From NCBI GenBank assembly GCA_947259005.1, contig CAMYKP010000013.1:1-64000 (forward strand): 64,000 nt of DNA, in the 5' to 3' direction. A program made the translations under genes and the position numbers. Position 1 is the first letter of the stretch. Every line of letters starts with the position of its first letter. Positions 1-64,000 of this stretch are shown piece after piece. This DNA is from an uncultured Parasphingopyxis sp. Lineage in GTDB: Bacteria > Pseudomonadota > Alphaproteobacteria > Sphingomonadales > Sphingomonadaceae. The notes beneath the pieces are model-generated. The model made no database searches. It worked only from the letters and a program-made list of their open reading frames with translations, and had not been told where the DNA came from.

Positions 1-70
1 CCGGCCCGCTCCCCCACCCGGCCTCCCATAGAATACATTGCGTGGGAGGCCGGGTGGGGGAGCGGGCCGG
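1..70. repeat. Perfect 28-bp inverted repeat (long hairpin)
   Basis: Bases 1-28 are the exact reverse complement of 43-70, with a 14-base loop. The arms are very GC rich. A near-identical long hairpin recurs at about 6161-6234, so this is a member of a local repeat family and not a simple terminator (there is no T tract). It runs directly into a REP-like unit. Confidence 0.9.
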
Positions 71-105
71 TGCGGCGATTTCCTGCTAATGAAATTCTGA
101 CAACC
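61..105 (+). repeat. REP-like unit, GGTGCGGCG-stem-TTCTGACA type
   Basis: The unit reads GGGCCGGTGCGGCG, a small ATTTCC/GAAAT stem-loop, then TTCTGACAA. Related units occur near 5162, 6131, 6215, 6276, 6741 and 20391, in both orientations and only between genes. Confidence 0.7.
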
Positions 106-182
106 AACCACGTTCACAAACAGATTGACCTGACACCCCGATCTGCGGCATTTCCGCGCCAGCTCTTTCGAAGGATTTCCCA

Positions 183-461
183 ATGTCCGCGCGTATCTAT
201 CAACGGATGAAAAACGCCATGCAGTCCGGCCGTCACCGGGTGGGCCAGTGGACCCTGGAGTTCGAGCCGACCGACGCACAGCGCGCCGACCCGCTGATGG
301 GCTGGGCCGGATCGTCGGATACCAATCGCCAGGTGCGCCTGACCTTCCCGACCCTTGAGGCGGCCACCGCCTATGCGGAAAAGCAGGGCATCGAATATCA
401 TGTCGTGCCAGGACCGCAGCGCAAATTGAAGATTCAGGCCTACGCCGACAATTTCCGCTAA
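183..461 (+). CDS. ETC complex I accessory subunit, NDUFS4-like
   Basis: This 92-aa protein belongs to the NDUFS4-type accessory subunit family of NADH:ubiquinone oxidoreductase (PF04800), found in alphaproteobacteria and mitochondria. It is soluble and in the family binds the peripheral arm of complex I. The diagnostic core is visible: WTLEFEP, then DPLMGWAGSSD, then LTFPTLEAATAYAEKQG, which matches the human NDUFS4 pattern closely. The ATG at 183 has GAAAGGAT upstream. Its stop overlaps the stop of the convergent permease gene by a few bases. It is a single gene; other complex I genes are not in the window. Confidence 0.93.
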   Translation: MSARIYQRMKNAMQSGRHRVGQWTLEFEPTDAQRADPLMGWAGSSDTNRQVRLTFPTLEAATAYAEKQGIEYHVVPGPQRKLKIQAYADNFR

Positions 462-1750
462 GCCGCCAACGTCGCCCGCTTCGCGCTCATCCGTCCGAGG
501 ATATAGAGCAGGCTCCCGACGACCAGTATCCCTGCCAAGGTCAGGAATGCCAGGCCGCTAGCCTGACTCCCCACCCAGAGGCAGCTGATCAGGGCGAGTG
601 CCGCCATCAGCGTGTCGAAGGAGAAACGAGGCCCGGTGCCGGCCTTCGCCTCCTGCCACTCGATAACCGGCAGCGCGAGCACGCAGATCAGATAGGTGAC
701 GATGCGGGACAGGGTACCGGCGACCGCGAGAAACACGAAGCTGCCGCTCAGGCCGACAAGCATGGCCACCCCGCCCAGAAACAGGATCGAGAAATCGGGT
801 GTCAGGAAACGTTTCGACACGCGCATGAAGATCGGCGGCAACATTCCTTCTTCGGCCATGCCATAAGTCATTCGGGGAAGCGCGACGAAGCCGCCTAGCG
901 TGTTGGCGCCGATGGAAAATGCGGCTGCAACGACGATGGCGACCGCGCCGACTTGCCCCATGATCGCCTCGGCCGCGATAGCGAGCGGCATCGTGTCACT
1001 GCTTCCCACCGGGTCGATGGCGATATAGGCCCAGATGATCAGCATGTAGAACAGGGTCACGAACAGCAAGATGCCCATAAGCGCCATCGGGATGTCGCGC
1101 TTGGGCTTGCGCATCTCGCCGGCTGGCATGGACACATTCTCGAATCCGATAAAGGCGTAGAAGGTCAGGAGAACGACTGTCTCGAATGCCGTGAATTCGG
1201 GCAGGGCAAAGCCGATGGCCGGGCTGCCCATCGCCAGGCCCGCAATAACGAGACCCGCCAGCGGAAGCAGCTTGACCAGTGTCATCGACCCCAGAACGCC
1301 GATGGCCTTGGTCATCCCGAACAGGTTGATCAGGGTGAAGGCCAGGATGAACAGCGCGACCGCAACCGGCCGGACCACGGGGTCGTCGAGCACCGGCCAT
1401 AACGCGGCCAGATACGAAATCACGACATGGGCATTGGCCGCCATGGAGGCGAGCGCAGAGGCATAGCGCATCCACCCGGCCTGGAAGCCAACAAAGGGGC
1501 CAAAGGCGGCCTCCCCATAGAGCATCGGCCCGCCGCTATGGTCGAAGCGTTTGGCCAGTGAGGCAAAGACGAACATGAGCGGGAAAAAGAGAATGCCGCC
1601 GAGCAGGATCATCCACGGTGCGAAACTGCCGACTGCAGCATACAGGATCGCCGGCAGTGCAAAAATGCCAGCCCCGATCATGCCGTTGAGCGGCAGCAGC
1701 GCCGTCCCGAAAAGGCCCACCGTGCGCGGCGGCTTGATAGTCTGATCCAT
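458..1750 (-). CDS. APC-family amino acid permease
   Basis: This hydrophobic protein of about 430 aa has the amino acid-polyamine-organocation transporter layout of repeated membrane segments. Near the N terminus it shows GMIGAGIFALP, matching the GxGIF-type substrate-binding turn of TM1 in this superfamily. It would act as a secondary transporter in the inner membrane, probably for an amino acid; the substrate cannot be told. The ORF track starts upstream, but I choose the ATG at 1750 (MDQTIKPP) because GGGGGA lies just before it and the upstream extension is not hydrophobic. It is convergent with the NDUFS4-like gene. Confidence 0.88.
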   Translation of the reverse strand: MDQTIKPPRTVGLFGTALLPLNGMIGAGIFALPAILYAAVGSFAPWMILLGGILFFPLMFVFASLAKRFDHSGGPMLYGEAAFGPFVGFQAGWMRYASALASMAANAHVVISYLAALWPVLDDPVVRPVAVALFILAFTLINLFGMTKAIGVLGSMTLVKLLPLAGLVIAGLAMGSPAIGFALPEFTAFETVVLLTFYAFIGFENVSMPAGEMRKPKRDIPMALMGILLFVTLFYMLIIWAYIAIDPVGSSDTMPLAIAAEAIMGQVGAVAIVVAAAFSIGANTLGGFVALPRMTYGMAEEGMLPPIFMRVSKRFLTPDFSILFLGGVAMLVGLSGSFVFLAVAGTLSRIVTYLICVLALPVIEWQEAKAGTGPRFSFDTLMAALALISCLWVGSQASGLAFLTLAGILVVGSLLYILGRMSAKRATLAA

Positions 1751-1833
1751 ATAGTCCCCCGAACGATGTCTGCATGGATCGCCGGGGCAAGGCAAGCAAT
1801 GGGCCGGTCGTTGCGTGCCCCGCCGGCCCCGGT

Positions 1834-2364
1834 TCAGCGGCCGAGAAAACCTGCCCCAAGCAGCATCAAAATCCGGACATCGATTATGCAGTCTTCGCCG
1901 CGCTTGGTATCCACGAAATCTGCAATTTCACTCAGTGCGACCCGGTGCACGGTGATATTCTCATGCTCCGTGCCGCCGCCCTCGCCAACCTTTTCCAGTG
2001 CAGTCGCCCGGAGGAGCGTGAACATCTCACTGGTCATGCCGGGGGAGGAGCAGAAGCGGCCGAGATTCTCGATCCTGCCCGCGCGATAACCGGTTTCTTC
2101 TTCCAGTTCGCGGGCCGCCGCCGTCTCCGCTTTTTCGCCTGCCGTTTCGTCGCCGATCAGGCCTGCGGGCAGTTCCAGGCAGTTTGCCTTGAGCGGCACC
2201 CGATATTGTTCGACCAGAATGACGTGATCGCCGGATGGATCATTATCGATGGCAAGGAGAACCGCGGCGCCGATCCCGCGCACGCGGCTGACATATTCCC
2301 ACCGGCCTTCCTGATGGATCGCCAGATAATTGCCGGCCCAATGGGTCCTTTTAGTGTCGGTCAA
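1834..2364 (-). CDS. NUDIX hydrolase, ADP-ribose pyrophosphatase type
   Basis: This 176-aa protein has a complete NUDIX box: G, E, then RELEEETGY in the canonical Gx5Ex7REUxEExGU spacing. A preceding LELPAG segment and a following FCSSPGMTSE stretch are typical of ADP-ribose/sugar nucleotide hydrolases of the NudF type, which use Mg to cleave nucleoside diphosphate linkages in the cytosol. The start appears to be TTG at 2364: an in-frame stop, shared with the end of the upstream lipoprotein gene, leaves only four codons upstream and no ATG is available. That tight spacing (12 nt) suggests co-transcription with the lipoprotein gene. Confidence 0.9.
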   Translation of the reverse strand: MTDTKRTHWAGNYLAIHQEGRWEYVSRVRGIGAAVLLAIDNDPSGDHVILVEQYRVPLKANCLELPAGLIGDETAGEKAETAAARELEEETGYRAGRIENLGRFCSSPGMTSEMFTLLRATALEKVGEGGGTEHENITVHRVALSEIADFVDTKRGEDCIIDVRILMLLGAGFLGR

Positions 2365-2376
2365 TGGGATGCGCGA

Positions 2377-2880
2377 TCAGTTTTCCATTTGCATTTCTGT
2401 CGCGGTAATGCCGTTAAGCAGTCCGTTTTCGAAATTGCCGTTGTCGAACGCAGTCGTGATGGCACGGGCCGCGCCACTGCCTTCGCCCCGGTCGATATTC
2501 TCGCCGACCACGGCAACTTCCTGATCCTCCACGGCGATGTAGATTAGTGCGTCGGCGTCGGTTCCTGCGCGCGCCGCTTCGGCTGCAGCATCGCTGTCTT
2601 CGCCATTGGTCGATCCCACGATAAGGATATGGATATCGTGGCCGCCCTCGGCATGTTTTGATGCGAGCCGGTCATTGACGTTCGCCGCTGCCGCCTCGCC
2701 AACCTCTGCGGTAAACTCACCGGTCTCATCTGTCAGATAGGCGCCATGGGGGGCGTCAGCATCGCTGCTTTCCGATGTTTCAGTGCCTTCGGATTCTGCT
2801 GCGTCTTCGTTCGCGCTGCATGCCGCCAGCGCCATGCCCAGCCCTGCGGCCCAGATCATTCCTGAAATTGTTTTTGTCAT
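2377..2880 (-). CDS. TPM-like lipoprotein, copy 3 of a tandem trio
   Basis: About 167 aa. An N-terminal signal peptide ends in a lipobox (ALAAC), followed by an acidic Ser/Glu/Asp-rich linker. The rest looks like a TPM domain (PF04536): a 'TGEFTAEVGEAA' entry, HDIHILIV strand, and DALIYIAVEDQEVAVVG segment. TPM domains occur in Psb27/TLP18.3-type and YgcG proteins in the periplasm or thylakoid lumen; the function here is unknown. The start is the ATG at 2880 with AGGGGGT upstream. It is the most divergent of the three paralogues, with a shorter C terminus. It precedes the NUDIX gene by 12 nt. Confidence 0.75.
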   Translation of the reverse strand: MTKTISGMIWAAGLGMALAACSANEDAAESEGTETSESSDADAPHGAYLTDETGEFTAEVGEAAAANVNDRLASKHAEGGHDIHILIVGSTNGEDSDAAAEAARAGTDADALIYIAVEDQEVAVVGENIDRGEGSGAARAITTAFDNGNFENGLLNGITATEMQMEN

Positions 2881-2957
2881 AATGTTTTCTACCCCCTGTT
2901 GCGAAATCAATGAAATGCGCCCCGAATCAAATTCATAGCGGCGTCCCGGCGGATATT

Positions 2958-3494
2958 CTAGTTGCTGAGCCGCGTGATGATCGCGTCGACCGCCCCGTTG
3001 AAGCCATCCGTGATGGCTCCGGCGTCGAACTTGGCGGCCATGGCGGCCTCGGTGGCGTCGGTGAATTCGGCATCCAGGGCGGCGGCGGTGCCACTCGCCG
3101 GAACGATCCCGATATGCTCGTCTGCCGCCGCGATCAGGATCAGGGCGCCATTGTCGCTGATGCCGTTCGAGACGATCATCTCGGCGGCTTTTTCCTCGAT
3201 ATCCTGATCGTCCGTGGTCAGGATGACAGCGATCCGGATTTCATGGCCGCTCTCTTCATGGAAGGCGGCCAGGCGCGCATTCAGCGTCTCGCCGAAACCG
3301 TCTTCGAGCAGGCCGATATCCTTCACATATTCGATAGGTCCGGACTGTTCGCTGGCATTCTCCGCATCCTCATCGGCTGCCGCTTCTGTGGGCGTTTCGC
3401 TCGCTTCTTCACCGTTGCTGCATCCGGCAAGCGCAAATGCGGTGCCCATCGTTGCAACAAGGCCCAGTTTTCGCATCCCGCCCATATTCTTCAT
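2958..3494 (-). CDS. TPM-like lipoprotein, copy 2 of a tandem trio
   Basis: About 178 aa with signal peptide and lipobox (ALAGC), an acidic linker, then a TPM-like domain: LEDGFGETLNARLAAFHEESGHEIRI, a dependent DNGALILIAAADEHIGIV strand pair, and a C-terminal FNGAVDAIITRL helix. That order is the TPM fold signature (PF04536). ATG at 3494 has AGGGGGA upstream. It would be anchored in an envelope membrane. It sits between two paralogues on the same strand, so the trio arose by tandem duplication. A role in envelope quality control is conceivable but not shown. Confidence 0.78.
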   Translation of the reverse strand: MKNMGGMRKLGLVATMGTAFALAGCSNGEEASETPTEAAADEDAENASEQSGPIEYVKDIGLLEDGFGETLNARLAAFHEESGHEIRIAVILTTDDQDIEEKAAEMIVSNGISDNGALILIAAADEHIGIVPASGTAAALDAEFTDATEAAMAAKFDAGAITDGFNGAVDAIITRLSN

Positions 3495-3507
3495 TTCGGA
3501 TTTCCCC

Positions 3508-4017
3508 CTAATTGCCAAGCCGCGCAATCAGCGCATCGGCTCCGGAGTTCAGTCCCTCGGCCAGCTCGTCTTCCTCGAAATGCGCGATCATTGCCACCTC
3601 CGCATCTGTGGTAAAGGCCTCGTCCAACCCTTCACCGACAATCGCCAACGCTTGGTCCGCTCCGGCAACGTAAATCAGGGCATCGGCGCTGCGTTCGGCG
3701 CGCATCTCCTCAGCGACTTCCTCGATATCACGGCCGTCAGTGGTCATCGCGGCGATGATATGGATGTCCCGTCCGCTGTCCGCATGAAAGCCTGCCAGTT
3801 TCTCGTTTAGGCTCGCGATCAGCCCGGCATCAATCAGCCCGCCCGTCTCATCTTCGGCATAGCCCGATGCATCATGCTCGGCGGCGGCATCCGCGGTTTC
3901 ACCCACCGATTCTTCGGTCGCTTCGTCGGTCTCGGTGGTGGCAGCTTCCCCGCTACAGGCGGACAGGGTGAGCGCAAGGCCGATCGCGCTTGCCGGGATG
4001 ATATGGGTCAGTTTCAT
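3508..4017 (-). CDS. TPM-like lipoprotein, copy 1 of a tandem trio
   Basis: About 169 aa, signal peptide with lipobox (TLSAC), long acidic linker, and a TPM-like domain: TGGLIDAGLIASLNEKLAGF, DIHIIAAMTTDGRDIEEVAEEM, ADALIYVAGADQALAIVGEGL and a closing GADALIARL helix. It is the first gene of the three-gene run and is read divergently from mscL, with about 160 bp between the two starts. ATG at 4017 (MKLTHI) was chosen because the signal peptide begins there. The domain call rests on pattern, not a search. Confidence 0.8.
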   Translation of the reverse strand: MKLTHIIPASAIGLALTLSACSGEAATTETDEATEESVGETADAAAEHDASGYAEDETGGLIDAGLIASLNEKLAGFHADSGRDIHIIAAMTTDGRDIEEVAEEMRAERSADALIYVAGADQALAIVGEGLDEAFTTDAEVAMIAHFEEDELAEGLNSGADALIARLGN

Positions 4018-4176
4018 TGCAATGCTCCAGTTTCGCCAAAGCAAAGGCCTTCGCACATTTCCCCCAGCCTTGAAACCGACCGCTCTTGCAACGGCGCGGC
4101 GAAACGGCTTCGCTTGGCGGCATCATGGCACAGTGCCATTGCGAGAAACAAAAAAATACATAGGGGATGCTTCCAT

Positions 4177-4608
4177 ATGTTTGGTGAATTCAAGGACTTT
4201 ATTACGCGCGGCAATGTGATCGATCTTGCGGTCGCCGTGATTATCGGTGCAGCCTTTGCAACGATCACGACATCGCTGACCGAAGACATCATCATGCCGG
4301 TCGTAGGCTGGATCTTCGGCGGTGCGGATTTCAGCACGCTCTTTATCCGTCTCGGCGATATCCCAGCTGATTATGCCGGGTCGCCGGAAGACTATGCAGC
4401 GCTGAAGGAAGCCGGCGTGGCGATGATCGGTCTCGGCCAGTTCATCACCGTATTGATCAACTTCGTGATCCTGGCCTTCGTCATCTTCCTGATGGTGCGT
4501 CAGGCCAACAAGATGATGGCGAAGAAAGAAGCCGAGGATGCAGCCGAAGATACCGGGCCCAGCGAAATCGACCTGCTGACCGAGATCCGGGATTCGCTGA
4601 AGAAATAA
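4177..4608 (+). CDS. mscL: Large-conductance mechanosensitive channel
   Basis: The 143-aa protein starts MFGEFKDFITRGNVIDLAVAV, the MscL N-terminal amphipathic helix and TM1 signature. TM1 continues to the conserved GAAFATI, a periplasmic loop follows, then TM2 (FITVLINFVILAFVIFLMV) and a charged C-terminal helix ending in a predicted coiled segment. MscL forms a homopentameric pore that releases solutes on hypo-osmotic shock. The ORF track extends it upstream, but ATG 4177 has AGGGGA at a good distance and matches the family length. A rho-independent terminator follows. Confidence 0.96.
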   Translation: MFGEFKDFITRGNVIDLAVAVIIGAAFATITTSLTEDIIMPVVGWIFGGADFSTLFIRLGDIPADYAGSPEDYAALKEAGVAMIGLGQFITVLINFVILAFVIFLMVRQANKMMAKKEAEDAAEDTGPSEIDLLTEIRDSLKK

Positions 4609-4630
4609 CCGGCGTTTCGCATGTCGAACG

Positions 4631-4662
4631 GGAAAGGCGGGCCGCAGGGTCCGCCTTTTTCC
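4631..4662 (+). terminator. Rho-independent terminator after mscL
   Basis: The stem GGAAAGGCGG pairs with CCGCCTTTTT and runs into a T tract, about 22 bases after the mscL stop. Confidence 0.8.
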
Positions 4663-4778
4663 GTTGGGGCGGATCGTGCCCGTGCGAAGCACCCTTGCCG
4701 CATTTCCGACCGGCAGGACCGGTTAAAACCAATGGCTTGCACGCGCTCACTTCCCATTAACGCTGGAACCCCTATATT

Positions 4779-5161
4779 GGGGCTGCCGGACTTGTTCCGG
4801 CTATGGCGATAAACGGTGTCGTGCAATAGGCACAGCGGACCCGGGGGCAGTACCCGGCGGCTCCACCATAAAGGGCGGTTTACCCCGGATTTTCCAGGGT
4901 TTCCCGCTCCTCAAGATGGGGCCGAACCAGGATCGACGTGTGTTGAAAGACGTTACTTTTCGCCCGGCCTGAATGCGCCGTGAAACCGTTCACAACTCAT
5001 AAGAGCAAACGATAACGACGCTCTTGCTATTGCTGCGTAACCCAAAGCTTCACGGCTTAAGTTACTAGGTAAATAACGGGGTTCGGACCACACCCGGCAA
5101 CAGAAGTGGAAACCGGCGGTACGGGGCGCACCGAGCAACAGAAGCGCCCCACTTTCCACTT
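4779..5161 (+). ncRNA. ssrA: tmRNA, circularly permuted two-piece form
   Basis: The gene shows the alphaproteobacterial permuted order: acceptor piece first, then an excised loop, then the coding piece. The acceptor piece (about 4779-4868) ends in a T-arm with CCCGG stem and GGCAGTA loop, then CGGCTCCACCA. The coding piece begins at 4918 with GGGGCCG followed by AACCAGGATCGACG, the usual tmRNA 5' motif. GGGGCCG pairs with CGGCTCC, giving a seven-base acceptor stem with G-U at pair 3:70, the alanine identity element. The coding piece carries the tag frame and ends in paired AAGTGGAAA/TTTCCACTT and a GGGGCG hairpin. Outer ends are approximate. It rescues stalled ribosomes with SmpB. Confidence 0.93.
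5005..5040 (+). other. tmRNA proteolysis tag reading frame
   Basis: The frame GCA AAC GAT AAC GAC GCT CTT GCT ATT GCT GCG TAA encodes ANDNDALAIAA. With the tRNA-borne alanine the tag is AANDNDALAIAA. The hydrophobic AIAA end is the expected degron for ClpXP/ClpAP. Confidence 0.92.
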
Positions 5162-5204
5162 GTCAGACCTTCGCTAAAGCTCAGGCGCGGCGCCAGCCCG
5201 CTCC
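5162..5204 (-). repeat. REP-like unit
   Basis: The stretch TGTCAGACCTTCGC...CAGGCGCGGCGCCAGCCCGCTCC is the reverse orientation of the unit at 61-105 and matches the left half of the element at 6131. It fills the gap between ssrA and the next gene. Confidence 0.6.
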
Positions 5205-5513
5205 TCACTCCGGCCCCCGTCCATACTCTGCCGCATCCTTGGTTGCGCCGGTATCGGCATCGGTGACGCCCGTCGGCTCCGTCCGGCGCGGGCCCCGGCC
5301 TTCGCCGCGATAGTCGGCCAGCGTTCCGGCATCGGTTTCCGCTTCGATCCGCTCGCGGTAATATTCGGGATCCGCCCCGCCCGGCCGGTCCGCCGTTGCG
5401 CCGCTGTCCCGGTCATAAACCTGCGCGCGCGCCGCCCCGCTGCCGAGGATCACGCCCAGCGCGCCCAGCCCCGACGCCGCCCCGATCCGTGCGATAAATG
5501 ACCGCCTGTCCAT
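5205..5513 (-). CDS. Small Tat-exported protein, unknown function
   Basis: About 102 aa. It starts MDRRSFIARIGAASG, a twin-arginine signal (RRSFI), with a hydrophobic run ending GAARAQ, so it is probably exported folded by the Tat system. The mature part is short, polar and low complexity (Gly, Asp, Arg, Thr) with no recognisable domain. ATG 5513 has GGAGGA upstream; the longer ORF in the track is out of character (Arg-rich shadow). It is divergent from the glycine-zipper lipoprotein gene, about 150 bp apart. It may be a structural envelope or cofactor-free protein; no function can be assigned. Confidence 0.65.
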   Translation of the reverse strand: MDRRSFIARIGAASGLGALGVILGSGAARAQVYDRDSGATADRPGGADPEYYRERIEAETDAGTLADYRGEGRGPRRTEPTGVTDADTGATKDAAEYGRGPE

Positions 5514-5663
5514 CCCGTTTCCTCCGCTTTGCCTTGCCGCCTTTGTAGCCCGGCGCAGGCATCCGGCAAGCCACCCCCATCCGTATATCCCCCGATAGAC
5601 CGCCCCTGCCAAGCCGCTACGCTGCCTCGTCAGGAACCGACACCGAACCGGGAGGAACGAGAC

Positions 5664-6080
5664 ATGCAAAAGACGGCAATCGCGCTGGCCACGGCCGCGC
5701 TCATGGCGACCGGGGCGGTGACGGGCTGCGCGACCGGCTATGGCTATGGCGGCCCGCCGCCCCATTGGCGCAGCTATGACTATAACAAGCCGGACCCCTC
5801 CTATGGCGGCTATGACGCGGCCCGATATTACCGTTCGGACCGGCGCTATCGCGAACGCAGGCTGCACCCCAATGAGCGCATCTATCGCGGGCGCGACGGC
5901 CGCTATTATTGCCGCCGCGACGACGGCACGACCGGCCTGATCGTCGGCGCGATAGCCGGCGGCGTGCTCGGCAACGTCATCGCGCGCGGCGATTCAGAGG
6001 TGCTCGGCACCGTGCTCGGCGCGCTCGCCGGCGGCATTATCGGCCGCGAGATCGACCGCGATAATGTGCGGTGCAGATAG
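5664..6080 (+). CDS. Glycine-zipper 2TM domain lipoprotein
   Basis: 138 aa. A signal peptide ends near AVTGC (lipobox-like). A Tyr/Arg/Gly-rich mid region with YRGRDGRYYCRRDDGTTG follows, and the C terminus is a glycine zipper: GLIVGAIAGGVLGNVI, then LGTVLGALAGGIIGREID. This is the 17-kDa surface antigen/glycine-zipper 2TM type (PF05433) common in sphingomonads, located in the outer membrane; its exact role is unknown. ATG 5664 has GGAGGAACGAGAC upstream. A GCTCAACC/GGTTGAGC hairpin follows the stop. Confidence 0.85.
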   Translation: MQKTAIALATAALMATGAVTGCATGYGYGGPPPHWRSYDYNKPDPSYGGYDAARYYRSDRRYRERRLHPNERIYRGRDGRYYCRRDDGTTGLIVGAIAGGVLGNVIARGDSEVLGTVLGALAGGIIGREIDRDNVRCR

Positions 6081-6094
6081 GCGCTATCCGCCAG

Positions 6095-6114
6095 GCTCAA
6101 CCTGTCGGTTGAGC
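6095..6114 (+). terminator. Possible hairpin terminator
   Basis: GCTCAACC and GGTTGAGC form an eight-base stem with a TGTC loop 15 bases after the lipoprotein stop. There is no clean T tract, so termination is uncertain. Confidence 0.35.
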
Positions 6115-6130
6115 GCCGCACTTTATTTCG

Positions 6131-6310
6131 GTCAGACCTTCGGCTTCGCCTCAGGCGCGGCACCGGCCCGCCCCCCTCCCCACCTCCCACGAGTGTACCC
6201 TGATTGGGAGGTCGGGAGGGGGAGCGGGCCGGTGCCGCGACGTTGCGCTAGCAACGTTCTGACAGATAACTCGCCGCGATTTCCCGCGAGGGAAATTCTG
6301 ACAAACCAAC
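6131..6310. repeat. BIME-like pair of REP-like units with long hairpin
   Basis: A minus-oriented unit (GGTCAGACCTTCGGC...GGCGCGGCACCGGCCCG) faces a plus-oriented unit (AGCGGGCCGGTGCCGCG, stem, ACGTTCTGACAG). Their outer parts (6161-6189 and 6205-6234) form a near-perfect long hairpin like that at 1-70. A further short unit, CGCCGCGATTTCCCGCGAGGGAAATTCTGACAA, follows at 6276-6308. No gene is seen in 6081-6829; this and the next entry account for part of that gap. Confidence 0.75.
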
Positions 6311-6630
6311 TCCCCCTCCCTCCCAGGTTGACACTGGTTGACACAGGGCGGGGGTAAGCGGCCCCGCGCGCTTTCCCCCGAAAATTCCCGTATCGCCCGG
6401 CTGGCGCGGCTTTCAGCACGCACCCACCGTTTTTCGCCCCGACCGAGTGTGACCTTCCGGAAACTGACAAAGTTTGCACGAAAACGGCCTTGAGAGCGGG
6501 GCTGGCGGAAGAACAGAAAGGCTGTGAAACGGCATGACCGGCCTCGGCAAGGGAAAGATGCCGCGCACTTTACCCCATCCGGGGGCCTGTAGGACAGGAA
6601 ATAGGATTTGGTTGGTTATTCCATTCACCG

Positions 6631-6775
6631 TCACCCCGGACCTGATCCGGGGTCCAGGGCGGCAAGCGACATCGCACTTGGCTCTGGATTCCGGATCAAG
6701 TCCGGAATGACGATGGGGGTTTCACTTTCCCCGCTCAACCCGCCGTGATCGCCAGCAATATTCTGACAGATAAAC
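6631..6775. repeat. Alphaproteobacterial intergenic palindromes
   Basis: Two palindromes lie together: CCCCGGACCTGATCCGGGG (about 6634-6652) and ATTCCGGATCAAGTCCGGAAT (6688-6708), both of a type often seen between alphaproteobacterial genes. A REP-like fragment ending ATATTCTGACAGATAAA follows at about 6741-6775. I see no gene in 6310-6829. Confidence 0.7.
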
Positions 6776-6829
6776 CCCCCACCGATTCGCCCCCTTGCCC
6801 CATTGTTCCCGTTATGTTCTCTATGCGTC

Positions 6830-7138
6830 ATGAATGAACATCATGACATGATTCGGATCGACGAGGAGGAGCTGGAGCGGGCGATCGCCATCGCGCTCAG
6901 CGTGACGCGGGACATGTATCTGCGCTTTGCGGTGAAGGGCGATCCCAAGTTCCAGCGCAAGCAGGGGCAGGAGGTGATCACCTATGCCGTGATGCGCCAG
7001 CTCAGCCGCTATGCCTTTTTCCGCGAGCCCAGCGCCTTCGAGCTGGCCGAGGGGCGGCTGGGCGTGCTGCCGCTCTTCCCCGATCAGCCAGCCTTTCCCG
7101 ATCAGGACGAGACAAGCGGATCGAGCAGCTCGGGGTAA
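6830..7138 (+). CDS. Small protein of unknown function
   Basis: About 102 aa from ATG 6830 (an alternative start is ATG 6848, MIRIDEEEL). It is a soluble protein with an acidic amphipathic N-terminal helix (DEEELERAIAIALS) and a conserved-looking middle (DPKFQRKQGQEVITYAVMRQLSRYAFF), then a low-complexity tail ending in serines. I do not recognise a family. Its 3' end overlaps the convergent peptidase gene by 37 bp, which argues that the low-complexity tail may be poorly constrained. Codon use is typical of the neighbourhood. Confidence 0.6.
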   Translation: MNEHHDMIRIDEEELERAIAIALSVTRDMYLRFAVKGDPKFQRKQGQEVITYAVMRQLSRYAFFREPSAFELAEGRLGVLPLFPDQPAFPDQDETSGSSSSG

Positions 7139-7797
7139 TTGTTGCGGACATTGCCGACCGCGTTGGAGATCGGCGTGATCGCCAGCGGGCCGGGATGCGG
7201 GGTGAGCAGCGGCGCGGCGTCGTCCCACGCCCCGTCCATCCAGCGGTCCACCGCGCCCGGATCGAGGCCCGGATCGAGGATTGCTGGCATCCGGTGATGG
7301 ACCGGGGCCATCTCGTCGGATGCGGCGGTGGTGATAACGGTATAGCTGGTCAGCTCCAGCGCCGGGTTCCGCGTCCACAGCCCGGCCATGATCATCGGCG
7401 CGCCCGATGCATGGGCAATCTTGTGCGCCTGTTTCTCCTTTGCCCCATTAGGATTTTCTGGCCGCTTCCACTCGTAAAAGCCGGACACCAGGATCGCGCA
7501 GCGATGCGCCTTCAGCAGCGGTTTGAAGCTCGGCTTTTCGGTCAGCGTCTCGGCCCGGGCATTGATCATCTTCGCGCCGATCTTCGCATCCTTCGCCCAG
7601 TGCGGCACCAGGCCCCAGCGCATCAGCGCCAGCCGGTGCGCGCCCTCACTATCGCTATAGCCCACCGGCACCTCATGGGTCGGCGCGATATTGTAATTGG
7701 GCTGGAAATTACTCGCAGGCACGGAGGGGACCAGCGAGAGCATGTCCCGATAGTCGCCCCAGGTCAGTTCCTCATGAGCATATTTGCGTCCGCACAT
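7102..7797 (-). CDS. yedK: SRAP / HMCES-type abasic-site shielding protein (YedK)
   Basis: 231 aa, SOS response-associated peptidase family (PF02586). The N terminus is MCGRK, giving Cys2, which in this family forms a thiazolidine link to abasic sites in single-stranded DNA after removal of Met1. Further hallmarks are NIAPTHEVPV, MRWGLVPHWAKD, INARAETLTEKPSF, ILVSGFYEWKR and the HHRMPAIL motif with catalytic His. It protects abasic sites during replication. The length matches the family. A frameshifted copy of its 5' end lies about 500 bp upstream. Confidence 0.93.
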   Translation of the reverse strand: MCGRKYAHEELTWGDYRDMLSLVPSVPASNFQPNYNIAPTHEVPVGYSDSEGAHRLALMRWGLVPHWAKDAKIGAKMINARAETLTEKPSFKPLLKAHRCAILVSGFYEWKRPENPNGAKEKQAHKIAHASGAPMIMAGLWTRNPALELTSYTVITTAASDEMAPVHHRMPAILDPGLDPGAVDRWMDGAWDDAAPLLTPHPGPLAITPISNAVGNVRNNYPELLDPLVSS

Positions 7798-7919
7798 GAC
7801 AGGGTTTTAGCGCGGTGGAGGGGTTGGGGAAACGGCGAAGATTTGCCAACCCGATTGCGCTCCTTAAAGTGTCGAAGGCCCACCGGCTGACCTGATTTCG
7901 GTTCGTCGAAAGTGGAACA

Positions 7920-8189
7920 ATGAGCGCGGAAATTTCGGGATCTGGATCGATGGTGATTACCAACCGCATATTGATGGCCGGGCTGGAGCAGGAGCTGGGC
8001 AGGCAGGGCCTTACCATCGAGGAATGGGAAGCCAGTTGCGGCCTTGCTGTGGGAAGGATGCGAGAAGTGCTTCAGCCTGCGGAAGAACGCGCCATCAACC
8101 GCAATATAAAATTGACGGCCATGCATCTCCAAATGCCGGTGACGGAGTTTCTCGAGAAACTCCAGCAATTGATCGAACAAGAGCGCTAA
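7920..8189 (+). CDS. Small hypothetical protein, possibly HTH-like
   Basis: 89 aa from ATG 7920; an internal ATG at 7950 is an alternative. The sequence is helical and charged (GLEQELGRQGLTIEEWEASCGLAVGRMREVLQPAEER) with a C-terminal FLEKLQQLIEQ helix. The order resembles a small helix-turn-helix protein but I cannot match a family. It lies between the intact yedK gene and its truncated duplicate, so it may have come in with the rearrangement. Coding status is plausible but not proven. Confidence 0.5.
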   Translation: MSAEISGSGSMVITNRILMAGLEQELGRQGLTIEEWEASCGLAVGRMREVLQPAEERAINRNIKLTAMHLQMPVTEFLEKLQQLIEQER

Positions 8190-8204
8190 GCCGAAACGCC
8201 CGAA

Positions 8205-8318
8205 CCATGGGCGATATTGTAATCGGGCTGGCAACTGGTCGCAGGCACGGAAGGGACCGGCGAGAGCATGTCCCGATAGTTGCCTCAGGTCAGTTCTTCA
8301 TGAGTTGCGTCCGCACAT
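8205..8318 (-). pseudogene. Truncated, frameshifted yedK 5' remnant
   Basis: About 114 bp here match the first ~40 codons of the intact yedK gene. Both copies share CATGACAGGGTTTTAG upstream of the start and the GAGAGCATGTCCCGATAGT segment. The remnant lacks five bases after the fourth codon (ATATG in the intact gene), so the frame breaks and a stop follows at once. Homology ends at both sides. This is a duplication or recombination scar. Confidence 0.8.
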
Positions 8319-8417
8319 GACAGGGTTTTAGTGCGGGGGAGTAGGATCTGCTATGATGAAGCGGAAGGGCAAGTTTAGTGCACTATCACCGTAATCTAGC
8401 TGTTTGAGGTGCAACGA

Positions 8418-9338
8418 ATGACTGGCACGCTTTTCAATAGAAAACCGTCAAACGGCGACCATCGTTGGTACGCAAACCTCCGCTCTTCCATGAAATTCGC
8501 GGATATTAGAGAATGGTGCGAAACTAGCTACACACGATATAGACATGCCCTTGATCGAGATTTTATCGACCGGTTTCGTCGGGATACGCCAAAACGATTT
8601 TCCGAACTTTTCTTCGCAGCGGCTTTTGATTCTGCGGGTTGGTCACCGATCGATCGAGTCCGGCATTTTGATCTTGCCTATCGGCTGCCGACAGGAGGAC
8701 GGTTACTCGTCGAGGTGACGACGCCAGAAGCTCAATCCAGTGAAACTTGGCACGAAGAGCAAAAGGACAATTTCACCTTTTACTCCGCTGACAGTGATTC
8801 CTTAGACGCAGCTTTACTCAGGTTGACGTCGGCGTGCAAAGGTAAAGCAGATGCTGTAAACGGAAGCCAATTAAACAAAGACGATTACATTGTGATCGCG
8901 ATCTCTGGCGTTCAGCTCAATCAAGAGACACCGGTGGTTCCAAGCATGTCAGGTTCGGCGCCAGATTTTATCAGAGCCTTTTTGCCAATAGGCGACATGT
9001 ACATGCGCATTCCCACTGGGCCACAACTTAACGATCAGCAATCCAACTCGGGTTATCATTTCAACGATTCAATTAGGAAATCGGGTTCAGCGAGTTCCGT
9101 GGATCGCACAGCATTCGTGACGAGCCTATTTGAGCACGTACATGCAGTCGCCTATACCCCTCTGTTTTCAACTTCTCTGACAAATCCTCATCACCAAGTT
9201 GGAGTTCTGCACAATCCTCTCGCGATTTGGGAAAACGAAAAACCCGATCTAGAAATGGGATGGGAATACTCCGTCGTCATGCACGAAGACTCCTTCGATG
9301 TACGACGAAGAAAGCTACCAGATGCTTTTGAAGATTAG
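8418..9338 (+). CDS. Orphan protein, possible PD-(D/E)XK nuclease-like core
   Basis: 306 aa from ATG 8418, chosen because GAGGTG precedes it; a GTG at 8409 is also possible. No family is recognised. Residues about 60-105 resemble a PD-(D/E)XK core: a helix with [16 protein letters not shown], then a strand pair with FDLAYRL and LLVEVTTPE, giving a D...ExT pattern with Thr where Lys is usual. The rest is polar with no membrane segment. Base composition is visibly more AT rich than the flanking genes, and the gene follows the yedK remnant, both signs of transfer. A restriction or defence role is only a guess. Confidence 0.7.
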
Positions 9339-9499
9339 TCGCTTGCAATACAGATATCTCTCCCTTCCCCAAACCCCCGTCCTGCGCTAATCACCCTCCC
9401 GACTCATTCACCGCTTTGCCGCCGGTCGCTGCGCTTCGTCGCAGTCCCCCTTCCGGCGCAAAGTATCACTTTGCGACGCTCTATCGAAGGACCACTCCA

Positions 9500-12175
<2,676 letters not shown>

Positions 12176-12184
12176 CGGACGGCG

Positions 12185-12448
12185 ATGGAGCTGCTGGTCG
12201 AGGTCGCAGGCTGGGCAGGCGCTGCGACCATCCTGCTCGCCTATCTTCTGCTCTCAACCGACCGGCTGACTGGCAGGTCACGCTGGTACCAATGGATGAA
12301 TGTTGTGGGCGCGTTGTGCTTTGTCCTCAACAGCGGCTGGCACGGCGCAATCCCCTCCGCATCGCTCAACGTGGTGTGGATGGGGATCGGCCTGTTCGCG
12401 CTGTGGCGGCTGCGGATCGGCAGGCCGCCCCTCGTTCGCGGGCCCTAG
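12185..12448 (+). CDS. Small CBU_0592-type membrane protein
   Basis: 87 aa with three hydrophobic segments: VEVAGWAGAATILLAYLLLS, WMNVVGALCFVLNSGWHG and SLNVVWMGIGLFALWRL. The pattern, including the NSxWHGAxPSAxLNxxW stretch, matches small inner-membrane proteins often annotated CBU_0592 family; their function is unknown. It begins only nine bases after the acnA stop and is probably co-transcribed with it. Confidence 0.8.
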   Translation: MELLVEVAGWAGAATILLAYLLLSTDRLTGRSRWYQWMNVVGALCFVLNSGWHGAIPSASLNVVWMGIGLFALWRLRIGRPPLVRGP

Positions 12449-12488
12449 AGCCCCGGAACGCGCTGCACTGACGCGCGAATGACCGCGA

Positions 12489-12953
12489 TCAGTAACCCGA
12501 ACAGGGCGGGGTGAGGCCTGATGGCCCCATGTCGCAATACCAGACATCGGTCGCGCCGATCGCATGGTCGACCAGCGTCCAGAAGCCGTCTTCGAGGCGC
12601 AGTACGGCAGTCGTGGTGAGCCCGTCCATTTCGCTGAAATAGGGAAAATAACGATAGCCGTCGATCGGCGCGCCGCCGGGTCTTTGCGGGGTTGCCGAGA
12701 CGAAGGCCCAGCCGCGCACGACGCGGATATCGTGGACGACAAACTCGATCTCGGGGCCGATCTCCGCCTGTATGGCAGGGCGCAGCGCATTCAGGATTGC
12801 CCGCCGCTGCGCCGAACCGCGTACGGGTGCTGCGGTAGCGCTGATCCCACCGCCCGGGTTGGGGCCGGCTGCTGTGGCCGGAACGGAAAGGGTCGATGCC
12901 GTGATCGCGATCGCGGCAATCAGGGCATTACGAACGGTTATGTTTCTCGTCAT
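12489..12953 (-). CDS. Exported protein of unknown function
   Basis: About 154 aa starting at ATG 12953 (AAGGAC upstream). A signal peptide (ALIAAIAITASTLSVPATAAG) is followed by a small folded domain with AILNALRPAIQAEIGPEIEFVVHDIRVVRGWAFVSA, then FSEMDGLTTTAVLRLEDGFWTLVDHA and a C-terminal tail with two cysteines (YCDMGPSG..PPCSGY). This looks like a small periplasmic domain of the NTF2-like/cystatin-like kind, but I cannot name a family. It is convergent with the preceding gene. Confidence 0.7.
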   Translation of the reverse strand: MTRNITVRNALIAAIAITASTLSVPATAAGPNPGGGISATAAPVRGSAQRRAILNALRPAIQAEIGPEIEFVVHDIRVVRGWAFVSATPQRPGGAPIDGYRYFPYFSEMDGLTTTAVLRLEDGFWTLVDHAIGATDVWYCDMGPSGLTPPCSGY

Positions 12954-13139
12954 TGCGATGTCCTTCACCCGGCGGATCGGCATCAACCGCTTGCCGCTCC
13001 TTCTCGGCTAAATCCGGTGGAACCCGTCTGCATTGATCTGCGTCAAGCACATCCGGTTTGCGCCGAAGGCGCCATTCAGGATGCCAGCTTCAAGGGTACT
13101 TTCATGGCTTCCGGCCTCTCTGCGCTTGCAGGGCAACAA

Positions 13140-15116
13140 CTATTCGGAGGGTGTGGCGCTGCGTTGGGGGGTATAATCAAGCCGCCCGATTTCGCTGATC
13201 CGGCCGTCACTCATTCGGCCCTCGACCAGCTCATAACCCATTAGTGCAAATATTCTGCTGCCGAGGAAGATCGGGCGGGCATTGCCATACCAATCGACGC
13301 AGGATGCCTGACAATTATCGTCGACTAGCCCTTCGACCTGGGCCCCGAGTTCACCCGCAAGCGAGAATTCGCGGTTATCGCGCCTCAGAAACAGCATTGC
13401 TGCCGAAGATCCGGTCAGTTGCCGGAAACGAGGCTCAACCCGCCGTGCGATCGGCAAGCCAAGCGTACCGGAAGCACCGCCCTCCGATCCCGCATCGGGC
13501 CGATAGAAATAGGCATGGCTGCGGGATTCGCCCTGACCCGTGGCGGGCATGGTGAAGAGGTCGGCGACAGTCGGGGCGTCATCGAGCGCGATCGCGCTAA
13601 AACCGAGTTTGTTTCCCAGACCGCTGCCGATGACCACCGCATCCGAACCGAGCTGTTCGATGCGTTCCACACCGTGGCTGACTTCAACTGCAACAGCTTC
13701 ACCGCCATCAAGCGAAGCCGCAAAAACGTGCGGCGACGTCGCACTGCCATAGCCGTTTTGTCGGCCCCACCCATAGACGATATGGTTTCCGACAAAGCGG
13801 TTTTCCATCTCGTAGATGCTCGCCGCTTCGCTGAGATGGCGATACCTCTCACTTGCGATTTCACTGCTCCCGTCACCAAAATCGTCCAGCGGAACCTGGA
13901 TAAGGCTGACCGTGCCGCCCGATCCGCGCGGTATTTCAATCGCCGGATCGGTATAGGTGCCGGTAACCAGCACATTGAGCCGTTGTTCGCCGGGTTGTTC
14001 CCGGAAAGAGAATTGGTCGATCGGCATTCCGCGAGCACCGACGGCAGAGGGGCGCGTTCCATCAAGTGGCAGGCGGTAAATATGCGCTTGCTGGTCTTCG
14101 CCGCGGCCATAAGGGGTGTCGCTCGAGACCCAGAGGTAAACGGCATCGCGCGAGACGTAGAATTCGCGCGACCATCCGGCGATCACACCGGTCGCGGTGC
14201 AGTCAAAACTGTCGCTGGCGACATCGCAGCGCGTAACGCTGTGCAATGTTGATGGCGCGCTTTCTTCGTCATCAAAGATATCCTGGGCGATGAAAATCTC
14301 ACTCGACCCTGCCACGCGATTGAAGGCCGTTTCTGAATTGTCGCCATCCCATTGTTTTACGCCGGGAAGGGCGTCGAGCGGATTTTCTCCATAATTGAGG
14401 TTTAATGGCGTGTAGAAGATCAGCTCCGTTCCGATCAGCCGCGATGCATAATTGTCAGCCGAATAATAATCGTTGGAGCGCAGATGGTGAGCATCCTCAA
14501 AACTCAGCTGCCCATCATCGGTGATCCGGAACCGATTCACCTCTGTGCCGCCGCGGGCATAGCTGAAACCGATCACGATAACGCGGTTCCCCGCAACGAG
14601 CATTTCATCGTACCAGGAATCGGCACCGCTTGTACCGGGAGGGAAGGCATCGATTGTGTCGAGCGCACGCATTGCGCCATTGGCTGTTGAGATGGTGAAG
14701 AGTCGTCCCCGACGAAGGACGATCAGCATATCTCCCCGCGCTTTCACGATTCCGCCCTCGTCCACACCTGCGGTCTGATTGTTGGTGATGCCTTCTTCGC
14801 TCGGTGCTGCGTCGCTTTGGGCTACCATAGGTGGCGGCGCGGGCATCACCTCGGCATACTCGACAACATCTTCGAGGTCATATGCTTCCTGCCGCCGCAA
14901 AATATTCTGGCGGTGGCGGGTTAGGAACTCGGCCAGTTCATCGTCAGACTGAAACGCGCGCAAGCCATCTGTAGTGGTATGCTGCAAGCCGCCATTTCCT
15001 GCACCCTCGGCAATGCAGGCCGTTTGCAGTCCGACCAGTACAACCAATATTGCGGCTTTGAGAATGACCAAAAGCTTCTGCATGCTGAAGCCAGAAAAGC
15101 GGTGAATATGAACCAT
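13140..15116 (-). CDS. Secreted beta-propeller domain protein (PF09826-like)
   Basis: 658 aa. A hydrophobic N-terminal segment ends LVGLQTAC, a possible lipobox. A helical region (ELAEFLTRHRQNILRRQEA) and a propeller of repeated beta blades follow: GVDEGGIVKARGDMLIVLRRGRLFTIS, then VIVIGFSY, ELIFYTPLNL, DAVYLWVSSDT, and a C-terminal FALMGYELVEG. The TNNQTAGVDEGGIVK segment is typical of the bacterial Beta_propel family (PF09826), of unknown function. ATG 15116 has GAGGGAG at good spacing; an internal ATG at 15083 has none. It is followed downstream by no partner gene on this strand. Confidence 0.85.
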   Translation of the reverse strand: MVHIHRFSGFSMQKLLVILKAAILVVLVGLQTACIAEGAGNGGLQHTTTDGLRAFQSDDELAEFLTRHRQNILRRQEAYDLEDVVEYAEVMPAPPPMVAQSDAAPSEEGITNNQTAGVDEGGIVKARGDMLIVLRRGRLFTISTANGAMRALDTIDAFPPGTSGADSWYDEMLVAGNRVIVIGFSYARGGTEVNRFRITDDGQLSFEDAHHLRSNDYYSADNYASRLIGTELIFYTPLNLNYGENPLDALPGVKQWDGDNSETAFNRVAGSSEIFIAQDIFDDEESAPSTLHSVTRCDVASDSFDCTATGVIAGWSREFYVSRDAVYLWVSSDTPYGRGEDQQAHIYRLPLDGTRPSAVGARGMPIDQFSFREQPGEQRLNVLVTGTYTDPAIEIPRGSGGTVSLIQVPLDDFGDGSSEIASERYRHLSEAASIYEMENRFVGNHIVYGWGRQNGYGSATSPHVFAASLDGGEAVAVEVSHGVERIEQLGSDAVVIGSGLGNKLGFSAIALDDAPTVADLFTMPATGQGESRSHAYFYRPDAGSEGGASGTLGLPIARRVEPRFRQLTGSSAAMLFLRRDNREFSLAGELGAQVEGLVDDNCQASCVDWYGNARPIFLGSRIFALMGYELVEGRMSDGRISEIGRLDYTPQRSATPSE

Positions 15117-15258
15117 GATTCAACTCCCTCTCTACTATCCATATGCAGAAGACAGCGGCAGTCTGTCAATGATATAACATCACGTCATCAAGCTGTAGCA
15201 AGTAGACCGGATGCTTGAACGGTGGTTGGAACCTCGAAAAAATGCCGATGCAGTAAAT

Positions 15259-15903
15259 CTACGAAGCGAGCTTTAGCGGCGTTCCGGCTGCTTCCGGCTT
15301 TTCCACGCTCTTGGCGCTGAGGCCGTTGAACAGCGTGTTGATCGCGATCCTGAGATTTTCGATCGTCGCGCTATGCTCATATTGCGGTATCAGCTTGGGA
15401 TCGCAGAAGGGCGCGAGCATCAAATTAATGGGGGACATCAACCCGTCGATCGTCATGCCCGGAAACTCACCATCGGATATCGCCTCGGCAAGAATGGTCG
15501 CCATGTAATGATCGGCCAGATCGACATAACTCATCACGACGTCCCGATGCTCGTCGCCAAGCGCCATACAGGCGAAGAAATAATCGGGGTCCTCCTCGTA
15601 GCGCGCGCGCTTTACCACGAAGCGCTGGGCGAAGAACTGATAGAGCTTTTCGCGGGGCGGGAGATCGCTCTCGACCACATTCTCCATCATTTCGTTCAGT
15701 TCGCGGAACCAGCGTTCTGCGAATGCCTCGAACAGTGCTTCCTTGTTCGGGAAGAAACGATAGACGTTGGATTGCGACATGCCGCAGGCATTGGCGATCT
15801 CGGTCACGCTTGGAGAAACCGGCCCGCGTTCGCGGATAAGTTGCTCGGCTGTTGCCAGCAACAGTTCTGCCGTTGCTTCATGATCGGTCTGGGGGCGTGC
15901 CAT
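15259..15903 (-). CDS. TetR-family transcriptional regulator
   Basis: About 214 aa from ATG 15903 (MARPQTDH; AAGGAG upstream). The N-terminal helix-turn-helix is clear: LLLATAEQLIRERGP, VTEIANACGMSQSNVYRFFPNKEALFEAFAERW. The C-terminal ligand domain is helical and includes a YxxxDPDYFFACMALGDEHRDVVMSYVDL stretch seen in AcrR/TetR_C_7-type regulators. It is divergent from the DUF389 membrane protein gene, and a 10-bp palindrome sits between the two starts, so autoregulation and control of that gene are likely. Confidence 0.9.
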   Translation of the reverse strand: MARPQTDHEATAELLLATAEQLIRERGPVSPSVTEIANACGMSQSNVYRFFPNKEALFEAFAERWFRELNEMMENVVESDLPPREKLYQFFAQRFVVKRARYEEDPDYFFACMALGDEHRDVVMSYVDLADHYMATILAEAISDGEFPGMTIDGLMSPINLMLAPFCDPKLIPQYEHSATIENLRIAINTLFNGLSAKSVEKPEAAGTPLKLAS

Positions 15904-15951
15904 CATAGTCTCCTTGCTGCAACTGTATCGCATGTGCATGACAGTTTTATG

Positions 15952-15976
15952 ATAATCGATAGTTAATATCAATTAT
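15952..15976. promoter_or_regulatory. Candidate TetR operator
   Basis: ATAATCGATA, spacer GTTAA, TATCAATTAT: ten-base arms with nine matches. It lies in the divergent gap between the TetR gene and the DUF389 gene, in an AT-rich stretch about 50-100 bp from either start. Confidence 0.55.
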
Positions 15977-16053
15977 TATTTTTAGCGGTTGTGAATTGTC
16001 GCCCATAACCGGTGCGCCTATGCGGTTCTTTTTGGGCATGAGGCTTGCGATAC

Positions 16054-17586
16054 ATGGACAATGCGGACGAAAGCGGATCGATCAGCCGCAATCCGATAAC
16101 CGGTTCGATTGCGCTCGTGCGGCGCTGGTGGCGCATGGTCTGCCGCGAGATCGATCAGGTGGCGGTGATCGAAAAGGTTCGCGGCGAGTCCGGCTGGACG
16201 CCGCGCTATGCATTCATGACCTGCATGTCGGCGGGTATCGCGATTCTCGGCATGTTGCTGTCATCGCCGGCGGTCGTCATCGGCGCCATGCTGCTTTCGC
16301 CCCTGATGGGGCCGATTCTCGGCATCGGGTTTGCGCTGGCTGTTGCCGACTATCGCTGGCTGAGGGAGGCGGGCAAGGCGCTCGCCCTTGGCACGATCAT
16401 CGCCATCATTTTCTGTGCGCTCATAGTCGCCATGTCGCCCCTGCAGAATATCACGTCGGAGATTGCCGCCCGCACCCGGCCCAATCTGTTCGACCTTGCC
16501 GTAGCCCTCTTCTCGGCATTGGCCGGGGCCTATGCCATGATTCGGGGACGGGACGGCACGATTGTCGGCGTGGCGATCGCCACCGCCCTGATGCCGCCGC
16601 TCGCAGCGATCGGATTCGGACTGGCGACGTTTAACTGGGTCGTGTTCGGCGGCGCGTTTTTCCTGTTCTTCACCAACCTGACCACGATCGCGCTGACCGC
16701 GGCGATCATGGCCCGCACCTACGGATTCAGCACCTATCTTTCCAGCAAACAGACGGTGACCCAGTCGGTCGTGATCATTGGCGTTTTCATAGCGCTTGCG
16801 ATTCCCCTCGGTTTTTCGCTGCGGCAGATTGCCTGGGAAGCCAATGCCACACGGCAGGCACAGGCCATGGTCAGCGACGAGTTCGGCAATGATGCCCGGA
16901 TTTCCCAGCTCGATTTCGATTTCAGCACGGATCCTATCACCCTCAACGCGTCGGTGCTGACGCCGGAATTTGTCGGCGGCGCGCAGGAGCGTGCACAGCG
17001 CACGCTGGAACGCGAGCTTGGCCGGCCGGTTGCGGTGGATTTGCGGCAGTACCAGGTCGATACCCAGGGGACCAACGATCGCACCGAACTGGCGCTGGCG
17101 CGGATGCAGGAGCAGGAAGCGGCGAGCCGGGAAGAGATTTCCGATCTTACCGATCAGCTCGCGCTTATCGCCGGTGTCGATGCGGATGAAGTGACGGTGG
17201 ATTATACGGCCCGCCGCGCCATCGTACGCGTTCGCGCGCTTCCCGGCGCCGAGCTCAGGACCTATCAGGCACTGGAACAACGGGCCAGCGCCCGGGCAGA
17301 GGGTTGGGATGTGCAGGTCATTCCGCCTGCCAAGGCCCTGCCGCCCATATCCTTTACCGACGGCGCGCCTGATGCGTCCGGTCGCCGAAATGCCGCTCTT
17401 GCCATCTGGGCTGCGCGGCGGATCGGAGTGCCGGTTGGGGTTGCCGGCGAGGATGCAGAAGCCGCCGCGGTTATCGCGCTATTGGCGGAGGAAGGCGTAC
17501 AAGCCGTGCGGGTGGACACCGGGACGGCGACACCCGGCCGCGTCCTGTTGCGCTGGCTGGCGCCGGATAGCGGCGAAGAGAATTAG
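16054..17586 (+). CDS. DUF389 membrane protein
   Basis: About 510 aa from ATG 16054. The N-terminal half is a DUF389 (PF04087) membrane domain with repeated hydrophobic segments: MTCMSAGIAILGMLLSSPAVVIGAMLLSPLMGPI, LGTIIAIIFCALIVAM, TIVGVAIATALMPPLAAIGF, FGGAFFLFFTNLTTIAL. The motif SSPAVVIGAMLLSPLMGPILG is characteristic. The C-terminal half is soluble, with helical and beta repeats resembling BON-like modules (RTLERELGRPVAVDLRQYQV). The family function is unknown; an inner-membrane transport or sensing role is inferred. It is read divergently from the TetR gene and may be its target. Confidence 0.88.
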   Translation: MDNADESGSISRNPITGSIALVRRWWRMVCREIDQVAVIEKVRGESGWTPRYAFMTCMSAGIAILGMLLSSPAVVIGAMLLSPLMGPILGIGFALAVADYRWLREAGKALALGTIIAIIFCALIVAMSPLQNITSEIAARTRPNLFDLAVALFSALAGAYAMIRGRDGTIVGVAIATALMPPLAAIGFGLATFNWVVFGGAFFLFFTNLTTIALTAAIMARTYGFSTYLSSKQTVTQSVVIIGVFIALAIPLGFSLRQIAWEANATRQAQAMVSDEFGNDARISQLDFDFSTDPITLNASVLTPEFVGGAQERAQRTLERELGRPVAVDLRQYQVDTQGTNDRTELALARMQEQEAASREEISDLTDQLALIAGVDADEVTVDYTARRAIVRVRALPGAELRTYQALEQRASARAEGWDVQVIPPAKALPPISFTDGAPDASGRRNAALAIWAARRIGVPVGVAGEDAEAAAVIALLAEEGVQAVRVDTGTATPGRVLLRWLAPDSGEEN

Positions 17587-17595
17587 AGCGGGAGC

Positions 17596-18324
17596 TTAGT
17601 CTGCCGGTGCGGCGATGGCCGTCTGCAACCAGTCCGGCAGGTTAAGCCCGGCCAGATCCTCGACCCGGCGATGCTCGATGCTGAGGCCGAGATCGGGGTA
17701 AGCGATGCGCTGGCGTTTCTCGTCTGCCTGATCCAGCGGCACGACGACCAGCCGGCGGTTCACCTTGTTGCGATAATGCATGCGGGCGGTGTTTTCCTGC
17801 CCGACATAACAGCCCTTCTCGAAATCCACGCCGTTCAGCTCCTCGGCATTGCATTCGAGCCAGAGCGTCTTGTCGCTGCCCAGTTCCGCGGTGCCCTCGG
17901 TCACGCCCAGCGACAGGCGGTGCGCTTGCCAGCCTGTTGCCGGTTCTCCCGCCGGTGCCAGCCAGCGATGGCCCAGCGCGGCAAGGCGCGGGTCGGTCGG
18001 ATGGTCTGTCGCACCGGGCGACCAGTGAACGGCCAGTGCGTCTTCGCGCGTGATGGTGATGGGGCGGCGCAGGCGGTATATCGTCAGTCGCCGCAAAAGA
18101 TTGTCGGCTTGTTCGCTTTCGCAGTCGACGAGGATATCCTCGCCATCTGCCCAGAGGATGAAATCGAACAGCACCTTGCCCTGCGCGGTGAGCAGCGCCG
18201 ACCATTGCGGTGCGCCCGGCTGGACGGCATCCATATTCTGCGTGACCAACCCCTGCAGGAAGCCCCGGATATCCTCCCCGGCAAGACGAAGAAGCGCGCG
18301 GTCGGAAAGGGTGGTTTCAGGCAT
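17596..18324 (-). CDS. ygfZ: YgfZ/CAF17-type folate-binding Fe-S assembly protein
   Basis: About 242 aa. The family signature KGCYVGQE is present, with the conserved Cys and tetrahydrofolate-binding fold related to GcvT. Also seen are FLQGLVTQNMDAV and LLTAQGKVLFDFILW near the N terminus. YgfZ supports repair or assembly of certain Fe-S proteins (such as MiaB) in the cytosol. It is convergent with the DUF389 gene and divergent from pyrC, with about 40 bp between the ygfZ and pyrC starts. Start at ATG 18324; a TTG at 18333 is possible. Confidence 0.92.
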   Translation of the reverse strand: MPETTLSDRALLRLAGEDIRGFLQGLVTQNMDAVQPGAPQWSALLTAQGKVLFDFILWADGEDILVDCESEQADNLLRRLTIYRLRRPITITREDALAVHWSPGATDHPTDPRLAALGHRWLAPAGEPATGWQAHRLSLGVTEGTAELGSDKTLWLECNAEELNGVDFEKGCYVGQENTARMHYRNKVNRRLVVVPLDQADEKRQRIAYPDLGLSIEHRRVEDLAGLNLPDWLQTAIAAPAD

Positions 18325-18364
18325 AGGCTTCAATTAGGGGTTGGGTCATGCGAAGGGAAGCCGC

Positions 18365-19402
18365 ATGACCGATATTCTCACGATCCGCCGCCCCGACGAC
18401 TGGCATGTGCATCTGCGCGACGGCGCAATGCTGGAAGCCGTGGCACCCTATACAGCGCGCCAGTTCGCCCGGGCTATCGTGATGCCCAATCTCGCAAGCC
18501 CGGTGACGACGGTAGAGGCCGCCCGGGCCTATCGCGACCGGATCCTTGCCGCGCTTCCCGAGGATCATGACTTTACGCCGCTGATGACGGCCTATCTGAC
18601 CGATACCATCGATCCCGCCGAACTGGCGACGGGCCATGCACAGGGCGTGTTGACCGCCGCTAAACTCTATCCTGCGGGCGCGACCACCAATTCCGACAGC
18701 GGGGTCACCGATATCACGAATATCCGGGGCGCATTGGAGCAGATGGAGGCGCTTGGCATGCCGCTTCTCATCCATGGCGAAGTCACCGATAGTGATGTCG
18801 ATATTTTCGACCGTGAAGCCGTGTTTATCGAGCGGATACTGATGCCGCTGACGCGCGCCTTTCCGGCGCTCAAGATCGTTCTCGAACATATCACGACGGC
18901 AGATGCCGTGCAGTTTGTGGAGAGCGCCGGGCCCAATGTCGCGGCGACGATCACGCCGCATCATTGCGTTATCAACCGCAATGCGATTTTCGAGCGAGGT
19001 ATCCGCCCGCACGCCTATTGCCTGCCCATCGCCAAGCGCGAGCAGCACCGGCTGGCCGTGCGCGGGGCGGCGGTGTCCGGCTCCCCCAAATTCTTCCTCG
19101 GTACCGATACCGCGCCTCATGCGCGCGCGGACAAGGAATCGGCCTGCGGTTGCGCGGGCATCTTCAACGCGCCCTTTGCGCTGGAAAGCTATGCGGCGGT
19201 GTTCGACGCGGAAGGCGCGCTGGACAGGCTCGAGGCCTTTGCATCGGAAAATGGCCCGCGCTTTTACGGCCTGCCGCTCAACAAGGGCGCAATTACCCTG
19301 AAACGAACGCCGACTGCCGTGCCTGATCAGCTGGTGGCCGGCGGTTCCGAACTTGTCCCCTTCCAGGCGGGCGAGACGCTGGATTGGGCGTTGGGCGGGT
19401 AA
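18365..19402 (+). CDS. pyrC: Dihydroorotase (monofunctional, PyrC type)
   Basis: 345 aa. It ring-closes carbamoyl-aspartate to dihydroorotate in pyrimidine synthesis. The metal site motif [10 protein letters not shown] is at the N terminus, [17 protein letters not shown] carries the carboxylated lysine, HGEV and LEHITT supply the histidine ligands, [10 protein letters not shown] and [11 protein letters not shown] complete the site. This is the zinc-dependent bacterial class II arrangement of E. coli PyrC. ATG 18365 follows GAAGGGAAG. It is convergent with rarD. Confidence 0.96.
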
Positions 19403-19408
19403 GCCGGG

Positions 19409-20317
19409 TCAGGCTGCGGCCCGCCTCCGCGCCCGGTTCGTGTGTGCCGTGCGGATCGAATCGAAGGTAAACAGCGCCAGCCCCGCCCAGATCAGCAGGA
19501 AGCAGATGACCTGACCGGTGTTCAGCGGCTCGTTGAACACGAACGCGCCAATCAGGAAGACCATCGAAGGGGCGACATACTGGATGAAGCCGAGCGTCGT
19601 CAGCGTCAGCCGCTTGGCGGCGGCGGCGAACAGCATCAAGGGTATGGACGTCACGGCAGCGGAGAAGATGAGCAGCATATCGGTTTCCATGTCCGTCCCG
19701 AACATCAACCCTCCGGCCATGCCCAGCCAGACCAGATAGGCGAGGCAGAGCGGGCTGAGCAGCAGGGTTTCGACTGCCAGCCCCTCGATCGCGCCGGCAT
19801 CGGTGATTTTGCGCACATAGCCGTACAGCCCGAAGGAGACGGCCAGCGAGATGCTGATCCACAGCGTGTCGAGCGCGCTGACCGCCAGTATCGCAACGCC
19901 GATGGCCGCCAGGATGATCGCCGCCAATGTTGCCGGGCGAAGCTTTTCCTTGAGCAGCACCGTGCCGAGCACGACGTTGAGCAACGGATTGAGGAAATAG
20001 CCGAGGCTTGCGGCAAGGATATGCTCATGGGTGACGGCATAAATATAGACGAGCCAGTTGATGCCGATGAGCACGGCAGACGCGGTCAGCGCAAGCAACG
20101 TACGGCGGTTCCGGACTATTGTGCCGAGGTTCCCGACTTTTCCGAGGACCAGCAACAATGCCAGCAAAAGTCCCACCGACCAGACGATCCGGTGCGCCAC
20201 CGTCTCGACCGCGCCGACATGGTCGAGCAGCTTGAAATACAGCGGGACCAGCCCCCAGACGAGGTAAACCCCGATGCCGAAGCCATAGCCCGAAGCCGTA
20301 TTGTGCTGATCGCTCAT
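19409..20317 (-). CDS. rarD: EamA-family transporter RarD
   Basis: 302 aa, a drug/metabolite transporter superfamily member. The N terminus has GVYLVWGLVPLYFKLLDHVGAVETVAHRIVWS, which is characteristic of RarD within the EamA family. Ten hydrophobic segments in two EamA repeats are evident, including LGYFLNPLLNVVLGTVLLKEKLRP in the first and QYVAPSMVFLIGAFVFNEPL in the second. It is an inner-membrane exporter or permease of unknown substrate; RarD was named for chloramphenicol sensitivity, which does not define the substrate. Followed downstream by pyrC in convergent orientation. Confidence 0.92.
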   Translation of the reverse strand: MSDQHNTASGYGFGIGVYLVWGLVPLYFKLLDHVGAVETVAHRIVWSVGLLLALLLVLGKVGNLGTIVRNRRTLLALTASAVLIGINWLVYIYAVTHEHILAASLGYFLNPLLNVVLGTVLLKEKLRPATLAAIILAAIGVAILAVSALDTLWISISLAVSFGLYGYVRKITDAGAIEGLAVETLLLSPLCLAYLVWLGMAGGLMFGTDMETDMLLIFSAAVTSIPLMLFAAAAKRLTLTTLGFIQYVAPSMVFLIGAFVFNEPLNTGQVICFLLIWAGLALFTFDSIRTAHTNRARRRAAA

Positions 20318-20390
20318 GGGAACGCGCTAGGCCGTTGGCGCGATCCGCGCCACACGAAAATTGTTGGCAAAGGCGAAGCGGGGATTGTCT

Positions 20391-20425
20391 GGTGCGGCGA
20401 TTTCCCGTTCGGGAAATTCTGACTA
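20391..20425 (+). repeat. REP-like unit
   Basis: TGGTGCGGCG, an ATTTCCCG/CGGGAAAT stem, then TCTGACTA: the same unit as at 61-105. It lies between rarD and eipA. Confidence 0.65.
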
Positions 20426-20426
20426 T

Positions 20427-21248
20427 CTAGAAGGGAAGCCAGCGCCGGTTGCGGCTGAAATTCATATAGCCGATATTTGCGCCGAGCCTCAGGCCCGCGC
20501 CAAGCCGGATCGGGATCAGCACCTTGTCGCCGGAGCGCAGATAGCTCGCGGTCAGTCCGCCGATCAGATAGGCGTCTGCCTCCACGGCGGGAAAACGGCG
20601 GAACAGCTCGTCGCTGTCGTAGAGATTATACACCAGCACGAAGGTCGAAGCGCCGTTCGCACCCGCATCGAAACCGATGGAGGGGCCGGTCCAGTAGACG
20701 GGCTGTTCGCCCTCGACGGCGTGGAAAAGCGTTCCCGAACCGTAACGCACACCGAAGATGAAGGCGCCGCCTGCTTCGCGGCCGACGATATAGCCATTGG
20801 GTTCGCCCTGGTCCGACAGGATGTTCTGGATCATCCGGGCGAGCCCCTCGGCACCGTCGCCGAACAGCCCGTCCGCAGCGGCGATCAGGTCGTCCTCCTG
20901 ATAGGTGGTGCGCCGGGCTTCCTGACCCGGAACGAACGGTTCTGCCGGCGCGGTGGAATCCGCGGGGCTTTCTTCCGCTACCGCCTCGTCCTCATAACCG
21001 GGCGTATCGGGAATATAGTTGGGGTCGGAATAGACGGTTGTATCGTCCTCGGCGGCAATGTCGGGATCGAAGCTCGCACCGTCGTCGAAGGTTGCGTCGC
21101 CATCGGTTGTCGTGCCGCCGCTTTCATAGGCGCTGTCGTCAAGCGCGGCATCGGGGTCGACAGTGTCGATCTGCCCAGCGGCCGGCGATAGCGCCATCCC
21201 GGCAAGGCCGAGGGCCGCGACAATGGAAATCAGCCGTTTCTTGAACAT
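20427..21248 (-). CDS. eipA: EipA / DUF1134 envelope protein
   Basis: 273 aa. After a signal peptide (VAALGLAGMALSPAAG) comes a long acidic low-complexity linker, then a C-terminal DUF1134 domain (PF06577): ADGLFGDGAEGLARMIQNIL, GEAGGAFIFGVRYGSGTL-type segment, VYWTGPSIGFDAGANGASTFVLVYNLYD, and GLRLGANIGYMNF. EipA in Brucella and Caulobacter relatives is periplasmic and supports cell envelope integrity. The domain matches the family closely; the linker is longer than usual. It is likely monocistronic. Confidence 0.93.
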   Translation of the reverse strand: MFKKRLISIVAALGLAGMALSPAAGQIDTVDPDAALDDSAYESGGTTTDGDATFDDGASFDPDIAAEDDTTVYSDPNYIPDTPGYEDEAVAEESPADSTAPAEPFVPGQEARRTTYQEDDLIAAADGLFGDGAEGLARMIQNILSDQGEPNGYIVGREAGGAFIFGVRYGSGTLFHAVEGEQPVYWTGPSIGFDAGANGASTFVLVYNLYDSDELFRRFPAVEADAYLIGGLTASYLRSGDKVLIPIRLGAGLRLGANIGYMNFSRNRRWLPF

Positions 21249-21455
21249 GACGCATACCTCGGTGACGCTAAGCCCATGAGTTTTACGCTCCCCCCGGACT
21301 CCCGCGCAATCAAGGGCGGGACGAACGGAGTCGGTTGTGCGCCGAAATGAGTCCTTTTCCCGGTTTTCCGCTATTTGAACCGATGGTATCGGGAGATGCG
21401 ACTAGTTGTTGATCGTAAAGTCCGGCATGGCTATACGCGCCGTTCGGCTGAGTCA

Positions 21456-21548
21456 GGACACGTGGGTGAGTGGCTGAAACCACCGGTTTGCTAAACCGGC
21501 ATACGGAGATTATCCGTATCGAGGGTTCGAATCCCTCCGTGTCCGCCA
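21456..21548 (+). tRNA. tRNA-Ser(GCT)
   Basis: Acceptor arms GGACACG and CGTGTCC pair seven for seven, discriminator G, CCA encoded. The anticodon arm CCGGTTTGCTAAACCGG carries GCT. A long variable arm (TACGGAGATTATCCGTA) and TTCGAAT T-loop complete a class II tRNA of 93 nt. It marks the left edge of the recombinase island. Confidence 0.96.
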
Positions 21549-21920
21549 GCCACCCCCAGCACTAGTCTCTGTTATCAGGGGCGCGCCGCAAGGCGGCGGA
21601 ACAGGCGCTCGTCCGCCGTCCATTCCGTCACGCCAGCATCAATGAGGCCGTCTCTGCAGCGACAACAGGCGCCCTTTTCCCGCCCCGTCTCTGAGCGACC
21701 CTGCATCGGTTCGGTTTCCCTGTTTTCAGGGAAAGAACAGGGAAAAATCCATTTTTCGAGCCTAAAACAGGCGATTTCGGGTGTATTGCGAGAATATCGG
21801 CGTCACGAAACCCCAGTTTTCCGGGGTTCACGCTCCTTCAAAACCCCATTTCCCTGATCTTCAACGGAACAGGGTATTTAATCGCCATAACAGGGACCGA
21901 TATCGCCGATAACAGGGGGT
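21549..21920. other. Noncoding gap with AACAGGG repeats (possible recombination site)
   Basis: No gene is seen between the tRNA and the recombinase stop. The first part holds CAGGGAAAGAACAGGGAAAAA (about 21730). From about 21866 into the recombinase 3' end there is a series: GGAACAGGGTATTTAATCGC, CATAACAGGGACCGATATCGC, CGATAACAGGGGGTTTAATCGAC, GGAACAGGG. The spacing is about 20-23 bases. Serine recombinases often act close to their gene end, so this could hold the attachment or binding sites. Confidence 0.5.
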
Positions 21921-23519
21921 TTAATCGACGGAACAGGGATGCCCAAATTCTCCAAAGCCGAGCCGTTCGCGCTGTTTCGACCATGCAAGCGGCAGATCGG
22001 CCGATTTGAAATATTCCAGATTGAGGTGCTGCGGCTGACGCCCCTCGATAATCGCCCGCTGGATGTCGGGCGCAAGGAATGCAAGCCGCAGGATCATCCG
22101 ATCATAAGGCGATACCGGCGCGGCTTCGATCACTGGCATACCGCGATCCCGCTTCAGCATCGCATGGGCTTTTCGAAGCGCGGCGATGAGGATCGGATCG
22201 GGATCTCTCAGCTTCTTACGCGTTGGCAGGATAAGCCGCCGACCGCCACGCCGCTGCAGCATGACTGGCAAAAACACCGTGATCTGATCACCCACTCGCT
22301 CGGTAATCGTTTCATCGTCGGCTAGCCGACCAGCCAGACGGGTTGGCTTGTCGACACGCACGCTGATCTGAAGTCCCCCATTGCAAAGGCTGACCGCATC
22401 CAGTTTCGAAAACGGATCGGCCACCCTCGGTAACCATCGTCCGACCGCCTCGCCGACAACCCTTTCGATGTCTGTTGCTGAAAGCCGCTGCACGACGTCG
22501 GGCTCCGCCTTCCGGGCTCCCTGCTGGAGCGACGCGGACACATAATAGCGATATCGCCGTCCCGACTTGCCGCGCGAGGTGGTCGGAGACATCGGCTCAC
22601 CCGCCGCGTCGAACAGCTTGCCCATGAGCGGTGCTTGCGCGCACCGGCTCATCCCCTTGGCCCGGTGACGCCGGGCATTGGCATCGAGATACTGCTGCAC
22701 CCGATCGAAAAGGTCCTCCTCGACGATCGCGGCATGCCCGCCTTCATGGACCTCGCCTTTGTGAACGATCTTGCCGAGATAGAGTCGATTGCGCAGCAAA
22801 TGGAACAGCGCGCCGCGGCTGAACGGCTGCCCGCCCATCGGCTTGCCCTTCGTCGTCGTCCATTGCTTCGAGAGGATGCCGCGCTCGTCGAGTTCGCGCT
22901 GCAATGTGTGGACCGAGCCAAGCTTTAGGTAACGTGTAAAGATATGCCTGACAGTCTCGGCCTCGCTCTCGTTGACGCGCAGGATGCGGCCGTTGTCGGC
23001 AGGGCGGTCATAGCCCAATGGCAGCGTGCCCCCCATCCACATGCCCTTGGCCTTCGAGGCAGCAATCTTGTCGCGAATCCGCTCGCCGGTGACCTCGCGC
23101 TCGAACTGGGCGAACGACAGGAGGACATTGAGCATCAGCTTGCCCATCGAGCCGGTCGTGTTGAACGACTGGGTGACAGACACGAAGCTGCAGTCAGCCG
23201 CCTCGAAGATCTCTACGATGCGGGCGAAGTCGGCGAGCGAGCGGGTCAACCGGTCGATCTTGTAGACGACGACGATATCGACGCGGCCGGCCTCGATATC
23301 GGCAAGCAGCCGGGCAAGGCCCGGCCGCTCCATCGTGCCCCCGGAAAACCCACCATCGTCATAGCGATCGGCCAGCGCGGTCCAGCCCTCGCAGGCCTGG
23401 CTCAGCACATAGGCCTCGCACGCCTCGCGCTGGGCATCGAGGCTGTTGAACGACTGGTCGAGACCCTCTTCGGAACTCTTGCGCGTATAGATGGCGCAGC
23501 GTCGGGCCGGCTCTGCCAT
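21921..23519 (-). CDS. Large serine recombinase
   Basis: About 532 aa. The N-terminal resolvase/invertase catalytic domain begins AIYTRKSSEEG, with catalytic Ser in YTRKSS and a DIVVVYKIDRLTRSLADF motif typical of large serine recombinases. A recombinase domain (PF07508) follows (GTLPLGYDRPADNGRILRVNESEAETVRHIF) and a C-terminal zinc-beta-ribbon-like region with FDAAGEPMSPTTSRGKSGRRYRYYVS. Such enzymes integrate and excise genomic islands. The ATG at 23519 (MAEPARRC) overlaps the DUF2924 stop as TGATG, so the genes are coupled. The track's upstream extension is out of frame with any homology. Confidence 0.92.
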   Translation of the reverse strand: MAEPARRCAIYTRKSSEEGLDQSFNSLDAQREACEAYVLSQACEGWTALADRYDDGGFSGGTMERPGLARLLADIEAGRVDIVVVYKIDRLTRSLADFARIVEIFEAADCSFVSVTQSFNTTGSMGKLMLNVLLSFAQFEREVTGERIRDKIAASKAKGMWMGGTLPLGYDRPADNGRILRVNESEAETVRHIFTRYLKLGSVHTLQRELDERGILSKQWTTTKGKPMGGQPFSRGALFHLLRNRLYLGKIVHKGEVHEGGHAAIVEEDLFDRVQQYLDANARRHRAKGMSRCAQAPLMGKLFDAAGEPMSPTTSRGKSGRRYRYYVSASLQQGARKAEPDVVQRLSATDIERVVGEAVGRWLPRVADPFSKLDAVSLCNGGLQISVRVDKPTRLAGRLADDETITERVGDQITVFLPVMLQRRGGRRLILPTRKKLRDPDPILIAALRKAHAMLKRDRGMPVIEAAPVSPYDRMILRLAFLAPDIQRAIIEGRQPQHLNLEYFKSADLPLAWSKQRERLGFGEFGHPCSVD

Positions 23520-23923
23520 CAACCGTCCCGCAGCCCGAAGAAGCGCGGACCGTTCCATCGCGTGCCGGCAATGGCCGTGGCGGCCGCCGAGAGACTCGCG
23601 AACAGCTGACTCTCCCAGCGGAATCCGTTCTCCTCGACGACGACGGTCACTTCGCGACCCTTCCAGTGGCGGGTCAGCCGGGCGCCGACACCCAGTCCGC
23701 GCCCCTCGGGCTGGACCGGGCCGGTGCGCGCCAGCGCCCTGAGCGTCGCTGCATCAAGCCCGCCGAACGCTGCAGCCTGCACACGCCATGCGAGTAGCAT
23801 GCGCAGGATCGGCTCGGAGCGCATCTTTGGCGGCGAGCCGAACCGCGCCCGCCAAAGCGCGCGCTGGGCGTCGAGGTTCATCGTCTGGATCTCGGCGAGG
23901 AGGGCTTCGACGTCTTTGCTCAT
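23519..23923 (-). CDS. DUF2924 protein
   Basis: 134 aa of DUF2924 (PF11149) type, usually found next to this recombinase class. The N-terminal helix (VEALLAEIQTMNLDAQRALWRARFGSPPKMRSEPILRMLLAWRVQ) is characteristic, followed by LTRHWKGREVTVVVEENGFRWESQLFASLSAAATAIAGTRWNGPRFFGL, which resembles the DNA-binding-like C terminus. The function is unknown; association with the recombinase suggests an accessory role. It overlaps its neighbours on both sides (TGATG and ATGA), so the three genes form one transcription unit. Confidence 0.9.
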   Translation of the reverse strand: MSKDVEALLAEIQTMNLDAQRALWRARFGSPPKMRSEPILRMLLAWRVQAAAFGGLDAATLRALARTGPVQPEGRGLGVGARLTRHWKGREVTVVVEENGFRWESQLFASLSAAATAIAGTRWNGPRFFGLRDG

Positions 23924-24132
23924 TGGTTAGCCCCGATCCGGTAACGGCGCACGCCGGCGATCTTGTCCGAGGCGATCGCGTGGCCGCGCTTCTTGAGCGC
24001 GCCCGCCAACGCGCCGCGGACCGAATGCTGTTGCCAGCCGGTCGCCTTCGTCATCTCGGCGATGCTGGCGCCGTGCTTGCGTCCAAGCAGCTTCTCCAGC
24101 GTGTCGAGTTTTGTTGGGGTCTTTGTGGTCAT
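23920..24132 (-). CDS. DUF3489 protein
   Basis: 70 aa, DUF3489 (PF11994) type, a winged-helix-like small protein: KLDTLEKLLGRKHGASIAEMTKATGWQQHSVRGALAGALKKRGHAI. It could be a DNA-binding regulator or a recombination directionality factor for the adjacent recombinase; that is inference. Its stop overlaps the DUF2924 start by four bases (ATGA). It is the first gene of the minus-strand operon, about 190 bp from the divergent methyltransferase gene. Confidence 0.88.
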   Translation of the reverse strand: MTTKTPTKLDTLEKLLGRKHGASIAEMTKATGWQQHSVRGALAGALKKRGHAIASDKIAGVRRYRIGANQ

Positions 24133-24322
24133 GGGGTGTCTCCGGTATTGCAGCGATGACCGGAATGGCCGTCGCTACCGGCGCAAGCCCGGCTCGCCGG
24201 GCGTGACACAACCAATGCTCTGAATGGCGCGACAGTCCAGTGTTTTCAGGGCCTATCTGCTCTCCACAGCAATTAAAGCACGCTGGCTTTAAAAGAGCAG
24301 ATGATCATGCTATGTTCCCGAT

Positions 24323-25630
24323 ATGAACTCAACTATATCGAAGGCGAAATCACCTTCCGGCCGCTTGCTCCAGATCCTTTACAAACCGGTCTCGAGCCTC
24401 ATTCCCGACCCCCGCAACGCGCGCACGCATTCCAAGCGCCAGATCGCACAGATCGTTGGCTCAATCCGTGCCTTCGGATTCACCAATCCGATCCTGGCTG
24501 ATCCTGAAGGCAATATGATTGCCGGTCACGGCCGCCTTCGCGCGGCGAAGGAACTTAGCCTGGATGAGGTGCCGGTTATCGAGCTTGCCGGTCTCTCCGA
24601 AGCTCAAAAGAAAGCGCTGCGCCTCGCCGACAACAAGATTGCGCTCAACGCGGGCTGGGATGTCGAGATCCTCAAGCTCGAACTTACCGATCTGTCGTTG
24701 CCCGAAGTCGATATCGACCTGTCGCTGACCGGGTTCAGCTCCGGTGAGATCGACGTCGTGCTCGCCGATAGTCCCGATCCCGATGACGAGGTGATCCCGG
24801 CAGTTCCGCAGAATCCGCGCGTACAGCCGGGAGACATATGGCAGCTAGGCGAACACCGCGTCGCCTGCGGCGATGGGCGCGATACCGCGTTCCTGCAGCG
24901 CGTGGTCGGAGAGGGCGACAGCATCGACTGCGCGTTCCTCGATCCGCCTTACAATGTGAAGATCAACGGCCATGCCAATGCCAAGGGCCGCCACCGCGAG
25001 TTCGCGATGGCCTCGGGCGAGATGAGCGAGGACGAGTTCCGCACGTTCCTCGCTGATACGCTGGGCGCCTGCGCCACTGTCTCTCGCGATGGCGCGGTGC
25101 ACTTCGTCTGCATGGACTGGCGGCACATGGACGATGTCACCGCATCGGTAGCCGGCATCTATGGTGGCCTGCTCAACATCTGCGTCTGGAACAAGAGCAA
25201 TGCCGGCATGGGATCGCTCTATCGCTCCAAGCACGAGATGGTGTTCGTCTACCGAGTCGGCGACGCCCCGCACACCAATGCGGTTGAACTCGGCAAACAT
25301 GGCCGCAACCGCACCAATGTATGGGACTATGCTTCGGTCAATTCGATGAAGGGATCGCGCCGCGAGGATCTCGCGCTCCATCCGACCGTCAAGCCTGTTG
25401 CCATGGTCGCCGATGCGATCTGCGATGTGACGCGGCAGGGCGAACTCGTGCTCGATATCTTCCTCGGCTCCGGCACGAGCCTGATCGCGGCCGAGCGCGT
25501 GGGACGGGCGTTCCGCGGGCTCGATATCGACCCGGCCTATGTCGATCTAGCGATGACCCGCTGGAGCGACATCACCGGGCAAGAGCCACAACTGGTCCAC
25601 CGCGCCGATGGCGGGAAGGCGGCGGCATGA
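24323..25630 (+). CDS. ParB-like domain fused to DNA methyltransferase
   Basis: 435 aa. Residues about 20-115 are a ParB/Spo0J-like N-terminal domain: NARTHSKRQIAQIVGSIRAFGFTNPILAD, GHGRLRAAKELSLDEVPVIEL. The C-terminal domain is a site-specific DNA methyltransferase of the amino class, with DPPY in CAFLDPPYN before the FLGSGTSLIAAER motif, a beta-class order (catalytic motif IV first, SAM motif I last). Such proteins occur in alphaproteobacterial prophages and islands. Adenine methylation is likely from DPPY; the recognition site is unknown. It starts the plus-strand cassette and overlaps the next gene by four bases. Confidence 0.93.
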   Translation: MNSTISKAKSPSGRLLQILYKPVSSLIPDPRNARTHSKRQIAQIVGSIRAFGFTNPILADPEGNMIAGHGRLRAAKELSLDEVPVIELAGLSEAQKKALRLADNKIALNAGWDVEILKLELTDLSLPEVDIDLSLTGFSSGEIDVVLADSPDPDDEVIPAVPQNPRVQPGDIWQLGEHRVACGDGRDTAFLQRVVGEGDSIDCAFLDPPYNVKINGHANAKGRHREFAMASGEMSEDEFRTFLADTLGACATVSRDGAVHFVCMDWRHMDDVTASVAGIYGGLLNICVWNKSNAGMGSLYRSKHEMVFVYRVGDAPHTNAVELGKHGRNRTNVWDYASVNSMKGSRREDLALHPTVKPVAMVADAICDVTRQGELVLDIFLGSGTSLIAAERVGRAFRGLDIDPAYVDLAMTRWSDITGQEPQLVHRADGGKAAA

Positions 25631-26142
25631 GCGATACGCGGTTCAGGAAAGGCCAGTCGGGGAACCCCAAAGGCCGCCCGAGGAATCGCCGTCCGCACAA
25701 CTCGGCCTTCGATATCATCTTCGACAAGACGCTGACCGTGACGCAGAACGGGAAGCAGCGTGAGCTGACGGTCGACGAGGCGCTTGAGCTCCAGACCTAC
25801 CAGGCAGCGCTCAAGGGAAGCCGCATGGCGATCCGCAAGGTCCTCAAAATGATTGCGAAGCGCGAGGCAGCGCTGGCGAAGACATACAGGCCGGAGAACA
25901 AGCCGATCACCGTCGAGGCGCACTACACCTCCGACAATGCCGATGAAGCGATGCGGCTCCTCGGAATCGCCGATGACGATCCCGGGTTTGGCGGAAAGCG
26001 GCTGAAGGTCCATGCATGGGCGACGCAAGCGGCTTTGAGCCGCCCCGGCCGCCGCAAGTTCGCCCGCAGGGACGTGGACAACATCAAGTTCTTCACGTTC
26101 GATGCCGAGACGCTTCGCTGGCCGCGAGGGCGCATCGAATGA
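25627..26142 (+). CDS. DUF5681 protein, copy 1
   Basis: 171 aa. It begins MSDTRFRKGQSGNPKGRPRNRR, the DUF5681 (PF18932) signature of a phage- and island-associated family of unknown function. A helical region follows (LTVDEALELQTYQAALKGSRMAIRKVLKMIAKREAAL) that looks like a small DNA-binding or packaging protein. It overlaps the upstream methyltransferase stop and the next DUF5681 start (ATGA), so all three are coupled. Two DUF5681 copies in a row is noteworthy. Confidence 0.88.
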   Translation: MSDTRFRKGQSGNPKGRPRNRRPHNSAFDIIFDKTLTVTQNGKQRELTVDEALELQTYQAALKGSRMAIRKVLKMIAKREAALAKTYRPENKPITVEAHYTSDNADEAMRLLGIADDDPGFGGKRLKVHAWATQAALSRPGRRKFARRDVDNIKFFTFDAETLRWPRGRIE

Positions 26143-26696
26143 GCGGCAACGAACAGGTTGGTTATGGGAAGCCGCCCCAGGCGAACCGATTCAGAAAGGG
26201 CCAGTCGGGGAACCCCAATGGTAGGCCGAAGAACCGGCATCGCACTGTCCCATACGATGCGGTGCTCGGGCAGATGGTGACGGTTCGCGAGGATGGCCGC
26301 GAGCGCCGGGTGACGGCGGCAGAGGCGTTCCTTCTACAGCTGACGCAGAAAGGGCTTGCCGGCGACAGTTCTGCAGCGCGCGCTTCGCTCGAGGCAATTG
26401 AGACCGCGCGCGCCGCACGCGGCGGCAACGGACAGGGCGAGGTGATCGATAAGCTCGTCTGGTCGTACGTCGGCAGCGGTGCCGATGCGATCATCGGGCC
26501 GCTCGGCATTGCGTTCCGGAAATATCCGACCGACGAAAAGCGCATGCGCTGGCTGCTCAATCCCTGGATTGTCGAAGCGGCGCTCGCAAGGCTGGGCGGC
26601 CGACGGCTCAACGAAGACGAGCAGCGAGAGGTGTGGAAGGCGACGCGCACGCCGCACAAGGTACGATGGCCTGAATGGTGGACAGTAACGGAGTGA
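26139..26696 (+). CDS. DUF5681 protein, copy 2
   Basis: About 185 aa. It has the same RFRKGQSGNPNGRPKNR motif near the N terminus (residues 17-33) as copy 1, then a different body: VTAAEAFLLQLTQKGLAGDSSAARASLEAIETARAA and WLLNPWIVEAALARLGGRRLNEDEQREVWKATRTPHKV. The C terminus ends in a Trp/Pro-rich PEWWTVTE. It is the last gene of the cassette. The function is unknown. Sequence divergence from copy 1 outside the motif suggests old duplication or independent acquisition. Confidence 0.85.
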   Translation: MSGNEQVGYGKPPQANRFRKGQSGNPNGRPKNRHRTVPYDAVLGQMVTVREDGRERRVTAAEAFLLQLTQKGLAGDSSAARASLEAIETARAARGGNGQGEVIDKLVWSYVGSGADAIIGPLGIAFRKYPTDEKRMRWLLNPWIVEAALARLGGRRLNEDEQREVWKATRTPHKVRWPEWWTVTE

Positions 26697-26871
26697 AGGG
26701 CGGCTTTGCGCCCCAAAGCCAGTCGTTCACGGCTCAATTTAGATTGCCAAAAAGCGGACAGGCGGCTCAAAGTGAGTTGCAACCTTATCGCTAGGTCCGG
26801 AATTGGGTGGAAAACAGTGGCTTCCACCAATCGCCCATTTCGCATAAGTTTGCATGCGAGAGGGAGGGGCA

Positions 26872-28620
26872 ATGTTCCGAAGGTTCGCATTCATTCTAGC
26901 TTTCGCGGTATTGGTGCCGGGGTCTCCGGCGGCAGCGCAAGAACACCAGATCATCGACTGCACTTCCCTCGAAGATTGCTTTGCAAAGATCCGCGATCCC
27001 GAGGTGCGCGTGGTGGATGGTGATAGTATTATTTACGAACGAATGCCTCAATTCGGCGACGCAGCAATCGAGGCGCTGCTTCCGATGCTTTCAGACTCGA
27101 GCAGCGAAATGCGTCGGCGTGCAGGCTATCTCTTGGCAAACTTCGACCAGATCGATCCGCGATTTAGCGAACAGATCATCATGGCATGGCAGCAGGGAAA
27201 TGGCTGGTTACCGCGGGCCGTTGCAGCACTAGGCACAGATGAAGCGCTTTCCTCTCTTTGGCAGGATTTCCTTCGCGACTCAAACTTCTCGAGTAACTCG
27301 CAAGTCTTCATGGCTTTGGGGAAGATGGGGGAAGCGCGAATTCGACCGCTCCTGTTGGCACTTTTCGCCGAATGTCGATTGAGCCTGACTGGCGAGGAAT
27401 GCAGCGGCATGTACTCATTGCTCTCAGAACTGGAACCAGCACATCCAGAATGGAGCCAAGACGCTATCGTTGATCTTGCACAGAATGCGAGAAAGAAAGA
27501 AACACGAGACCGAGCGACGGAAGAGCTCGTGCGCCTAGAGCATCCCGCAGGTCTTGTTCCAAGCCAGGAGAGACTTGCCAACCTAACGCTGAGCGAGGTC
27601 ATTTTCGACGAGTGGCCTGCGTGGCACCTGATTGACGCTGTCGCCACATATGGGAGCGAGGCTGCAACATCAGCGGCGCATATCGCCCAGTTTCTAGACA
27701 CTCGCCTCGACGAACGTCTCAGAACGGATGCCGCTTTGGCACTCGGCCGGGTTGGCAACCGTGAGCAGATTCCAGCCTTACTGGCATTGGAGCCAGAACT
27801 CATGGATGATTGGCTGATGGCCTATAATGTGTCCGAGAGTCTTGGCAGACTCAGGGCCGAAGAGGCCCGCGCCCTCCTGCTAGAATTGACTGATCAGCAT
27901 TGGCATCGCGGTGTTCGCAACAATGCCAATCGCGCACTGGCGATGATCAGTGGCGGCGAATTCTCAATGTCAGGTGTGGCTGGTGACGGGCTCCCTTATC
28001 CCAATCCGACTGACGAAGAGGGAAACGAATACCTCTACTTCGGAGGGCTTCGCTGGGCGGGGGATGAAGCTTCGCAGTGGTGCGGTGCAGAGCGCAACGA
28101 AGTCTTCGAAATCGGAAGCGATCCGGCAGGTCAAGTCGATTGGCCCAGTTATTCAAGTGTAGTAGTCGAAATCACCAACTTGTCCGAGGAAGTGGCGAAC
28201 GAACTTCGCGATGCAGTTTCACCATCATTCGTTCGAGGGTCGCCGATAGCATTCCTTCCGCTGAACTCCGGCAAGCTGATCGGCTTCAACGGCGGTGAGT
28301 TCGGCGGCGGTGTGGTATATTTGGATGGAGGGGACGAGCCCCGCCTACTTTTCGGCGAACCGGTCGATGCAATGTGGACGATGAACGACAAGTTATATGT
28401 TGTGTCGGGCCTGGCGCATATGGTTCTCGACACGGGGCACGTCCGCGTGATCAATCTGGACACGTTGGAAATCGAACGGGTCATCAGGCTGCCCGCGAGC
28501 TCAATAAGCATAGGCCTGACCAGCAACCGAAATGTGATCGTCGAAACCCGCGAAGGCGATTTCGCAATCTCCGAAGATGGCGAACTGCTTGACGCGCGTG
28601 ATCCTGCCCTCTGCCCTTGA
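26872..28620 (+). CDS. Exported HEAT-repeat and propeller-like protein
   Basis: About 582 aa from ATG 26872 (GGGAGGGGCA upstream). A signal peptide (FAFILAFAVLVPGSPAAAQ) is followed by HEAT-like helical repeats from about residue 60 to 350: AIEALLPMLSDSSSEMRRRAGYLLANFDQ, RTDAALALGRVGNREQIPALLALEPEL, EEARALLLELTDQHWHRGVRNNANRALAMI. The C-terminal part has beta-strand-rich repeats (FGGGVVYLDGGDEPRLLFGEPVDAMWTMNDKLYVVSGLA) like a small propeller. I recognise no family for the whole. Base use is somewhat AT-richer than core genes. It lies alone at the right end of the island. Confidence 0.75.
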   Translation: MFRRFAFILAFAVLVPGSPAAAQEHQIIDCTSLEDCFAKIRDPEVRVVDGDSIIYERMPQFGDAAIEALLPMLSDSSSEMRRRAGYLLANFDQIDPRFSEQIIMAWQQGNGWLPRAVAALGTDEALSSLWQDFLRDSNFSSNSQVFMALGKMGEARIRPLLLALFAECRLSLTGEECSGMYSLLSELEPAHPEWSQDAIVDLAQNARKKETRDRATEELVRLEHPAGLVPSQERLANLTLSEVIFDEWPAWHLIDAVATYGSEAATSAAHIAQFLDTRLDERLRTDAALALGRVGNREQIPALLALEPELMDDWLMAYNVSESLGRLRAEEARALLLELTDQHWHRGVRNNANRALAMISGGEFSMSGVAGDGLPYPNPTDEEGNEYLYFGGLRWAGDEASQWCGAERNEVFEIGSDPAGQVDWPSYSSVVVEITNLSEEVANELRDAVSPSFVRGSPIAFLPLNSGKLIGFNGGEFGGGVVYLDGGDEPRLLFGEPVDAMWTMNDKLYVVSGLAHMVLDTGHVRVINLDTLEIERVIRLPASSISIGLTSNRNVIVETREGDFAISEDGELLDARDPALCP

Positions 28621-28792
28621 GACCTTAACCTGCAACAAGTCCACGTCCGCGATTAGGGTCGGCAGTAGAACGGCGGCTTAGAGCATTCCGAGCACCAAAA
28701 GCCGACTGTCGTCAATCGGCCCAAAAGCTGGCATTGGGCGTTGCGAGATCGATCGTCCGCATTGCGCCCTCAAAGTTGCCTTTTATCTCCCG

Positions 28793-31700
28793 TTATGCAG
28801 TTTTCCTTAACTGACGTAGGTTGGTTAATCTCAACCAAAAGCGCCGAAAATCGGACGGTAATGCATAAGCGGCTGGCACCACCAAGAGCGTCAAAAACGT
28901 CGAAGTCGTCAGCCCGCCAATGATGATGAACCCCATTGCGTTGCGCCATTCCGCTCCGTCCGATTGCGCAAATGCGACGGGCATCATACCGAAGATGGCG
29001 GCAAGTGCCGTCATCAGAACCGGCCGGAGTCGTTCGGGAGCGGCCCGGCGCATGGCCTCTGCCGCACCCTCGCCGGAATCTCGGTATTTGTTCGCTTGAT
29101 CGACGAGCAGGATTCCATTCTTCATGACGATCCCCATGAGCGCGATCAGACCGATTTGTGCAAACAGGCTCATCTCCTGACCCGAGAGCCACATTGCGGC
29201 AAAAGCGCCCGAAAAAGAGAGAGGTGCTGTCAGCATGATGAGAATAGGTTGACCGAAACTGTCGAACTGGCTTGCAAGAACAATGTAGAGCGCGACGAGC
29301 GCCAATATGAAGGCGAAAATGATCGCGTCGGCAGTATCAGCCAAGCGTCGCGCCATGCCTTCGGTCAGCGTCTCCAAGCCCTCGGGAGGCGGATTTTCCG
29401 CGAGTATTTCGTCAAGCCGGTCGACCGCCGTGCTTAGAGCGACACCCGGCGGCGTATTGGCGCGCACGGAAATCTGGCGAGCGCGGTCAATGCGGTCAAT
29501 CTGTGCGGGTCCGTCAGCCACGCCGACCTCGGCAACCGCCGCGAGATCGACCAAGGTGCCGTCGCCAGATCGTACGGGAAGCGTTTCGACATCGACCAGC
29601 GTCTGGCGTCTGCCTTCTTCAAGACGAACACGAACGTCATAGCGACGCCCATCGTCTTCAAAGCTGCCAGCCTCCGTGCCGCCGATAAACGTTCGCGAGG
29701 CGGTCGCCAAACTACGCGCCGAAACGCCAAGATCGGCAGCCCGGTTTCGGTCGAGCCGAATTTGCAGCTCTGGCCGGCCACCTTCATAGCTGGTCTGGAC
29801 GTCAACAAATTCCGGCGATGCGCGCATCTGGTCGGCCACCAGAATCGCATAGTCGTTGATCGACTCCAGATTGGGGCCGGTCACGACCAGATCAATGGCC
29901 ATCTGCCCGACGCCGCTACCGGAAACCCACGGCACATCTTCAGCCAATAGATCGTTCGCCTCCGGCACGGCCTGGGCTAATGCCTCACGGGCAAAGGACA
30001 TGATCTCGCCTTGATGGATATCGCGCTCGTTTTTTGGCGTCAGGCCGACATAAAGGTTCAAAATGTTCGTGCTCTGATTGGTGCCCGCTCCAGCAGTCAC
30101 AAAAACAAGATCGATTTCGGGATGCTCTCTCAGCGCCCGGTCCGCCCGGATCGCAGCGTCCTTCGCTGTCTCAATTCCGGTGCCAAGCGGCAATTCGACC
30201 GTCGCGAGAAACTCGGATCGGTCGGTACTCGTCATAAAAGTGGCGGGAACCAGGGATGCGAAGAAGCCGCCAATGAACACGCTGGCCAGCGCGCCCAGAA
30301 GGACCAGATAGCGGCGGCGGATTGCCCATCCGATCAGGCTTTCATAGCGCGACCGAAGCGCCTTATGGAAATTCTCGATGCGGCCTAGCCAGCCGACATG
30401 ACCCTTTTCGGGCCGCAAGAACCGGGCCGACAGCATGGGCGTCAGCGTGAACGCCACCAGCAGCGACACGCTCACAGAGAATACGATGGCAAGACCATAT
30501 TGGAAGAAGAAGCGGCCAACGATCCCTTCCATAAACGCGATTGGTACAAAGACGGCGAGGGTGGCGAAGGTGCCTGCGAGAACGGCAAGAGCCACCCGCT
30601 GGGTCGCCGTCGAAGCTGCCTTCCGGGGCTCGGCCCCGCCGTCAATATCGTTTTGCACCGCTTCGACCACCACGATTGCATCGTCCACGAGCAATCCGAT
30701 GGCCACGGTGAGCGCGAGCAACGTCATCATGTTCAGTGTGAAATCAAACGCGCCAAAGGCTGTAAATGTCGCGATTATGGATGTGGGTATCGCAAGCAGG
30801 ACGATGATTGTCGCTCGCCAACTCAAAAGGAACAGAAACGTCACCAGCACAACCAGAACGATGGCGATGGCCAAATCGAACAGGACATCTTCGATGGCGG
30901 ACTCGATAAAGCGTGCGGTGTCGCGGGCGATGACCATGTCGACGCCCTCCGGCGCACCTTCGCGCAATCGTTCGATTTCATCGCGAAGGGCATTTGATAC
31001 CTCGACAGTGTTTTCGCCCGATTGTCGGCGCACTTCGAGCACGACGCCGGGACGACCGTTGAGCTGCGCATAGCTCGTTTCATCTTCAACGGAGTCTTCG
31101 ATCCGGGCGACATCCCGGATACGTGTGGTCTGGCCATTGGGCCTATAAGCGATAGCGAGATTGCCGAATTCCTCCGCCGTTCCCGCTTCCGCAAGAGTTC
31201 TCGCGCCAAACTGCCTTGTGCGCCCCTCGATCTCCAGTCGTCCACCGGGCAACTCGGCATTCTCATTCGCCAGCGCCTGCACGACATCGTCGGCGGTTAC
31301 GCCGCGAGCGCGCATTGCACTTGGATCAAGCCATACGCGCATTTCGCGTTCGCGCCCGCCGACTAGCGAAACAGAGCCGACGCCTTGGACACGCTGGAGC
31401 CGTTCCTTGACGACCTCATCCGCATAGGTCGTGAGTTCGCGCACCGACATATCGCCGGACAGCATGATCGACATTATCGGCGCAGCGTCGGGGTCGACCT
31501 TTGCGACGACAGGAACCTCCGCATCCTCCGGAAGGTCGCCGGTTATTATCGCTATGCTGTCACGCACATCTTGCGCTTTGACGTCCGCATTTTCCTCAAG
31601 TTCGAATTCCAGAGAAACCTGGCTGACGCCTTCCGAACTGATCGAACGCATCTGACGCAGGCCCGAGATCGTATTGACCTCCTCCTCGACGACATCGGTG

Positions 31701-31888
31701 ATTTCCGTCTCGACCGTATCGGGTGATGCGCCGGGCAGCTGCGTGGTCACCGAAACATAAGGAAATTCGATTTTAGGAAACAGATCGACACCCAGATTGC
31801 CGAACGAAACAATTCCCAGAACCACCAATGAAAGAATGAGCATCGTCGCGAAAACCGGGCGGCGGATGGAGACATCAACGAGCCACAT
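28793..31888 (-). CDS. RND efflux pump, inner-membrane subunit
   Basis: 1031 aa, the normal AcrB/MexB/HAE1 length. It starts in the usual way with a TM1 next to VSIRRPVFATMLILSLVVLG, and two large periplasmic loops follow. TM4 carries VAIGLLVDDAIVVVEAVQNDI with the Asp pair of the proton relay, and TM10 has ALMGIVMKNGILLVDQAN with the Lys partner. These residues indicate a functional proton-driven exporter. The gene overlaps the upstream adaptor by 14 bases. It is the last gene of the operon. The sequence is closest in look to the HAE-1 hydrophobe/amphiphile group; substrate unknown. Confidence 0.94.
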   Translation of the reverse strand: MWLVDVSIRRPVFATMLILSLVVLGIVSFGNLGVDLFPKIEFPYVSVTTQLPGASPDTVETEITDVVEEEVNTISGLRQMRSISSEGVSQVSLEFELEENADVKAQDVRDSIAIITGDLPEDAEVPVVAKVDPDAAPIMSIMLSGDMSVRELTTYADEVVKERLQRVQGVGSVSLVGGREREMRVWLDPSAMRARGVTADDVVQALANENAELPGGRLEIEGRTRQFGARTLAEAGTAEEFGNLAIAYRPNGQTTRIRDVARIEDSVEDETSYAQLNGRPGVVLEVRRQSGENTVEVSNALRDEIERLREGAPEGVDMVIARDTARFIESAIEDVLFDLAIAIVLVVLVTFLFLLSWRATIIVLLAIPTSIIATFTAFGAFDFTLNMMTLLALTVAIGLLVDDAIVVVEAVQNDIDGGAEPRKAASTATQRVALAVLAGTFATLAVFVPIAFMEGIVGRFFFQYGLAIVFSVSVSLLVAFTLTPMLSARFLRPEKGHVGWLGRIENFHKALRSRYESLIGWAIRRRYLVLLGALASVFIGGFFASLVPATFMTSTDRSEFLATVELPLGTGIETAKDAAIRADRALREHPEIDLVFVTAGAGTNQSTNILNLYVGLTPKNERDIHQGEIMSFAREALAQAVPEANDLLAEDVPWVSGSGVGQMAIDLVVTGPNLESINDYAILVADQMRASPEFVDVQTSYEGGRPELQIRLDRNRAADLGVSARSLATASRTFIGGTEAGSFEDDGRRYDVRVRLEEGRRQTLVDVETLPVRSGDGTLVDLAAVAEVGVADGPAQIDRIDRARQISVRANTPPGVALSTAVDRLDEILAENPPPEGLETLTEGMARRLADTADAIIFAFILALVALYIVLASQFDSFGQPILIMLTAPLSFSGAFAAMWLSGQEMSLFAQIGLIALMGIVMKNGILLVDQANKYRDSGEGAAEAMRRAAPERLRPVLMTALAAIFGMMPVAFAQSDGAEWRNAMGFIIIGGLTTSTFLTLLVVPAAYALPSDFRRFWLRLTNLRQLRKTA

Positions 31889-33002
31889 CGGGTTGAGCCT
31901 CGCTACGCCTTATTTGTGCGACCTGGTCGCCGTCTCTCAATGTCGAAGGAGGTTCGCTGACGACCCGTTCTCCCTCTTCCAATCCCGAAACGATTACCAC
32001 CCTGTCAAAATCGATGCTGTCCGTTTCCACATTCCTTCGACGCGCCACATTGCCCTCGACAATAAACACATAAGGCGCTGCGCTGTCACCGAGCACGGCG
32101 GACCGGGGCAAGATCATCACCGAACGAGGCGGAACTTCAATCTCCGCACGGGCGGACAGGCCGGGGCTGATTCGATAGCCTGGATTGCGGATCGGCAGCC
32201 GCAACTCCACCGTCCGCGCAGTCGGATTGACGCCATCATTGATGATATAAACTATGCTGTCGAACGGCTCGTCAAAACCATCGATGAACACCCGTGCTGG
32301 CAGGTTGCGCCGGAATTGGTCGACATGCGCCTGCGGCGCGTTGACGATGGCCGCGACAATGCCAGCTTGCTGAAGCTCGATGGCAGCAGATTGACCGCCC
32401 GTGGAGAACCGGTTGTTGAGATAGACACCCTCATCGATGAGTCGCCCCGTCACAACGCCATCATAAGGGGCGCGAGCCACAGTATCGTTCAACGCTTGTT
32501 GCGCGGTTGCCAGAACCGCATGCGCTTGCGCGGTTTGGGCACGCGCCACGGCGAGATCGGTCTCTACGCTTTCTACGTGCGCTCGCGATACGAAACCACG
32601 CGGCGCGAGGGCCATCACCCGCTCATATTGCCGCTCCGCCTGTGTCGCCTGTGCGGTGGTGAGGTTGACGGCGGCTTGTGCCTCGGAAACCCGGCGACGA
32701 TAATCGGCTTGCCTGACGCGAAAAAGTGGCTGACCCCGTGTCACTCGATCACCGATGTTGACAAATATCCGATCAACCGGACCTTCGACGAGCGCGCCTA
32801 TGGAACTGCGTTGCTGCGCTGCGATTGTACCGAACGCCTCTACCGGCTCCGACACAAGTTCCGTCGAGGCCGTTATTGTCTCGACTTGGGCGGGGCCGCT
32901 TTCGAGCGCTTGCGCGTCATTTGCGGCCTCGTCTTCGGCACCAGAACATCCCGGCACCAAAACACAAAGAGCCGTAATGGCTAGAAGGTGATTGCGCGAC
33001 AT
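31875..33002 (-). CDS. RND efflux pump, periplasmic adaptor
   Basis: About 375 aa, HlyD/MFP-type lipoprotein. The ATG at 33002 starts a signal peptide ending in VLVPGC, a lipobox. The sequence holds an alpha-hairpin (VSEAQAAVNLTTAQATQAERQYERVMAL), a lipoyl half-motif (GALVEGPVDRIFVNIGDRVTRGQPLFRV), and a beta-barrel region (PYDGVVTGRLIDEGVYLNN). It would link the inner-membrane pump to an outer-membrane channel; no channel gene is seen here. The longer ORF start lacks a signal peptide. It overlaps the pump gene. Confidence 0.93.
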   Translation of the reverse strand: MSRNHLLAITALCVLVPGCSGAEDEAANDAQALESGPAQVETITASTELVSEPVEAFGTIAAQQRSSIGALVEGPVDRIFVNIGDRVTRGQPLFRVRQADYRRRVSEAQAAVNLTTAQATQAERQYERVMALAPRGFVSRAHVESVETDLAVARAQTAQAHAVLATAQQALNDTVARAPYDGVVTGRLIDEGVYLNNRFSTGGQSAAIELQQAGIVAAIVNAPQAHVDQFRRNLPARVFIDGFDEPFDSIVYIINDGVNPTARTVELRLPIRNPGYRISPGLSARAEIEVPPRSVMILPRSAVLGDSAAPYVFIVEGNVARRRNVETDSIDFDRVVIVSGLEEGERVVSEPPSTLRDGDQVAQIRRSEAQPDVAR

Positions 33003-33007
33003 TGGGT

Positions 33008-33427
33008 CTATCCGCTCACATAGGCACCGCGGCCGCTTGCAAGAAGCCGTCCGTCCGCACTCAAAATTTGCGTGTCTGCGATGCACAGGGTGCGGCCCAT
33101 TTTTATCGGGTGGCCGATTGCGCGAAGCGGTCCTTCGGTAGCGGCCCGATGAAAATCGACACGAAGATCGGCTGTTGCTTTTGCAACGCCGCCTGCCGAG
33201 AGGACAGCGTATAGGCCGGTCAGGTCGATAAGTGCCGACAAGATACCTCCATGCGCCGCACCGATGGCTGGATTGGAAACGATCTCATCACGCCATGGCA
33301 TTTCGAGTTCCAGACTATCATTGGCTTGCGAGACGATCCGAAGCCCAAGCCAGCGATGGAACGGTGAGATGAGGAGAATATCCTGCAGTCGTTTCGCGTC
33401 CATCGGTCCAGTTGGTGTTTCCGTCAC
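33008..33427 (-). CDS. PaaI-type hotdog thioesterase
   Basis: About 139 aa, hotdog fold. The motif SPFHRWLGLRIVSQANDSLELEMPW, the conserved NPAIGAAHGGILSALIDLTGLYAVLS (active-site Asp), and VDFHRAATEGPLRAIGHPIKMGRTLCIADTQIL are typical of PaaI-family acyl-CoA thioesterases. The start is the GTG at 33427: it overlaps the hydrolase stop as GTGA and AAGGA lies upstream. The ORF track's longer start has no RBS support. It hydrolyses acyl-CoA to free acid and CoA; the acyl group is unknown. Confidence 0.88.
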   Translation of the reverse strand: MTETPTGPMDAKRLQDILLISPFHRWLGLRIVSQANDSLELEMPWRDEIVSNPAIGAAHGGILSALIDLTGLYAVLSAGGVAKATADLRVDFHRAATEGPLRAIGHPIKMGRTLCIADTQILSADGRLLASGRGAYVSG

Positions 33428-34302
33428 AGTGCCCGTTCCTTTCCGTGCATTTGATCGAGAAAGGCGAGAATCGCCGAACAAAAGGCGTCGTTTCGGTCGC
33501 CGACAACCATATGCCCGGCTCCGGCAATGTCCGTATAATGCGCGTCGGGTACGAGTTCACGCAGATGCGCAACGGCGTCTTCCGACACCAGATCGCTGGA
33601 CCCGCCCCGGATCAGATGCACCGGCAGCGTTAATTTGGAGACTGCTTCGCTAAGGGAGTTCAACCCGCCATCCCGCGCCTCGCTGCTATCACTGCGCGAC
33701 TTAGTGACGTTCTCGATGAACCTGGGATCCCAATGCCAATAATAGCGGCCATCATCGCGCCGCCTAAGATAACGATTGAGGTTACCCGAGGATTTGCGTT
33801 CCGGCCGGTGCGGAAGATATTCGGCGATGACCTTTGCCGCCTCCTCGGGCGAGGCGAACCCGTCATCGACATGGGCCTGCATGAAACCGACGACACGCGA
33901 AACTCCGGACTCTTCCATTTTCGGGGCAATGTCGACCAGCGTGAGCGATGCAAAGCTGTCTGGCGCCAGCTCTCCCGCGGCAATCATCCCGGCGATGCCG
34001 CCAAGGGATGCTCCCACCAATGCGGGTGGCCGATCCAATTGTTCGGATATTGCAACTAGGTCAGCGGCAAAGTCGCGCATGTCATATGCGCCATCGGAAG
34101 CCCACTCGCTGTCGCCATGACCGCGCAAATCGATGGCTATTGGCCTGTATCCAGCAACCCCCAGTTCGCCGACAACCCGTTTCCATGCAAGCCGTGTCTG
34201 TCCCCCGCCATGTGCCAGCACAACGGGAAAGCCGTCACCGGACCCGGACACGCTTGCTGCGATCTCCAGACCCGCAAAGCCTTCAAATTTCATGTCGCTC
34301 AT
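33424..34302 (-). CDS. Alpha/beta hydrolase
   Basis: About 292 aa. Core elements: oxyanion-region HGGGQTRLAWK, RGHGDSEW, nucleophile elbow GASLGGIAG with Ser, PVHLIRGGSSDLVSEDAV with the acid Asp, and AGAGHMVVGDRNDAF with catalytic His. Hydrolase class cannot be told, but esterase or epoxide-hydrolase-like use is plausible. The first gene of the operon, read divergently from marR with operator palindromes between; ATG 34302 chosen (ATG 34308 is also possible). The ORF extension upstream lies in the intergenic region. Confidence 0.88.
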   Translation of the reverse strand: MSDMKFEGFAGLEIAASVSGSGDGFPVVLAHGGGQTRLAWKRVVGELGVAGYRPIAIDLRGHGDSEWASDGAYDMRDFAADLVAISEQLDRPPALVGASLGGIAGMIAAGELAPDSFASLTLVDIAPKMEESGVSRVVGFMQAHVDDGFASPEEAAKVIAEYLPHRPERKSSGNLNRYLRRRDDGRYYWHWDPRFIENVTKSRSDSSEARDGGLNSLSEAVSKLTLPVHLIRGGSSDLVSEDAVAHLRELVPDAHYTDIAGAGHMVVGDRNDAFCSAILAFLDQMHGKERAL

Positions 34303-34323
34303 GGTCATCGAGCGCACTATATT

Positions 34324-34342
34324 GTAAATTACCTTACAGTAA
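34324..34342. promoter_or_regulatory. Candidate MarR operator, double palindrome
   Basis: GTAAATTAC and TTACAGTAA are two perfect nine-base palindromes separated by one base, in the gap between the hydrolase start (34302) and the MarR start (34384). Confidence 0.6.
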
Positions 34343-34383
34343 ATGGCTTTATTATTTTTCCTGCTTCGCATACCAATGATCGG

Positions 34384-34863
34384 ATGACCGCTGATGCCGA
34401 TCTGAACGAAGCCACACCAAGCGCGAGTTTCTTGACGGAAACCGACGAGCTTGTTTTTCTGCTTGAAGAGGTGCCGAGGCGGCTGCGCCAAGCCTTCGAT
34501 GAGGCGATCAAGCGCTTTGGGCTAACGCGAACGCAATGGCGGACCTTGGCATATGTGTTCCGGTCGGAGGGGCTTTCGCAAACAGAGCTGGCGCAATGCG
34601 TAGAACTAGAGCGGGCCAGCATCGGACAAACAATCGACCGGCTGGAAGAGCTGAATTATGTCGAACGGCGAAAAGTGGATAACGATAGGCGCGTCTGGAA
34701 AATCTATTTGCTCCCCACCGCCCTAGAACTCTTGCCGACATTGAGACGGGAGGCCGATGTCGTCTATGAGAAAATGCTCAAGGGGATTCCCGAACGCGAA
34801 AGGTTACGACTTTTCGAAACCCTTGGTGACTTAGCCAAAAACTTGGGCGGAGGCCGTGACTGA
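34384..34863 (+). CDS. MarR-family transcriptional regulator
   Basis: 159 aa from ATG 34384. Winged helix: TRTQWRTLAYVFRSEGLSQTELAQCVELERASIGQTIDRLEELNYVERRKVDNDRRVWKIYLLPTA, a textbook MarR core with the wing DNDRR. Flanking helices form the dimer interface. Usually a repressor released by a small ligand. It is divergent from the hydrolase-thioesterase-efflux operon, which it probably regulates together with itself. The ORF track starts far upstream in noncoding sequence. Confidence 0.92.
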   Translation: MTADADLNEATPSASFLTETDELVFLLEEVPRRLRQAFDEAIKRFGLTRTQWRTLAYVFRSEGLSQTELAQCVELERASIGQTIDRLEELNYVERRKVDNDRRVWKIYLLPTALELLPTLRREADVVYEKMLKGIPERERLRLFETLGDLAKNLGGGRD

Positions 34864-35229
34864 AGTGAAATTGAAACTTCCACATCAGCGTAACGTTGTT
34901 AATCGCGTTAACAGTATTTGGGCTACGCCGTCTATAAGTTGACATGGAATGAAGACTGATAGCCTGTCACAGTAAGCAAGATTGATGAAGCAATTCGTAG
35001 AATGTCAATCGAACCACGGAAGCCCATCGAATCGCCTACGTCCGTTTTGGCGACCGGAAACTCTAAAGCTGCCGGTCCGCTTTCGGCCCACTTCCCGACC
35101 AAGGTTGCGATCTCAGGCTAACGACGACTGTCAGCTCCTCGTGGCGATTTCGTGAACGGCGACAACTAGGTAGCAAGCAGGCATTGAGCTTATCTGCACA
35201 AGCGATATACTCGCCATGGGAGTCGCCAC
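34864..35229. other. Intergenic gap with short repeat
   Basis: No gene is seen. The segment GCTGCCGGTCCGCTTTCGGCCCA at 35068-35090 recurs with one change at 36112-36134, suggesting a short dispersed intergenic repeat. AT-rich stretches near 34880-34980 could hold promoters. Confidence 0.5.
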
Positions 35230-36045
35230 ATGCGCTTCGGTCTTGTCTTCGCAACGGCAATGCTTTGCAGTTCTGCTTGCACAGAGGATCCCAGCGGATC
35301 GATGCCGGAAACGACGGTCCAGTTTCAACGCGCATCTTCCGACCTGGTGTCGCATGGCAAACGGGTTGCAGATGTACTGGGTTGCACGGACTGTCACGGA
35401 GCAGACCTTGCGGGAAGAGATTGGAGCGAGCCGGGTTTCGGGAGGCTATGGACAGCCAATCTGACGAGAATAGTCCCGCGCTATACAGATGAGCAGCTTG
35501 AAAACGTAATACGAAGCGGAGCCCGGCCTGATCGTGAGCTGTGGGGGATGCCGTCCCATCTGTTCACTCATCTCACGCCCGATGATATGTCGGCTCTCAT
35601 AGCCTATATGCGAAGCGTACCAGCCAGTGGGGTGGTGCATCCTGATCCAGTCTTTGAAGAGGGCGCTCGTCGCGAGATTACGGCTGGCATATTCACTTCT
35701 TCTGCAACGCAAGTACGAAATGAAGGCTCCTCTTGGCCCACTGATGCGGGCGAACCGTACGCGCTCGGTCGCTACATTGTGCGTGCAACCTGCGCGGAAT
35801 GCCACGGAATTTCGCTTCGCGGTGAACCGCCGAACAGCGACGTTTCACCGCCTCCTGATTTGCGCATGGTGGCTGGCTATGAGCTGGAGCAGTTCAGGCG
35901 CCTTTTACAGACGGGGATTGCGGTAGGTAATCGGGATGTCGGCCTGATGAGCCGCGTTGCGCAACGCAGATTCGTTAATTTGACTGATTCCGAGATCGAT
36001 GCCGTTCACCGTTACCTACAGAGAGTGGCCCAGCTAGACCCATAG
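35230..36045 (+). CDS. Diheme c-type cytochrome lipoprotein
   Basis: 271 aa. The N-terminal signal ends in LCSSAC (possible lipobox). Two CXXCH heme motifs are visible: CTDCH (about residue 52) and CAECH (about residue 189), giving two cytochrome c domains. Each is followed by the sixth-ligand region (WGMPSHLFTHLTPDD; VGLMSRVAQRRFVNLT). It would be exported and anchored in the cell envelope as an electron carrier. No oxidoreductase partner is adjacent. It looks like the Cytochrome_CBB3/PF13442 type. Start ATG 35230 with a GGGAGTCGCC context is weak, but the lipoprotein signal begins there. Confidence 0.85.
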   Translation: MRFGLVFATAMLCSSACTEDPSGSMPETTVQFQRASSDLVSHGKRVADVLGCTDCHGADLAGRDWSEPGFGRLWTANLTRIVPRYTDEQLENVIRSGARPDRELWGMPSHLFTHLTPDDMSALIAYMRSVPASGVVHPDPVFEEGARREITAGIFTSSATQVRNEGSSWPTDAGEPYALGRYIVRATCAECHGISLRGEPPNSDVSPPPDLRMVAGYELEQFRRLLQTGIAVGNRDVGLMSRVAQRRFVNLTDSEIDAVHRYLQRVAQLDP

Positions 36046-36111
36046 ATGTTGACGGACTGTCCGTATGGGTCGGTAGCCGAACGGCGCCTTTCTGCGCCGC
36101 GCCTACCAATT

Positions 36112-36134
36112 GCTGCCAGTCCGCTTTCGGCCCA
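36112..36134. repeat. Short dispersed repeat, second copy
   Basis: GCTGCCAGTCCGCTTTCGGCCCA differs in one base from the segment at 35068-35090. The two copies flank the cytochrome gene. Confidence 0.6.
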
Positions 36135-36148
36135 TGTCCAGTCATTCG

Positions 36149-36360
36149 ATGGACATTTTCGCGCCCTGTGCAATGGGCGGGGTTCTCACCGAAAACTCAA
36201 TCGCGGTAATGAAGGCTCGGATTGTGTGCGGCGCGTCCAACAACCAACTCGCAACTTCAGATCAGGGCTCAAAACTTGCCGATCGCAACATTCTCTATGC
36301 ACCAGATTATCTGGTCAACGCCGGAGGGATCATCAATGTTTCCGCGGAATATCTCGGCGA
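36149..36360 (+). pseudogene. Leu/Glu-type dehydrogenase gene fragment
   Basis: The frame reads MDIFAPCAMGGVLTENSIAVMKARIVCGASNNQLAT, then RNILYAPDYLVNAGGIINVSAEYLGE. This matches the central NAD-binding region of leucine/glutamate-type amino acid dehydrogenases (DIFAPCALGG, IVAGAANNQL, ILYAPDYVINAGGLINV). The N-terminal half is missing, and the right side is cut at the IS element left end at 36361. The remaining 3' part is not found on the far side, so the gene is dead. Confidence 0.85.
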
Positions 36361-36414
36361 GGCACTGTCAGAGCAAATGCACCTAATTGACCGGCGATGC
36401 GTTGAAGGTAGTGC

Positions 36415-37255
36415 GGTCCTGTCAAAGCAAATGCACCGCTGGTAAATTGATCGCCGCAGGGTAGGGCATTGATCATGTCCAGACCTCGCAAACCCGCCAG
36501 TCCGTTCCGCTATTTCAACTCGTCACCCGAGGTGATCCGGCTCGTGGTGATGATGTACGTCCGGTTCCCACTGTCTCTGCGGAACGTGGAAGACCTCCTG
36601 TTTGAGCGCGGGATCGACATCTGCCACGAGACGGTGCGGCATTGGTGGAACCGTTTCGGTCCGCTGTTCGCTGCCGACATAAGGAGACAGCGGATCAGCC
36701 GGATGCGCGGCTTCCGGCAATGGCGCTGGCATCTCGACGAGATGTACGTGAAGCTGAATGGCGAGATGGTCTATCTATGGCGCGCGGTCGATCACGAAGG
36801 CGAAGTTCTCGAGAGCTTCGTCTCGAAGACCAGGGACAAGAAGGCGGCGCTCACATTCATGAGGAAGGCGCTGCGGCGGCATGGTCGGCCCGAGGCCATC
36901 ACGACCGATGGGCTTCGCTCCTACAAGGCCGCGATGGTAGAGCTGGGCAACTTGGACAAGCAGGAGATTGGCCCCTGGGCCAACAATCGGGTGGAGAACA
37001 GCCATCTGCCTTTCCGACGAAGAGAGCGAGCGATGCTGAGGTTCAGGCAGATGAAGTCGCTACAGAAATTCGCCTCAGTTCACGCCAACGTCCACAACCA
37101 CTTCAGCTCTGAACGCCACCTTATCGACCGCCAGACCTACAAGACCCGCCGTTCGGCCGCGCTGGCCGAGTGGCAGAGCCTCAAGGCCTGAACCGTGCCG
37201 CGCCCGAGCAAAGCTGCGCCAATCAGAGACAAGTTGCAGTTAGACTGACAGCACC
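36415..37255 (+). mobile_element. IS6-family insertion sequence
   Basis: The left end starts GGTCCTGTCAAAGCAAATGCA at 36415, and the right end (read in reverse from 37255) is GGTGCTGTCAGTCTAACTGCA: 15 of 21 bases match. A second left-end-like copy, GGCACTGTCAGAGCAAATGCA, lies at 36361, so the true left border may be there. Flanks do not share an 8-bp duplication, suggesting deletion or recombination after insertion. Confidence 0.8.
36475..37191 (+). CDS. IS6-family transposase
   Basis: About 238 aa. DDE residues are visible: WHLDEMYVKLNG (D1), AITTDGLRSYKAAM (D2), NRVENSHLPFRRRERAM (E). An N-terminal helix-turn-helix (SLRNVEDLLFERGIDICHETVRHWWNRFG) precedes them. The layout matches IS6/IS26 transposases, which move by replicative co-integration. 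The gene looks complete. ATG 36475 is preceded by GTAGGG; a TTG at 36469 is also in frame. Confidence 0.95.
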   Translation: MSRPRKPASPFRYFNSSPEVIRLVVMMYVRFPLSLRNVEDLLFERGIDICHETVRHWWNRFGPLFAADIRRQRISRMRGFRQWRWHLDEMYVKLNGEMVYLWRAVDHEGEVLESFVSKTRDKKAALTFMRKALRRHGRPEAITTDGLRSYKAAMVELGNLDKQEIGPWANNRVENSHLPFRRRERAMLRFRQMKSLQKFASVHANVHNHFSSERHLIDRQTYKTRRSAALAEWQSLKA

Positions 37256-37370
37256 GCCAGCTGTTTCTGAAACGCCCCCGGATTACCGCGCCTATTGGTT
37301 CTCGTCGCGATGCGACCGGGAGCGGCGCGTCCCGGCCACGACAGAGCGAGCGGCTATCGATTGCCGTCGG

Positions 37371-38132
37371 TCAACTGCCCGTCCATTCCGGCTTGCGCTT
37401 TTCGGCGAATGCTGCGGCGCCCTCGCGCGCGTCTTTCGAGGTGAAGACGGGCTTCATCAGCTCGGTCTGCTCGTCCCACATGTCATCGGCCGACCATTCA
37501 GCCTGCTGCTGGACGATCTGTTTCGAGATGCGGACCGCCAGCGGGCCATTCTCGTTGATCCTTCCGGCCAGTTCCTTTGCCGCATCGAGCGCAGCCCCTT
37601 CGGTAACGCGGTTGATCAGCCCGATGTCGAAGGCGCGGGCTGCATCGATAAAATCGCCGGTCAAGGCATATTCCATGGCAAGTCGCGACGGAATCTGGCG
37701 CGGCATCCGTATCAGGCCGCCAGCCCCCGCAACGAGGCCGCGCTTTACTTCGGGAATCCCGAACTTGGCGTCCTGGTTGGCGACAATCAGGTCACAGCTC
37801 AGCGCCACTTCCATGCCGCCCGCCAGTGCATAGCCCTCGACTGCGGCGATCAGGGGCTTTTCGGGCGGCCGCATGGTGAGGCCGGCAAACCCGCGGCCCT
37901 CGACCACGGGAGATTCGCCCTTGAGGAAGCCCTTGAGGTCCATGCCCGAGCAAAAGGTGCCGCCCGCGCCCGTGATGATGCCGACGCGCAGATCGTCGTC
38001 GCTGTCGAGGCGCTCGAGAGCCGCCGCAACGCCTTCGGCAAGCGCCTTGTTCACGGCATTTTTCGCTTCGGGGCGGTTCAGGGTGATGACGAGTACGCCA
38101 TCTTCGACGTCGGTCAGTACGGTATCGTTCAC
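37371..38132 (-). CDS. Crotonase-family enoyl-CoA hydratase
   Basis: 253 aa, crotonase fold. It opens VLVITLNRPEAKNAVNKAL and has the oxyanion-hole motif GGTFCSGMDLKGF. Both catalytic glutamates of enoyl-CoA hydratase appear present: GGMEVAL and the IPEVKRGLVAGAGG segment. It should hydrate a trans-2-enoyl-CoA. The start is GTG at 38132 with GAGAGGAAAC upstream. It is on the minus strand after the SDR gene at 38187 and probably in its operon. It ends about 115 bp from the IS element. Confidence 0.93.
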   Translation of the reverse strand: MNDTVLTDVEDGVLVITLNRPEAKNAVNKALAEGVAAALERLDSDDDLRVGIITGAGGTFCSGMDLKGFLKGESPVVEGRGFAGLTMRPPEKPLIAAVEGYALAGGMEVALSCDLIVANQDAKFGIPEVKRGLVAGAGGLIRMPRQIPSRLAMEYALTGDFIDAARAFDIGLINRVTEGAALDAAKELAGRINENGPLAVRISKQIVQQQAEWSADDMWDEQTELMKPVFTSKDAREGAAAFAEKRKPEWTGS

Positions 38133-38186
38133 GATCAGTTTCCTCTCATATGGTCAATGCTGTGGGCGGGAATATGCCGCCGGATT

Positions 38187-38981
38187 CTATTGAAGCGATT
38201 TTATGTTGCCGCCGTCGACGAGCAGGACCTGCCCGGTGATGTAGCTCGCAAGGTCCGAGCACAGAAAGGCTGCGGCATTTGCCATGTCATCGGGCTGGCC
38301 CATGCGCCGGACCGGCCATTGCGACACGCGATCGGCAATATGCTGCTCATAGGTCAGGCCTTTTTCCTCGGCGATTTTGGTGAATACGCGCCGGAACTGA
38401 TCGGTTTCGATCGCCCCGGTACCGAGCGTGTTCACGGTTATGCCATGGGGCCCGAGTTCGGCCGACAGTGTTTTCGACAACGCCAGAGCGCCAACGCGAT
38501 AGGCGTTCTGGGCTGCTCGGGCGAGTTCGCGGTGCGGTTCCTTCACCGAATTTGTGCCGATCGTCAGGATGCGGCCCCAGCCTTGTTCCTGCATATGGGG
38601 AGCAACCGCGCGGACGAGCCAGCCGAACGCCATCAGGTTGTTCCTGTTGGCGCGGTCCATGACCTCGTCGTCGATCTCCATGAAATTGCCTTTGGTGCCC
38701 GAATCGACGTTGAAGATGGCGATGTCCGACGCCCCGAGCCGCTCGGTTGTTTCAGCGGTAACCTGTTTCAATCCGTCTTTGGTGGTGCAGTCGGCAGCAA
38801 CGCCGATAACTTCGCCGCCCAGTTCGCCCAGCTGCTCGACCGCCGCTTCGACATTGGCAGGCGTGCGCGACGCAACGGCGACCTTGCACCCTTCTTTGAG
38901 AAAAGTGCGCGCGCAAGCAAAGCCGATACCCTGGGTTCCGCCGGTTACGAGGGCGACCTTGTTCCTAATCCCGAGATCCAT
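38187..38981 (-). CDS. SDR-family oxidoreductase, atypical active site
   Basis: 264 aa. The cofactor fold is clear: ALVTGGTQGIGFACARTFLKEG (TGxxxGIG). The active-site stretch is ELARAAQNAYRVGALALSKTLSAEL: Tyr is followed by RVGA, so the usual YxxxK Lys is absent and a later Lys sits at a different spacing. It resembles an unusual FabG-like subgroup with this arrangement. The C terminus DGGNIKSLQ is standard. It is the first gene of the minus-strand pair, and a shared operator palindrome lies about 58 bp upstream. Confidence 0.9.
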   Translation of the reverse strand: MDLGIRNKVALVTGGTQGIGFACARTFLKEGCKVAVASRTPANVEAAVEQLGELGGEVIGVAADCTTKDGLKQVTAETTERLGASDIAIFNVDSGTKGNFMEIDDEVMDRANRNNLMAFGWLVRAVAPHMQEQGWGRILTIGTNSVKEPHRELARAAQNAYRVGALALSKTLSAELGPHGITVNTLGTGAIETDQFRRVFTKIAEEKGLTYEQHIADRVSQWPVRRMGQPDDMANAAAFLCSDLASYITGQVLLVDGGNIKSLQ

Positions 38982-39038
38982 CGCAGGTTGCTCCTCTCCC
39001 GCTTTGCAGGCCCATTCGCGGTTATCGATTGTCTTATC

Positions 39039-39049
39039 TAACCAAGTTA
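39039..39049. promoter_or_regulatory. Shared operator site 1 (TAACCAAGTTA)
   Basis: A one-mismatch version of the palindromic core TAACTAAGTTA, followed by TATATC. It lies in the divergent gap between the SDR gene (start 38981) and the MFS gene (start 39141). Confidence 0.65.
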
Positions 39050-39140
39050 TATATCTCTGACTGTGCGGACACAGTCAACGAATTTGGCGCCAGGCCGGTG
39101 AATCGAAAAAAACCGACTGTGCTGCGGAGAGGATTGGCGA

Positions 39141-40442
39141 ATGACGGATGCTGGCACTGCAGACCGGGCGATCCCGATATGGAATAGCATAGCGCCGTGG
39201 CGGCGCAATCTGACGCTGGGCCTGCTCTTTCTGGTCGCCGCCGTCAGCTATATAGACCGGCAGATTTTCACGCTGTTTCAGGACGATATCAAGTCCGAGC
39301 TCGGGCTTGATGACGGGCAACTCGGCATCCTGACCGGCTTCTCTTTCGCGCTCTTCTATGCGCTCGCTGCCTTCCCGATCGCACGCTATGCCGATCGCGG
39401 AGACCGCAGCCTGATCATTGCCCTGTGCGTTGCCTTCTGGAGTGCCGCGACGGTTGCCTGCGGCGCGGCGGCGAGCTTCACGCAGATGCTGCTCGCGCGA
39501 ATCGGCCTTGCCGCGGGGGAGGCCGGCGCCACACCTGCGGCCAACTCGCTGCTCGTCGAGATTTTCCCGCCGAACCGCCGAGTACTGGTGATATCGGCAA
39601 TGCTCGCCGCGAGTGCAGTCGGCCTTTCAGGCGGGCTCGCGCTCGCCGGATGGCTGTCGACCTTTTATGGCTGGCGGACCGTTTTCGTCATCGTCGGTGC
39701 TCCGGGCATCCTGCTCGGTCTGCTCGTCTGGCTGTTTGCAGCCGAGCCGCGCAAGGGCAAGGGTGCGCAATCCGTCGCAACGGTCAGCAAGCTTCGTCCG
39801 CTTGAAGTGGTACGCATCATGGCAAGTTCGACCTCGCTGCGCTGGACGGGCCTGCTGATGCTGTCCGTCCCGCTTTCCGGCTTTGCGATGATACTCTGGG
39901 GCGCATCCTTCTTCCGGCGTGTCCATGGGATGTCCGTTGCGGAAGTCGGCTTCTGGATGGGCGGGATGATGGCCGTCGGCCTCGTCCTCGGTAATCTGTG
40001 CGCCGGTTGGATCGGCGATCGCTACGGCACCGAGAATCCGCGCTTCAACGGCTGGCTGGCAGCCATCGGGCTGTTCACGGCCTTCCCTTTCGCCATGGCC
40101 TTTTGCTTCGTCGAAAGTCCCTATGTGGCGCTCGGCTGCTTTGTTTTCGTCAAGTTCCTGATGACCCTGTATCTCGGCCCGAGTATCGCGCTGTGCTTCG
40201 CCCAGGTGCCAGTTGCCATGCGCGCGATCATGTCGGCGACGATCAACATGTTCATCGGCATCGCGGGCACGGGCATCGGCGGGACGCTGGCCGGATATCT
40301 GAGCGCGGCGCTCGAACCGCGCCATGGTGACCAGTCGCTGCGATATGCGCTGGCCATCACTTCCACGGCGCTGCTGGTGGGGGGTGTCGCCGCGCTGATG
40401 GCCGGGCGTACGGCAAAAATTCTTCCCGAGAGCCTCAAATAG
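39141..40442 (+). CDS. MFS transporter, spinster-like group
   Basis: 433 aa, twelve-segment major facilitator. TM1 region: LGLLFLVAAVSYIDRQIFTLFQDDIKSELGLDDGQLGILTGFSFALFYA, with the YIDR motif typical of spinster-like and hexuronate-type MFS; loop 2-3 motif IARYADRGDRSLIIAL. It also has RIGLAAGEAGATPAANSLLVEIFPPNRR, common in this group. It probably imports or exports a carboxylic acid or related molecule of the adjacent pathway. ATG 39141 has GAGAGGATTGGCG upstream. A shared operator lies 90 bp upstream. It is convergent with the amidohydrolase gene. Confidence 0.93.
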   Translation: MTDAGTADRAIPIWNSIAPWRRNLTLGLLFLVAAVSYIDRQIFTLFQDDIKSELGLDDGQLGILTGFSFALFYALAAFPIARYADRGDRSLIIALCVAFWSAATVACGAAASFTQMLLARIGLAAGEAGATPAANSLLVEIFPPNRRVLVISAMLAASAVGLSGGLALAGWLSTFYGWRTVFVIVGAPGILLGLLVWLFAAEPRKGKGAQSVATVSKLRPLEVVRIMASSTSLRWTGLLMLSVPLSGFAMILWGASFFRRVHGMSVAEVGFWMGGMMAVGLVLGNLCAGWIGDRYGTENPRFNGWLAAIGLFTAFPFAMAFCFVESPYVALGCFVFVKFLMTLYLGPSIALCFAQVPVAMRAIMSATINMFIGIAGTGIGGTLAGYLSAALEPRHGDQSLRYALAITSTALLVGGVAALMAGRTAKILPESLK

Positions 40443-40445
40443 AAA

Positions 40446-40467
40446 CGGCCGGCGCAAAGGCCGGCCG
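40446..40467. terminator. Bidirectional hairpin between convergent genes
   Basis: CGGCCGG and CCGGCCG form a GC-rich stem with a CGCAAAGG-type loop in the 48-bp gap between the MFS and amidohydrolase stops. There is no T tract of note. Confidence 0.5.
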
Positions 40468-40490
40468 CTTCGAATGGTATGACGCCGGGT

Positions 40491-41606
40491 TCAGGCCGCA
40501 GCGTCTGCCGATGTCTGTACCTCTGGCTCGATCTGGAAAAGGCGAGCGGCGTTGAGGCCAAGTATGTCGGCCTTGGCCGCGTCGGACACGTCCAGCCCTT
40601 CGAACAGCTCGGCCTGAATCTTGCGGCTGACGGGGAAGGTGCCCTCGGCGTGGGGATAGTCGGACCCCCACATGACATTGCGTGCACCGGGCAGGCCTGC
40701 GGCGCTGGCCGTGATGCAGGCACGATCATGCTGGAAGCTTGCCCATACCTGATCGTCGATGATCTGGCTTGGCGAGCGAGACAATTTGGGCCGGACAAAG
40801 TTGGAATGGGCTTCGCTGACTTCGTCCATCCGCTCGGCGAGTGCGACAAGCCAGCTTGCACCGGATTCGATAAAGGCCACCTTCGCCTTGGGGTTGCGGT
40901 CAAGCACGCCGCCGGCGACGAGATACTGGCAGCTGTTGATCGCATCGCACATCTGGTTGGTATAGTTGATGATCGCCGCACCAGGGCCGCGCTCATGGAT
41001 GACCGAGGCAAGGCCGGTCCCCGTGTGCAGGACGAAAACGATGCCGAGATCGCCGGCAGTGGCGAAAACCCGATCCCATTCCTCGCTATTATAGTTGGCG
41101 ATGCCGTCGGGGGATACGGCAGGCAGCATGGCCGCCGTATATCCCATTCCGGCCAGCCGCTTCAGCTCGGCGACCGTATTGTCGAAATCGAGCACAGGCA
41201 GCATACCGCAACGCACGAAGCGATTGGGATGGTTGCCGAGAAAATCATTGTTCCAGTCATTGTAGATCTTGCAGGATTCGGCTTCGGCATCGGCATCGTC
41301 GATGGCGTACATCCAGAGGCCGAGACTCGGAAAGCAGATTTCGGCGTCGATGCCCTCGAGCTCCATGTCTTCAAGCCGCCCGGGAATTTCCCGGATACCC
41401 TTGCGTTCGGCATCTCCCAGCGCATTTTCGCGATGCTGGCCTACCCGGAGACGGTAGATCACCTTCTCCTCGGTGCCGGTGATCAGATACTCGCCTTCCT
41501 TGCGCGTATGGATGGCATGTTTTCGCATCGAAGCGGGCAGATTCTCCTGAAACAGGGTCGCCGGCTCCATGATGTGACTGTCTGCGCTGAATACAAATGG
41601 TTTCAT
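40491..41606 (-). CDS. Amidohydrolase family protein (PF04909, ACMSD-like)
   Basis: About 371 aa from ATG 41606 (GGAGGACCG upstream). The N-terminal metal motif is SADSHIMEP (DxH instead of HxH, common in this subfamily). FVLHTGTGL supplies the next His, and MWGSDYPHAEGTFPVS the metal Asp. The fold is a TIM barrel of the aminocarboxymuconate-semialdehyde decarboxylase-like class, where members are hydrolases or decarboxylases. Such proteins often occur in aromatic or terpenoid catabolic clusters; the reaction here is unknown. Confidence 0.9.
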   Translation of the reverse strand: MKPFVFSADSHIMEPATLFQENLPASMRKHAIHTRKEGEYLITGTEEKVIYRLRVGQHRENALGDAERKGIREIPGRLEDMELEGIDAEICFPSLGLWMYAIDDADAEAESCKIYNDWNNDFLGNHPNRFVRCGMLPVLDFDNTVAELKRLAGMGYTAAMLPAVSPDGIANYNSEEWDRVFATAGDLGIVFVLHTGTGLASVIHERGPGAAIINYTNQMCDAINSCQYLVAGGVLDRNPKAKVAFIESGASWLVALAERMDEVSEAHSNFVRPKLSRSPSQIIDDQVWASFQHDRACITASAAGLPGARNVMWGSDYPHAEGTFPVSRKIQAELFEGLDVSDAAKADILGLNAARLFQIEPEVQTSADAAA

Positions 41607-41827
41607 TCGGTCCTCCATCTAACAGCCCACAACTACGCTGTTGAGGGCGATTCGTAAATAGGTATCTTTTTAGATCTGAATAGGCACCTAAATTACTTCG
41701 GAAAAGGAAGGCATATCAAGAAAATGGCTAATTTCCGGGACATCAAGCCATGTGTGCAAAACTGCAACAGCCTGAAGAAAGCGCTCAATGGCCCCTTTCC
41801 TTCACCAAAAACCGGTGATAAGGAATT

Positions 41828-41838
41828 CAACTAAGTTA
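41828..41838. promoter_or_regulatory. Shared operator site 2 (CAACTAAGTTA)
   Basis: CAACTAAGTTATATAA, matching ten of eleven core bases of TAACTAAGTTA, about 55 bp upstream of the TonB receptor start. Confidence 0.7.
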
Positions 41839-41892
41839 TATAAGTGGGCAAACCCACATCACGAACTTTGGATTGGATACTGGGAGGGTAAT

Positions 41893-44268
41893 ATGAAATT
41901 CCGCAATTTTGGTGCTGGTAAATTCGCGCGTTGCGCATCGATTGGTGCCATCGCGACAGCTGCATTATCGATGCCGGCCTATGCGCAGGATTCCGGCGAT
42001 GCCGAAGTGCAGGATACCGTCGACCCCAATGTCATTCTCGTCATCGGCGTGACGCGCCAGGCGCAGGACATTCAGGAGGTTCCGACCACTATCACCGCCT
42101 TCAGCAGTGAGGACCTTGTCGAACAGGGTATCGTTTCGACCTCGGACATCGCGTCTTTCACTCCCGGCTTCAACATCCGAGCGTCGGGTAACAATCCGAC
42201 AGCATTCAACCTGTCGATGCGCGGGCAGATCCAGGTCGACAATATCGCGACGCTGGAGCCTTCGGTCGGCACCTATATCGACGACATGTATATCGGCCGC
42301 GCCTATGGCCTGAACACCAACCTGCTCGACATCCAGTCGGTCCAGGTGCTCAAGGGTCCGCAGGGTACGCTGTTTGGCCGCAATACTTCGGCCGGTGCGG
42401 TCGTCATAGAAACCGTCCAGCCCCAGTTCGATGAAATTTCGGGGATGGTTCGCGGAACCTATGGCCGTTTCGACCAGCGTGAAGCGGAGGCCGTAATCAA
42501 TCTCGGCTTCGACGATTTCGCGATCCGCGGCGGTTTTTTCTACGGCGCACGAGATAATTATCAAACTGATGTTGCATCGGGTGTTGGCTATGGCGAGCGC
42601 GAAACCATCAATGGCCGTATCCGTGTGGCGTGGCGTCCCGCCGACCCGCTGACCATAACGCTTTCGGGCGAATGGTATGACAGCGATATCAACGGTCCGG
42701 GCCGCCAGAATCTCTTCCTCAATGTCGGCGGCGGGGACCCGGCGGCGGCTGAGCGTGCCGTCCAGAATACCGACCGCGACTTTGTCGGCGTTTCGGACGT
42801 GACGACTTTCCCGGGCGCACCCGCGCAGGGACTGTTCAACGATATGGAAACCCAGACCTACATGCTGACCGCTCAGCTCGAGACCAGCTTTGGCGAGGTC
42901 AAGTTTATCGGTGGCTACCGGAATATCGTTGGCGCCAACCTTGTCGATCTCGATGGTTCGGCATTCCCGGCGCATTTCACCCAGGGCTTCCAGGACCTCG
43001 ACCAGCTGTCGGCGGAACTGCGCGCCACGGGCACAGGCTTTGACGATCTTATCGATTTCGCGGTCGGCTTCATTTATTTCAAGGAGAACGGCAACGATCA
43101 GTCGCGTTCGAGCCTTTTCGCCAGTCCGTCATGGAGCAATTTCAACGGTTTCATCAACAATGACAGCTTCGGTCTATACGGACAGGCAAATGTGCATGTG
43201 ACCGATCGCCTGTCGTTCACCGGTGGTTTGCGTTACTCGATCGACGACAAGGGCGTCACGGTGCAGTCGGCGGTCAATCCGTTCAACGGGCCGACACCGG
43301 TCGTCTGTCTGCCGACAAGCTTCAACTTCCCGCCTTCGGTGCCTGAAGATTGTGCCCGCGGCAGGTCCGATACCTTTACCAACCTGTCCTACACGTTCGG
43401 TGTCGACTTCCAGGCCACTGACGACATCCTGCTCTATGCGAAGCAAAGCCGCGGCTATCGTTCGGGCGTGCAGCAGCTGCGTTCGCTGAGTCTCACCGAT
43501 ACGACTCCGGCCCAACCGGAAATCGTCAACGAGCAGGAAATCGGTATCAAGACCCAATTCTGGGACGGACGCGCGACCTTCAACGTTGCGGGATTCCACA
43601 ACCGTGTCAGCAATGCCCAGCGCAGTCCCGTTTTCACGGTTAACGGCCAGAGCCAGACCATCATTGAAAGCGCCGGCACGGAAACATGGGGGATCGAAGC
43701 CGATATCTCTGTCGAGGTTGCAGACGGTTTCCACATTTTCGCCTCGGGCTCACTGATCGATCCGCGATACACGAGCTACAACGGCTTTGGTGTTGTGGGG
43801 GCTGCCGGCATGCAGCAGCTCGTAGCTGTCGACAAAAGCGACAACGCTTTTATCGGTATCGTGAACGAGCAGTTCACCGTAGGTGCCAGCTATGAGGCAG
43901 ATCTCGGAATCGGCCGCTTCAATGCCAATGTGGTCTATGCCTGGCAGGGCGAATATACGAATGCCGACACCCGGCCCGCGTTGTTCACCGCCGACCCGAC
44001 GACGGTGCCCGGCGGCCTCGGACTGACCCAGGCACAGGCTGCGCAGTTGCAGGACGCCCTGTTGACCAACTCGCTCGGCCTTCTCAATGCGCGTGCCTCG
44101 CTGTCTTTCGGACCGCAGGACAATTACGAGATCGCAGTCTGGGGGCGCAATATCCTCGGTGATCGCGAACCGCTCTACACGCTTCTGTTGAGCAATGTGT
44201 ATGTCGGATCCTCGTTCAACGAACCGTCCAGCTATGGCCTTACCTTCACGGCCAGGTTCGGCAACTAA
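41893..44268 (+). CDS. TonB-dependent outer-membrane receptor
   Basis: About 791 aa from ATG 41893 (GGGAGGGT upstream). A signal peptide (TAALSMPAYAQ) is followed by a plug domain with VPTTITAFSSEDL, FTPGFNIRAS and QSVQVLKGPQGTLFGRNTSAGAVVI, and a beta-barrel of repeated strands ending YGLTFTARFGN. It resembles the sphingomonad FecA/CirA-like uptake receptors of xenobiotic and terpenoid clusters, more than siderophore receptors, but the substrate cannot be told. It sits within the catabolic cluster and has the shared operator upstream. A terminator follows. Confidence 0.95.
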   Translation: MKFRNFGAGKFARCASIGAIATAALSMPAYAQDSGDAEVQDTVDPNVILVIGVTRQAQDIQEVPTTITAFSSEDLVEQGIVSTSDIASFTPGFNIRASGNNPTAFNLSMRGQIQVDNIATLEPSVGTYIDDMYIGRAYGLNTNLLDIQSVQVLKGPQGTLFGRNTSAGAVVIETVQPQFDEISGMVRGTYGRFDQREAEAVINLGFDDFAIRGGFFYGARDNYQTDVASGVGYGERETINGRIRVAWRPADPLTITLSGEWYDSDINGPGRQNLFLNVGGGDPAAAERAVQNTDRDFVGVSDVTTFPGAPAQGLFNDMETQTYMLTAQLETSFGEVKFIGGYRNIVGANLVDLDGSAFPAHFTQGFQDLDQLSAELRATGTGFDDLIDFAVGFIYFKENGNDQSRSSLFASPSWSNFNGFINNDSFGLYGQANVHVTDRLSFTGGLRYSIDDKGVTVQSAVNPFNGPTPVVCLPTSFNFPPSVPEDCARGRSDTFTNLSYTFGVDFQATDDILLYAKQSRGYRSGVQQLRSLSLTDTTPAQPEIVNEQEIGIKTQFWDGRATFNVAGFHNRVSNAQRSPVFTVNGQSQTIIESAGTETWGIEADISVEVADGFHIFASGSLIDPRYTSYNGFGVVGAAGMQQLVAVDKSDNAFIGIVNEQFTVGASYEADLGIGRFNANVVYAWQGEYTNADTRPALFTADPTTVPGGLGLTQAQAAQLQDALLTNSLGLLNARASLSFGPQDNYEIAVWGRNILGDREPLYTLLLSNVYVGSSFNEPSSYGLTFTARFGN

Positions 44269-44280
44269 GCGCTTCGGATT

Positions 44281-44335
44281 AGGGGAGCTGCCGCTCGACA
44301 CGGCAGCGGTGGCTCCCCCTTTTTCGGACCGCAAT
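44281..44335 (+). terminator. Rho-independent terminator after the receptor gene
   Basis: GGGGAGCTGCCG and CGGCAG...GCTCCCC form a nested stem, ending in CTTTTT. It separates the receptor from the GntR operon. Confidence 0.75.
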
Positions 44336-44349
44336 CATTTGACGGGGCG

Positions 44350-45177
44350 ATGGAAAACCAGCATCTCGACTGCATGATATCCGAGACGCCCGACGATGAA
44401 TTCGGCGACGAAGACGGGGACGGCGCCGAGACGCCAAGATCCCGTCGACCGTCGCAGGTCCAACGCATCGTCCGCAGGCTTTTCGAACTCAGCATGGACA
44501 GTGAGGAAGGCGGGTTTCTGGGTTCCGAAGCCGAACTGCTAGACCGGCTGGGCGTCAGCCGGCCAACGCTGCGCCAAGCGGCCAAGATTGTTCAGAGCGA
44601 CCAACTGTTAGAAATCCGCCGGGGCGCGGGTGGCGGTTTTTTCGCCGCGCGACCGGACGCGAAACATGTTGTCCAGCGCCCGGCCTTCTATCTGAGGATG
44701 CAGGGGGCAACGCTCCAGCAGATGCGCGAGGCGAGCGCCGCGATCCTGCCGGAGGTCACGGCCGGTGCGGCATTATGTGGAAACGGCACACTGATCGACG
44801 CGCTCGAGGCGCTGAAGGATGAATTGACGGCCATGGGAGACCCCACGCCTTCAACGCGCCAGATCATCGATCTTGAACGGCGGCTGTCGCGCCTGGTCGC
44901 TGAAATGACATCCAACCCGTTTCTCAGCCTGTTCATGGACATATTGTTCGAATTCGGCCTGCTCGAACGAAATTTGCGATTCTATGACGGTCACTCGAAC
45001 CGTCGCCAGGATTGGTTCGATCTGCAACTTGGCCTGTGCGATGCCTTGATTGCCGGCGATCCCGAACAGGCCCGCGATATCTCGCGTCGGCGCTCCAAGC
45101 TGATTGAGCATTGGATCGCCGACGACTTGCCTCCCTCGGTGCGGATCGTCCGCAGGACCAAGCGCCGGCTCGATTGA
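44350..45177 (+). CDS. GntR-family regulator, first of two
   Basis: 275 aa. An acidic N-terminal extension is followed by a winged helix-turn-helix: FLGSEAELLDRLGVSRPTLRQAAKIVQSDQLLEIRRGAGGGFF. The C-terminal part is helical, similar to the FCD ligand-binding domain of the FadR subfamily but divergent (no clear metal site). It probably binds an acyl-CoA or acid of the pathway. It is the first gene of a six-gene plus-strand operon and is the best candidate, with the second GntR, for binding the repeated TAACTAAGTTA palindrome. Confidence 0.87.
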   Translation: MENQHLDCMISETPDDEFGDEDGDGAETPRSRRPSQVQRIVRRLFELSMDSEEGGFLGSEAELLDRLGVSRPTLRQAAKIVQSDQLLEIRRGAGGGFFAARPDAKHVVQRPAFYLRMQGATLQQMREASAAILPEVTAGAALCGNGTLIDALEALKDELTAMGDPTPSTRQIIDLERRLSRLVAEMTSNPFLSLFMDILFEFGLLERNLRFYDGHSNRRQDWFDLQLGLCDALIAGDPEQARDISRRRSKLIEHWIADDLPPSVRIVRRTKRRLD

Positions 45178-45190
45178 CGAGGAAGCAGAT

Positions 45191-45967
45191 ATGGACACGA
45201 TTCTGACACGGACCGAGAATGGCGTGCGGGTGATTTCCTACAATCGCCCGGAGCGGCACAATGCGATCGACGATGCGATGGGCGATGCGTTTCGTCTTGC
45301 CTTCATGGATGCGGTGGAAGACCAGTCGGTGCGGGCAATCCTGCTGCGCGGGGAGGGAAAATCCTTCTGTTCCGGCCGCGATGTTTCCGTGCTCGGCCAT
45401 CGCGAGCGCGACGAAAGCGATTTCGACTTTGTCCGCCGGCACCAGGATGGGCGGCTGGCCATGCAGGACTGTCCCAAGCCCGTGGTGGCCGCGCTCAAGG
45501 GCGGGGTGATCGGAGGCGGCTGTGAAGGTGCGCTCTGCGCTGATATTCGCGTTTCCGACGATACGCTGAAAATGGCTTTGCCCGAGATCAATTTCGGGCT
45601 GTTGCCTGACACTGGCGGTACGCAGTTGTTGGCGGCGCTGATCGGCATGAGCCGCGCCAAGGCCATGGTGCTGACCGGCGACAGGATCGACGCGAAGACG
45701 GCCTATGAATGGGGAGCGGTGGATTTCCTCGTCGCGCCGGACGAACTGGACGATTTTGCGCTCAATCTTGCGATGAAACTCGCCTCCAAGCCGCCGATCG
45801 CGCTCGCCATGGGCAAGCAGATGATCGACCAGATGCACGGCCCTGCGATCCGCAACGGGACACGGCAGGAGCTGCTCGCCCAGACAGCACTCTTCCTGAC
45901 CGAGGATTACAAGGAAGCGCGAGCTGCACACCGCGAGGGCCGTAAGCCCGTTTACAGAGGACGATAA
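45191..45967 (+). CDS. Crotonase-family enoyl-CoA hydratase
   Basis: 258 aa from ATG 45191 (GAGGAAG upstream). It starts with VRVISYNRPERHNAIDDAM and has the oxyanion-hole motif GKSFCSGRDVSVL. Both catalytic glutamates fit: GGGCEGAL and LPEINFGLLPDTGGTQ. It is therefore a likely active hydratase. Thirteen bases follow the GntR stop, so it belongs to the operon. It is read three bases upstream of the next SDR gene. Substrate unknown. Confidence 0.94.
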   Translation: MDTILTRTENGVRVISYNRPERHNAIDDAMGDAFRLAFMDAVEDQSVRAILLRGEGKSFCSGRDVSVLGHRERDESDFDFVRRHQDGRLAMQDCPKPVVAALKGGVIGGGCEGALCADIRVSDDTLKMALPEINFGLLPDTGGTQLLAALIGMSRAKAMVLTGDRIDAKTAYEWGAVDFLVAPDELDDFALNLAMKLASKPPIALAMGKQMIDQMHGPAIRNGTRQELLAQTALFLTEDYKEARAAHREGRKPVYRGR

Positions 45968-45969
45968 TC

Positions 45970-46866
45970 ATGGCGTTGCGAACACCTCCCGCCGAGGGCA
46001 CGGCGATGCTGCCGGCAGGCACATTTGCCGGTCAGACAGTCCTGGTTACCGGGGGCGGTACCGGACTTGGCAAGGGCATGGCTGCGGAATTCGCACGGCT
46101 TGGTGCAAAGCTTGCCATCGTCAGCCGCAAACCCGAGCATCTCGAGGCCGGCGTCGCGGCGATGCGCGACATTGGCGCGGAGGCCGCCGCCTTTGCCTGC
46201 GACATTCGCGATGCGGACCGGATCACCGAGGTCTTCGACGAGATCGAAGAGGCGCTTGGCCCGGTTTCGGTTCTTATCAATAATGCAGCCGGCAATTTCC
46301 CGGTCCCCGCCGAGCAGATGTCCCCCAATGCCTGGAAAACGGTCGTCGACATCGTGCTCAACGGTACCTTCAACTGCAGCCATGAATTTGCCGTCCGGCG
46401 GATCGCCGCAGGCGAAGGCGGGGCGATCCTCAACATTGGCGCTACCTATGCCTGGACGGGTGGACCGGGCACGTCGCATTCTGCGGCGGCCAAGGCAGGC
46501 GTCACCAATATGACCCAGTCGCTTGCCGTGGAATGGGCCGGCGACGATATCCGCGTGAACTGCATCGCGCCGGGCCGGTTCCCGCATGGAGACATGCCGG
46601 CACATATGCTCAAGCATCGCGAAGACGAAATTGCCGACAATACGAACCCGGGCGGGCGCGTCGGCCTTGTCCGCGAGCTGGGCTGGGCAGCCACCTATCT
46701 CTGCTCGCCCTTCGCAGCCTATGTGACGGGTCATACGCTCGTTATCGACGCAGCCAACTGGTTGCGCCGGTCGCTGGTGATGCCTGAATTCGTACCCATT
46801 CGCGACCAGTTCGGCGCAAATGCAGACAAGGCCGCAATCAAGAAGGCGCGGGGAGATCGTTCATGA
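45970..46866 (+). CDS. SDR, 2,4-dienoyl-CoA reductase-like
   Basis: 298 aa. The nucleotide fold is VLVTGGGTGLGKGMAAEFARLGAK. The active site lacks the usual Tyr: TYAWTGGPGTSHSAAAKAGVTNMTQSLAVEW, which is typical of dienoyl-CoA reductases (SxxAK arrangement). NNAAGNFPVPAEQMSPNAWK follows the fold. The C terminus is extended (LRRSLVMPEFVPIRDQFG) and is shared with the paralogue at 61669. It probably reduces a dienoyl-CoA with NADPH. It overlaps the next gene by four bases. Confidence 0.92.
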   Translation: MALRTPPAEGTAMLPAGTFAGQTVLVTGGGTGLGKGMAAEFARLGAKLAIVSRKPEHLEAGVAAMRDIGAEAAAFACDIRDADRITEVFDEIEEALGPVSVLINNAAGNFPVPAEQMSPNAWKTVVDIVLNGTFNCSHEFAVRRIAAGEGGAILNIGATYAWTGGPGTSHSAAAKAGVTNMTQSLAVEWAGDDIRVNCIAPGRFPHGDMPAHMLKHREDEIADNTNPGGRVGLVRELGWAATYLCSPFAAYVTGHTLVIDAANWLRRSLVMPEFVPIRDQFGANADKAAIKKARGDRS

Positions 46867-47618
46867 GCGAGGCGCTGGTCCTGCGGGAAGATCGGGACGG
46901 CGTCTGCACGCTAACCCTTAACCGACCGGCGAGCCGCAACGCAGTCAACCGCGATCTCTTCCGGGCATTCCGCACGCATCTGCTGGAAATCGAGGCGTCC
47001 GGGGACGCTATCGGTATCCTGGTAATCAAGGGTGCGGGGGGGCATTTCTGTGCGGGCCATGACCTCAAGAGCAAACCCCATGCCGACGCATTTGGCTGGC
47101 TGAGGCAGGAAATGCTGATCCTTGAACGGTTGACGAAGCTGCCCCAGCCCGTGATCGCGGCCGTGCAGGGGAGCTGCTACACGGGCGGCCTGGAATTCGC
47201 GCTATCCGCCGACTTCGTCGTCGCCGGGGAAAGCGCCCGGTTTGCCGACACGCATGGCAAGTGGGGCCTGGTGCCCGGTTGGGGAATGAGCCAGCGGCTG
47301 CCCCGCCGTATCGGCCAGGCCAAAGCACTCGAGATGATGTTGACCTGCCGATCCTATACGGGAGAGGAAGCTGCGGCGATGGGCCTTGCCAATTATTGCG
47401 TGCCCGATGCCGAACTCGATGCGACGGTTGCCGATCTTTGCCGCACGATCCTCGCCAACAGCTGGCACAGCAACGCCGAGAACAAGCGGCTGGTGTATGA
47501 AACGGATGGCATGGCGCTTGCCCAGGGCCTCGATCATGAGCTGATGCGCAACGCCGGTTTCGATCCGAAGCTGCGCAAGAAGGGCGAGCCGATCGGCGCA
47601 TCCGGGACGGGCGCCTGA
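46863..47618 (+). CDS. Crotonase-family protein, one catalytic Glu missing
   Basis: 251 aa. The oxyanion-hole motif GGHFCAGHDLKSKP is present. The first glutamate is kept (GGLEFAL), but the second position reads ADTHGKWGLVPGWG, with Thr/His in place of Glu. Such members may act as isomerases, hydrolases or lyases rather than hydratases. It overlaps its neighbours by ATGA and TGATG, so it is tightly coupled to the SDR and the acyl-CoA dehydrogenase. Confidence 0.9.
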   Translation: MSEALVLREDRDGVCTLTLNRPASRNAVNRDLFRAFRTHLLEIEASGDAIGILVIKGAGGHFCAGHDLKSKPHADAFGWLRQEMLILERLTKLPQPVIAAVQGSCYTGGLEFALSADFVVAGESARFADTHGKWGLVPGWGMSQRLPRRIGQAKALEMMLTCRSYTGEEAAAMGLANYCVPDAELDATVADLCRTILANSWHSNAENKRLVYETDGMALAQGLDHELMRNAGFDPKLRKKGEPIGASGTGA

Positions 47619-48769
47619 TGGATATCGGCTTTTCCCCAGAGGAACAGGAGTTTCGCGAGCAGTGCCGCGACTGGCTGCAAACCCATATTCCCGCCGAGAA
47701 AAGGCCGCTCAACGCAGACGAAGCGCTTGATTTTGACAAGGCATGGCAACGCCAGCTCTTTGAGGCGGGCTGGGCGGGCATCAACTGGCCAGAGCGATAT
47801 GGCGGACGCGGTCTTTCCATCGTCCAGCAGGTCATCTGGCTCGAGGAATATGCGCGCGCGCGCGCGCCGTGGATCGGGGCCAATTTCGTCGGCATCAACC
47901 ATGGCGGCCCGACGCTGATCGTCAATGCGAGCGACGCGCAGAAGGCCTTCCACCTGCCGAAAATCCTGAAGGGCGAAGCGATCTGGTGCCAGGGATTTTC
48001 CGAGCCCGGCGCAGGTTCGGATCTCGCCGGCATCCGGACCAAGGGCCGGATAGAAGGCGATGAGATCGTTATCAACGGTTCCAAGATCTGGACGAGTTTC
48101 GCCCATGTCGCCGATTATCAGGAGCTGGTGCTGCGTACCGAAGAGGGGTCGCAGCGCCACAAGGGCCTGAGCTGGGTTATCTGCGACATGAAAGCGCCCG
48201 GTATCACCGTAAGACCGATCCGGAAGATGAGCGGACAGGTCGAGTTTGCGGAAGTTTTCTACGACGATGTGCGCATCCCCCTCGACAATGTCGTCGGCGG
48301 ACTGGGCAATGGCTGGGCTGTCGCGATGTCGACGCTGAGCTTCGAACGGGGCACCGGCTTCATCGCCGACCAGGTGAAACAGTCGCAGGAAGTCGACGAT
48401 CTGATCGCGACCGCGAGGGCGGAAGGCCTGATCACCGACGATCGAATCGCCGAAGATCTCGCCCAGCTCAAGGCCGAAGTTTCAGCCGTGCGGGCAATGA
48501 CGTATCGCAACATCTCCGAAGTCGAGAGGCGCGGCCAGCCGGGGCCCGAAGCGTCGATCATTCGGCTCTTCACCGCCGAGCTGGGCCAGCGTATCGAGCG
48601 AATGGGCATCAGACTCATGGGCGAGCGACTGCTCGATTTCCGCTATGGCGACGACGATCTCGTTCACGATTATCTGCGTGGTTTCGCCGCGACGATCGCT
48701 GGCGGATCGGCGCAAATCCAGCGTGACATAATCGGCGAGCGCATGCTCGGCCTTCCGCGATCGAGGTAG
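47618..48769 (+). CDS. Acyl-CoA dehydrogenase, long subunit of a pair
   Basis: 383 aa. ACAD N-terminal, middle and C-terminal domains are all present: WCQGFSEPGAGSDLAG, GSKIWTSFAHVADY, SFERGTGFIADQ and the end GFAATIAGGSAQIQRDIIGERMLGLPR. The usual YEGT catalytic Glu is replaced (IAGGS), as in steroid-type and related ACADs, where catalysis uses a residue elsewhere. The short subunit gene follows five bases downstream, so a heteromeric enzyme is likely. Confidence 0.93.
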   Translation: MDIGFSPEEQEFREQCRDWLQTHIPAEKRPLNADEALDFDKAWQRQLFEAGWAGINWPERYGGRGLSIVQQVIWLEEYARARAPWIGANFVGINHGGPTLIVNASDAQKAFHLPKILKGEAIWCQGFSEPGAGSDLAGIRTKGRIEGDEIVINGSKIWTSFAHVADYQELVLRTEEGSQRHKGLSWVICDMKAPGITVRPIRKMSGQVEFAEVFYDDVRIPLDNVVGGLGNGWAVAMSTLSFERGTGFIADQVKQSQEVDDLIATARAEGLITDDRIAEDLAQLKAEVSAVRAMTYRNISEVERRGQPGPEASIIRLFTAELGQRIERMGIRLMGERLLDFRYGDDDLVHDYLRGFAATIAGGSAQIQRDIIGERMLGLPRSR

Positions 48770-48774
48770 CTGCG

Positions 48775-49641
48775 ATGGATCTCACCCCCAATGACGAGCA
48801 GGAGGCGTTGCGCACGGCGACGGTCGACTGGCTTGCTGACAATATGCCGCTCGATCAGGCCCGGACACGCCCGGCCAGCATATGGCAGGGCATGGAGGAT
48901 ATGGGCTGGTTCGGCCTGACAACCGGAGCGATGGGGCTGGACCATGCGACCGAGGCCCTTCTCTTTGCCGAGCTTGGGCGGTTCCTGGCCCCGGTCTCCG
49001 CCATCTCGACCGCAGTGGCGGCGCGGTGGAGCGATACCGAGGGCAAGGTAGCGCTTGCGCTCGGCGAGAGGATTCTGGACTCCGGGGACACGGAGACGGC
49101 GCTGGGCCTGTTCGACGGCAAGGCAGGTCTGGTCTCCTATCAGGCCGCAGCGGCGGAGCCGAGCCTCGACCTTTCCACCGCCCAGACCATTCTCGATGCC
49201 GCGCCCGAACCGGCGTTGCTCGGTGAGTCCGAGGCGGCGCTGCATTTCCGGTTGCTGACGGCTGCCTATGCGGTGGGTTGTGCCGAGGCAGCGGGCGCAA
49301 TGGCGACGGAGTATGCCAAAATGCGCGAGCAGTTCGGCAAGCCCATAGGCAGTTTCCAGGCGATCAAGCATATGTGCGCCGATATGGCCGTGCGTTCGCA
49401 GGTGTGCCGTTCGCAACTTTATTATGCAGCCTGCGCCCTGGATGGCGAGGATCCGGACGTCGACTTTCACATCGGCGCGGCAAAGCGGCTCGCCGACCAG
49501 GCTGCGCTGGAGAATGGCCGGGCCAATATCCAGATCCATGGCGGTATCGGCATGACCGACGAGGCGCTGGCGCATTTGCCGTTAAAGCGGGCGCACCTGT
49601 TGCAGTTCGTTGCTCCGACGGCGACGGCTGAACTGCTGTAG
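48775..49641 (+). CDS. Acyl-CoA dehydrogenase, short subunit of a pair
   Basis: 288 aa, well below the usual 380-400. It keeps the N-terminal helical domain (DEQEALRTATVDWLADNMP) and C-terminal helices (MREQFGKPIGSFQAIKHMCADMAV, NIQIHGGIGMTDEALAHLPLKRAHLLQF) but the middle domain is shortened and the FAD/substrate motifs are weak. In steroid catabolism such short partners form alpha2beta2 heterotetramers with a longer subunit, and the active site sits in one of them. It is the last gene of the operon, convergent with the ligase gene. Confidence 0.9.
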   Translation: MDLTPNDEQEALRTATVDWLADNMPLDQARTRPASIWQGMEDMGWFGLTTGAMGLDHATEALLFAELGRFLAPVSAISTAVAARWSDTEGKVALALGERILDSGDTETALGLFDGKAGLVSYQAAAAEPSLDLSTAQTILDAAPEPALLGESEAALHFRLLTAAYAVGCAEAAGAMATEYAKMREQFGKPIGSFQAIKHMCADMAVRSQVCRSQLYYAACALDGEDPDVDFHIGAAKRLADQAALENGRANIQIHGGIGMTDEALAHLPLKRAHLLQFVAPTATAELL

Positions 49642-49647
49642 CAACGG

Positions 49648-51192
49648 TCAGGCGCCAGCCCGGGCCCAATAGTCGTCGCGCAATTTCTTCTTGTAGAGTT
49701 TTCCCGTGTCGTGGCGGGGCAGCTGCTCCATGAAATCGATGCTGCGCGGGCATTTGACCGAGGACAGCCGCTCACGGCAGAAGGTATCGAGTTCCGCGGC
49801 AAGCGCCTCTCCCGCTTCGGACCAGTTCTCGGGCTGGATCACGGCTTTGACCTCTTCGCCGAAATCCGGATTGGGGACGCCGAACACAGCAACATCCGAG
49901 ACTTTCGGATGAAGGATCAGCATATTCTCTATCTCCTGCGGATAGATGTTCACGCCCCCTGAAATGATCATGAAACTTTTGCGATCGGTGAGATACAGAT
50001 AGCCCTCCGCATCGATCCGCCCGATATCGCCCAGTGTAGACCAGCCTTCGTGGCTGGCATGGCGGGCGGCTTGCGTCTTTTCGGGGTCGTTCAGATATTC
50101 GAAGCGGTTGCCTCCGCTGAAATAGATCGCCCCGGTTTTGCCGGGTGGCAGTTCGTTGCCGTCCTCGTCGCAGATATGGATCTGGCCCGTCCGGGTACGT
50201 CCGACCGATCCGGGATGTGCCAGCCATTCCTCGGGCGTGATGAAGGTCGATCCGCCACCCTCGCTGCCGCCATAATATTCGTAGATTATCGGCCCCAGCC
50301 AATCGAGCATCTGCTGTTTGACGGGGACGGGACAGGGGGCCGCCGCATGGACGACCTGTTTAAGCGAGGAGAGATCGTAGCGCTTGCGCACGGCCTCGGG
50401 CAGCTTCAGCAGGCGAACGAACATTGTCGGGACGAGCTGGGAAAAAGTGACGCGATATTTTTCAACCGCGGCGAGCCAAGCTTCGGCGTCGAATTTCTCC
50501 ATGACAATGACGGTGCCGCCGGTGCGCTGGACAGTTGTGGAGTACATGAGCGGAGCGGTGTGATAGAGAGGTGCGGGTGACAGATAGACGGTGTCCGTCG
50601 ATAATCCGTATGCTGCCGCGACCATAGGTGCGAAGGGCGGATCGCCATCGACCGGACCTTCAGGCAGTGCGATCCTGACACCCTTGGGCCTCCCTGTCGT
50701 GCCGGAGGAATAGACCATGTGAAAGCCCGGGCTTTCATCGGCAATCGGCGTTTCCGGCCATTCTGCGCAGCTTTCCTCCCAGTCGGGGACGCCGGCAAGA
50801 CCGGAGAGACCAAACACGGTATCGACATCCGGGATCAGCGCATCACGCTCCGCAACCAGCCTTTCGGCCGTCACGCCAACACCTGCCGAAAGGAGCAGCG
50901 CCTTGGCTGCGCTGTCATTGACTATATAGGCGGCTTCATCCGGCGTCAGCCGGGTCGATATCGGCGTAATGAACAGGCCGGCGCGCTGGGCTGCCCAATA
51001 GGCGGTGAAGAATTCGGGCCGGTTCTCGATCATGAGCGCGACCGCATCGCCGCGCGTCAGCCCCCGGTCGCGCAGCAGATGTGCGCCGCGATTGGCCCGT
51101 GCCTCAAGCTCGCCATAGCTCAGGCACTCGCCACTGCCCGCCATGATGGCGGCGGCGTGACCGGGTCTGTCGAGATGATTGCGTGGATACAT
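49648..51192 (-). CDS. AMP-forming acyl-CoA ligase
   Basis: 514 aa. The adenylation signature MVYSSGTTGRPKGVR is present, with YEYYGGSEGG, GYLYLTDRKSFMIISGGVNIYPQEIE and the C-terminal catalytic Lys region VKCPRSIDFMEQLPRHDTGKLYKKKL. This activates a carboxylic acid as CoA thioester via acyl-AMP. It is the likely entry enzyme of the pathway. ATG 51192 has GGAAGGAAG upstream. It is divergent from the acyl-CoA dehydrogenase gene, with the perfect operator palindrome in between. Confidence 0.95.
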   Translation of the reverse strand: MYPRNHLDRPGHAAAIMAGSGECLSYGELEARANRGAHLLRDRGLTRGDAVALMIENRPEFFTAYWAAQRAGLFITPISTRLTPDEAAYIVNDSAAKALLLSAGVGVTAERLVAERDALIPDVDTVFGLSGLAGVPDWEESCAEWPETPIADESPGFHMVYSSGTTGRPKGVRIALPEGPVDGDPPFAPMVAAAYGLSTDTVYLSPAPLYHTAPLMYSTTVQRTGGTVIVMEKFDAEAWLAAVEKYRVTFSQLVPTMFVRLLKLPEAVRKRYDLSSLKQVVHAAAPCPVPVKQQMLDWLGPIIYEYYGGSEGGGSTFITPEEWLAHPGSVGRTRTGQIHICDEDGNELPPGKTGAIYFSGGNRFEYLNDPEKTQAARHASHEGWSTLGDIGRIDAEGYLYLTDRKSFMIISGGVNIYPQEIENMLILHPKVSDVAVFGVPNPDFGEEVKAVIQPENWSEAGEALAAELDTFCRERLSSVKCPRSIDFMEQLPRHDTGKLYKKKLRDDYWARAGA

Positions 51193-51283
51193 GATCTTCC
51201 TTCCGATCAGCTCGCCGACCCCCTATTCTCCGGTTCGTCGAACCTGCTTCCATGCCCGAAAATCTCCGGATCACCATCATGTT

Positions 51284-51300
51284 GTCTAACTAAGTTAGAC
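51284..51300. promoter_or_regulatory. Shared operator site 3, perfect 17-bp palindrome
   Basis: GTCTAACTAAGTTAGAC is perfectly symmetric around the central A. It lies between the ligase (start 51192) and the acyl-CoA dehydrogenase (start 51462). The overlapping TTGTCTAACTA fits the TNGTNNNACNA pattern reported for the FadR subfamily of GntR regulators. Confidence 0.8.
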
Positions 51301-51461
51301 ATGATAGGCAAGGCAGCGATTGGGTTTCAGGGGAGGTGCCACCGGGCTGAAAAGTCACGAAAAGGGCATCTTCCTGCAAGGTAAACTGAGTTGATACGCA
51401 ATGCCGAAATGGACGGCGCCGTCTGGCGTCGGACCAGCGGGACAATAGGAAGGATTTCGCG

Positions 51462-52625
51462 ATGAGTGTTTTGGGAGTGGCCGAACCTGAATTCATGTCT
51501 GACGAGGAGATCGCGATCTTCAACGATGCAGTCGGTAAGTTCTTCGATCAGCATGCGCCTGAAAAGCGTCTCAAAACCTGGGAAGAAAATGGCCAGTGCG
51601 AGCGTGATTTCTGGCGTGAGGCCGGCCAGGCCGGATTGCTCGGTGTTTCCGTACCGGAAGAATTTGGCGGGCATGGGGGCGATTTTCGTCATGACATGGT
51701 TGTCGTCAACCAGACCGCTGCCAAGGGCGCGATCGGTTTCAATGCTTCGCTGCACAATGTCATCTGTGTGCCCTATATCGTTCGCTACGGCACGGACGAG
51801 CAGAAGAAGCGCTGGCTCCCCAAAATGGTTTCCGGCGAGCTCGTTACCGCCATCGCGATGAGTGAACCGGGCGCTGGCAGCGACCTTCAGTCGGTTTCGA
51901 CAACCGCGATCAAGGACGGCAACGGCTATCGCATAAACGGTTCGAAAACCTTCATCTCGAATGGCCAGGTCGCCGATTTCATCATCGTCGTCGCCAAGAC
52001 CGATCCGAACGAAGGGGCCAAGGGTATCTCGCTCATGTGCCTGGAAACCGAAGGTGCCGACGGTTTCGAGCGTGGTCGCAAGCTAGACAAGATCGGCCTT
52101 GATGCCTCCGACACGTCCGAGCTGTTCTTCGACAATGTCTTCGTGCCCGGCGAAAATGTTCTCGGTAACGTTGAGGGCCAGGGCTTTTACCAGCTGATGG
52201 GAGAGCTCGGTCAGGAACGACTGCTGATCGCAATGGGCGCCGTGGGTACGATCGAACGGGCACTCGAAGCGACGCTGGACTATGTCAAACAGCGCAAGGC
52301 GTTCGGCAAGACGGTCTGGGATTTCCAGAATACCCAGTTCGTGCTCGCGGATCTCAAGGCCAAGGGAGCTGCGGCAAAGGCACTGGTCAACGATTGCATC
52401 GCCCGGCACCTGAAGGGCGAACTCGATCCCGCCACCGCGGCGAGCGCCAAATATTGGTGCACCGAATTGCAGGGCGAGGTTGTCGACAAATGCCTGCAGT
52501 TCCATGGCGGCTGGGGCTATATCAACGAATATCCGATCGCCCGGATGTATCGCGACAGTCGTATCACGCGCATCTTTGGCGGCTCGAACGAGATCATGAA
52601 GATGCTGATCGCACGAAGCATGTAG
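51462..52625 (+). CDS. Acyl-CoA dehydrogenase, LCAD-like
   Basis: 387 aa, complete ACAD. Motifs: TAIAMSEPGAGSDLQSV, GSKTFISNGQVADF, LGQERLLIAMGAVGTIERALEATLDYVKQRKAFGKTVWDFQ, FHGGWGYINEYPIARMYRDSRITRIFGGSNEIMKMLIAR. It resembles human LCAD in the helix G segment, where the catalytic Glu lies, and has FGGSNE where MCAD has YEGT. ATG 51462 follows AGGAAGGA. It is read from the divergent promoter with the perfect operator. It may do the first dehydrogenation of the acyl-CoA made by the ligase. Confidence 0.94.
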   Translation: MSVLGVAEPEFMSDEEIAIFNDAVGKFFDQHAPEKRLKTWEENGQCERDFWREAGQAGLLGVSVPEEFGGHGGDFRHDMVVVNQTAAKGAIGFNASLHNVICVPYIVRYGTDEQKKRWLPKMVSGELVTAIAMSEPGAGSDLQSVSTTAIKDGNGYRINGSKTFISNGQVADFIIVVAKTDPNEGAKGISLMCLETEGADGFERGRKLDKIGLDASDTSELFFDNVFVPGENVLGNVEGQGFYQLMGELGQERLLIAMGAVGTIERALEATLDYVKQRKAFGKTVWDFQNTQFVLADLKAKGAAAKALVNDCIARHLKGELDPATAASAKYWCTELQGEVVDKCLQFHGGWGYINEYPIARMYRDSRITRIFGGSNEIMKMLIARSM

Positions 52626-52727
52626 CATTGCCGGGCCGCATGGTCATGACCGGGCCGTTGCGACAAGGCTGACAGCATCCGCCCGCGCCTAGCGGTGCCT
52701 TTCCGATCCGCAAATCGGGGCGAGCGC

Positions 52728-53528
52728 TTACCGAAGGTCGAACTTTTTCGCCTTGTCAGCCATCAGCGTGGCGCGATCAACCTGCGACGTGCCCAGCGGA
52801 TTGCCGAGCAGGCAATATTGAAGACCCGTGGACAGCGCCACGGTCCGTGGCAGGTCTAGCGATTGCCAGATTGCCTTGAGCGAACCCTGTGTTGCCGCAG
52901 TTGGTTTGGCCGCTATGATTTTTGCGAGTTCCGCAGCGCGATCATGGAGCTTCTCGAGCGGCAGGACCTCGCTGACAATGCCTATGCGCTTGGCGGTTTC
53001 GGCGGAAATGCGTTCGTCATTGCCGAGCAGCACCATGCGCAACACGTCTCCGAGCGGCATTTTATAGGTCGCGCCGATCGGCTCGAGAGCGCTTGTCATG
53101 CCATAAGTAACATGCGGATCGAAAAAGGTCGCATCTTCGGAACAAATGACGATGTCGCACTCGTTCAGCCAGTAGAAGGCGCCGCCGGCCGCCATGCCGT
53201 GAACTGCGCACACGACTGGCTTCCAGCAGTTGTTCGCCTTGGGCCCCAGCTTGTTTCCGGGGTCCTCTGCATTCCAGGGATCGTCGATGACGACCTCTCC
53301 GCCGGGCTCGCGCGCAGCCTTGACGTCGACCCCTGTGCAGAAGGCGCGGCCGGGCGCCGCTTTCAGAACTACGCAGTGAATATCATCGTCAAAACTGACC
53401 TTCGCCCATACATCTGCGAACTCATCCATCATCTGCCGGGTGAAGCTGTTCATTGCTTCGGGCCGATTGATCGTTATCGTTGCGACATGGTCGGATGTTT
53501 CAAACAACAGGGTGTTATAATCGGCCAT
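52728..53528 (-). CDS. Crotonase-family protein, both catalytic Glu absent
   Basis: 266 aa with crotonase fold: ATITINRPEAMNSFTRQMMDEF and AFCTGVDVKAARE. The helix positions read GGAFYWLNECDI and FDPHVTYGMTS, with neither catalytic glutamate of hydratases. The oxyanion hole is kept, so it may be a hydrolase, isomerase or decarboxylase-like enzyme. It is divergent from the second GntR gene, with a degenerate shared operator in the gap. Start ATG 53528. Confidence 0.9.
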   Translation of the reverse strand: MADYNTLLFETSDHVATITINRPEAMNSFTRQMMDEFADVWAKVSFDDDIHCVVLKAAPGRAFCTGVDVKAAREPGGEVVIDDPWNAEDPGNKLGPKANNCWKPVVCAVHGMAAGGAFYWLNECDIVICSEDATFFDPHVTYGMTSALEPIGATYKMPLGDVLRMVLLGNDERISAETAKRIGIVSEVLPLEKLHDRAAELAKIIAAKPTAATQGSLKAIWQSLDLPRTVALSTGLQYCLLGNPLGTSQVDRATLMADKAKKFDLR

Positions 53529-53558
53529 GACAATTTCTCTCCACGCAGTTAGAATAGT

Positions 53559-53569
53559 TAACTAGGTGA
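53559..53569. promoter_or_regulatory. Shared operator site 4 (TAACTAGGTGA)
   Basis: Two mismatches from TAACTAAGTTA; followed by TATATC like site 1. Between the crotonase (53528, minus) and GntR (53637, plus) starts. A degenerate site. Confidence 0.5.
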
Positions 53570-53636
53570 TATATCCACAAACCGAACGCAGCAAGCTAGT
53601 CTCTTGGTCCGGTGTTCGAACAGGCAGAGTATAACG

Positions 53637-54452
53637 ATGGCAAAACCAGCTTCTCACGAAAACCTCCGGAGCGATAGTCCTCTTGCACCAAGGCCGAACG
53701 AACGGCCGCTGCGCGTTCCCAAGACCGCCGAAATTGTCGCCGACAGCATTCGAAAGCGAATCATACAGGGTGAGCTAAAGGAAGGCGATTCGCTGCCGCC
53801 CGAAGCGCAGCTGATAGAGACATTCTCGATTTCCCGGCCAACCTTGAGGGAGGCATTCCGTATCCTCGAGGCCGAACGCCTCATCAATGTCGTGCGCGGA
53901 TCCCGGTCCGGTGCCCGTGTCCATCAACCGCGAGTCGAAAGCGTTTCGCGTTATGCGAGCTTCGTCCTCCAGGCATCAGGCATCACCGTTGCCGACATCT
54001 ACGAGGCGCGTCTCGCCATTGAACCTTATGCGGTTCGGCAACTTGCGCAAAAGCGGCCCAAAAAGGGAATTGAGCGGATGCGTGCCGAAGTCGACCGCCT
54101 GAACGTTCTGGTCGATGAGGGGCGCTACACCGAATTCATCATCGGCGTCGCCGAATTCCATCGCCTGATGGTTGAAGTGGCGGGTAACGAGACGCTCCAT
54201 TTTCTTACCCGCGTGCTCCAGGAAGTCATCGAGCAGTTTCAGGTCCGCCACCTCTCAATGTATCCGCGGGATCCGGGGGAGCAGAAAAAAAGTTCGCTCG
54301 CAGGTGTCCGGTCCTTCCATAAACTCATCGCCCTGATCGAAGCGGGCGATGCAGCCGAGGCCGAGGAACATTGGCGGTTGCACCTCACCAATGCCAACAG
54401 GACCTGGGCGATCGACCGGACTCTTTTGGAGGTCCTTACCGCAGCCGATTGA
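53637..54452 (+). CDS. GntR/FadR-subfamily regulator, second of two
   Basis: About 271 aa from ATG 53637. The winged helix-turn-helix is GELKEGDSLPPEAQLIETFSISRPTLREAFRILEAERLINVVRGSRSGARVHQP. The FCD domain follows: LAIEPYAVRQLAQKRP, GVAEFHRLMVEVAGNETLHFLTRVLQEV. This is the standard FadR-subfamily layout, where FCD binds acyl-CoA or organic acids. The sites around this gene carry the shared operator, so autoregulation and control of the adjacent hydratase operon are likely. Its closest GntR in the window is at 44350, but they are not close paralogues. Confidence 0.92.
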   Translation: MAKPASHENLRSDSPLAPRPNERPLRVPKTAEIVADSIRKRIIQGELKEGDSLPPEAQLIETFSISRPTLREAFRILEAERLINVVRGSRSGARVHQPRVESVSRYASFVLQASGITVADIYEARLAIEPYAVRQLAQKRPKKGIERMRAEVDRLNVLVDEGRYTEFIIGVAEFHRLMVEVAGNETLHFLTRVLQEVIEQFQVRHLSMYPRDPGEQKKSSLAGVRSFHKLIALIEAGDAAEAEEHWRLHLTNANRTWAIDRTLLEVLTAAD

Positions 54453-54510
54453 TCCCTTCGCCACACAGACGAACCCGTCCAAGGTGGGTTGCCCCGATCT
54501 CTGACATAGT

Positions 54511-54521
54511 ATACTAAGTTA
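54511..54521. promoter_or_regulatory. Shared operator site 5 (ATACTAAGTTA)
   Basis: ATACTAAGTTAGAC, nine of eleven core bases plus the GAC flank of the perfect site. It lies between the GntR stop and the MaoC-like hydratase start at 54576. Confidence 0.65.
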
Positions 54522-54575
54522 GACATCAAGTGGGCCTGCTCTCCTTTGCAGTGCCTTGTGGAGAGGATCGTCATA

Positions 54576-55877
54576 ATGAGCAGTAAGGATGCAGCTCCGT
54601 CCCGCGCGGAAACACTGAAGCAAAGCGAAGAGTGGAAAAAGGCGGTCGAGTACGAGATTACCGACCATGACATCGAGCGCCAGAAGAAGCTGCTGGGGCA
54701 TATGCAGGCTGCCAAGACGCGCGAATACAACCAGACCGCGACGATCGACAATATTCGCAACTTTGCCCATGGCTGCGGCGATGACAATCCGCTGTTCTGC
54801 GATCCCGATTACGCCGCCGGTACGCGCTGGGGATCGGTGATCGCGCCAGGCATGATGGCCGGCATTCTCAACAAGCCGATGAAGGGCGATCCCGTACCCG
54901 ATGAAATCAGGGCGCTGAGAAAGAGCCTGTTCAAGGGCGTTCACGTCTTTGTCTCGGGATCGAAATGGGATTTCTACCGGCCGATTCTCCCGGGCGACAC
55001 GATCTACAGCTATAATGGCGACGAAACCTGCGAGGTGAAGCAGTCTGAATTTTCGGGTCGTTCGGTCATTGCCGTGCGCAAGGATGTCAAAGTCAATCAG
55101 CGCGGCGAGGTCGTTGCGGTTTATCGTATCCTGCGCGTCCTTACCGAACGCAAGACGGCCGCCAAGAAGGGCAAATATTCGGCTATCGAACCGGCGGAAT
55201 ATACCGATGAGGATATCGCAAAGATCGATGAGGTCTATGCGAACGAAAAGGTGCAGGGCGGCGAGCCCCGCTATTTCGAGGATGTTTCGGAAGGCGACTC
55301 TCTGGGCAACATGGCCAAGGGTCCGTTGACCGTTACGGATGTCATCTGCTTCCATTCGGGCGGCTACGGGTTTGTGCCCTACGCACCTACCGTCGGCCGT
55401 CTGGCCTATAAGAACCGGACACGTATCCCGGCCTTCTACATCAAGAACGAGCATGGCGTACCGGACGTCGCCCAGCGGCTCCACTGGGACCCGGTCTGGG
55501 CCCAGGCGATCGGCAATCCGATGGCCTATGATTATGGTGTAATGCGTGAGAATTATCTCTGGCACTATCTCAGCGACTGGGCCGGCGACGATGGCATCAT
55601 CACCCATGTCCATGACGAGATTCGCAAGTTCAACTATATGGGCGACACCCAGTTCGTTACCGGCGAAGTGACGGGCAAGCGCGAGGAAGGCGGGCAGGCG
55701 CTGGTCGACGTCGCGGTGCGCTTCACCAATCAGCGCGGCGATGAAACCGTCAAGGCGACAGCGACGATTGCCCTGCCGAAAAAGCAGGGTCTCGCAATGT
55801 ATCCAGAGGTGCCGCGCGATCTTGCCGAGGAAGCAGCTCGGATGATGGCGCGACACTGGGAACTGTCGAAGAAATAG
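54576..55877 (+). CDS. Double-hotdog MaoC-type hydratase
   Basis: About 433 aa from ATG 54576 (GAGAGGATC upstream). The N-terminal half is a FAS1/MaoC-like dehydratase domain (TREYNQTATIDNIRNFAHGCGDDNPLFCDPDYA, with the hydratase D and H/N region), and a second hotdog follows in the C-terminal half (PRYFEDVSEGDSLGNMAKGPLTVTDVICFHSGG). Double-hotdog hydratases of this length act on bulky or CoA-linked enoyl substrates. It would provide (R)-specific or cyclic enoyl-CoA hydration beside the crotonases. It starts a four-gene unit after operator site 5. Confidence 0.9.
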   Translation: MSSKDAAPSRAETLKQSEEWKKAVEYEITDHDIERQKKLLGHMQAAKTREYNQTATIDNIRNFAHGCGDDNPLFCDPDYAAGTRWGSVIAPGMMAGILNKPMKGDPVPDEIRALRKSLFKGVHVFVSGSKWDFYRPILPGDTIYSYNGDETCEVKQSEFSGRSVIAVRKDVKVNQRGEVVAVYRILRVLTERKTAAKKGKYSAIEPAEYTDEDIAKIDEVYANEKVQGGEPRYFEDVSEGDSLGNMAKGPLTVTDVICFHSGGYGFVPYAPTVGRLAYKNRTRIPAFYIKNEHGVPDVAQRLHWDPVWAQAIGNPMAYDYGVMRENYLWHYLSDWAGDDGIITHVHDEIRKFNYMGDTQFVTGEVTGKREEGGQALVDVAVRFTNQRGDETVKATATIALPKKQGLAMYPEVPRDLAEEAARMMARHWELSKK

Positions 55878-55909
55878 GGCAAACCCCTCCCACAAAGCGA
55901 GAGGTGGCT

Positions 55910-56704
55910 ATGACGGAAACCGGAGAAATATTGCTCGAGCGTGACGGCGGCGTGGCTATTGTCACCTTGAACCGTCCCGAGAGCCTTAACGCGCTGAAAA
56001 ACTCGATCATGGTCGAGCTTCGCGAGACGCTTGAGGAACTGGCCGTGGACGATGCCACTGGCTGTGTCGTCGTGACTGGCGCGGGCCGGGGTTTCTGTGC
56101 AGGAGGCGACCTCAAGCAAGGCGGTGGTGAACGCGGTGGCGGCGCCAATCGCGAAGCGGGCGGACGCGTCGAGCAGGGATATACACGGCTCCGTCGACAC
56201 ATGGAGTCGTCGCGCCTGCTTCACGAAATGCCCAAACCGACGATCGCGATGGTCAACGGTCCGGTGGCGGGGGCCGGTATCGGCATCGCCGGTGCATGTG
56301 ACCTGCGGTTCGCCGGCAGGGCTGCGACCTTTCTTTCGGCATTCGAGCGGATCGGTGCAGGCGGCGATTTCGGATCGACATGGTTCTGGACCAGGATCCT
56401 CGGCACGGGCGTCGCGCGCGAACTGTTCATGCTCTCCGAAAAACTGACGGCCGAAGAGGCTTTTGCCAAGGGCATCTATACGAAGCTTTTCGATGACGAT
56501 GCGCTGCGCGAGGAGACGATGAAGGTCGCGCACAAGCTCGCGAACGGGCCGCGCATGGGGTATCGCTACATGAAGAAAAACCTCAACCTCGCAGAAGATG
56601 CGGCATTCGAGGCCGCACTGGACCATGAGGCGCTCAACATGACGCTTTCGACCCAGGCGAGCGCGGCGATCTGGAAAGCGGAAAAGGACACCAAGGGCGA
56701 ATGA
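55910..56704 (+). CDS. Crotonase-family protein, PaaG-like
   Basis: About 264 aa from ATG 55910 (GAGAGG upstream). Crotonase fold: VAIVTLNRPESLNALKNS, GRGFCAGGDLKQGG. Helix positions read GAGIGIAGACDL and SAFERIGAGGDFGSTW; the GDFGSTW stretch is like the isomerase/PaaG group rather than a hydratase. An extra glycine-rich loop (GGGERGGGANREAGG) is inserted after the oxyanion hole. Its stop overlaps the 36-codon ORF start (ATGA). Confidence 0.9.
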   Translation: MTETGEILLERDGGVAIVTLNRPESLNALKNSIMVELRETLEELAVDDATGCVVVTGAGRGFCAGGDLKQGGGERGGGANREAGGRVEQGYTRLRRHMESSRLLHEMPKPTIAMVNGPVAGAGIGIAGACDLRFAGRAATFLSAFERIGAGGDFGSTWFWTRILGTGVARELFMLSEKLTAEEAFAKGIYTKLFDDDALREETMKVAHKLANGPRMGYRYMKKNLNLAEDAAFEAALDHEALNMTLSTQASAAIWKAEKDTKGE

Positions 56705-56811
56705 ACGAGGGCTATATCGCGTTGAAGCTCGACGTAGCGGGCGCCCTGCCGGCGGATGTGGCTGGTGACCAGCCCAAAGCACCGCTGGATATCCGAAAGA
56801 GCGGATCTTGA
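56701..56811 (+). CDS. 36-codon ORF between two crotonase genes
   Basis: ATG 56701 overlaps the crotonase stop (ATGA) and its TGA at 56809-56811 overlaps the TTG start of the next crotonase (TTGA). The peptide is MNEGYIALKLDVAGALPADVAGDQPKAPLDIRKSGS-like, not recognisable. The exact end-to-end fit suggests translational coupling, but it could also be a read-through scar. It is too short for the ORF track. Confidence 0.4.
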   Translation: MNEGYIALKLDVAGALPADVAGDQPKAPLDIRKSGS

Positions 56812-57602
56812 GTGAATTCAAAGATATAGAAACCGGAATAGAAAACGGCATCGGCACGGTGAGCATTGCCCGCGGTGATGCGAACAACACCGTTCGCCCG
56901 CAAACCTTGCGTGAAATCTGCGAGGCGCTCGATATGCTGATGGCCGACGAAGCGGTCAAAACAATCGTGCTGCGAGGCGATGGCCGGCATTTTTCGGCAG
57001 GCGCCGATTTCGGTTTCCTGGAGGAACTGACATCGACCCCGGCCGCACAGATCAAATCGACCATCTACACCCATTTCCAGGGCGCGGCGAAGCGGCTCTA
57101 CCATTGCCCCAAGCCGACTGTCGCGCTGGTGCAGGGCGCTGCGGTGACGGTCGGCTGCGAACTGACACTCGCCTGCGATTTCCGGATCGCCGCCGAGGAT
57201 GCGATGTTCCAGGAAAGCTGGATAAATCTAGGCATCATGCCGCCGCTCGGCGGTACCTTCCTGTTACCCCGCATCGTCGGCCTGGCGCGGGCCAAGGAGA
57301 TGTGCCTGCGCGCACGACGGGTGAAGGCGGCCGAAGCGCTCGATATCGGGCTGGTATCGGAAGTCGTGGCGAACGATGCACTCGATGAGCGAGGTCGCGA
57401 ATTGGCAACCGAGCTCGCCGCCATGGCGCCGCTTGGCTATGCTGCGATCAAGGAGGCCCTGCACCGCGGACTCGAAACCGGGATGGAGGCGGAATGGACC
57501 GCTAATGTGGCCAATCAGGCAATCCTGATCGACAGCCAGGATTTCGGGGAAGGGCTCGATGCGGTAAAGGCCCGGCGCAAGCCCGAATTCAAGGGGCGCT
57601 AA
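56808..57602 (+). CDS. Crotonase-family protein
   Basis: 264 aa from a TTG at 56808 (overlap TTGA with the small ORF). Crotonase fold with GIGTVSIARGDANNTVRPQTL and RHFSAGADFGFL (Ala in place of the usual Cys before the oxyanion Gly). Helix positions are VGCELTLACDF (first Glu kept) and MFQESWINLGIMPPLGG (second Glu position is Trp by alignment). Likely an enoyl-CoA isomerase or hydratase variant. It ends convergent with the lipocalin-like gene. Confidence 0.88.
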   Translation: MSEFKDIETGIENGIGTVSIARGDANNTVRPQTLREICEALDMLMADEAVKTIVLRGDGRHFSAGADFGFLEELTSTPAAQIKSTIYTHFQGAAKRLYHCPKPTVALVQGAAVTVGCELTLACDFRIAAEDAMFQESWINLGIMPPLGGTFLLPRIVGLARAKEMCLRARRVKAAEALDIGLVSEVVANDALDERGRELATELAAMAPLGYAAIKEALHRGLETGMEAEWTANVANQAILIDSQDFGEGLDAVKARRKPEFKGR

Positions 57603-57608
57603 CCTCTT

Positions 57609-58664
57609 TCAACCAGATCGCTCGTCATGGCCATAGCCGATCTCGCCATCCCACACATAACGGGCGATCGCCTGCTTCATGAGCACGCCCGCATTGCCGT
57701 CTCTCGCATAGACGGGCGGCATGCCGGCCGCTGGTGCGCCCCATTCCGGCATCGACCAATAAAAGGCGCGGATATCCTCGCCCTCAATATCTATCATGCC
57801 ATGTGCGTCGGTGGCGAGCTGGAGCCAGTATTTCCCCTCGTTGAGATCGCGGTGCGTGCGGGGAAACTGCAGGATGCGCGCGGGTTCCAGATGCTTGCCA
57901 TCGGTTATATGGGCTTCTGAGAACAGGTAGCGCCCGTCATCGCCGATATTGACGAGTACGCCAAAGCCCCGGCCGCTTGGAAACAGGCCACTCATCCAGC
58001 AGGTTCCCGCCATGCCGTTGAGATCGCGGCTGCCACGGACATGGCAGCGCAGGCCGACGCCGTTGAAATCCATCACCTCATCGCCGGCCCTAACCTTGCC
58101 CGTCACGCGCACAAGCTGGTCGTAGCGGAAGCAATCAGGGTGCATACCCTTGCTCGTGCGGGCCGCGATCCACAGACCCGCCGGCCCTTCCATCCCGTGC
58201 CGTGCTTCGGTCGTCAGCGTACCGTTGCACCATGCGGGTGCCGCGCATTCGCTTTCAAAGTCGACTGAAAAGGCCGTGACGGGCGCTTCGTCGGCAACGT
58301 TTCCATGAGCCTGGTCGCTGTCCGACGTGGCAAAGGCGGGCAGATTGTCGACCGTGTAGGCCCAGCGATGGAAGGGTTCGATGCACCGATAGGAGATATG
58401 CGCACTGGAGGGTGCCGCGCCGTCCGTTACCCGGCCCGGATCGTCGTGCCGCCGACGCAGGATTTTCCCGCCAGGAAGGAACAGGGTCGCGCCGCCGGCC
58501 ATCGCGCCGTCCTTGATCTGCGGATGAAGATTGAGCCCGATGTCGCGCTCCGCGTCATACGCCCAGAAGTTCATCGTCTCGGCGACGCCCGGATCGTCGG
58601 GAAAGGGTCCGGTCAACGCGTAATCCTGCTCCGGCACCAAGCCGGCTGAAAAGGCGTCCGTCAT
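57609..58664 (-). CDS. Lipocalin-like / AttH-CrtC-like protein (tentative)
   Basis: 351 aa, no signal peptide. The sequence has features of the beta-rich AttH/CrtC-like (carotenoid hydratase) fold: AGGATLFLPGG, HRWAYTVDN, RYDQLVRVTGKVRAGDEVMDFNGVGLRCHVRGSRDL, GRGFGVLVNIGDDGRYLFSEAHI. The DFNGVGLRCHVRGSRD stretch is the most distinctive. Related genes are common in sphingomonad catabolic clusters with no known activity. It is the last gene of the minus operon, overlapping the sulfotransferase stop (ATGA). The family call is uncertain. Confidence 0.6.
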   Translation of the reverse strand: MTDAFSAGLVPEQDYALTGPFPDDPGVAETMNFWAYDAERDIGLNLHPQIKDGAMAGGATLFLPGGKILRRRHDDPGRVTDGAAPSSAHISYRCIEPFHRWAYTVDNLPAFATSDSDQAHGNVADEAPVTAFSVDFESECAAPAWCNGTLTTEARHGMEGPAGLWIAARTSKGMHPDCFRYDQLVRVTGKVRAGDEVMDFNGVGLRCHVRGSRDLNGMAGTCWMSGLFPSGRGFGVLVNIGDDGRYLFSEAHITDGKHLEPARILQFPRTHRDLNEGKYWLQLATDAHGMIDIEGEDIRAFYWSMPEWGAPAAGMPPVYARDGNAGVLMKQAIARYVWDGEIGYGHDERSG

Positions 58665-59827
58665 GTCTTTCCTCCTGTCACGGGAAGGGAGAAATGCGCC
58701 AAATAATCGGCGAATTCCTCGTGAATTTCCTCGGTGCGCATACCGAATTCCTCGGCCGAATAGTGATGCTTTCCGTGTTTGCCCTGTCGGTTGGCCGCCA
58801 TGAAACCCTCCATCGAGCGTCTTGCTTCCCGGGTCTCGGGAATTCCATAATGCTCATAGATCGAAAGAACGGCCCCGATCGGATCGTCAACGAAATCAGC
58901 ATAGAGGATGTCGACGAAGCGTCCGGCGAGTTGCGGGTGTGCATCGCGAAAGGCCATGGCGCGGTCCATCCCTAGCCGCCACTTGGCGGTTTCGGCCTTG
59001 CCCAGTTCCAACTTGTCCACCGCATTGCCCGCCATTTCGTGAAGAAAGGCGATGAGGCTTGCATTGGAAGGCATGATCGCCGCCGGGTCGCGATGGATGA
59101 ATACGATCCGCGCATCCGGATAGGCGTCGAACAGCGCATCCAGGTGGAACAGGTGAGGCGGCGATTTGAGCACCCACCAGTCCCGTGGCGCGAAGGCCTG
59201 GAGGTGCTGGAGCATGTGGTTGTGAATACCGAAGGCAGGGCGCATGTCGCTGTCCAGCAGCCAGCGCTGATAGGAGGGCAGGGGCTGCCGCGCCGTGAAA
59301 TTGAGCGACTGAAAGGCAAGTTGCATGATCGCATTGCATTCGTCGGGGAGTTCGGCCCCCATCGCATGCATGGCGCGAAACTGGGCTGGAAGCTGTTCGA
59401 TGATCGCTTGCTGCCGGGCGATGCGAGGATCGCTGCCGAATGTATCTGCGCGGGGCGGCGGTGAAGGTTCGGCCAGCTCCCAGGCAAGCGGGCTACGTGC
59501 GCGCGGGTCGGCGGCGAGCAGGGCGTGCAGGATCGTGGTACCCGACCGCGGGAAGCCGGTGACGAAGATCGGCGCCCTGATCTCCTGCGCTGCGATTCCC
59601 GGGAAGGCGGTGCGATCGGCGTAAAGGCGCAGCCGTTTTGTCAGCAGTGCGAGCAGTTGCACCTCGAAGGCCCCGGCTTGTGCCAGGTTCGCGCCGTACT
59701 CCGCGACGAAGGATGCGCACAGCTGGTCGAGCGCCTCGCGAAAGGGTGGATCGCCCCAGTCATCGAGCTTCGCCTGCTCTTGCGCACGCTCGACCAGCAG
59801 GTCTGCGGTTAGCGTCCGGCCCGTCAT
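58661..59827 (-). CDS. Sulfotransferase-family protein
   Basis: About 388 aa from ATG 59827. The PAPS 5'-phosphosulfate loop is visible: PIFVTGFPRSGTTILHALLAADP. Other features: WVLKSPPHLFHLDALFDAYPDARIVFIHRDP, the typical 3'-phosphate-binding region (RIVFIHRDP). Similar to sphingomonad sulfotransferase-domain proteins (Sulfotransfer_3 type). A real sulfotransfer role in a degradation cluster is unclear; it may modify a substrate or act in another way. It overlaps the NTF2-like gene upstream by ATGA and the lipocalin-like gene downstream. Confidence 0.9.
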   Translation of the reverse strand: MTGRTLTADLLVERAQEQAKLDDWGDPPFREALDQLCASFVAEYGANLAQAGAFEVQLLALLTKRLRLYADRTAFPGIAAQEIRAPIFVTGFPRSGTTILHALLAADPRARSPLAWELAEPSPPPRADTFGSDPRIARQQAIIEQLPAQFRAMHAMGAELPDECNAIMQLAFQSLNFTARQPLPSYQRWLLDSDMRPAFGIHNHMLQHLQAFAPRDWWVLKSPPHLFHLDALFDAYPDARIVFIHRDPAAIMPSNASLIAFLHEMAGNAVDKLELGKAETAKWRLGMDRAMAFRDAHPQLAGRFVDILYADFVDDPIGAVLSIYEHYGIPETREARRSMEGFMAANRQGKHGKHHYSAEEFGMRTEEIHEEFADYLAHFSLPVTGGKT

Positions 59828-60252
59828 CGCGACACCATTGGCCTGTTGAGGCTCGTGCTGGACTGCCAGTCGATCCGTACCTGCCGGTGTGCGACCAGCC
59901 ATTCACCGGCGTGACGCGTGTAACGATCGATATAGACGCCGCTGTGATCGATTCCGGCATTTGTGACGACGAAGAAATAGATGCGGCCGGTGGCATCGTC
60001 TGCATCCTCGCCGGGCAGGATCTGCATCGTCGTCAGATGGTGGCGGGTCAGGGTAAGGTCCGGGTTGCGCTCTCCAGCGCCCAGAGCCTCGATGATGCCC
60101 CTGCGGCCAGCCCCACGGCGGCCGGGAAATTCGAGAATACCATCGGGCGCAAAACAGGCGGCGAGATCGTCGATGCGCGCGCGATCGCCTGCAATATTGT
60201 ATCGGGTTACGAGCGAGCGGATTGCCGCGAAATCGTGGGGCGGCAGGGTCAT
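59824..60252 (-). CDS. NTF2-like (SnoaL) protein
   Basis: 142 aa, SnoaL/NTF2-like alpha+beta cone. The pattern FAAIRSLVTRYNIAGDRARIDDLAACFAPDGILEFPGRRGAGRRGIIEALGAG, HHLTTMQILP and YIDRYTRHAGEWLVAHRQVRIDW is typical of this family. Members are isomerases, dehydratases or hydroxylases on steroids, terpenoids and aromatics, or non-catalytic. Asp/His residues that could serve as catalysts are present. It is sandwiched between SDR and sulfotransferase genes with four-base overlaps. Confidence 0.9.
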   Translation of the reverse strand: MTLPPHDFAAIRSLVTRYNIAGDRARIDDLAACFAPDGILEFPGRRGAGRRGIIEALGAGERNPDLTLTRHHLTTMQILPGEDADDATGRIYFFVVTNAGIDHSGVYIDRYTRHAGEWLVAHRQVRIDWQSSTSLNRPMVSR

Positions 60253-61136
60253 TCTCCGCTGCTCTTCCGTACGAATTTCAGGCCCTGATTCAGCGTCCAG
60301 TCCCCTTCCGGATCACGTACCCAGCCCGATGCGGCCCAGGTGCCGCCGTCGACCGGCAGGATCGCTCCCGTGATGTAGCTGGCCAGGGGCGAACAGAGAA
60401 ATGCTGCGGCGTCGCCGCACTCCATGTCGACGCCTTCACGGCCCAGCGGGATCAGCCGGTTCATGGCATCCTGCGCTTCGGGTTCGGGTTCGGTCCAGCT
60501 CGCCTCATCCACGGCTCCCGATCGGTTGCCGCGCGTTCCGGGCGTCACGGTGTGATCGGGCGCTATGCAATTGACCCGAATCCCATGTTCGGAAAGTTCG
60601 GCCGCCATGGTCCGGGTGAAGCTGTTCATCCCGGCCTTGCATGCAGCATAAACTGCGAAATTGGGGGCGGCGCGTGCCGCTTCTATGCTTGAGACATTGA
60701 TGATCGAGCCGCCGCGCCCTCCCGCGATCATCTCTGGTGCCGCTGCCGAGACTGCCGCCAGCATGCTGACCAGATTGATGTCGATATGTCGTCTCCAGCT
60801 GCGCTCGCTCTGTTCGAGAAAGGGGCGTCCACTGACCCCTCCGGCATTGTTGACGAGAATGTCGATCCGTCCGAAGCGCTGCTTGGTCTCGGCAACAAGG
60901 GTACGGATTTGATCGCTGTCCATTACGTCGGTTGGACAGGGCAGGGCCTCGCCGCCCAGAGCAAGGATGCGTGCCGCCACTTCCTCGCAGCGTTCGGGAA
61001 TGATGTCGGCAATTGCGACATGCGCACCGGCCTCGGCCAGTCGCAGGGCAATCGCCCTGCCGATGCCGCCACCGCCGCCGGTGACGATTGCCACCTGCCC
61101 TTCGAGGCTTAGCCGGTCCGCCAGATTGTTGCCCAT
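60249..61136 (-). CDS. SDR-family oxidoreductase
   Basis: About 295 aa from ATG 61136 (GAGGAAGA upstream). The cofactor fold is AIVTGGGGGIGRAIALRLAEAG, NAG motif VNNAGGVSG, active site SSIEAARAAPNFAVYAACKAGMNSF with the canonical YxxxK, and end FLCSPLASYITGAILPVDGG. It is a normal NAD(P)-dependent dehydrogenase, likely a 3-hydroxyacyl-CoA or alcohol dehydrogenase of the pathway. The longer ORF in the track is intergenic noise. It overlaps the NTF2-like start by four bases. Confidence 0.94.
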   Translation of the reverse strand: MGNNLADRLSLEGQVAIVTGGGGGIGRAIALRLAEAGAHVAIADIIPERCEEVAARILALGGEALPCPTDVMDSDQIRTLVAETKQRFGRIDILVNNAGGVSGRPFLEQSERSWRRHIDINLVSMLAAVSAAAPEMIAGGRGGSIINVSSIEAARAAPNFAVYAACKAGMNSFTRTMAAELSEHGIRVNCIAPDHTVTPGTRGNRSGAVDEASWTEPEPEAQDAMNRLIPLGREGVDMECGDAAAFLCSPLASYITGAILPVDGGTWAASGWVRDPEGDWTLNQGLKFVRKSSGE

Positions 61137-61168
61137 TCTTCCTCGATCCTTTCCCGGGAAAGGCTGGT

Positions 61169-61672
61169 TCAGTCGTTGAGGCCGATCCCCATAACCGCAC
61201 CGGTTACATATGCCGCATAGTCGCTCAGCAGATAGGCTGCCATCCGGCCGAGCGCCGGGCCGTTTTCGTTGGTGAGAATTGTGTTCACGCGGACGCCGTC
61301 GCGCGCCCATTCGACTGCAATCGATTTGGTGAGGTTGCCGAGCGCGCCCGCAGCCGCCGCCTGATCGGCACCTGCCTGCTGTTCGGGCGTGCCGACAAAA
61401 AGGATGGCGCCGCCGCGTTGCGCAGAACGCGCGGCCTCGTTGAACAGTTTGGCGGCCTCGAACCGGTCGTCGAGACCGGCGTGCATCGCCGCCCGCCATT
61501 CACCGTGCGTGATATGGTGTGCCAGCTTTGGTGCAGGCGCGCGCGCGATATGGACAAGGCAGTCGCTCTCGCCTTCCTGTACCAGTATCGCGCCCGCTTC
61601 CTCCAGCGCTGCGGCGATGGCCGGATCTTCGCCGATCAGCTGCACCGTTTTTCCGTCGAGCCAGCCGGTCAT
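61169..61672 (-). CDS. Degenerate SDR-like protein
   Basis: About 167 aa from ATG 61672, much shorter than other SDRs (about 250). The nucleotide motif is lost: it starts GWLDGKTVQLIGEDPAIAAAL, with no TGxxxGxG. The catalytic Tyr/Lys are also absent (GADQAAAAGALGNLTKSIAVEW). The rest keeps the SDR helix and end, RVNTILTNENGPALGRMAAYLLSDYAAYVTGAVMGIG. It overlaps the SDR at 61669 (ATGA) and ends 32 bp from the next. Intact frame and coupled position argue for a functional non-catalytic partner rather than a pseudogene. Confidence 0.75.
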   Translation of the reverse strand: MTGWLDGKTVQLIGEDPAIAAALEEAGAILVQEGESDCLVHIARAPAPKLAHHITHGEWRAAMHAGLDDRFEAAKLFNEAARSAQRGGAILFVGTPEQQAGADQAAAAGALGNLTKSIAVEWARDGVRVNTILTNENGPALGRMAAYLLSDYAAYVTGAVMGIGLND

Positions 61673-62550
61673 TTCCACCCCCACGGCCCGTCTTCGCGTT
61701 CGCGTGGCGGTACGAAGTCGGGCATCATCAGCGAACGGCGCAGAGATTCGCCGCCGTCCTGAAGGATCACCTGACCGGTCAGTCCCTCCATTAGCGGCGA
61801 ACATAGCAGGGCCGAAAGCCAGCCGAATTCATATGTCTGCCCGGTCCGGCCGGCCGGGATCATATTCTGCAGCGGCGAGATCGCTTCGGCACCGTTGCCG
61901 CTGGTTGAACTTTCATGCGGGAAGAAACCGGCGGCGACGGCATTGACGCGGATACCGAGTGGCGCCCAGTCTTCGGCAAGCTTGCGAGTCATCGTCGCCT
62001 GCGCAGTCTTGGCGGCGGCGGAATGCGCGTCACCCGGAAAGCCCGTCCATATATATTGCGCGCTGTTGTTGATGATCGCGCCGCCCCGTCCGGCCTTTTC
62101 CCTGCGGCGTGCGAATTCGGCCGAGCACAGGAACGTACCGTCGATCGCGATCCGCGTGACGGCGTTCCAGGCGTTCATCGACATATTTTCGGTCAGCACC
62201 GGGAAGTTGGCGCCGGCATTGTTGGCAAGCAGCGACACGGGGCCGATTGCGGCCTCGGTCGCATTGAAGGCCTGAGTTATCTGGTCGGGGTCGCGAACGT
62301 CGCAGCTCGTGGCGTGAACCGGAACGCCGAGCGCGGCGATTTTCGATGCGCCTTCCTCGGCGCGTTCGATGGAGCGGCCCATCACGCCGACGGCCGCCCC
62401 GCCTTGCGCGAAGGCGATAGCCATGGCCAGCCCCATGCCCGATCCGCCGCCTGTCACCAGCACGGTGTGGCCGGCGAATATGTCGGAAGGATATGGTGGC
62501 CGCTCGAAAGGCGGCGGCTCCGGGACAATGTGATGGGCGGGAACCGGCAT
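61669..62550 (-). CDS. SDR, 2,4-dienoyl-CoA reductase-like, paralogue of 45970 gene
   Basis: About 293 aa from ATG 62550 (a TTG at 62571 also in frame). Cofactor fold: VLVTGGGSGMGLAMAIAFAQGG; it keeps DECR-like AHSAAAKTAQATMTRKLAEDW without the canonical Tyr. The C terminus GESLRRSLMMPDFVPPRE matches the SLVMPEFVPIRDQ end of the 45970 gene, so the two are paralogues. Operator site 6 is 44 bp upstream. It may reduce a second dienoyl-CoA in the pathway. Confidence 0.9.
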   Translation of the reverse strand: MPVPAHHIVPEPPPFERPPYPSDIFAGHTVLVTGGGSGMGLAMAIAFAQGGAAVGVMGRSIERAEEGASKIAALGVPVHATSCDVRDPDQITQAFNATEAAIGPVSLLANNAGANFPVLTENMSMNAWNAVTRIAIDGTFLCSAEFARRREKAGRGGAIINNSAQYIWTGFPGDAHSAAAKTAQATMTRKLAEDWAPLGIRVNAVAAGFFPHESSTSGNGAEAISPLQNMIPAGRTGQTYEFGWLSALLCSPLMEGLTGQVILQDGGESLRRSLMMPDFVPPREREDGPWGWK

Positions 62551-62593
62551 GCAATAGACTTGCAAAGACAAGGCGGCTTAGTCAAGAGATAAT

Positions 62594-62604
62594 GAACTAA
62601 GTTA
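62594..62604. promoter_or_regulatory. Shared operator site 6 (GAACTAAGTTA)
   Basis: GAACTAAGTTATATAAC, ten of eleven core bases with the TATATAA flank of site 2. It lies between the SDR start at 62550 and the upstream SDR stop at 62639, so the downstream genes have their own promoter. Confidence 0.7.
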
Positions 62605-62638
62605 TATAACTAGGCCGGGGAAATTGCGATGAAGGGCC

Positions 62639-63445
62639 TCAGCGCGAAGCGCTAAGCGATTCACTATCTGTCGGCGGCGCCGAAAGGGCGACGCGCCCGC
62701 CATCGACGATGATCGTCTGGCCAACAACATAACTGCCCGCCGCACTGGCGAGAAAGATTACCGCTCCGGCGATGTCGTCGGGTTCCCCGGCACGCCTGAG
62801 CGGAATGGATGAGACGATCGCGCCAAGGGCCGCTTCCTGCTCGAATATCGGCCCCGATGTGTAGCTGCGAACGAAGCCGGGCGAGATGCAGTTCACTCGA
62901 ATGCCCTGTTTGACATATTCGTCGGCAAGGCTGCGCGTCATGTGCGCAACGGCCGCTTTGGACGCGCCATAGGCGAACAGGTTGTACCCCGGCGAGTGGC
63001 CGGCGATCGAGCCTATCAGGACCAGGCTTCCCTTGGTTTCCGCCAATGCGTTCCGAAAGGCGTGGCATAGCCGGAAATTGTGATGGACATTGGTATTGAG
63101 GAGCCGCGCGAATTCCTCGTCGGGAGTATCTTCGGCCGGGCCTATAAAGGCGAGGGCGGCGGCGTTGGAGACGAGGAGATCGACCCTTCCAAAGGCGGTG
63201 ATCGCCTCCCCAGCGAAACGTTCGATATCCGCCCTGTCGTCCAGGTCGCAGGTCGCGTACTTCGACACCTCCGCGCCGGCCGCATTGTTGATCGCGCCAA
63301 CCGCTTCCCGGCAATCGGCTGCGGTCCGGCTCGAGATCACAACTTTCGCTCCATGTGCGACCAGCTGTTCCGCGATGCCGCGGCCGATGCCCTTGGTCGA
63401 TCCCGTGACCACGGCGACTTTGCCCGTGAGATCGAACAGGCTCAT
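62639..63445 (-). CDS. SDR-family oxidoreductase
   Basis: 268 aa. Canonical SDR: AVVTGSTKGIGRGIAEQLVAHGAKVVISSR, VSNAAALAFIG, and active site SIAGHSPGYNLFAYGASKAAVAHMTRSLADEY with YGASK. The end is the usual PEDDIAGAVIFLASAAGSYVVGQTIIVDGG type. It likely oxidises a hydroxy-acyl-CoA or alcohol. ATG 63445 overlaps the upstream SDR stop (ATGA). The operator lies downstream of this gene, so it is served by a different promoter upstream. Confidence 0.94.
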   Translation of the reverse strand: MSLFDLTGKVAVVTGSTKGIGRGIAEQLVAHGAKVVISSRTAADCREAVGAINNAAGAEVSKYATCDLDDRADIERFAGEAITAFGRVDLLVSNAAALAFIGPAEDTPDEEFARLLNTNVHHNFRLCHAFRNALAETKGSLVLIGSIAGHSPGYNLFAYGASKAAVAHMTRSLADEYVKQGIRVNCISPGFVRSYTSGPIFEQEAALGAIVSSIPLRRAGEPDDIAGAVIFLASAAGSYVVGQTIIVDGGRVALSAPPTDSESLSASR

Positions 63446-64000
63446 GATGCGTCCTCCTGCGTTTCGGCTTCTTCCATCTTGCGGTTGATATGATGGAGAT
63501 AGCTGAGCGTGCCGACCGGGATGCGGCTGCCACCATTCACCTGGACGACGCTGCCCGATACCCAGGACGATTCGTCCGACGCGAAATAGACGGCGAGCGG
63601 GCCGATATCCTCCACCTCGCCGAGCCGGCGCAAAGGCACGGTTTCAATTTGCCGGCGACGGGTAGATTCGCGGCGCATGCTCTGCGAATTTTCCGTGACG
63701 ACGACCCCCGGTGCGATTGCATTGACGCGGATACCGAGATGCCCCCATTCGACTGCCATTGTTGCGGTGAGATTTTCGACGCCTGCCTTTGCGGCTCCAT
63801 ATTGCCCGGTATAGGGGCAGGGCTGCGAGCCGGATCGCGAAGAGATGTTGATGATCGATCCGCCATGCTCTCCCATGGCGCGTGCGGCGGCCTGGGCGGC
63901 GAAAAAGGTCCATTTGAGATTCAGGTCGACGACCCGGTCCCACTGATTCTCTGCCAGGTCGATCAGCGGACCGACATCTCCGGCGCTCGCCGATCCGGCA
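63442..64000 (-). CDS. SDR-family oxidoreductase, cut by window edge
   Basis: The C-terminal part of an SDR; the ORF continues without a stop to the window end, so the N terminus (and cofactor fold) lies beyond 64000. Visible: NLKWTFFAAQAAARAMGEHGGSIINISSRSGSQPCPYTGQYGAAKAGVENLTATMAVEWG, with canonical YxxxK (YGAAK), and an end with an unusual tail (GTLSYLHHINRKMEEAETQEDAS). It overlaps the next SDR by four bases. The track's 63876 ATG is internal and not the true start. Confidence 0.9.
   Translation of the reverse strand, partial: AGSASAGDVGPLIDLAENQWDRVVDLNLKWTFFAAQAAARAMGEHGGSIINISSRSGSQPCPYTGQYGAAKAGVENLTATMAVEWGHLGIRVNAIAPGVVVTENSQSMRRESTRRRQIETVPLRRLGEVEDIGPLAVYFASDESSWVSGSVVQVNGGSRIPVGTLSYLHHINRKMEEAETQEDAS

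Follow-up and report, generated by a model that had tools for sequence, protein, structure and literature searches.

The window analysed here, a stretch of 64,000 nucleotides from an uncultured Parasphingopyxis sp., makes up the left half of C13, a 125-kb contig of a genome that measures 2.45 Mb and is 84% complete. It carries genes for uptake, CoA activation and oxidation, two GntR-type regulator genes (here GntR-A and GntR-B) and six copies of a short palindrome (Table 1). Other genes lying behind copies of this palindrome encode acyl-CoA dehydrogenases, a thioesterase, a nitronate-monooxygenase-like protein, a thiolase and proteins of the DUF2889 and APH families, while another encodes a lipid-transfer-type thiolase with an OB-fold partner, similar to ChsH2/Ltp2, whose best solved relative is 6ok1. 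The locus contains two OB-fold/thiolase-like pairs, as well as P450s related to CYP101. Among the scanned genes, none formed a ring-cleavage set characteristic of the 9,10-seco pathway. The gene content points to a catabolic route that runs through CoA thioesters; its substrate, which we infer from the sequence, may with low certainty be a steroid- or terpenoid-like compound. An IS240-type transposase gene lies close by, at 36544-37191.

Table 1. Predicted operators, regulators and target genes in the window.
Feature	Coordinates	Strand	Remarks
Predicted target, short-chain dehydrogenase (SDR)	38187..38981	-	
Operator 1, TATCTAACCAAGTTATATA	39035..39053	.	Between divergent SDR (-) and MFS transporter (+) genes; 0 mismatches to extended pattern; leave-one-out score 34.1
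Predicted target, MFS transporter	39141..40442	+	
Operator 2	41824..41842	.	Upstream of the TonB-dependent receptor gene preceding GntR-A; 60 bp to start codon; leave-one-out score 21.5
Predicted target, TonB-dependent receptor	41893..44268	+	
GntR-A	44350..45177	+	Second, divergent FCD regulator; candidate secondary reader
Predicted target, AMP-forming acyl-CoA ligase	49648..51192	-	FadD4/bile-acid-ligase-like, below family cut-offs
Operator 3, TGTCTAACTAAGTTAGACA	51283..51301	.	Between AMP-ligase (-) and acyl-CoA dehydrogenase (+) genes; leave-one-out score 29.0
Predicted target, acyl-CoA dehydrogenase	51462..52625	+	Pontixanthobacter orthologue shares an operon with GntR-B
Predicted target, enoyl-CoA hydratase	52728..53528	-	
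Operator 4, putative autoregulatory site	53555..53573	.	Between enoyl-CoA hydratase (-) and GntR-B (+) genes; leave-one-out score 17.2
GntR-B	53637..54452	+	FadR-subfamily (FCD) regulator, predicted operator reader; Pfam GntR and FCD; co-occurs with sites
Operator 5	54507..54525	.	Upstream of MaoC-type hydratase 54576-55877; leave-one-out score 25.9
Predicted target, MaoC/FAS1-type dehydratase protein	54576..55877	+	Followed by enoyl-CoA hydratases 55910-56704 and 56808-57602
Predicted target, SDR	61669..62550	-	Heads a leftward gene set that includes 61169-61672 and 60249-61136
Operator 6	62590..62608	.	Upstream of leftward operon headed by SDR 61669-62550; leave-one-out score 27.6

The first-pass annotation had proposed six sites, and all of them are real. 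Four (39039, 41828, 51287 and 62594) match TAACTAAGTTA with at most one mismatch, giving five strand-matches where 0.03 were expected, a count reached in 0 of 100 shuffles; the sites at 53559 (TAACTAGGTGA) and 54511 (ATACTAAGTTA) each have two mismatches to TAACTAAGTTA and flanks that conform. The perfect 17-bp palindrome reported at 51284 exists but is longer, positions 51283-51301 forming a perfect 19-bp palindrome (TGTCTAACTAAGTTAGACA) with its central base unpaired. The sites had been placed within or just upstream of gene starts: they are upstream and all intergenic, but the one at 62594 belongs to the leftward gene that it faces (61669-62550), the right-hand gene ending at the site. The list of six was incomplete, as five further sites lie on C13 outside the window (C13:70466, 74251, 84745, 87052 and 91899), making eleven in all. 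Every one of the eleven is intergenic in a region of which only 5% is intergenic, with its centre 26-170 bp away from the start codon that it faces. Six sit between divergent genes and none between convergent ones.

Allowing at most one mismatch, nine sites were found genome-wide, eight of them on C13 between 39039 and 87062 and one on C7; the binomial probability of eight of nine falling inside 48 kb of 2.45 Mb is about 2e-13. The genome-wide scan that had been suggested as a possible refutation thus shows a motif that is not spread over unrelated promoters. We took the C7 site (C7:240484, TAATTTAGTTA) to be a chance match, and it drops below threshold once flanks are scored. A symmetric 27-bp matrix built from the eleven sites scores them at 24.9-36.5 and the rest of C13 at no more than 9.1. 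Because this matrix is self-trained, two controls were run. With leave-one-out matrices the eleven sites score 17.2-35.1 and anything else on the 125-kb contig at most 7.8, while a matrix built from other genera only ranks the same eleven C13 sites at the top (19.3 to 36.9, with the next at 7.1). A reversed-pattern control is a poor null for the TAACTAAGTTA motif, since the motif contains stop codons and is itself depleted in coding DNA.

Comparison with related genomes, also proposed in the first-pass annotation, revealed the same confinement. The 10 sites of Novosphingobium kunmingense (at most two mismatches) all fall within 72 kb of its 3.5 Mb, and the 11 of Novosphingobium sp. FKTRR1 are confined to two contigs of a 5-Mb genome. 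Orthologous promoters bear sites in several genera: both the SDR gene 61669-62550 and its site are kept in Sphingopyxis and Novosphingobium, as is a site at the nitronate monooxygenase gene, and the promoters of acyl-CoA dehydrogenase 51462 and thiolase 87107 have sites in Pontixanthobacter.

The distribution of the sites follows that of GntR-B. This regulator is present in few of 151 family genomes, and there the motif adjoins it: in Pontixanthobacter (genus g40) sites precede an acyl-CoA dehydrogenase-gntR operon and lie between enoyl-CoA hydratase and thiolase genes, in genome G143 a site precedes gntR, and in G058 sites occur at four promoters. A strict pattern applied to 301 family genomes found at least two sites in ten, all ten of which carry GntR-B; single sites elsewhere fall mostly in genomes without it. 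More widely, a scan of 84,980 species yielded 77 named loci. The own-genome matrix found sites beside 50 of 57 GntR-B orthologues sharing 50% identity or more, with 104 sites in 0.98 Mb, at five of eight loci with 46-50% identity and, weakly, at two of 12 loci whose homologues share 40-46% identity; many of these relatives are closely related, so that the counts are not independent. Shuffled DNA gave one match in 4.1 Mb. Seven loci had no site at threshold within the DNA viewed (L050, L055, L057, L059, L060, L062 and L089), several of them being on short contigs. In many genera gntR-B, or an operon containing it, has a site immediately upstream. An exact-word palindrome search near distant homologues in Pseudomonas, Streptomyces and Massilia returned no matches, but as the same search missed the known motif in a positive set, this result has no evidential value.

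Because sites and GntR-B co-occur across genera, GntR-B is the predicted reader, and we consider it highly probable that the palindrome is its operator and that GntR-B controls eleven gene groups. The earlier proposal of a single regulon is supported, and the regulon is larger than had been claimed. Two other readings would deny the sites an operator function. A small mobile or structural repeat, such as a terminator or REP-like element, would also give palindromic, repeated copies, and an IS240-type transposase is near at hand. However, similarity among the otherwise divergent sequences ends at about 27 bp, and the sites always lie upstream of genes, never between convergent ones; their conservation at orthologous promoters in other genera refutes this reading, which we regard as exceedingly improbable. 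Less probable still is that an AT-rich word became enriched by chance in intergenic DNA, which itself tends to be AT-rich: shuffles, whole-genome counts, the relatives-only matrix and the 301-genome control exclude it, bearing out the original argument that six AT-rich copies would hardly arise by accident.

If the sites are operators, proteins besides GntR-B might read them. The first-pass annotation had assigned the motif to one or both GntR proteins, and the assignment to GntR-B stands, as it alone co-occurs with the sites everywhere examined. That GntR-A reads the operator, alone or together with GntR-B, appears unlikely. Its gene belongs to the TonB operon that follows operator 2, the recognition helix (SRPTLRQA) differs little from that of GntR-B, and GntR-A is present in the large-cluster genomes of Sphingopyxis PET50, Novosphingobium and Sphingobium. 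Yet GntR-A matches the GntR domain weakly (29 bits), with a shortened first helix, and goes with the large cluster, not with small regulons; it is absent from Pontixanthobacter, Altererythrobacter and genomes G039, G122 and G143, all with GntR-B and sites, and therefore cannot read the sites in general. It may still act as a second reader beside GntR-B. The TetR (68282, 95405) or LysR (91934) regulators of the locus could act in the manner of KstR in mycobacterial steroid catabolism, for which palindromic AAC..GTT operators are also typical, and TetR 68282 is kept in Sphingopyxis loci with sites. This we judge very improbable, and absence largely refutes it: TetR 68282 is missing from eight whole genomes with GntR-B, most of them with sites and Pontixanthobacter among them, LysR 91934 has no orthologue in 12 genomes of this kind, and TetR 95405, sought within loci, occurs in only one of 57 site-bearing loci. 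An unlinked regulator present in exactly the same genomes as GntR-B may also read the sites.

GntR-B itself has clear Pfam matches to GntR (5.1e-17; 61.7 bits, cut-off 27) and FCD (1.2e-20; 74.7 bits, cut-off 24.3). Its AlphaFold model (pLDDT 89) shows the FCD-GntR fold and matches NanR, CGL2915 LldR, VanR and FadR, with NanR the best match by both sequence and fold. The HTH is nearly invariant across site-bearing orthologues. Many FCD domains, though not all members, have a metal site of Asp/His/His/His. In the GntR-B clade H175 and H249 are nearly invariant while neither the Asp nor the third His is conserved, residue equivalence being taken from the NanR alignment only; the usual metal ligands thus appear incomplete, a state compatible with an acyl-CoA or some other ligand bound without metal.

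Under the mechanism that we propose, a GntR-B dimer would bind each palindrome over or beside the core promoter and repress the operon or divergent pair. A pathway intermediate, perhaps an acyl-CoA or carboxylic acid, would then bind the FCD domain and release GntR-B; this would turn on uptake through the TonB and MFS proteins, activation with CoA, oxidation by SDR and other enzymes, and β-oxidation or aldolytic cleavage of the steroid- or terpenoid-like compound. Repression, inducer binding and release are the standard order of events for the FadR subfamily. Promoter-like -10 boxes, although weak predictions, end just before the operator at gntR-B (ATGACA-17-TAGAAT at operator 4, its -10 directly upstream of the operator), the AMP-ligase gene and thiolase 87107, which suggests that GntR-B represses by blocking the start region; the preference for repression over activation depends on these predictions. 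Through the site at 53555 GntR-B would also control its own gene, and in small-regulon genera such as Pontixanthobacter it would control only the acyl-CoA dehydrogenase-gntR operon and the enoyl-CoA hydratase/thiolase pair.

Much of this arrangement is shared with the FadR subfamily (Suvorova et al. 2015, PMC4494728). The predicted reader combines a GntR HTH with an all-helical C-terminal FCD domain, and its predicted operator is a two-fold symmetric palindrome of 19-27 bp with an N3 centre and with T at -5 and A at +5; symmetry, start-codon spacing, single sites in divergent pairs and a site before the regulator gene are likewise features of FadR-subfamily regulons (PMC4494728). The difference lies in the bases. 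The typical consensus of the subfamily, with known exceptions, is TKGT-N3-ACMA, and a GT-N3-AC core is reported for nearly all of its sites (PMC4494728). Here GT and AC have changed places with the register unaltered, giving AC-N3-GT within a conserved TAAC-N3-GTTA, a departure that counts against GntR-B as the reader; A and C at -3/-2 reach 99% and 100% in 95 sites of relatives, an invariance that is partly selection, as these sites were picked with the own-genome matrix, which favours uniformity. Furthermore, FadR Arg-35 (HTH position 28), a frequent but not strictly defining residue, contacts an operator G (PMC4494728), whereas this position is Ala-57 in GntR-B and Arg was found in none of the aligned GntR-B relatives, which have Gly, Ala, Ser, Thr or another non-Arg residue instead. 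The geometry of the subfamily would thus be kept and its base code changed. NanR, which binds direct repeats (TGGTATAW), and BioR, which binds TTATMKATAA, are earlier members whose sites break the GT/AC rule (PMC4494728), but neither site is AC-N3-GT, and their regulons concern sialic acid and biotin.

A broader proposal, for and against which we see even chances, is that GntR-B founds an FCD clade whose members lack Arg-35 and read the exchanged code, AC-N3-GT, in the register of FadR, reaching from Sphingomonadales to Caulobacterales, some Gammaproteobacteria and perhaps Rhodococcus, and controlling a widespread steroid- or terpenoid-like catabolic island that grew stepwise from two to eleven operators. 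Such a series across genera would show how a regulon of this type grows. The clade also presents a test case for specificity change in the FadR subfamily, with spacing unchanged, GT/AC exchanged and a common Arg lost. More immediately, an unannotated 50-kb island of many environmental sphingomonads becomes a single predicted regulon for which a candidate regulator can be named and an operator defined, which should make the inducer, and hence the substrate, findable by reporter.

In the KstR and KstR2 regulons of mycobacterial cholesterol catabolism, one palindromic operator recurs through a large catabolic island, KstR being a TetR-type regulator. The present island resembles theirs in its acyl-CoA dehydrogenases, ChsH2/Ltp2-type aldolase, CoA ligases and P450s, a likeness at the level of gene content; it differs in that the predicted reader is an FCD-GntR protein and TetR 68282 does not co-occur with the sites. 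The bile-salt side-chain clusters of Sphingobium Chol11 and Caenibius tardaugens (PMC8399759, PMC12882949) also represent acyl-CoA-based polycyclic degradation in sphingomonads, and have in common with this locus a CoA ligase, heteromeric acyl-CoA dehydrogenases and an amidohydrolase. The regulators named there are AraC, TetR and Lrp, with no GntR, and these papers report no Ltp2-type aldolase in that group, in contrast to the OB-fold/thiolase-like pairs found here (PMC8399759, PMC12882949). In full texts the letters of the motif did not turn up in any regulatory role, and the open literature on GntR proteins in steroid or sphingomonad catabolism yielded no account of this regulon or operator. 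FadR-subfamily regulators that govern a catabolic island through a single operator are known already; what is new, as far as the open literature goes, is the regulon and operator predicted here.

The catabolic island, a cluster of acyl-CoA-based genes on contig C13, may have been acquired, as suggested by the transposase beside its first operator together with five other genomes of the genus, in which both GntR-B, the FCD/GntR regulator predicted to read the operator, and clustered operator sites are absent. A related island in Sphingomonas paeninsulae is carried on an 850-kb plasmid. It encodes GntR-B at 64% identity, an integrase and a pair of AtuA-family proteins, and it contains six weaker operator sites (matrix scores 15-20). 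The operator code itself may be older than the sphingomonads, given that strong matches lie close to GntR-B homologues of 46-48% at two loci outside Alphaproteobacteria.

Features of the island and of related loci
Feature	Position	Remarks
IS240/IS6-type DDE transposase	window 36544-37191	immediately left of first operator
Conserved protein	window 57609-58664	351 aa; inside island
Tandem acyl-CoA dehydrogenase fusion	C13:76185-78518 (= L010:16186-18519)	single 777-aa protein
OB-fold/thiolase-like (ChsH2/Ltp2-type) pair	C13:83056-84715	
Alpha/beta hydrolase-HsaB-like flavin reductase fusion	C13:84773-85999 (= L011:4774-6000)	single 408-aa protein
OB-fold/thiolase-like (ChsH2/Ltp2-type) pair	C13:96144-97720	
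Related island	L115; NZ_CP032828.1, 469521-510219	S. paeninsulae plasmid
Operator match	L116:6675	score 25.0; Rhodococcus rhodochrous plasmid NZ_CP083975.1
Operator match	L113:9844	score 17.1; perfect TAACTAAGTTA; gammaproteobacterial MAG

Several separate heterodimer-like acyl-CoA dehydrogenase pairs adjoin the tandem fusion. The conserved protein has orthologues at 56-73% in loci of Parasphingopyxis and Sphingorhabdus, and a Pfam search with it returned zero matches. Whereas homologues of Sal2/Ltp2 are reported missing from bile-acid-degrading sphingomonads (PMC8399759), this island, likewise from a sphingomonad, encodes two pairs of ChsH2/Ltp2 type.
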